26,135 nt of DNA from assembly GCA_027604185.1 (NCBI GenBank), contig JADGKB010000153.1, positions 1 through 26,135 on the forward strand. The letters run 5' to 3'. The stretch comes from Boothiomyces macroporosus (taxonomy: Eukaryota > Chytridiomycota > Chytridiomycetes > Rhizophydiales > Terramycetaceae). The position numbers and the translations under genes are program-made. Below, one piece after another: positions 1 through 26,135 of this stretch (the first letter of the stretch is position 1; every line of letters starts with the position of its first letter). The notes under the pieces are model-generated. The model worked only from the letters and a program-made list of their open reading frames with translations, was not told where the DNA came from and made no database searches.

Positions 1-118
1 CATTATTACAGTCCCCATTTAAATTCGTTAAAAATTGAAGTCAATGATTTTGGGTTTTACTTTAACATTTTTGTACTGTACATTTTTAAATTTGTTCAAC
101 TTTGAAACCCCCCACTAT

Positions 119-313
119 CTTGTGGATCAGTAGTTGGTATTTGGCTGGCAACTTGGGAACCGGTATAGGAATCATTGGATCTGTGATTGGTAATTTGAAC
201 CTAAAGCAGGAATGGGTCACCCCATGTTCATAAGTGTGGTTTCCAAGCAAATCCGGTCTGTAAATGTAAAGAAAGTTATTGGCCAGATCGATAGCTATGC
301 ATTTACAGAATAA
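119..313 (+). CDS. 3' part of a seven-helix membrane protein (first of three tandem paralogs)
   Basis: Two exons can be read: one ending at 189 and one at 210-313 (stop at 311-313), separated by a 20-base GT-AG intron at 190-209. The joined end reads GSVIGMGHPMFISVVSKQIR and matches the C-terminus of the intact downstream paralog (GSAIGMAHILFITIVFKEIR), including the intron position, which is the main support. The 5' limit is uncertain. I see no convincing homology to the paralog before about 119, and 1-118 is AT-rich without a usable frame, so the copy is either truncated here or continues through an unrecognised intron or beyond the window. The family is not one I recognise. Confidence 0.5.
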
Positions 314-399
314 AGAGTAAAATATTGCATTGTATTAGGGTTAGCCTTTCCGCCAATAGTGTCCCTTCTTAAAACAATGACCACGATGGTTTCCTAAAA

Positions 400-1403
400 A
401 TGAGCGCATTTATAAAGTACTTTAATCTGACTGTAGTGGATATGGATTTGATGGAGTAATTGATACCGGACTGGATTTCGCGGAAGGAATCAGCTACTTT
501 GCGGTTTCATTGGCTGGATTTTATATTTTGCTCACGCTCATAATGATAGTACAATTAGGGAGAGGATGGCTGAATTACAAGAAATCTAAAGTGTGGTTTT
601 TTGTATGGATGATCAATCTGCTTTTATTGTCGTACTATACTGTCATGTTGATACGCTACTCTGATTTGAATTGTCCCTTTACCGTATGGCTGTATAATAC
701 AATGGGAGTAATGGGATTGTATGTGGTAGTGCTGGGGTAATTCTATTTTCATTTAGCCAAATGGATATTCTCAAAGTATTTACCGTTAATTCCACTTTTT
801 TGACACCCGCGTTAATTTACAAGGGACAGGTAATATTTACCGTATATAATTTGATTACTATGGGCGGGCTATACGCAAGCGTAATCAACCTCGGCCAGCA
901 GCGACCAGCACTATTAGCCAAAGTATTTCAGATTAACAAAAGTGGCAAATGTATGGTTATATTGTCTTTGCAGTTACATGCGTTGCTTATGAAACGTTTC
1001 ATGCAGTGTTTGTTGCCAACGAAGTCATCGCGCAAGCCAAACTGAGACAAAAGTTACTCAATTTGACAAATGGAAGTATGGATAGAAAAGAGCTGGAAAC
1101 ATTCAACTATCTGTATTACTTGATTCTGATAGGAATTGCAATTGATTGGACTGCAGGTACCATTTGACTAATTAGGAATAATCTGGATAGCTAGTTGGTT
1201 CAACAAAGGAAACACAGCAAAGAGTATCGGGATGATAGGGTAATCTGATCTAACTTAGTTCTGCTATTGGTATGGCGCATATTCTATTCATTACTATTGT
1301 ATTCAAGGAAATCCGTTCTATCAATGTCAAAAAAATGAAAGCCAAAACAATTGATGCTACTCAGTCAGAAGTGCCAGTTCCTATATCCGTGTTGGACACA
1401 TAA
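400..1403 (+). CDS. intact seven-helix membrane protein, family not recognised
   Basis: Six exons: 400-416, 437-736, 757-922, 943-1156, 1176-1239 and 1259-1403. They are separated by introns of 20, 20, 20, 19 and 19 bases, all GTA...AG. The joined frame gives about 310 residues with roughly seven hydrophobic helices, starting around the segment GFYILLTLIMIVQLGRGWLN and ending with the helix before FKEIRSINVKKM, followed by a short polar tail. The start at 400 follows a run of A and gives a polar N-terminus without a signal peptide. The topology resembles a receptor or rhodopsin-type fold, but no diagnostic motif (DRY, or a retinal lysine in a clear context) is visible, so no function is assigned. 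A 3' fragment of a paralog lies upstream and a decayed copy downstream, indicating a tandem expansion. Confidence 0.75.
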
Positions 1404-1527
1404 TGTTTAATTTAGAGCGTGCTCAAATAATTCTAATCGAATATAACCATTATCTCTTTATAATTCGCTGCAATAGCGAATTTCTAATTTTTGTAGTTAA
1501 AATACGTAATTGACTTTGTCAAAAATA

Positions 1528-1843
1528 ACCGCATTTTCGATAGGACAAGGTTTAGATGGTGAGCTGAAACGGGGCTGGATTACTCGTTGCCCATCAATAT
1601 CATTGCCGTGATTTTTGTGTGTCTCTATTTGCTGCTTGCAATTGGTATGCTCATTCGAATATTCACAGGATGGCTCAATATTTCAAAAACTTCAAAAGTA
1701 TTCTATTTTTCAGTGTTTGTGAATATCTTGGTGTTTGTGAATATCTTGGTGATTGTATAGCGCCTTGTAATGTTGCAAGTTATTTTAATGCAGGCAACTG
1801 GATATCCTCAAAGTTTTTACAGTCAATAGCAAAATATTGACAG
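1528..1843 (+). pseudogene. decayed paralog of the seven-helix gene at 400-1403
   Basis: Homology to the intact neighbour starts at its second codon (TAFSIGQGLDG versus SAFINGYGFDG), but the ATG is lost. A one-base shift near 1560 changes frame. The new frame reads TGLDYSLPINIIAVIF and a first helix ending in GWLNISKTSKVFYF. An exact 18-base duplication (1713-1730 and 1731-1748) repeats six codons before a TAG. After an internal deletion, the segment QLDILKVFTVNSKILT matches QMDILKVFTVNSTFLT of the intact gene, and homology then ends. The first intron of the intact gene is precisely absent here, while an intron-like stretch (GTAATG...GCAG) survives before QLDILK. I conclude it is non-functional. 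Confidence 0.65.
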
Positions 1844-1986
1844 TAAAGAGAATTAATTACGCCCAAATGGTATTTACCCAGCTTCTAGTGGCAAATTGGA
1901 TAAATAGACTGTCCTTCCTGGACTGAATATTGTTTGATATAGTAGATTTGGTTCTCTGGGTAGCCCAAGGTAAATTTAAAACGTGT

Positions 1987-3597
1987 TTATTGCTTGTTTG
2001 CACATTTACCTCCCTGGCAGAATGTTGGCCACAAGGCACCGACTTTGATCTTTCTAAAAGATAGTCCAGTTCGGAATTGATCTAGCCGGTATATAGCTTC
2101 TTCCCAGCTTCTATTTGGAGACCCCCATAACACTTCAGCAGCTGCAAAAGCCCTTGGAAACAATATGGCTTGCACGTCATCATTATCCACCAATTCACTC
2201 CACATTGCTACTTCGCCACCAAGCACCAAGTGACTTGATTTTGGATCGACACCAAGCAACGGATCATATTCATACACAGTTCGCCAGGTTTTGTACGGAT
2301 CACACCAAGAATTTAATCCAGAAACAAAGTTTCCTCTTCCACAATCCAAGTACCATTCTTTATACGGACTGGCAATCACGCTGTACCCTAAATTCACCAG
2401 CTTTTGAACAGATTCTTGTCCAATCCATGCTTGGATTACACTACCAGTCATATTAATTTGATGGTCCAACACAGTTTCTTCCCAAAATATAGTTTGTTTC
2501 TTGCTATCTTTAGCGTATTGTTTCACTGAATGTGTAAAATTAGAAAGTAATTGATCAAGCGTCATTCCAGTAGAGTTCAAGTACTGGCTTACACCAGGAT
2601 CAGACAGGTAGCAGTTTGAGTTTACCTCATCACTGCCTAAGTGAATATACTGATCAGAGAATATGCGCGATTGTTCTGCAATAAATTGTTGGATAATATC
2701 AAGATTCTTCTTTTTGGTGATATCAATTTGCCCACAAGGCGGTTCGTTGCAGTAGCTAGTCCAAGGTTGCTTATTATCACATACAATGAAATCCTTAATC
2801 TTCCAAGCAGTGGTATGGCCTGGCATATCAAATTCAGGAATCACTCTAATACCCCTGATATAAGCATAGTTTATAATTTCTTTAACATCGCGTTTGCTGT
2901 AGATTTGCCATGGAGAGTACGGATTGAGCGGGACGATATTGGATTCAAGAGGAAAGCTTTGCGAATCAACAATGTGCCAGTGAAACACATTCATCTTTGC
3001 TGCTTCCATTCCGTCCATGATTGAAAAGATGTTTTCCTTGCTGATAAAGTGCCTAGAAGTATCCAAAAGAAGTCCACGGTGCTTGTACTGTGGGTAATCG
3101 GATATTTGCCATGGAGTGTTTTGAATGCGAAACCCTTGTTGGACATTTAGATTTGAGCATCTGTGGGATTGTAACACGAACGCAGGGACAGACGTGATTG
3201 GTGTAATTAATTGAGAAAGCGATTCCAAGGCTCTCTTTGCACCAATACCATAGTTGGATTGGATAAGAATCGGGCCTGTTGATGGAACAGTCAAGTTGTA
3301 CGATTCATCAGCGGTAATGCCGGCATCAGAATTAGCAATATAGACTTTGATTAGCGTTTTGTCAGTGCCTGTTGGACAGCCATCGGCAAAGAATATCTGT
3401 TGGTACCTTTGTGCGTTCTGCATAAAGTAATCTGACTGTTTATCCATCAAGCTGAACTGGACATTGCCAGAAATCGCTCTACTTTCCGTTCCAAAGTTAA
3501 CCTGCTGAGGACGCGGCAACAGTAGGTTGTTTGGAATCGAAGAGTTTGTTGCAGTAATGAACTGGGACTGTACTGTCGCAAAGAGAAGAGACAACAT
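1987..3597 (-). CDS. beta-N-acetylhexosaminidase, glycoside hydrolase family 20
   Basis: A single 536-residue exon. GH20 enzymes remove terminal N-acetylhexosamine from chitin fragments and glycans, using a substrate-assisted mechanism with an adjacent Asp-Glu pair. Visible signatures: the substrate-binding arginine in HRGLLLDTSRH (about 173-183), the barrel segment MNVFHWHIVDSQSFP (about 202-216), EFDMPGHTTAW (about 255-265), the catalytic pair in HLGSDEVNSNC (D323-E324), and downstream WEETV, AWIG and GGEVAMWSELVD. Residues 1-12 are hydrophobic and could be a short signal peptide. Several N-x-S/T sites fit a secreted or lysosomal protein. The length is normal for a eukaryotic enzyme (about 530-560). 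It is intronless in a region where most genes have introns. Wall remodelling or chitin recycling is the likely role. Confidence 0.95.
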   Translation of the reverse strand: MLSLLFATVQSQFITATNSSIPNNLLLPRPQQVNFGTESRAISGNVQFSLMDKQSDYFMQNAQRYQQIFFADGCPTGTDKTLIKVYIANSDAGITADESYNLTVPSTGPILIQSNYGIGAKRALESLSQLITPITSVPAFVLQSHRCSNLNVQQGFRIQNTPWQISDYPQYKHRGLLLDTSRHFISKENIFSIMDGMEAAKMNVFHWHIVDSQSFPLESNIVPLNPYSPWQIYSKRDVKEIINYAYIRGIRVIPEFDMPGHTTAWKIKDFIVCDNKQPWTSYCNEPPCGQIDITKKKNLDIIQQFIAEQSRIFSDQYIHLGSDEVNSNCYLSDPGVSQYLNSTGMTLDQLLSNFTHSVKQYAKDSKKQTIFWEETVLDHQINMTGSVIQAWIGQESVQKLVNLGYSVIASPYKEWYLDCGRGNFVSGLNSWCDPYKTWRTVYEYDPLLGVDPKSSHLVLGGEVAMWSELVDNDDVQAILFPRAFAAAEVLWGSPNRSWEEAIYRLDQFRTGLSFRKIKVGALWPTFCQGGKCANKQ

Positions 3598-3947
3598 GCG
3601 GAAAATACTTTAGAGGTCTGTTTAAAGGGAGGCAGGGGCAATATGGACACGCATGAAAGGTCATTTCCTTTTCAATAAACACAAGGGGAGGTAATTGACC
3701 AATCGTGATTCAAGATTAGCTCTGTTTATCATACCAAGGGCATGAATCAAGCAGAGATAAATCAAAGTGAGGTAGAGTTAATGTTAAGCGGATATGGTGA
3801 GTTAACATCAAAATAAAAGTACTGCTGGCTAAGATTAAGAGCTGGCCATTTGCAAAAGGATAACAGTAATTGCCAGGCTAAGAGAGTAAAGGGGTTAATA
3901 ATACCTAGATCTAGTAGAAAGTAACCCAGTGGGACAATGTACATTTT
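3598..3947. other. intergenic stretch, no supported gene
   Basis: This lies between the hexosaminidase start and the small membrane protein stop, both on the minus strand. It must hold the hexosaminidase promoter. A 60-codon minus-strand frame (3762-3944) begins three bases after the neighbour's stop and is hydrophobic, but it has no homolog I recognise and was not called. Confidence 0.4.
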
Positions 3948-4232
3948 TTATTTCTTGTAAACTTGTTTTTCTTCCTCTGACAGACTAAAGAAATCGCTCC
4001 TCCATTTCTCAAAGCCTCTTCTGATAGAAGAAAAAGCATGTTCATTTGGTCCAAAATCCATTACTAATACCATGTACCCAAGCGACAGTATTCCCACACA
4101 GTGACCAAAAATTCTTCCGTATTTGATTGGCTTGGATATCGATGGGACTTGGTTCAACACTCTGCGTCTGTATTTCATGAATTTCCTGCTTACTGCTACT
4201 TCGGCAGGCACCATTTCATTGTAGTAACCCAT
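3948..4232 (-). CDS. small single-helix membrane protein, function unknown
   Basis: 94 residues if translation starts at MGYYNEMVPAE (4232). A start at 4289 would add 19 Phe/Asn-rich residues but would overlap the upstream region of the NME5 gene. Layout: a basic N-terminal part with KFMKYRRR (about 18-24), one hydrophobic helix (about 41-58), then a charged tail containing DFGPNEHAFSSIRRGF and FFSLSEEEKQ. A basic N-terminus plus one helix and a charged tail is typical of small mitochondrial inner-membrane proteins, but this is inference and I do not recognise the family. It is divergently transcribed from NME5, so the two may share a promoter. Confidence 0.6.
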   Translation of the reverse strand: MGYYNEMVPAEVAVSRKFMKYRRRVLNQVPSISKPIKYGRIFGHCVGILSLGYMVLVMDFGPNEHAFSSIRRGFEKWRSDFFSLSEEEKQVYKK

Positions 4233-4439
4233 TTGAATTTGATTTTCAAAAAAAATATTTGAGTTCCATAAACAAATAATATTGAGCATGTCTGTAGTTT
4301 GGCCGTCTCAGCAGTCAGAGATCGTCTCTATACCCTAAGGATCCTGTCCTCTAAACCTCTTTCATCAGACGGCGGAGCGACAGGGCAATTGGAAATAACC
4401 ATTAAAAATCAAACGTCATTTTTTGTACGCGAAAACAGA

Positions 4440-5108
4440 ATGGAGAAAGCGCTGTTGCTATTACAACCCAACGTAACTCGCTTTGAGCATAATGTCAAAT
4501 TAAAATTAAAGAATCAGGGATACAAGTTCTTGGATGTAATTACCCTTTGAATTAGAAAATAGTCGCAAAATTAACGCCAGAGCAAGCAACGGATTTCTTT
4601 CAAGACAAGATGGATATGCCAAATTTCAATGAATTGATAGACTTTATGACTAGCGGACCCGTCGTCGCGTTTATTGTATCCAGACAGAATGTGTTTGACG
4701 AGTTGACAAACACTGTTGGCAGAGAAAACCCTACAGTAGCAAAAGCAGAGACACCAGACAGGTAAATATTGCTAATTCAGTTTAAGAGCTCACTATGGAG
4801 AATCAAGATTGAAAAATGGATTCCACTACAGCGAGAGCATCGAACATGCCAAGAAAGAAATCCAGTTCTTTTTCCCCAATAGTAATACTATATTAACAAG
4901 ATATCGTTGAGCCTCTGCCAACTATGGAAAACACCAAACTGTTTTTGGAGGATGCAGTCTACCCAATCCTGCTCACGGGAATGACTGCGTTGTGTAAAGA
5001 GAAACCTCAAAATCCTGTCGTAATTTATTTTAATTGTAGGAATGGCTGGGCGATTGGCTGCTAAATCACAATCCAAACAAGCCAATTATCCAAGAGCCCC
5101 CTGAATAA
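4440..5108 (+). CDS. NME5: NME5/RSP23-type nucleoside diphosphate kinase homolog with DPY-30 motif
   Basis: Five exons: 4440-4535, 4556-4761, 4781-4881, 4901-5019 and 5040-5108. Introns are 20, 19, 19 and 20 bases, giving 196 residues against about 212 in animals. NME5 orthologs are radial-spoke and axoneme proteins. The NDK domain runs from MEKALLLLQPN through KLTPEQATDFF, FMTSGPVVAFIV and NGFHYSESIEHAKKEI. It is followed by a DPY-30 dimerisation motif (YPILLTGMTALCKEKP, then EWLGDWLLNHNPNKP), the diagnostic NME5 architecture. The histidine of the active-site segment is kept (FHYSES), but the usual IKPD lysine is replaced (LQPN), so kinase activity is doubtful. The same frame is open upstream of 4440 without an ATG, so a slightly longer N-terminus behind an unrecognised intron is possible. 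DNAI1 begins 38 bases downstream. Confidence 0.9.
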
Positions 5109-5146
5109 ATGGTATATCTTTGCTTTAAAATTTACGCGTTTTTCAG

Positions 5147-7225
5147 ATGAAATCAACCAGAAAGATTAAAGTAACTGCTGAAAACCAGCTGCAACAAAAG
5201 AGCTTGTCCCAAAACTCTTTGAAATCGACTGAAGAGCCACCAAATGCCACTGACGACTGGCTACCTGTACTTTTTACTAATTGTAGCCCAAAGTGCTGTT
5301 GAAGCCAAAAGGACAGCTGGAACTGACTGAAAAAGAGCTAGAAGAGGAATTTACAAGGATTTTGAATGCAAATAACCCACACGCACCCCAGAATATTTCA
5401 AGGTACAATAACAAGGAGCGTATTTTCAAGACGGTGGCGAATATGGAGCACGTCTCTTTCCATTTCGAGTTTGACGGGTACTTGATTTACACTGCCACTG
5501 AAGAAGAAGAGCAACCAAAACAGGAGGGTGAAGCAACGGATGGAACTGCAGAAGAAATTGTTAGAACTACTATGATGGAGCAAGAGGAAGACAAGAAAGC
5601 AAAAATCCCAGTTAGAAATCAATTCAATTACAGTGAAAGAGCTGCTCAAACTGTCAACAATCCATTCAGAGAGCGTTCTACTAATACTGAACCACCACCA
5701 CAACGACCTTTCAGCGCAACAGTAAACCAATGGTCTATTTATGATGACTATATGGAAGACTTGATGCTGAAAGAACGAGCGGCAAAAGAAAAAGCCAAAG
5801 TAAGCTGCATTAACACAGGGTGCTGGTGGTGCTGTTAAGGGACACAAGGACGATGACAAGGGACTATTGCCATCTGACAATCATACAGAAGATGTATACT
5901 ACAAGAACCCAGAGTTGCGCAAAGTTATGATTGTTGCTGAACGAATGGCAAACCAAAACACGTTTGACGAAATATCGCAGGACTACAAGTATTGGGAAGA
6001 TGCTTCTGATGAATTGGGCGACAAGAAATGTAATTGCGGTTAATATTAGCTGGTAGTTTGCTCCCACTTTGGAAATTTGGGTTTCAAAAAGAGAAAAAGA
6101 AGCAAGTTACGAGTGTTTGTTGGTCACCACAGTTCAGTGACTTGTTTGTAGTGGGGTATGGTTCTTACGACTTTTCCCATCAGGGACCAGGTACTTTAAG
6201 CTAATCCAGGAATGATCGCGTGCTTTACTTTAAAGAACCCATCGTACCCCGAATACGTATACCAGACTGATTCTGGTGTAATGAGTGTGCATTTCCATCC
6301 CCAGCATCCGTCAATGATTGCAGTTGGATTATACGACGGTAACGTTTTAGTGTACAATATCCAAAAAAAGACTGATCAACCCGTCTTCAAATGCCAAACT
6401 AAAGGGGGAAGACACTCAGATCCAGTTTGGCAGGTATGGTGGCAAAACGACGATTTGGACGATAACCTAAACTTTTTCTCTGTTTCATCCGACGGAAGGG
6501 TAATCAGATGGACTCTCCTAAAGAACGAACTCTTGTACACGGATGTTATACAGCTAAAGTACGATCCAGTCACTGAGGAGGAAGAGAAGCTGTTTACGTT
6601 GGCTGGCGGGTGCTGCTTTGATTTCCACAAAAAGACTGATCACTTGTTCATGGTTGGTACTGAAGAAGGCAAAATGTACAAGTGCTCTAAAGAATACTCT
6701 TCTGAACATTTGCTCACTTTTGATGTAAGAATAGCTAATGCTAGGGACACCATATGGCTGTATATGGAGTAAAGTATAACCCATTCAACAGCAATTACTT
6801 GATTTCTTGCTCTGCTGATTGGACAGTAAAGATTTGGGACCACAACGAACCAAAGCCAATCCTGACATTTGATTTGAATGGCAGTGTTGGAGACGTCGCT
6901 TGGTCTCCTTACTCTTCTACTGTATTTTCAGCGGTAACAGCCGAAGGAAAAGTAAGTCTTTTTGACGTAGGCGTTTGTATTTGACTTGAGCGTAAACAAG
7001 TATGCCCCAATGTGCGAGCAAATGATTGTTAGGAAAGCAAAATTGACGCACATTAGCTTCAATCCATTTGACCCTATTCTTTTGGTCGGAGACGATAGAG
7101 GCCAAGTTGTATCGCTGAAACTGTCTCCAAACTTGAGAAAGATGAGTGGCTCGACAGATGAAGAAGCAGAAAAGCTGCAGAACGTTATTGATGCTGCAAA
7201 AGGCAAATCCAACCTCTCTTACTAA
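5147..7225 (+). CDS. DNAI1: axonemal dynein intermediate chain 1 (outer arm IC)
   Basis: Seven exons: 5147-5266, 5287-5799, 5819-6029, 6050-6190, 6210-6724, 6745-6951 and 6971-7225. Introns are 20, 19, 20, 19, 20 and 19 bases, giving 653 residues (human DNAI1 is about 699). Orthologs anchor outer-arm dynein to doublet microtubules. The N-terminal signature is LELTEKELEEEFTRILNANN (about 51-70) followed by PHAPQNI. A charged central part leads to AERMANQNTFDEISQDYKYW and SGSLLPLWKFG, then a WD-repeat propeller with CFTLKNPSYPEY, DGNVLVYN, HSDPVWQVWWQ, SCSADWTVKIWDH, VGDVAWSPYSSTVFSAV and VGDDRGQVVSLKLSPNLRKM. Similarity spans the full length, so each splice junction is well constrained. The gene implies motile flagella. 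Confidence 0.97.
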
Positions 7226-7232
7226 TAAATTA

Positions 7233-7314
7233 TCTAGTTTTGGTTTGTACTACCTCTGCCAACAGAGAAATTCTCTAGTTTTGGTTTGTACTACCTCTGC
7301 CAACAGAGAAATTC
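7233..7314. repeat. 41-base tandem duplication, two copies
   Basis: Two consecutive copies of a 41-base unit beginning TCTAGTTTTGGTTTG (7233-7273 and 7274-7314), essentially identical. The array starts eight bases after the DNAI1 stop, so it probably lies in the 3' untranslated region. The near identity suggests a recent duplication. Confidence 0.85.
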
Positions 7315-7587
7315 TCTATTCTATTGCTGGCGCAACAGCTTTGGCAATGGTAAACTGCTCTTGCTTTGTGTCTGGACCTAATATCTAGAGAATATGAGGT
7401 AATTATCAGAGCGTGCCGGTATTACATACACAGCGAAATTGCATGTAGTCGAACGTGGAATTTCACAGTGTACATAATTGAAATAGAGAACCGGAACAAC
7501 GTTTACAATGCACCGGATCCCCACTACTATTTACATAGAAGATGGATCCACGGATAAAAAGTGTTTATTACTAGTATATCAATGAAT
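7315..7587. other. intergenic region between convergent DNAI1 and eL31
   Basis: This holds the 3' ends of two converging genes. A short plus-strand frame ending at 7386 is open but has no recognisable homolog. No tRNA fold or conserved gene was found here. Confidence 0.4.
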
Positions 7588-7959
7588 TTAGTTGTCTTCA
7601 ACAACTTCGGTTTGGAGTCCCTTGAAGGAAGCAACAGTGACTGGAGTAACGTAGGTGAACAACTTTTGCTTTGCGTTTTCGTCGTCGTTACGTTTTCTAG
7701 CCAAACGGACACGGATTCTGTAAGCAACACCCTTGACTCCTCCTTTCCAGACTTCCTTGTTCAAAGATGGGTCCAAACGAACATCGTCAGTTCCCATGGT
7801 CTTCTTGGCAAAGTCTCTGATGACTTTGACTGCCTTTGGAGCGCGCTTCTTGAAAGTGGTTCCGTGCAAGTGCTTGTGCAAGTGAATGGTGTATTCACGA
7901 GTGATAACTTCGTTCAAAGCAGACTTTTTGGTTTCCTTCTTGACTTGTTCCTTGGCCAT
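7588..7959 (-). CDS. RPL31: large-subunit ribosomal protein eL31
   Basis: A single exon of 123 residues, the usual eL31 length. eL31 lies near the peptide exit tunnel of the 60S subunit. Signatures: [70 protein letters not shown] and a C-terminal acidic VVEDN. The start [17 protein letters not shown] is chosen because it matches the family N-terminus and follows ACTAAA. The open frame further upstream shows no homology. It is divergent from the P2 gene, and the two start codons are 161 bases apart. Confidence 0.97.
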
Positions 7960-8120
7960 TTTAGTGTAAGAAATCCAAAAAAAATTTTGACCTTTTAACT
8001 CACCAGCCACTTCTCTAAATATTCCGTACATTTTGATTGGCCAGAATTTTTTTAAGGTGCTCATATTTTTTTAAACCTCGCAGATTTCTTTACTTTTGGC
8101 TCAAACTTGCTTGTATCAAA
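7960..8120. promoter_or_regulatory. shared promoter region of divergent eL31 and P2 genes
   Basis: 161 bases separate the two start codons, so both ribosomal protein genes must be driven from here. The stretch contains poly-A/T tracts (near 7977-7984, 8047-8053 and 8067-8073) and a GATTGGCC block (8034-8041) whose reverse complement contains CCAAT. Nucleosome-excluding A/T tracts are common at fungal ribosomal protein promoters; their function here is inferred. Confidence 0.6.
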
Positions 8121-8444
8121 ATGAAATACTTGGCTGCCTACTTACTCGCTAACCTTGCTGGAGACGCTTCTGAATCCAAAATCAACGAAATTCTCGCTGC
8201 TGTCGGTATCGATGCTGACTCTGAAAGAATCAACACCCTTATCACTGAATTAAGCGGAAAGGACATTAACGAAGTTATTGCTGAAGGTGCAACCAAACTC
8301 GCTTCCGTCCCAGCTGGTGGTGCTGCCCCAGCTGCTGCTGCCGGAGGTGCCGCTGCTGGAGGTGCTGCTGCTGCTGCAGTTGAAGAAAAGGAAGAAGAAA
8401 AGGAAGAATCCGATGAAGATATGGGCTTCGGTTTGTTCGATTAA
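8121..8444 (+). CDS. RPLP2: 60S acidic ribosomal protein P2
   Basis: A single exon of 107 residues. P2 pairs with P1 on the uL10 stalk and recruits translation GTPases. The N-terminal dimerisation domain begins [15 protein letters not shown] and continues with [18 protein letters not shown] and [17 protein letters not shown]. An alanine/glycine hinge (about 70-92) precedes an acidic tail ending [11 protein letters not shown], the conserved stalk C-terminus. The MKYLAAYLL start distinguishes P2 from P1. Codon choice favours C-ending codons more than neighbouring genes, as expected for a highly expressed gene. It is intronless. Confidence 0.98.
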
Positions 8445-8560
8445 TCTAATGATTTATTGTTATAATAAAACATCTTCTCACACACGTTGTAATTGAATTC
8501 TCAAACGGGACGCTGCACTAGAGGGGTTTCTGTAATGAAATTATTTTCACCAACAGATAA

Positions 8561-9583
8561 ATGAGCTTTTGCTCCAGATTGCCAAAGATTGAATTGCATG
8601 CCCACTTGAACGGGTCATTGACGGAGGATATTATCATGGAATTGATCGGCGACAATGCGCACCTCTCTGCAGAATACTTGATTGTACTTGTTCCTAACCC
8701 AGTTTAAAGACACATGTTCAAATATTGGATACACCAACTTTTTTGGGATGTTTGGCAAGTTCATTTACAAGCTAACCACCACTAAAATACAAATTGAGCA
8801 AATTACTAAAAGAGTCGTTGAGCTGTTTGCCAAGGACAATTGCAAATACTTGGAGTTGCGAACCACGCCAAGAGAAACCAGTACAATGTCAAAAAAAGAA
8901 TACATTGAAGGGCTGTTGGATGGAATCAGAGATTCGCCAATCTCTGTGCGATTGCTAATATCTATGGATCGTAGACATACCGCTCATGAGTCTCTAAAAG
9001 TACTGGAAATTGTAAAGGAAATCAATAATCCGTTGATTGTTGGAGTCGACTTGTGTGGAGACCCCGCTAAAGGCGATTTCATTACAGACATGAAGCCTGC
9101 ACTTTTGTATGCCAAAGAAATTGGATTAAAAGGTATTAGATTGGTAACATAGTAACAACCCACCTTTCTGAACTGCCAAATGTTGACCAAGAGACCTGGG
9201 ACATTCTTCAAACTAGACCAGACAGGGTTGGCCACTGTATTTATCTTGATGAAAAGAGCACCAAGTTCATCAAGGAAAACAAAATCCCGATCGAAATCTG
9301 TCTTTCTTCAAATATCTGTTGCAAGGCAGTAAACTCGATTGAAGAGCATCACGTTAAAGAATTTATCGACCATCCAATAGCTCTATGCACCGATGATATT
9401 GGGGTTTTCAAATCCACTTTGACACAAGAGTATGAAATGGTAGAAAATGGTCTGGGATTGAGTAAACAAGATCTATTTAATCTTTCTTTACGCTCCATCG
9501 ATTGCATATTTGACGAAGCAATGAAACCTGTTTTAAAGAAGCAATGGCTAGAATTTTCCAATCAAGAGTTTGAAAATAAATAG
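8561..9583 (+). CDS. ADAL: adenosine deaminase-like protein, N6-methyl-AMP deaminase type
   Basis: Three exons: 8561-8683, 8703-9132 and 9153-9583, with 19- and 20-base introns, giving 327 residues. ADAL/MAPDA proteins hydrolyse N6-methyl-AMP to IMP, clearing methylated nucleotides from RNA turnover. Zinc and catalytic signatures of the amidohydrolase fold are present: LPKIELHAHLNGSL (H13, H15), THLSELPN (H188, E191), RVGHCIYLD (H212) and ALCTDDIGVF (D265-D266). Also present are KYLELRTTPRET and IVGVDLCGDP, which favour ADAL over classical adenosine deaminase. The second intron starts before the apparent frame ends; removing 9133-9152 gives GLKVTTHLSE, which matches the family. NPHP1 starts only 14 bases downstream. 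Confidence 0.93.
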
Positions 9584-9597
9584 TTTACGCGTTTAGC

Positions 9598-11652
9598 ATG
9601 ACTCAAGTAGTAGCCAAATACGATTATATAGCTGTGACAGCTCAGGAGATGAGCATCGCTGTTGGAAATGTTTATTCTTTATTAGATAGAGAAAATGTGG
9701 ATTGGTGGTTGGTAGAAGACACACAGGGAACCCAAGGATATGTGCCAGCAACGTATGTAGAGATAGTACAGGACCCTCCAAAAATACAACACTTTCATAA
9801 TCCTCAATTGGCAAGAGTCAAGATGGAAGAAGTAACTTTAACTCCTTCCAAAGAAAAGATTGTTGAACATGTTAGAAAGTTGCAAAATGCTTCCAGGGAG
9901 AACTTGCTTGACAAACAAAGCAGTCCCCAACAAGAACTATCGCAATCCAAACAGAAAATGGTGGAAACCGTAAAGAAATTGCAAAGCGCTTCCAAGGAAA
10001 ACTTGCTTACTGATTCGATAGAAGTTGATGATTCCATAGTGCCAGAAAGAAACGTGAAGATTGAATCCAGCAAGAATGTGTATAATGAGATTCAAAACAA
10101 CGATCAAGAGACTGCATCTGAAGAATCTGAAGAGTCTGAAGAATCAGATGAATCAGAAGAGTCAGATGAAGAATCAGAAGAAAGCCAAGAGGAATCTCAA
10201 GATAGCGAAATTGATCAAGCAAGTGACGTTTCTAGTGAATCAGAAAAGTCTAGCAAATCAAAACAATCCACAAAAGGTTTCTTTGATTAACATAGATCAG
10301 GTCCAATCGGTCATTCAGAACTTGCGGAAAAGGAAATCTCAAGTTCATAAAATACATCGAGGAATCAAGCTGGCAGAACCAGAAAAGATTGAAGGGTTCG
10401 AATCAGTGCCTTTTGGTTTCAAATCATCCATACTAGCCCAAAACTACAACAAAGGAGTTGGCTTAGCGATTTCATATCTCACACCACAGCTAAACTCTTG
10501 TGGGTTGGCGTTCAAAGATTTACATTTGGGAAGAAAGAATAATGTCAGAAAAAGGCAAGTTAAATGCAATATTTCGTTCTATGTAAAAGAAGGCAGGTTC
10601 ATTCCTGCATCGCAGCCGTTACCTGTTATTGGAAGACACGTCCGAATGGCACTGTTTGACAAGACAAATATTGTTAGCAATATACATTCAGTACCAGCAT
10701 CCCTGACACCAGAGCACGAGTACAACTGGCGATTCACTCCAAAGGTATTCCTACCTTTACATAGTCATTTTTAAACAACAGCAAGGAAAACAAGTGCTTT
10801 GTAAGGACTTTTGACAGCGACTTGAAGCTGTGCATCTTGTTTGAACTATGCTTGGTTGTTAAAAAGCCAACGGAAAGCAATCAGGATCAATTGGCTGAAA
10901 TATCGTGCGGCTGGTGTGTGCTTCCACTATTTACCTCTGATGGAAAAATCGTAGAGCCAAAAGCATATGAGCTGCCTATATACACTGGTTCTCCGTTCGA
11001 TAAAGAAATCATTGTGGCTTCGTCACCTTCAAAAGACACTGGCTTCTTTAGCAACCTGTTTGCTGGCTCCAGAACACCTACTTTAGTGATACGAGTTTCA
11101 AAAACAGATAAAAGATCCTTGAATTATCTAAAGTAACTTTATCTAACATTAGTGATTTGCCAGATGTACTAATTGGTGGATCAAACTCTCTTCATATCTT
11201 GTCAATTTATCGCAACGTGCTGGCCAACACACTCCTTGGAAAAATAACTCATCCACTGGGTTCCAAATATGAGCCGATCCTAGCAATAGTACCTCGGCTA
11301 TTGGAGGAAGTAGATTTACTCAATCATTTTATTGTGCTATGGCGGAAGAGATACCGCGCATTACCTGGACACGAAAAGGTAAATATCGCTAAAACAGAAA
11401 TCCTATTACAAATTGAAAAAACAGTTTACTGCAGCTATTTTGACAGTTTGGCCATTGTTTTTCATTGATATGCCGAGATATATTCCAGGAAACGCCGAAA
11501 ACATGATTGCAAGGAATGAGCTGTGGATGAAACTACAAGAGCAGGGAGTGATGGTATTCCTCTCAAAGCCCGGAAATGCGTACCGGCCTTTTAGCACGGA
11601 AGAGCTCGAGTATAGCTACTACAAAGTATCAAAATTAACTACCGTAGAATAA
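9598..11652 (+). CDS. NPHP1: nephrocystin-1, ciliary transition-zone protein
   Basis: Five exons: 9598-10276, 10296-10744, 10765-11132, 11153-11378 and 11398-11652. Introns are 19, 20, 20 and 19 bases, giving 658 residues (human about 733). NPHP1 belongs to the transition-zone module at the base of cilia. An SH3 domain lies at the very N-terminus (about 3-58, with VVAKYDYIA and GYVPATYVEIV), so the coiled coil that precedes SH3 in animals is missing. Next come two copies of a basic motif ending KLQNASRENLL and KLQSASKENLL, then a Glu/Ser-rich tract (about 171-215) like the acidic region of animal NPHP1. The rest (about 235-658) matches the nephrocystin homology region: GFESVPFGFKSSIL, NISFYVKEGRFIPAS, FFIDMP and LWMKLQEQG. 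The first intron begins GTTTCT rather than GTA. Confidence 0.9.
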
Positions 11653-11792
11653 AGAATTTAATTATAATATATTTGTCAATTTTTAGAATGTGGGCATCGG
11701 TGTACTCTTTTTATCAAGTTATTTTGTCGTCCATTGTTGTTGCTTTCCATTGTTCAGTCGCACCTGGCTCCACTGCACTTTTACTAAATATA

Positions 11793-14487
11793 ATGAGTTT
11801 GTTACATTCAGCAGCGTAAGTATAGATTTAAAACTAGTCCATTTGTAGTGAAGATACAGCTGCCAACAAATGACACCACAATGATACAAGTAGAGGAGTT
11901 GACAAGCATAGCAGAGATTGTTAAAATGGTGGAGGAAAAGAAATCTACGAAATACGAATCAATAAAAGTCTATATCAATACTGCAGACGGGAAAAAGATT
12001 GAGCCGTTGCTGGAAGAGACGCTGTCAAACTACAAACAAATAGAAAAGATTGTGTTTTGTAAGTGGTTATTGACTTAGCGCAATTCAATACTGCGAAACC
12101 AGCGTCAAATTCAGAGGCGCCGATATCTAGCAGAAGAGGAATGGAGAAACTAGGGCTGACAATTGATAAAAGTTTAATGGGTGAAAGAGGAATGGATTCT
12201 CCGTCTCTAAGAAAGATTAAAATAGGAGTAAAGAGCGCAATGACAATGCTGAAAAAAGTCAGTCAGATTGATGATGGAACGTCCAGTTTGGGCAGCAACA
12301 ACAGCCTCGGTGGATATTCACCTGACGCTGGAACCAAAAGTTCACCAGCAGTCAGTATCACAGAACCACACAAAAGCGTACTACTAATGGGTTCAGCAGA
12401 AAAAGCCCAACAGTTACAAATGCGAAGACCTCGCTCGGCATCGAATCTAATTAATTCCCCAAGTGGAGATAACCTAAACTCTCCTTCCCCAAGAACTACA
12501 AAAGTATCAGATCAAGAGCTGTCAAGCTCTTATAATTCTCGTAAATCCCACTTGCCGCCTCAAAGTTTACGAATTAGCACACTGAGCAAAAGCGTAATTG
12601 ATATGGGCGACACCTGCCAAACACCGACTTCAATAAATGAAGAAACAACATCGATGTTTGGAGGAGAGTCCATTGAAGGCACACAAGAGTAATTATAGAT
12701 TGATATAGCAATCTGAATGCGATTACAGAAGAGGATCACAAAAAGTATAGTGAAAAGTACAATGCAGATACGGGTAAAATATGGAAAATACAGTGCAAAG
12801 TTCCAACTGGCACAGCACTACCAGACTTGCCATCAACAATTGCAAGTTCGCCAATCTCACCTGGCCAGACGCATGCAGTGTTTAAGCTGCATATACCGGA
12901 CGACCAGCCATTGGTGATTAAAATGCCGGCTGAGATGCGTATGGAACAGTTTTGCGAAAAAACTTGTCAAAGAAAGAACCTTGATCCTGAACAGTACTCT
13001 TTCGAATACGACGACCCTCCACGACCAGTCGAAATGGATCGACCACTAGAACACTACGCAATACCATTAAAAACACCAAATTTATTCTTGGTAAAGAAAG
13101 CCAAAGTGTATTCGTCAATTACAGTCATGGAAGACGACGAAGAAAGCCTAGTGCTAAATTCAATCAACGGAAAGTAATTGCTATTAATGTAGAACTGTAA
13201 TCATGCTCTGTAAGAAAGCGAAATTGTTGAACCTATTAACAGACATAAATTTTGAAGGTATTTTCCGTTGACAATAGACGAAGCATTTACCAGCACTCTG
13301 TTTTTAACGTATCGCTCTTTTTGCACGCCAGAAGAATTTTTAGGGAATTTAATTAATACTTTTAATTGCAGAATAACAGAGAATTCAACTGCTGAAGAAA
13401 AGGAAAGCTTTGCGAGGGATAGAGTTCCTACGCAGCTAAAGTAATCGAGCATTTACACGTAGAGTGCTAAGGATAATGCACCACTGGATTGAGCACCATT
13501 GGCAAGATTTTGGTTTCTCTAGTGAAATGAGAAAGACGCTAGAAATATTTTTATTAAATTTGGTGAATCAGCCAGAAGGTGAATTTACTGAAGTTTGTAG
13601 AGGACTGATGTATGTAGCAGATATACAAGTACTTGCTGAATAACGATAGCGACGTTGGTTTGAAGACTTGCTAAGTACATACTCTAGAGATGAAAGAAGA
13701 GGCAGAGGGCTAAACAGTATCTTTGAAGAGCTGGAAGCCGAAGAGCTGGGCCAGCAACTATGCCTTTATAATTCCGAGATATTTAGAAACATTCACCCAA
13801 TTGAATTTTTGAATGAAATCTGGAAAGGTGCAGATAGCGAGTCATCCCCATCGTTCAAATTCTTTGTAGAGCGGTTTGACAAGGAGTCCTATTGGGTAGC
13901 TACGGAGCTATTACTATGTAAAGACTTCAAAAAACGAGTAAATGCCCTGCGTAAATTCATCACACTTGCAAAAGTACATTTATATAACCTAGGTTTCCTT
14001 GGATTTAAACAATTTCTTTAGCACATTTTCATTAATCTCTGGGCTTAACCTGATACCCGTGCAGAGATTAAAAAAGACTTGGGAGGTAAATGATTTTGAT
14101 ATAGGCTTTGCCAGAGAAATCCAAGTTGATGTGGACAGAAGTAGAGAAAATATCGGATCCATCAAAGAATATGAAGAATTACAGGGATAGACTAGCAATA
14201 GTGCAACCACCAATGGTCCCATTCTTGCGTAATTGCAGCTAATATTAGCGAGCTACCTCAAAGACCTGACATTTATAAATGACGGCAATCAAAAGACGAT
14301 TAGAAACATGATAAATGTAGATAAACTAAGAATGATGGCAAACAGGGTGCTGGAGATCACTAATCTTGGCAGTGTTGCTTATCTGTTTGAAAAGAAACCG
14401 GCTGTATTGAACTACCTTGGAAAACCAAAGATTGAAAAGGACATGAACAAGTTGAAGGAGTGGGCTGCAGATTGTGAAAAGAATTAG
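11793..14487 (+). CDS. Ras-family guanine nucleotide exchange factor (REM plus CDC25 domains) with ubiquitin-like domains
   Basis: Eleven exons: 11793-11815, 11838-12058, 12079-12688, 12709-13173, 13193-13257, 13278-13440, 13463-13628, 13650-13973, 13993-14085, 14105-14228 and 14249-14487. Introns are 22, 20, 20, 19, 20, 22, 21, 19, 19 and 20 bases. The sum is 2493 bases, 830 residues. Order: a ubiquitin/RA-like segment (about 10-80), a Ser-rich disordered linker, a second RBD-like segment (FKLHIPDDQPLVIKMPAEM to LFLVKK), the REM domain (FTSTLFLTYRSFCTPEEFLG), then the CDC25 domain (LYNSEIFRNIHPIEFLNEIW, FDKESYWVATELL, LNNFFSTFSLISGLN, RLKKTWEALP, QPPMVPFLPSYLKDLTFIND). It should activate a Ras/Rap-type GTPase. 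An in-frame ATG at 11688 would add 35 hydrophobic residues; the start at 11793 is preferred but unproven. Confidence 0.9.
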
Positions 14488-14602
14488 TTAATAAATCATT
14501 GAATATAACTCTATTTTCTTCTGAATATCGACTTGCAAGTCTAAATCATCTATTGATAATAGCCCTACCTTGGTCTAGTGATTTTAACAGATAAAAAATA
14601 TA

Positions 14603-15644
14603 TTACTTTTTCTTCATTCTCAATGTAGATTTCAGTTTTTTGAATCGGTCTACTTTCTTTTCTCCTCCTCCCTTTTCTAATAGATTGGTAACTGGCGCAA
14701 CTGTAAAGTCAGCAGCTATTTTGACAGGCAAGCTAGCCCTGTTCTCGTGAGCATTAGGGTCAACCTCTCTTCTATATGAAGCATGAGAAGTTGATTGTCG
14801 TGGCTGGTACCTAACTTCAGCTATCTTTCTGTGTCTATGGTTATTAGACTTTCCTAATATGGGTCGCTGAATAAGTATTATTTACCATCCACGTTCTTAG
14901 TAACTCCTCTGCCAGTTTCTTTACTTGCGGTGCAACGCGATCGCACTTCGTGTAAAACATTACTACTCTTCCTACTTTGGATGATCGGAGATGATGCGTA
15001 TCAATAGGCATCTTGATTAACAACAAATACTTTTTTCAATAAATTCATCATATTTAACTGGATATCAAGTGAAGGTAGTGATCCATCGGTCAGTGGTTCC
15101 AGCCAGAATTTTATACATTCCAATACATTCTGATCTAATAGGGCTTGAAACCAATGCACTCTTATTTTAATCATTGATTACTTGCTCAGCTGTACCATTG
15201 TAGATTGTAGTAACTTTAGTTTTGCAATTGCTGGCTGCCCATTCTTGTTTAATTCTTGGTCATTGTAAGCCGCGTCTCTCATTGAAGTTAACAGCGCTTC
15301 AATAACTTCATCCGCCTGTACTTCAGTCTGCAAATCAGAGAGCTTTTTAGGCCTCTGTTTCATCCTGTTTAAAATATTGTCGATGTCTTTTTGCGCTTCA
15401 TTCACAGGCTCCTTCTTGTCGTCAATTCCTACCAATGAGAATTAGAAACCTGGAATTAATCCTACAAACCTTCTTCCTTCTTTCTTTTCTTTTTTGGTTT
15501 GTCCTTTTGGTCCTTTTTGGTAAAGGAAGGCAGCTCCTGTTCCTCATCTGAATCGAACGTAACGTCCTTTACTTCCAAGTCATTCAAGTCGTCTTCGTCG
15601 TCTGACTTGCCAAAAATGTCGTCGATTTCCTGTCGGTTTTCCAT
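14603..15644 (-). CDS. IWS1: transcription elongation factor IWS1/Spn1
   Basis: Five exons (reading on minus): 15644-15470, 15428-15182, 15160-15031, 15011-14886 and 14866-14603, giving 313 residues. IWS1 binds Spt6 and travels with RNA polymerase II. The acidic N-terminus reads MENRQEIDDIFGKSDDEDD, followed by a lysine-rich patch. The TFIIS N-terminal/LW-type helical domain follows: IDNILNRMKQRPKKLSDL, EFWL-like KFWLEPLTDGSLPSLDIQ, SSKVGRVVMFYTKCDRVAP, ELLRTWMRPILGKSNNHR. A basic tail ends FKKLKSTLRMKKK. Introns are 41, 21, 19 and 19 bases; the first is the only validated intron longer than 22. The frame is open upstream of the chosen ATG as far as a GTG, but no ATG or homology supports that extension. 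It converges on the Ras GEF with 115 bases between stops. Confidence 0.93.
15429..15469 (-). other. 41-base intron made of two adjoining intron-like units
   Basis: On the minus strand the intron reads as a 20-base GT...AG unit (15469-15450, GTTTGTAGGATTAATTCCAG) directly followed by a 21-base GT...AG unit (15449-15429, GTTTCTAATT to GGTAG). Keeping either unit puts a stop codon in frame, so both must be removed to continue IWS1. It may be spliced once as 41 bases or as two abutting short introns. Confidence 0.7.
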
Positions 15645-15849
15645 TTCGATTGAAAATTTTTGATCAAGAATATTTCCTGTTCCTAGGGGTTCAGAGCAAA
15701 CAAATAGCTTGGAAACAGAAGTGATTCTACCTACTACGTGTTTATTAGTCCCATTCCAGTTGGCAGTAAAAAGATTGAGGAAAATCACTGTCTATCACTC
15801 TCTATGATTAGTAGAACGATTTTGAGTTAATGCAAGTGTCGAAAGATTT

Positions 15850-15969
15850 TAAGTAAGATTTAAAGAAAGCTTTAAAGAAAGCTTTAAAGAAAGATTTAAA
15901 GAAAGATTTAAAGAAAGCTTTAAAGTAAGCTTTAAAGAAAGATTTAAAGAAAGATTTAAAGTAAGCTTT
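15850..15969. repeat. 12-base tandem repeat, ten copies
   Basis: Ten tandem copies of AAAGAAAGMTTT (M = A or C), with occasional AAAGTAAG variants and a slightly different first copy. Two variant units alternate irregularly. The array lies between the IWS1 start and the first P450 stop. Confidence 0.95.
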
Positions 15970-16061
15970 GGGGATTCTATCCTTGTTTTATCCAGAATGA
16001 ATAAGAAAGAGCTACTATGCAAGCACAATGGAAAATAAATGCTAGAGACAATCCCCAAAGC
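15965..16061. repeat. 12-base perfect inverted repeat around a 73-base spacer
   Basis: GCTTTGGGGATT at 15965-15976 is the exact reverse complement of AATCCCCAAAGC at 16050-16061. The left arm begins inside the last copy of the 12-base tandem repeat. It could form a cruciform or be a remnant of a small insertion; no coding capacity is present inside. Confidence 0.75.
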
Positions 16062-16105
16062 CGATTAGTTTGATTTAGTTAATAGCCGAAATTAAACCTT
16101 GTTTA

Positions 16106-17593
16106 TTACGCCAATTCTCTAGGAAGAATACCTACTTTTGCACCCTTGATTGTAGATACAATCATGGACTTGTAGTGAATCTTTTGCTCTACATTTTGAA
16201 CAGAAAACCGTTTTAGTATTTGCACAATCGCGTATTTGGCTTCGATTACAGCCATCTTTTGACCAATACAATTACGAGGGCCATCTAAATGAGAAAAAAG
16301 TACTGCCGAATGGTTGGTATGCATTTGGGTTGGAGTCATCTGCTAGCCACCGTTCAGGGTTAAATGATTCTGGGTTCTTGTAGTACTTTTCACTCTTGAA
16401 CACAAATGTATTTGAGCAATATACCGTCTAGATTAGTTGTGTTTACTTGTCCTTTTCGGACGGGATAGCCTAGAACAAAAGTGTCTTTGACAACAAGTCT
16501 GTCAATTGCAGGTACAAGAGGATGCATACGCATTGTTTCTTTAAATACACTGTCCAGATACTTGAATTCGTTGATGTATCTTAGAGCATCTGATTCATCT
16601 TTTAGCTCAAAGTCTTTGATTTCATTGTACAATTTTTGCTGAATATCAGGATGCAATCCAAGTTCGTAAAGCATAAAAGTTAGAGTATTAGCAGTAGTAT
16701 CTTGGCCAGCGATAAAGAATCCAATCATTTCAGTCAAGATTTGGTCTTGGGAAAGCTTTTGCGAATCCAAAGCAGATGACAATCGATCCACTACATTCAT
16801 CTTCCAGCCTAAATTAAAAGCAAATACCTTCACGGTTTGGGTCATTGTTTTCAACCATCTTCATCATGGACTCTTCCAGTTTATTTCGCATTTCGACTAC
16901 TTTTGGAGAATATCGTGCGATTCCAAAGGTTCTCCAGAGTACCATTGGCACTACCATTCGCAAGGTAAATATAGGAACGATGGATTTCTCCACACTGCCC
17001 CACATGGAGGTTTTTTCTTGCTCGGTTTTTCCAACCAAATTCACATTACCACCAAAAAGCACTGAAATTAATACTTGAACAACAACGGAATTCATTGCAT
17101 CAAAGGCGTCGATTTCTAGTGGTTTATCAGAAACCTTGGAGTACCAGAAATCTGCTAATTGATCTACAATTTCCATTGTAGCAACAGCAGTGTGTTTCAA
17201 GTGAGTCGGTCCAAACGCAGGCTGGACTAGCGCTCGATGCATTCGATGATCATTGCCAGTATCTAATCCCAACAACGATCCATCCAAATATCCTGTCGCT
17301 ATATCCTTTAAAGCTTCTTTTCCAAAATCGTCGGTAGTGGTGAAGATACGCTTGATTTCATCGGCATCTCCAATCGCAACATCACTCCCAAAGATTCCAT
17401 ATCGGAATATTGGACCAAGCTTTGAATGATACTTTTCATAGAATTCCTTGCGACGTTTGGTCAAAGTCAAGTAGATTGCTTCAAGATTACCAAACACGCC
17501 AACGCTAGGGATTGCATCTTGTTTCCGGAATAGCTGATATGCTGCGATTGCTATTCCGATACCAGCGAGAATTTCCAATTTGTGAGTTTCCAT
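16106..17593 (-). CDS. cytochrome P450, tandem copy 1
   Basis: Four exons (minus): 17593-16828, 16808-16447, 16427-16304 and 16284-16106, with three 19-base introns, giving 476 residues. P450s are haem monooxygenases, usually anchored in the endoplasmic reticulum; the substrate is unknown. An N-terminal hydrophobic anchor (LEILAGIGIAIAAYQLF) is followed by the I-helix oxygen-binding motif FIAGQDTTANT (about 288-298), the K-helix FKETMRMHP (ExxR), the FNPERW segment, and the haem loop PFGDGPRNCIGQKMA with its cysteine at about 423. The last intron interrupts the haem loop between G and D of FGDGPRNCIG. All key residues are intact. A near-identical patch shared with copy 2 indicates gene conversion. 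Confidence 0.94.
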
Positions 17594-17714
17594 TGAAAAG
17601 AAAAGGATTGACGGCCCTCTTTTGCGGGACAGTGCACCGCTTGGGGAATCTTTGACAGACGCAACCAAAATAATCAACAGACATCACTGCCACAATGTAG
17701 AAACCATTCGCTCA

Positions 17715-17988
17715 TTAGAAAACTTTAATATTTTCGTATAAATGTTTAATCCATAATTGTTGGAAATTTTCATATTTTTCGTTCAATAGTGGTTCAGAGT
17801 TTTGTTTTTTTCCGGGCCTTGATTTACTCATTTTGGCACCATCACCTACAGAAAACGGTCTAGTTACACAGCCAGTACTGTTATTTGGGTTGGCTCAATG
17901 GAGAATATGGAACGGTTAACTGTTTTTGAATGAATCCCAGTTGCTCTGGAGAGAAATTTAGAATCTCTAGGCAGTCCAATTTCCACAT
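17715..17988 (-). CDS. predicted small protein in the gap between the two P450 genes
   Basis: Two proposed exons (minus), 17988-17921 and 17877-17715, joined across a 43-base GT-AG intron that ends with a TAAC-containing 3' segment, give 76 residues. Exon 1 reads MWKLDCLEILNFSPEQLGF. Exon 2 contains VTRPFSVGDGAKMSKSRPG, then a polar stretch and YENFQQLWIKHLYENIKVF. Both exons have protein-like composition. The start is 27 bases from the upstream P450 stop, as expected in this compact region. The intron is longer than the 19-22 bases typical here, which lowers confidence. An alternative 19-base intron at 17857-17875 leaves an in-frame TAA. No family recognised. Confidence 0.4.
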
Positions 17989-18015
17989 TGCACCGTATAA
18001 AATCACACTATTTTA

Positions 18016-19501
18016 TTAACTTCTTGGAGTTACTCCAACTTGCACCCCTTTGATTGAGGAAACAATCACCGATTTGTATTCGACCTGCTGTTCAACATTT
18101 GTAAAAACAAAATGCTTCAAAAGCTGCACAATCGCGTACTTTACTTCAATTACTGCCATCTTTTGCCCAATGCAGTTACGAGGTCCGTCTAATGTTAAAA
18201 CAACGTACCGCCAAATGGCTGAAATGCATTTGGGTTTATCTGATCATCCTTCCAACGGTCAGGGTTAAATGATTCTGGATTCTTGTAGTACTTTTCATCC
18301 TTAAATACCACTACGTTTGTACAGAGTACAGTCTATGTTAGTCTGATTTACTGATCCCTTTTTGACAGGGTACCCTAAAATAGAGCAATCTTTTACCACT
18401 AGTCTACCTATAGTAGGCACAACAGGATGAAAACGCATTGTCTCTTTGAAGAAACAATCCAGATACTTGAACTTGTTGATGTATCTTAGAGCATCTGATT
18501 CATCTTTTAGCTCAAAGTCTTTGATTTCATTGTACAATTTTTGCTGAACATCAGGATGCAATCCAAGTTCGTAAAGCATAAAAGTTAGAGTATTAGCAGT
18601 AGTATCTTGGCCAGCAAAAAAGAATCCAATCATCTCTGCCAATATTTGCTCTCTTGAGAGTTTTTGTGAATCCAAGGCTGAAGATAACCTATCAACCACA
18701 TTCATCTTCCAGCCTAAATTAAAAGCAAATACCTTCACGGTTTGGGTCATTGTTTTCAACCATTCTTGTCATTGAATCTTCCAGCCTCTTTTTCATGTCA
18801 ACCACTCGTTTAGAATACCTTGATATACCCAGCACTCCCCACAATATCTTTGGAGTGACAATTCGAAAAGTCATGACAGACCCAACTGATTTTTCTATAT
18901 TTCCCCACATGGAATTCTTTTCATCTGCAGTTTTTCCAAGCACTTTAACATTTCCACCAAACAATACTGAAATCATTACCTCAATAGCGATTGAATTCAT
19001 GGTATTGAAAACATCAATTTCAAAAGGTTTATCTGAGAGTTTGCTCTGCCAAATTTGTGCCAATTCGTCCACAGTGTCCATGGTAGCAACTGCAGTGTGT
19101 TTCAAGTGAGTAGGGCCAAATGCAGGTTGAACAAGCGCTCGATGCATTTTGTGCTCGTCTCCAGTTTCCAATGCCAATAGCGAACCATCCAGGTAGCCAG
19201 TTCCGATATCTTTTAATGCCTCTTTTCCAAATTCATCAGTGTTGGTCAATATGCGCTTGTTTTCATCAGGATCGCTGACTGATATATGAGTTTTGAACAT
19301 CCCGAATGCGAATATTGGACCAAGCTTGGAATGGTACTTTTCATGGAATTCCTTTCTCCTTCTGGCGAGAATCAAGTAAATGGAATCAAGGTTGCCAAAG
19401 AACCCGACTGTGGGAATGTTGTCACTGGATCTAAGCAATTGATAGGCCGCGAATGCTACTGCGACACCTGCGAGGATTTCAAATCGGTGGCTATCCAACA
19501 T
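18016..19501 (-). CDS. cytochrome P450, tandem copy 2
   Basis: Four exons (minus): 19501-18733, 18713-18352, 18332-18209 and 18188-18016, with introns of 19, 19 and 20 bases at the same positions as copy 1, giving 475 residues. Motifs: N-terminal anchor EILAGVAVAFAAYQLL, I-helix FFAGQDTTANT, K-helix FKETMRFHP, and haem loop PFGDGPRNCIGQ. Start MLDSHRFEIL is aligned with METHKLEIL of copy 1; an ATG at 19522 would add seven residues. The two proteins are clearly paralogous, most different in the N-terminal third and identical over parts of the I-helix and following region. A triple 36-base repeat lies upstream. Confidence 0.93.
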
Positions 19502-19555
19502 TTGAAAAGCAAACTTTTGCATTCCAGGTTCGGCCTAAGTGGCCGACTCTGCACA

Positions 19556-19663
19556 GACTATTAAACCCAAGGACTATTTATTTGCTACACGGACTATTAA
19601 ACCCAAGGACTATTTATTTGCTACACAGACTATTAAACCCAATGACTATTTATTTGCTACAGC
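19556..19663. repeat. 36-base tandem repeat, three copies, carrying AATAAA on the minus strand
   Basis: Three copies start at 19556, 19592 and 19628, each beginning GACTATTAAACCCAA and ending near TTTGCTACA. The last few bases overlap the stop codon of the adjacent membrane protein gene. On the minus strand each unit contains CAAATAAATAG, so the array places three AATAAA polyadenylation-type signals just after that gene's stop. Confidence 0.9.
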
Positions 19664-20478
19664 AGCTGCACAATTGCACTGCTTTGCGGTTTGGTATTTT
19701 CATCAGACAAGTCTGCAGCAAGCATGGAGCAGATTGCGTAATGCAGCAAGATTTCAACAACACTGCTGATCAAAGATATAAATCGCGCATCATTGCTCAA
19801 CAAAGGAGTGAGCAAAATCAATCCAACTAGAGAATTGAGGATCTGGATTCCAGAGATTCTTACGTACCCTTTCCCCAGCTTTCTAATCACTCCGTCACTG
19901 AACATTGCGATATCGCGAACCACATACAAGACCCAAAAAGTGGAAAATAATCGTGGGATACAGACTGTACATTGAATCAAGTTTGTCAGAGTCAAGTTAT
20001 CAATAATTGGAGGCTCGCTGACATAAACGCTGAGATATCCAAGGAACAACAAGAGACCACAGAGAAAGATACCTAAAATCACAATCACTCGAGGTATTTC
20101 CGCGATTAGCCTGTGATTTGGCCGTACTGCTTTCATGATTGCTGCAAATTGAGCAAATTCATTGTATGCAATGAGAGTTGCAAAAGTCCACCAAAAGAGA
20201 GAAGCAGTCACACCAAGAGTATCATTTATGCTTGTCGAAAACACATGCAGGTGAATGAGCATGACTAGAAAGTAATAGGTGTGCAGTCCAACGAAATACC
20301 CAAATGCTGAAAACCTACTGGCTCTTTTTGAGGACGCAACTAGTGTCAGCAAGTCTCCAGCTAGGAGTAGCGCAAGTACGAACTCAGCAACTCGATCATA
20401 GGCTGTGTTGTCGGCAAATAAACCTGATTGAGTAGATTGGCGAGGGTATAAGTGAGAGTTTGAAGATGATGAATCCAT
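19657..20478 (-). CDS. seven-helix membrane protein, second family, copy 1
   Basis: A single exon of 273 residues. A polar N-terminus (MDSSSSNSHLYPRQ) precedes FADNTAYDRVAEFVLALLLA and about seven hydrophobic helices, including YYFLVMLIHLHVF, SLFWWTFATLIAYNEFAQF, VIVILGIFLCGLLLFLGYLS and LLSTFWVLYVVRD-like FSTFWVLYVVRDIA, ending LLHYAICSMLAADLSDE. It is highly similar to the next gene (20788-21666) throughout the membrane region. The paralog has a signal-peptide-like N-terminus; this copy lacks one. Neither has introns. The fold is seven-helix receptor-like, but no family was recognised and no ligand is inferred. Confidence 0.8.
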   Translation of the reverse strand: MDSSSSNSHLYPRQSTQSGLFADNTAYDRVAEFVLALLLAGDLLTLVASSKRASRFSAFGYFVGLHTYYFLVMLIHLHVFSTSINDTLGVTASLFWWTFATLIAYNEFAQFAAIMKAVRPNHRLIAEIPRVIVILGIFLCGLLLFLGYLSVYVSEPPIIDNLTLTNLIQCTVCIPRLFSTFWVLYVVRDIAMFSDGVIRKLGKGYVRISGIQILNSLVGLILLTPLLSNDARFISLISSVVEILLHYAICSMLAADLSDENTKPQSSAIVQLL

Positions 20479-20787
20479 TGAGCTTTGTTGCGGTGTCTTT
20501 AGATTCTAGTGATTCAAAGATTGATCTAGTTTCAATTTCATTGTACCTTTCAGGCAAAGTTGATTGGAGAATGTGGCTTGAGATAGGTGATTGAATAGTA
20601 GCCCCAGAAAGAGGGTATCTACTCATTAGAGAATGTCAGAAGCATTCGATATGATAGAAATTGGAACGTGCTTTTCCAGAATTGTGACATTGGGTATTAG
20701 AGGTTCCGGGTCTTGGAATAGATCAAAGGTTACTTTAGAATTATAGGTCAGCAGCAACAAGACAAACACCTTTAAATTCTAGTTTAT
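20479..20787. other. intergenic stretch between the two second-family membrane proteins
   Basis: Probably the promoter of copy 1 and the 3' end of copy 2. A minus-strand frame (20626 into the coding region of copy 1 in another frame) is open for 76 codons but has no homolog I recognise. No other feature seen. Confidence 0.35.
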
Positions 20788-21666
20788 TCAGTCTTTACTC
20801 TTGAGGTTGCTAACAGAAGCGACACCCTTTTTGGATTGAATGGTGGCACTGTTGTGTCCTTTGGAGCTTTCGTCAGACAATTCAGCAGCAAGCATTGAGC
20901 AAATTGCATAATGAATCAAGATTTCAACAACACTGCTAATCAATGAAATAAATCTTCCATCACTGCTCAAAGTAGGATTGAGCAGAACCAAACCAACGAG
21001 GGAATTAAGAATTTGGATTCCAGAGATTCTGACATAGCCCTTTCCCAATTTACGGACTACACCATCAGTTACTTTGGCAATATCACGGACTACATACAAG
21101 ATCCAGAAAGTTGAGAGTAATCGAGGGATACATACAGAGCATTGAATCAAATTTCCAAGAGTCAAGTCGTTGAATATTGCTGGCAGGTCAACATATGCGC
21201 TCAAATAAGCCAAAAACACCAACAACCCAGAAAGGAACATTCCCAAAGTAACAATGATTCTTGGCACTTCAGTAATAATCTTCTGACTTGGCCTGACTGC
21301 CTTCATGATTGCGACAAATTGCACAAATTCAAAGTAAGCAATAGTGGTTGCACCAATCCACCAAAAGATTGATGCCAATACCCCTATTGCATTGTTGGTG
21401 CTAGGAGCAAACACATGCAGATGGATAAGCATAACGATAAAGTAATAAGTGTTTACGGTGATAAAGTATCCAATTGCTGAAAACCTATTTGCTCTCTTTG
21501 TAGTTCCAACGAGCGTAAGCAAGTCTCCAGTGAGCAGTAAAACTAGAATGAATTCTGCTACTCTATCGTATGCGGAACTATCAACAAACAGTCCAGTTTG
21601 CCTAGGAACCAATCCAGTAGACGCAAGAGTGAGCGAGGGCAAGAGCACAGACAAAATTAGAGACAT
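20788..21666 (-). CDS. seven-helix membrane protein, second family, copy 2
   Basis: A single exon of 292 residues starting MSLILSVLLPSLTLAS, which looks like a signal peptide ending before TGLVPRQTGLFVD. Seven hydrophobic helices follow, with recurrent features shared with copy 1: SAYDRVAEFIL, LLTGDLLTLVG, YYFIVMLIHLHVFAP, FWWIGATTIAYFEFVQFVAI, IQCSVCIPRLLSTFWILYVV, KLGKGYVRISGIQILNSLVG, and EILIHYAICSMLAAELSDES. The conserved loop GKGYVRISGIQILNSLVG is the best family signature. The C-terminal tail is polar and Ser/Lys-rich. The frame is open upstream to a GTG, but the ATG at 21666 gives the signal peptide. Function unknown. Confidence 0.82.
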   Translation of the reverse strand: MSLILSVLLPSLTLASTGLVPRQTGLFVDSSAYDRVAEFILVLLLTGDLLTLVGTTKRANRFSAIGYFITVNTYYFIVMLIHLHVFAPSTNNAIGVLASIFWWIGATTIAYFEFVQFVAIMKAVRPSQKIITEVPRIIVTLGMFLSGLLVFLAYLSAYVDLPAIFNDLTLGNLIQCSVCIPRLLSTFWILYVVRDIAKVTDGVVRKLGKGYVRISGIQILNSLVGLVLLNPTLSSDGRFISLISSVVEILIHYAICSMLAAELSDESSKGHNSATIQSKKGVASVSNLKSKD

Positions 21667-21790
21667 TTTTGATGTTTCTAACACGTAAGAATAAAAGTCA
21701 CCTTTTTTGATGGATGCAGAAAGTGCTTTGACACGCTTTTATCATTTGAATGACGTCGCTACATATTGTGATGAAATGTGCTAGATTATA

Positions 21791-22242
21791 ATGGCGTTAT
21801 CAGCAAAAGACTGTATCTTGGATGGAGACAAAGTAATTTACAGGATACTGGCCTTTTTTATTTCATGATTAATTAGGTTGGGGTGTGCTTTGGTATCAAA
21901 CTCTTGCAATTCTCTCAATATAGAACAAATATACTCGTATTGTTGAATATAGGGTCGATTGATATTGAATATCTCAGCATTGTTGATGAGAACGACAATG
22001 CTCTTTAGTCGAGCAATATATACTCATTTTTGTGTAGAGTAGATGTCAGTTTTTGCATGGTGCTGCAAGTAATCGCAGAAGGTTTACAGATTTCAAATCA
22101 CGTTCGATTACTATTACACTCATTGTATTCAAACTGTTTGGCTAAATACATGTGCAAGGATATCTGTTGTACTTTTCCTGTATACAGGGTGAGTATTCTA
22201 TTACACAATTCTGGTGTCGATCCAGATAAAGGGTTTGATTAA
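21791..22242 (+). pseudogene. interrupted coding-like sequence, family unknown
   Basis: A start-like segment MALSAKDCILDGDK (21791-21832) precedes a possible 44-base intron (21833-21876). The next frame runs 122 codons to 22242 with a single TAG at 22006-22008. It contains VGVCFGIKLLQFSQYRTN, VLLNIGSIDIEYLSI, VLQVIAEGLQISNH and CKDICCTFPVYRVSILLHNS. One stop in so long a frame is far below expectation in AT-rich DNA, so the sequence is or recently was coding. Removing a 27-base GT-AG stretch (21982-22008) would bypass the TAG. Both proposed introns are longer than those of the sound genes, so decay is as likely as function. Confidence 0.35.
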
Positions 22243-22384
22243 AAGTGGCATTGACTGGTAACAGACCAACACAAAGAGAAAATCAAGAAATTAAAAGATA
22301 AACAACGTTCACTACTAATGTAATCATTTTAATTAAAGCAATTTAATAACGCGTACATATCAAATTCTATAACTCTAAAATTTA

Positions 22385-23121
22385 ATCGATTTTCGGCTTG
22401 AAAATAAACTTTTCAAAGTGGCGTTTCCAAAAGTTTTCGAAATTACAATCTTTCCTTTTTACGAGTATCATCAAATCGTCAGAAAGGAGATTGCGAATGT
22501 GATTGAATATGACTATCAATATATGTATTGTATCAGTGTTTTTGAAAGGAACAGAGATGGTAAATTTGAGTAATATCAAATACCAAAAGCGTTGTCATCA
22601 TTAGAGACGAAATCAAAACTGGAGGGAGTGATGAAGAAATGTAATCTGCCATTGTGTCAATTTAGTAGTGTTCAATTCACTTTCAAATAACTTTTATTGA
22701 TCTTGAAAAGAGACAGTGAATATTTCTTGGATCAATTAGTTTATACTTGGACAACAGATTATTTGATGTATTTGCGAGACTCTATATTCACTATATTTGG
22801 AATACAACACGATATCAAGCAGGTAATATTGCAGTAAATTGCATCTCAGGTCTGGTTTGACTGAAAGATATGTGTATTAACATTTTCGACATGTGTATAT
22901 CGATTGAGAATCAATGACCAATATAATTCAGGTTTGGACGATATTTTTTCAACTACAATGGCCAGGAGTCTAATAGTAACCGCTACTTCCATGGCAATTA
23001 TTATGAACTCTAAATTGACCAAATGGTTGGTGTTATCTACATGGGCCTGCATTCCATGACTGTCATATCAACAAAGATTAGATTGAATGACTTTGTCTCT
23101 CCAGAGATCACAAACTTTTAA
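22385..23121 (+). pseudogene. interrupted coding-like sequence ending in a membrane segment
   Basis: Successive plus-strand open stretches: FRLENKLFKVAFPKVFEITI with EIANVIEYDYQYMYC (22385-22590), SSLETKSKLEGVMKKCN (about 22591-22690), LKRDSEYFLDQLVYTWTTDY (to 22821), GLDDIFSTTMARSLIVTATS (to about 23058), and MTVISTKIRLNDFVSPEITN ending in TAA at 23121. They are broken by an in-frame TAA near 22690, a TGA near 22858 and a frame change near 23058. Candidate introns of 27 to 45 bases repair some but not all breaks. The hydrophobic end followed by a KIR-type charged tail faintly recalls the family at 400-1403, which is only suggestive. Confidence 0.35.
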
Positions 23122-23304
23122 TATTTGGGGTATAGTTCGTTATTTTAGTACTTATTAACAATAACTCATTTAAATATATTTTAGTCAAAGAAAAAGTGGT
23201 TTGCTTTCTCGTCGATTATCTTGTACCATATTATAATTAGCACAACATTTCAAAAATCACATTCCAGACACCAAAATTTATCGATATAGAATAGCATTTA
23301 TTCT

Positions 23305-25467
23305 CTAGTGATTTTCAATAACTGATAAAACAGCTTCCCTTAGCCCGCCCTGCTTCAGTCCATATTCTTTAAGCTTCCCATCAGTCAGAGTGGAGAGTTG
23401 ATAAAGCTTGATCCTTTGAGTTATGAACACCTCTTTGACTATTTCTGTGTCTTCTTCTTCCCAATCAGAAATACCTTTCAAAGCATCATAGAATTCATCC
23501 ATCGACTGAAATTCACGCTTGCGTTTCTTTGGTGTTCCAGAAACAGACATTCTGACTCTATCAGCTAATTCCTTGTTATTTGAACCTGCAAATTCCATTA
23601 GTTCTATGAGTGCTTTTTCAGTCTTATTCGGGTCACACAAATCCAAAGTGAAACTCAACATTGAGTCAAACGATCTAGAATCAACCCAGAAACAGTTAGC
23701 ATCAGAGAATTGTTTTTGGTGAATTTGAGGGAAATCCACAGTCGATTTAGGCGCGAGAAATAATCGATAATCGGGAATGGTATCATTGACAAGTTTAAAC
23801 ATGGCGTTGAATGAATTTTTGGCTTTGTCAGTTGAATCCTTCACTTGTGTTGTTAATTGGCACAATACTCGGACAGGCGTTTCGGATTCAACAGTCTCTG
23901 CAAAGAAAACAACATCAGTTTTAGACTTGTCTATCATAACATAAACAGCATCTTGATCCAGTGCTGTGTTGATATTATCTATTTGTCTTATTTTTGGTAC
24001 CCAGTTTGCTTTAGGTTTTATCTTCATCAATTCTCCCAATCGCGTCCACAGTAATGAATCAGCTGGAGCTAAAAGTTCTAAAGCAAACAAGTACTCAAAA
24101 ACCTTTCCTTTCAGTGATTTAGTCGTGGCAGAAGCTTTTATGTTTGCCACCAAATCTTGAATATTTTCCCAAGTGAACCATTCAATATACTCGTTGAAGA
24201 TTTTGATAAGAAATCGATTTGGCTGAAAGAGTTTCCAAGAAGTGCCTTCTTTACGAATTCGAATCATGCCACCTTCAATAAAAGGTAGCCAGTTTGATGG
24301 TAACCTTTTAAAAGTCAAATTCCCTCCGCGTTCGTTAATGAGCGTACTGGTGTGGAGTAAAACAAGATTACGAGAATATCTTTCCAATTCCTCAATTGGT
24401 AATCCAAATGATTGAATTGTTGAAAAGATTCGGTCCTTGTATATTCCAACGGCCATATCTTCAATCTTATCCCACTTTTCTTCAAAGTCTGAAATTGATG
24501 TAAGGTCTGTTTTGAGTGCAGAGATAATGAACCAATACAAGAGTTTCGGTGGGCCAGCGAGATGTTCCATTTTCTGTTTTAATTCAGCAGACATATCCTG
24601 GAGATCAAAGTATTGCCCAAGAACAGTAGTAACATCGTCAGCATTGAAATCCTGTAGACTTTTTGCAACGTCATACTGTTCCTCGTAAGTGCTGGCAATC
24701 TTTATTTCAAGGGACAGATTAGGTCTTGTTCCAGAGAAAACCCAAAGAATATCTTTGCACTTTGTAAAATTCAACACTTCTTTGGAAAACAATCTAAAAG
24801 CAGCGCTCATAATTTCACCAACTTTGATTTTTCCATCTTGTAATATCGCATTCTTTGTCAATCCGCAAAAGAATAGTTGACAATCATCCAAGTGAATAAC
24901 CAACAAACGGTTCAATTTCTGAATTTTTTGAACCAGTTCATAATAATTGTCTACCAGGCTTTTATCCAGGTCTGGAAACTCAGCACTACTTGGAGAAGTG
25001 TACTTTGGAAGTACAACATTAATATTTCCGCCATTTTGGCCCAAATTTGAAGAGTCCAAAGTGCTGAGTTGCTCCATGATACTCTGAAATAGCAGAGAGA
25101 GTACTGTTTGGAATCGCTTTTCAAAGTGTTCGACGACAGTAGCATAATCAATAAAGTCAGCGCTTTTCAAAGGAGGGTTTTGCTTTTCACCCAAACGTTT
25201 GCAAGAGTTCAGCAATGGACGAAACAACTGATTGTCATTGAGATTGATATGCGCAAATAAACCATTGCAGTTTCTTGTTGCTTCCATGATTGTTGTTGTT
25301 TTACCTGTCCCAGAAATATCAAAACAAATCACACAGGTTGATTTGACCTCGGAATAACGCTCGGTATTATGGTATTCAGTCATATATTTGCTGAGTTTCT
25401 GAATAGCCTTTGTTTGAATAGCAGGCGAAAGGAACGGGTATACTCCTAGTTCTTTGCAAATGAACAT
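23305..25467 (-). CDS. Crinkler-like effector: P-loop NTPase, restriction-endonuclease-like domain, SAM-like tail
   Basis: An intronless gene of 720 residues. Visible order: P-loop VICFDISGTGKTTTIMEA (about 46-63, K56), Walker B LLVIHLDD (188-195), SGTRPN (245-250), sensor-like HLAGPPKLLYWF (302-313), and an endonuclease-like region with KGKVFEYLFALELL (E458), SKTDVVFFAE (D518) and VLCQLTTQVKD (Q537). A basic TPKKRKREF patch (645-653) looks like a nuclear localisation signal. A C-terminal helical segment (about 655-720, with LTDGKLKEYGLKQGGLREAVL) resembles a SAM domain. NTPase plus nuclease-fold architecture is characteristic of Crinkler (CRN) effectors and relatives. The classical N-terminal secretion/translocation domain is absent, and the lysine expected two residues after Q537 is Thr. 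A nuclear role in a host or the cell itself is inference. Confidence 0.7.
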   Translation of the reverse strand: MFICKELGVYPFLSPAIQTKAIQKLSKYMTEYHNTERYSEVKSTCVICFDISGTGKTTTIMEATRNCNGLFAHINLNDNQLFRPLLNSCKRLGEKQNPPLKSADFIDYATVVEHFEKRFQTVLSLLFQSIMEQLSTLDSSNLGQNGGNINVVLPKYTSPSSAEFPDLDKSLVDNYYELVQKIQKLNRLLVIHLDDCQLFFCGLTKNAILQDGKIKVGEIMSAAFRLFSKEVLNFTKCKDILWVFSGTRPNLSLEIKIASTYEEQYDVAKSLQDFNADDVTTVLGQYFDLQDMSAELKQKMEHLAGPPKLLYWFIISALKTDLTSISDFEEKWDKIEDMAVGIYKDRIFSTIQSFGLPIEELERYSRNLVLLHTSTLINERGGNLTFKRLPSNWLPFIEGGMIRIRKEGTSWKLFQPNRFLIKIFNEYIEWFTWENIQDLVANIKASATTKSLKGKVFEYLFALELLAPADSLLWTRLGELMKIKPKANWVPKIRQIDNINTALDQDAVYVMIDKSKTDVVFFAETVESETPVRVLCQLTTQVKDSTDKAKNSFNAMFKLVNDTIPDYRLFLAPKSTVDFPQIHQKQFSDANCFWVDSRSFDSMLSFTLDLCDPNKTEKALIELMEFAGSNNKELADRVRMSVSGTPKKRKREFQSMDEFYDALKGISDWEEEDTEIVKEVFITQRIKLYQLSTLTDGKLKEYGLKQGGLREAVLSVIENH

Positions 25468-25661
25468 TGTGAAAAAAATGGCGCCAAAAAATTAATATGA
25501 AACAAAAATATGAAACAAATAAATTGAATTTTCCTTTGCTAATTAATTCCAATAACTCATGCCAAGCTCTTTTATTTCCTTCAGAAGCAAACTAGTTTCG
25601 ACTTGAATTAGTGTGGTTAGGATTTAACAAACTTGCCAATTGAAGTCATGGGTGGGATTAA

Positions 25662-26135
25662 GCTTCTATTACACAAGGATATATCCAAGTGAATATGTAA
25701 AGTGAAGGGCCGGATATCACACACGGATATCACACACTTAATGATGCTGCATATGAGATTGAAATGGGACTGAATCAGATGTATTTGCAGCAAGAAACGG
25801 AAACTTGGAGTGCAGAAAGTGGTGGAAAGATATTGAAAGTCAATGCAGTAGAGAAACGTTTGGAGGTAAGAAATGTAAACTTTGAAGTGGATCAAACTGC
25901 TCTTTTATGCAGAGATACTTGAAGCTACTCGAAATGGAAATTTAGAACATGATATAGCTCAATAATAACGACTGTCCCTTGGTTATCGCACCTTTGGGAT
26001 AGATTTAAACAGTAAATATGGAATGGCTGGAAAAATGGATTAACATGGGATGGTTATACCTTTGCAGTTTCTGCAAGATAGGACTGCCTTGAAATGTGAA
26101 ACAGCTCAGGAAGGTCGTATTGATATCCAGGAACA
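25662..26135 (+). pseudogene. interrupted reading frame, incomplete at the window edge
   Basis: One plus-strand frame reads through protein-like segments: ASITQGYIQVNM, SEGPDITHGYHTLNDAAYEI, GLNQMYLQQETETWSAES and GGKILKVNAVEKRLE. After removal of a 22-base GT-AG intron (25866-25887) it continues WIKLLFYAEILEATRNGN. In-frame TAA codons occur at 25698, 25963, 25966 and 26041, each followed by more plausible sequence (RLSLGYRTFGIDLNSKYG, HGMVIPLQFLQDRTALKCE) that runs off the window. Multiple stops indicate a pseudogene, unless unrecognised introns remove them. I cannot name the family. Confidence 0.4.
25711..25736. repeat. 13-base direct tandem repeat
   Basis: CGGATATCACACA is repeated exactly twice in tandem (25711-25723 and 25724-25736) within the interrupted frame. 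Confidence 0.85.

Follow-up and report, generated by a model that had tools for sequence, protein, structure and literature searches.

Whether a fungal spliceosome can work on introns of about 20 bases is the question raised by contig JADGKB010000153.1 of Boothiomyces macroporosus, of which positions 1 to 26,135 (26,135 nt, hereafter the window) were analysed. Between positions 190 and 18732 its genes are interrupted by short GT...AG segments, which the original prediction took for near-uniform ultra-short spliceosomal introns of a flagellated, fungus-like organism. "Flagellated" is correct, whereas "fungus-like" is not, as B. macroporosus (Chytridiomycota, Rhizophydiales) is a chytrid, a true fungus with cilium genes.

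Introns of the window and the proteins that cross them

In curated models of ten genes we counted 42 GT-AG introns: 20 measure 19 nt, 17 measure 20 nt, two each 21 and 22 nt and one 41 nt, a recount identical to the number and tally first given. The GT-AG ends of all 42 follow from the construction of the models. Once the introns are removed nine genes each become a single ATG-to-stop frame, the tenth being a fragment with one intron, and the 41 short introns are 71% A+T. An automatic second-stage model recovered 38 of these 41 and cut the 41-nt intron into 20 + 21 nt, whereas the length-blind stage on its own recovered 14 of the 42; the introns at 190-209, 417-436 and 11816-11837 were added by eye with the earlier count already known, and one model, which had joined the ribosomal P2, adenosine deaminase-like, SH3 and RasGEF genes, was separated by hand. 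The second-stage model also placed an intron within the frame at 23305-25491, which we doubt because the frame is open without it.

Homologous or paralogous proteins cross 33 of the 42 junctions, 31 of them with no gap at the junction and two (6030-6049, 8684-8702) with a one-residue gap. The proteins compared were sequences of solved structures, annotated proteins of relatives or, for the three junctions of one cytochrome P450 gene, the neighbouring paralogue. Frame and motif place the other nine, of which gene A has five and fragment A' one, the rest being 5800-5818, 11816-11837 and the 41-nt intron.

On the forward strand, fragment A' is a C-terminal end with its stop near 312, recognised by eye from its similarity to the C-terminus of gene A, and its 20-nt intron (190-209) was likewise placed by eye from motif and frame. 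Gene A itself (400-1403) is open after splicing and encodes a membrane-like protein of 301 aa, for which no homologue was found at E<=0.001; frame and motif define its introns of 20 nt (417-436, by eye; 737-756; 923-942) and 19 nt (1157-1175; 1240-1258). The homologue of NME5-type nucleoside diphosphate kinases (4440-5108; 8j07_X, E=5.5e-42) has a DPY30-like C-terminal part, where 7n6g_4I (DPY30) aligns at 147-187, and its four junctions (20 nt: 4536-4555, 5020-5039; 19 nt: 4762-4780, 4882-4900) are all gapless to 8j07_X. In the homologue of axonemal dynein intermediate chain 1 (DNAI1, 5147-7225; 9fqr_Gn, E=2.8e-205) the introns at 5267-5286 (20 nt), 6191-6209 (19 nt), 6725-6744 (20 nt) and 6952-6970 (19 nt) are gapless to 9fqr_Gn, the one-residue gap at 6030-6049 (20 nt) lies beside the junction, and 5800-5818 (19 nt) falls in a poorly conserved region.

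The adenosine deaminase-like gene follows (8561-9583; PF00962 in the last exon; 6iv5_A; NCBI HK103_001821). Its first intron (8684-8702, 19 nt) is spanned by the Terramyces protein P0002 and falls outside the shorter NCBI protein of B. macroporosus, P0001, and the second (9133-9152, 20 nt) is gapless to 6iv5_A, P0002 and P0001. A nephrocystin-1-like SH3 gene (9598-11652) matches Terramyces P0123, which is named Nephrocystin-1, without gaps at all four introns (19 nt: 10277-10295, 11379-11397; 20 nt: 10745-10764, 11133-11152). The RasGEF gene (11688-14487; PF00617; 4mgk_E; named Rap guanine nucleotide exchange factor-like 1 at NCBI), with an uncertain first exon and ten introns, was compared with P0121 from Boothiomyces sp. 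JEL0866, P0122, the NCBI protein of B. macroporosus, and P0123. At 11816-11837 (22 nt) the acceptor side aligns to P0123 and the donor side is unsupported; gapless junctions are 12059-12078 (20 nt) and 13629-13649 (21 nt) to all three proteins, 12689-12708 (20 nt) and 13441-13462 (22 nt) to P0121 and P0122, 13174-13192 (19 nt) and 13258-13277 (20 nt) to P0121, 13974-13992 and 14086-14104 (both 19 nt) to P0123 and 4mgk_E, and 14229-14248 (20 nt) to P0121 and 4mgk_E.

On the reverse strand, the homologue of the transcription factor IWS1/SPN1 (14603-15644; 7xn7_n, E=4e-35) carries three introns that are gapless to 7xn7_n (15161-15181, 21 nt; 15012-15030 and 14867-14885, 19 nt) and the 41-nt intron (15429-15469), placed by frame with its junction in a low-complexity region. 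This long intron is made up of two abutting intron-like units, one of 20 nt and one of 21 nt. Two cytochrome P450 paralogues, P450a (16106-17593; PF00067; 7kvk_A) and P450b (18016-19501), share the places of their three introns. The introns of P450a, each 19 nt and gapless, lie at 16809-16827, where conservation is weak, at 16428-16446 and at 16285-16303, the last within the stretch PFGxGPRNCIG, presumably the haem-binding motif; their counterparts in P450b are identical in sequence (18714-18732, 19 nt), diverged (18333-18351, 19 nt) and one base longer (18189-18208, 20 nt).

The NCBI proteins of B. macroporosus agree with the curated models at five window introns; elsewhere in the RasGEF gene they do not, and it could be argued that the public models are correct and that some genes have introns of 92-198 nt swallowing our curated exons. 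P0122 is without exons 13193-13257 and 13278-13370 and two more stretches, apparently using 13174-13371 as an intron, and the length-blind gene finder picks introns of 198, 131 and 92 nt at the same places. The skipped pieces are conserved, however: P0121 has both exons and the stretch PSYLKDLTF, Terramyces P0123 has VSLDLNNFF, which P0122 skips, and 4mgk_E runs gapless through both stretches. The relatives' models err as well, P0121 being without VSLDLNNFF and P0123 without the two exons. We therefore consider it very unlikely that the long introns are real. Errors are probable in some gene models of this group, given that predictors can mistake two short introns and the exon between them for a single long intron.

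Intron lengths outside the window

The genome-wide table of lengths proposed with the original prediction was drawn up on 200 kb from 20 other contigs of the 15.2-Mb genome. When genes of this sample were found by self-training with no length prior, 105 of 159 introns fell at 19-22 nt and 54 elsewhere; with five decoy end pairs the numbers in that range were 2/91, 3/108, 1/101, 3/111 and 3/116. The decoy runs had as their starting point a coding model derived from genes with GT-AG introns, those of the window included. A first gene finder with its background trained on all sequence had given mostly long introns and was abandoned, a noncoding background improving the results; the first self-training, which had no splice-site models, gave 71 introns with 30 in the 19-22 nt range. 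With a learnt length prior, the second-stage model found 314 introns in 226 kb, of which 286 were of 19 (89), 20 (119), 21 (56) or 22 nt (22); the other 28 measured 18, 23 or 55-283 nt, and three of these, in the window, are merged-gene artefacts.

A count of frame rescues over the window and the 200 kb showed GT-AG peaks at 19 (59), 20 (87) and 21 nt (27), compared with 28-39, 22-29 and 2-11 at the other lengths from 10 to 30 nt in the classes of 19, 20 and 21, respectively. CT-AC segments gave 35, 29 and 1 at 19, 20 and 21 nt, and the GT-AG count of 40 at 22 nt is no peak when taken alone. The short-intron pattern is thus not local to the window, and a naive extrapolation gives about 19,000 introns genome-wide.

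Of the 248 introns in the sample 246 are distinct, and there is thus no sign of recent intron copying. A deficit of lengths divisible by three was also considered and rejected, 21-nt introns being present. If retained, 41/82 introns of 19 nt, 61/104 of 20 nt, 36/47 of 21 nt and 14/18 of 22 nt would bring in-frame stops, counts that are not evidence because a stop-free 21-nt intron is hard to detect.

Splice motifs and spliceosome components

The typical intron reads GTA(A/C)TT, four to five little-constrained bases, YTNAY, up to three bases, usually one or two, and then YAG. The branch-like YTNAY motif emerged in self-training without being supplied, and it accommodates the TAAC/TAAT/TGAC-like segments noted near the AG at the outset. 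Its best match has the A at +14 or +15 in all 37 introns of 19-20 nt from the window and in 166 of 171 such introns of the sample, and in the 19-22 nt introns of the window this A lies 4-7 nt, mostly 5-6 nt, from the intron end. The AAG exon end and GTA fit pairing with U1, the exon ending in G in about half of cases (0.53); the frequency of G at +5, 0.16-0.24 in the sample, shows no enrichment over the exon background of 0.21.

The components that had been singled out for a closer look, U2, SF1 and U2AF, were all found. U2 is present at two loci with its GUAGUA branch-pairing motif unchanged, U6 has an unchanged ACAGAGA, U4 was found, and a U1 candidate scoring 68.8 bits (cut-off 69.5) has an unchanged 5' end, AUACUUACCUG; a search for U5 up to E<=10, with 46 of 1544 candidates scored, found none. 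SF1 (SF1-HH, E=3.6e-32), Slu7 (E=2.6e-44) and Prp18 (E=2.3e-50) are encoded, as is the U2AF large subunit (U2AF2, E=1.1e-67), whose match of 230.7 bits is in pieces and below the family cut-off of 310.3, with two control bacteria also matching the model. These four genes have predicted introns of 19-24 nt themselves. No match was obtained for RED_N, which is linked to short introns in human, by a method that does not show absence. Work in yeast leads one to expect that second-step factors can be dispensed with, and would be lost, where branch site and AG lie so close together; both Slu7 and Prp18 being found, we rejected a loss of second-step factors of the kind reported for Stentor.

Segments so uniform and small could also suit a unit cut out and rejoined at the DNA level, as in ciliate elimination, or jumped by the ribosome, as are bypassing elements, though no result supports either; the GT...AG ends, the branch motif matching U2, AAG|GTA matching U1 and the lack of a length peak with CT-AC and four other decoy pairs argue against both, as does a genome encoding U1, U2, U4, U6, SF1, the U2AF large subunit, Slu7 and Prp18, and we give them scarcely any credence. 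Sequencing errors or pseudogene decay, for which nothing speaks beyond the frame breaks themselves, have next to no probability, as the breaks fall at GTA...YAG units of 19-22 nt that bear YTNAY, the genes concerned are conserved ones, and the two P450 paralogues share the positions of their breaks. Judging from the sequence, we conclude that these are very probably U2-type introns, shrunk across the B. macroporosus genome to mostly 19-22 nt; the length peak that decoys lack, the motifs and the snRNAs found support the near-uniform ultra-short spliceosomal introns first proposed.

We propose that such introns would be recognised whole and at once by the spliceosome (intron definition), U1 pairing with the exon end plus GUA and U2 with the branch motif. 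With some 13 nt between 5' splice site and branch site, the U6/5' splice site and U2/branch helices would have to be short and nearly touching; the predicted lariat would have a loop of mostly 14-16 nt and a tail of mostly 5-6 nt, and between branch site and AG no tract would be left for U2AF2. As the splice motifs together carry only about 14 bits, intron length may itself act as part of the signal. At 90% sensitivity, exon decoys number 0.24 per kb for 19-22 nt versus 2.54 per kb for 17-60 nt, a gain that scales only with the number of lengths allowed, equals their ratio and is no proof that a length rule exists, for which reason we rejected it as evidence; the counts are also biased low because strong decoys would be called introns. 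On balance we lean slightly towards the view that the Terramycetaceae, represented here by the intron lengths of B. macroporosus alone, independently evolved a spliceosome for 19-22 nt introns that keeps U2AF2, SF1, Slu7 and Prp18, accepts about 13 nt between 5' splice site and branch site, needs neither +5 G nor a downstream pyrimidine tract and uses length as a caliper.

Comparison with known short-intron systems

The introns of Boothiomyces appear to be far below the usual fungal length and near the shortest known anywhere, and, being mostly 19-22 nt, they must leave the spliceosome hardly any room to work. In the literature consulted, introns of 15-21 nt are described for ciliates, for one lineage of rhizarian parasites and for the relic nuclei of algae, and a fungus that by extrapolation has thousands of short introns now joins them; the literature searched, with the probable source paper of the genome outside its coverage, listed no report of such short introns in a fungus. 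B. macroporosus is not known to be a parasite. Intron miniaturisation is thereby separated from parasitism, genome erosion and the loss of second-step factors, and in an opisthokont, near enough to yeast and human for proteins and structures to be compared part by part. This raises the question of how the B complex is altered so that about 13 nt suffice between 5' splice site and branch site, where at least 52 nt is estimated to be necessary in human (PMC6692369), and what role U2AF2 has where no tract exists for it to bind.

The earlier statement that such introns are known from ciliates and nucleomorphs agrees with the papers cited below, which give 15-16 nt for heterotrichs and 18-21 nt for nucleomorphs. 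Chlorarachniophyte nucleomorphs, with introns of 18-21 nt (PMC10245619), resemble Boothiomyces in that their introns are numerous, almost equal in length class to its own and confined to a similarly narrow range. There intron size itself has been proposed as a recognition signal, and introns of 21-27 nt are reported to be spliced much less well (PMC5014332), whereas 78 of 286 Boothiomyces introns are of 21-22 nt. A nucleomorph, moreover, is the relic nucleus of an endosymbiont, unlike a 15.2-Mb fungal genome.

Stentor coeruleus has introns of 15-16 nt with the branch A at position 10 or 11 and a 5-nt tail, and Slu7 and Prp18 are reported missing there, as a table entry N/A (PMC9505925). In both organisms the introns are AU-rich, have GT-AG ends and carry the branch A 5-6 nt before their end; Boothiomyces differs in having about 4 nt more between the 5' end and the branch A, a clear YTNAY motif, an exon-end G in about half of its introns, and both Slu7 and Prp18. 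A reduced spliceosome or loss of these two factors, which occurs in some ultra-short-intron organisms without defining them all, is not what we found in Boothiomyces as judged by Slu7, Prp18, SF1 and the U2AF large subunit.

Mikrocytids likewise have uniform ultra-short introns, of 16-17 nt, with 224 in M. mackini (PMC10245619). These parasites have few introns and a strongly reduced spliceosome, whereas Boothiomyces, with some 19,000 introns if the naive extrapolation holds, keeps the U2AF large subunit, SF1, Slu7 and Prp18. Among fungi Cryptococcus neoformans is also rich in short introns, being described as the one of the fungi studied that has most introns below 60 nt (PMC11913375), yet its average of 56 nt is nearly three times the length found in Boothiomyces.

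Intron lengths in the window and in the sampled genome

Hand curation of the window placed 42 introns in ten genes, the first at 190-209 and the last at 18714-18732, and recovered the tally of the original prediction: 20 introns of 19 nt, 17 of 20 nt, two of 21 nt, two of 22 nt and one of 41 nt. Curation was the last of four steps, following a frame-rescue count, self-trained gene finding that allowed introns of 8-300 nt with no length preference, and a second stage that applied a learnt length prior. The length-blind stage on its own found 14 of the 42, and the automatic second stage recovered 38 of the 41 short introns and cut the 41-nt intron into two; 190-209, 417-436 and 11816-11837 were placed by eye, with the earlier count already known. 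The 41-nt intron (15429-15469, minus strand), the only long one in the set, is made of 20-nt and 21-nt intron-like units back to back (CCAG/GTTT), which are the sole predicted intron pair at most 6 nt apart in the second-stage set of 226 kb. It could be either a single 41-nt intron or, on the pattern of recursive splicing, two introns around a zero-length exon.

The frame-rescue count covered the window and 20 sampled 10-kb stretches and required at least 60 open codons on either side and a frame that is broken if unspliced. GT-AG segments peaked at 19, 20 and 21 nt (59, 87 and 27) over a background, at the other lengths of 10-30 nt in the respective classes, of 28-39 (40 at 22 nt), 22-29 and 2-11, and CT-AC counts at the same three lengths were 35, 29 and 1. 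Self-training without a length prior on the 20 sampled stretches alone, which began from a coding model that had seen the window too, gave 105 of 159 GT-AG introns at 19-22 nt (30 of 71 before splice-site models were learnt), compared with 2 of 91 for the decoy ends CT-AC, 3 of 108 for GA-TG, 1 of 101 for TG-GA, 3 of 111 for GT-AC and 3 of 116 for CT-AG. The learnt-prior run over 226 kb called 314 introns, 89 of 19 nt, 119 of 20 nt, 56 of 21 nt and 22 of 22 nt; the remaining 28 comprised one of 18 nt, two of 23 nt and 25 of 55-283 nt, three of which lie in the window and are products of gene merging. Scaled naively to the whole 15.2-Mb genome, the 289 introns of at most 25 nt correspond to about 19,400. 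The original observation is confirmed, and its interpretation as near-uniform ultra-short spliceosomal introns is supported.

Homologous proteins and deposited gene models

Alignment to homologous proteins was gapless across 31 of the 42 junctions and near-gapless across two, and nine were without homology support. All junctions were gapless in the NME5-like kinase (4/4) and the nephrocystin-1-like gene (9598-11652, plus strand; 4/4), as were three of four in IWS1. The axonemal dynein intermediate chain 1 gene had four gapless junctions, one with a one-residue gap and one without clear homology, and the adenosine deaminase-like gene (8561-9583, plus strand) one gapless and one with a one-residue gap. 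In the RasGEF gene (11688-14487, plus strand) nine of ten junctions counted, each spanned by at least one relative's protein, though the relatives' own models are also imperfect; the tenth aligned on one side only. All three were supported in the cytochrome P450 gene at 16106-17593 (minus strand), including one within a weakly conserved stretch, and all three in its neighbour at 18016-19501 (minus strand), by the former as paralogue. A search for homologues of gene A (400-1403), which together with its fragment A' contains six introns, found none.

Two NCBI proteins of this organism match the introns at 9133-9152, 12059-12078, 12689-12708, 13441-13462 and 13629-13649, and thus the deposited gene models seem to include 20-22 nt introns already. 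In a protein search HK103_001821, the deposited adenosine deaminase-like protein, was 100% identical across 83% of our spliced query; it starts within the exon 3' of the 19-nt intron at 8684. The deposited RasGEF protein is without stretches that one or another relative retains, and these gaps are consistent with predicted introns of 198, 131 and 92 nt, for which the length-blind model picked the same ends.

Several other features were seen in the window. In the Terramyces annotation nephrocystin-1 and RasGEF are fused (P0123, 1334 aa); our model of 9598-14487 separates them by a stop and 35 bases. By eye, introns of A' (190-209) and gene A (1240-1258) lie about four codons apart within the same paralogous stretch, suggesting sliding or independent gain. 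The P450 neighbours (16106-19501) share an identical first intron and a very similar next exon, and their second and third introns have diverged (the third being 19 versus 20 nt), a pattern that looks like partial gene conversion. The NME5-like, DNAI1-like and nephrocystin-1-like cilium genes cluster in about 7 kb (4440-11652). A 728-aa open frame at 23305-25491 (minus strand) contains a GTGKTT stretch resembling a P-loop; at E≤0.001 it matched no Pfam family. Inspection by eye picked out short tandem or direct repeats at three places that are intergenic or at gene ends (15850-15970, 7235-7320 and 19555-19665).

Intron anatomy and splicing machinery

The donor is GTA, with A at +3 in 0.88-0.92 and T at +6 in 0.52-0.67. 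In the genome sample T is the most frequent base at both +5 and +6, and G at +5 (just 0.16-0.24) is not enriched despite canonical U1 and U6 motifs. The branch-like A was assigned by a best-match rule in which the choice of A was our own. Of the 69 sampled 19-nt introns, 61 have it at +14 and 6 at +15; of 102 20-nt introns, 53 have it at +15 and 46 at +14; of 51 21-nt introns, 38 have it at +15 and 8 at +16; and of 21 22-nt introns, 14 have it at +16 and 5 at +15. The most frequent motifs are TTAAT, CTAAT, TTAAC and CTAAC. Measured against exon background, the donor window holds about 6.7 bits and the acceptor window about 7.3 bits. At 90% sensitivity a 19-22 nt rule would leave equally good exon decoys at 0.24/kb versus 2.54/kb under 17-60 nt, densities that simply scale with the lengths allowed and are biased low because strong decoys would already be called introns.

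The original prediction had pointed to the U2, SF1 and U2AF genes, and matches to all three were found in the genome. U2 has two loci on separate contigs, alike in the branch-binding region and different in the 3' half, and the U2AF large subunit was found as pieces under the family cut-off (RRM1-RRM2 versus human U2AF65, E=1e-61). Slu7, Prp18, U4, U6 (containing ACAGAGA) and U1 (68.8 bits, cut-off 69.5; start AUACUUACCUG) were found as well. There was no match in the genome to RED_N or, at thresholds as loose as E≤10, to the Rfam model of U5 snRNA, nulls that do not prove absence. The U2AF2, Slu7, Prp18 and SF1 gene models themselves hold predicted 19-24 nt introns; one call of 253 nt, in the U2AF2 model, seems to result from gene merging.

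Composition, spacing, snRNA cores and presence of the factors are direct observations. We propose that the intron may be recognised as one unit and that its length contributes to the signal, a role already suggested for the size of nucleomorph introns in an excerpt of PMC5014332. For the human B complex, an excerpt of PMC6692369 gives helices of 17 nt (U6/5' splice site) and 14 nt (U2/branch) with room for about 21 nt between them, and an estimated minimum of 52 nt. As about 13 nt are available here, both helices would have to be much shortened and almost abutting, or formed in turn. SPF45 takes the place of U2AF in human introns that are short and have truncated pyrimidine tracts (PMC8363638, in excerpt).

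Relation to known short introns

Boothiomyces macroporosus belongs to the Chytridiomycota, Rhizophydiales, Terramycetaceae, and the dynein intermediate chain, NME5-like and nephrocystin-1-like genes of the window fit a zoosporic fungus. It is a saprotroph, and its genome is said to come from Amses et al. 2022 in PNAS. Among the matches listed in the literature searched, mostly titles and with few subscription journals, we found no report of introns this short in any fungus; an excerpt of a fungal genome survey terms the Cryptococcus neoformans mean of 63 bp relatively short (PMC8476143), and another source puts the average for that species at 56 nt (PMC11913375). Excerpts of other sources give introns of 15-16 nt for Stentor (PMC9505925) and of 16-17 nt for mikrocytids and 18-21 nt for nucleomorphs (PMC10245619). 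The kind of intron is already known; as far as could be seen, the lineage and the splicing factors retained with it are new.
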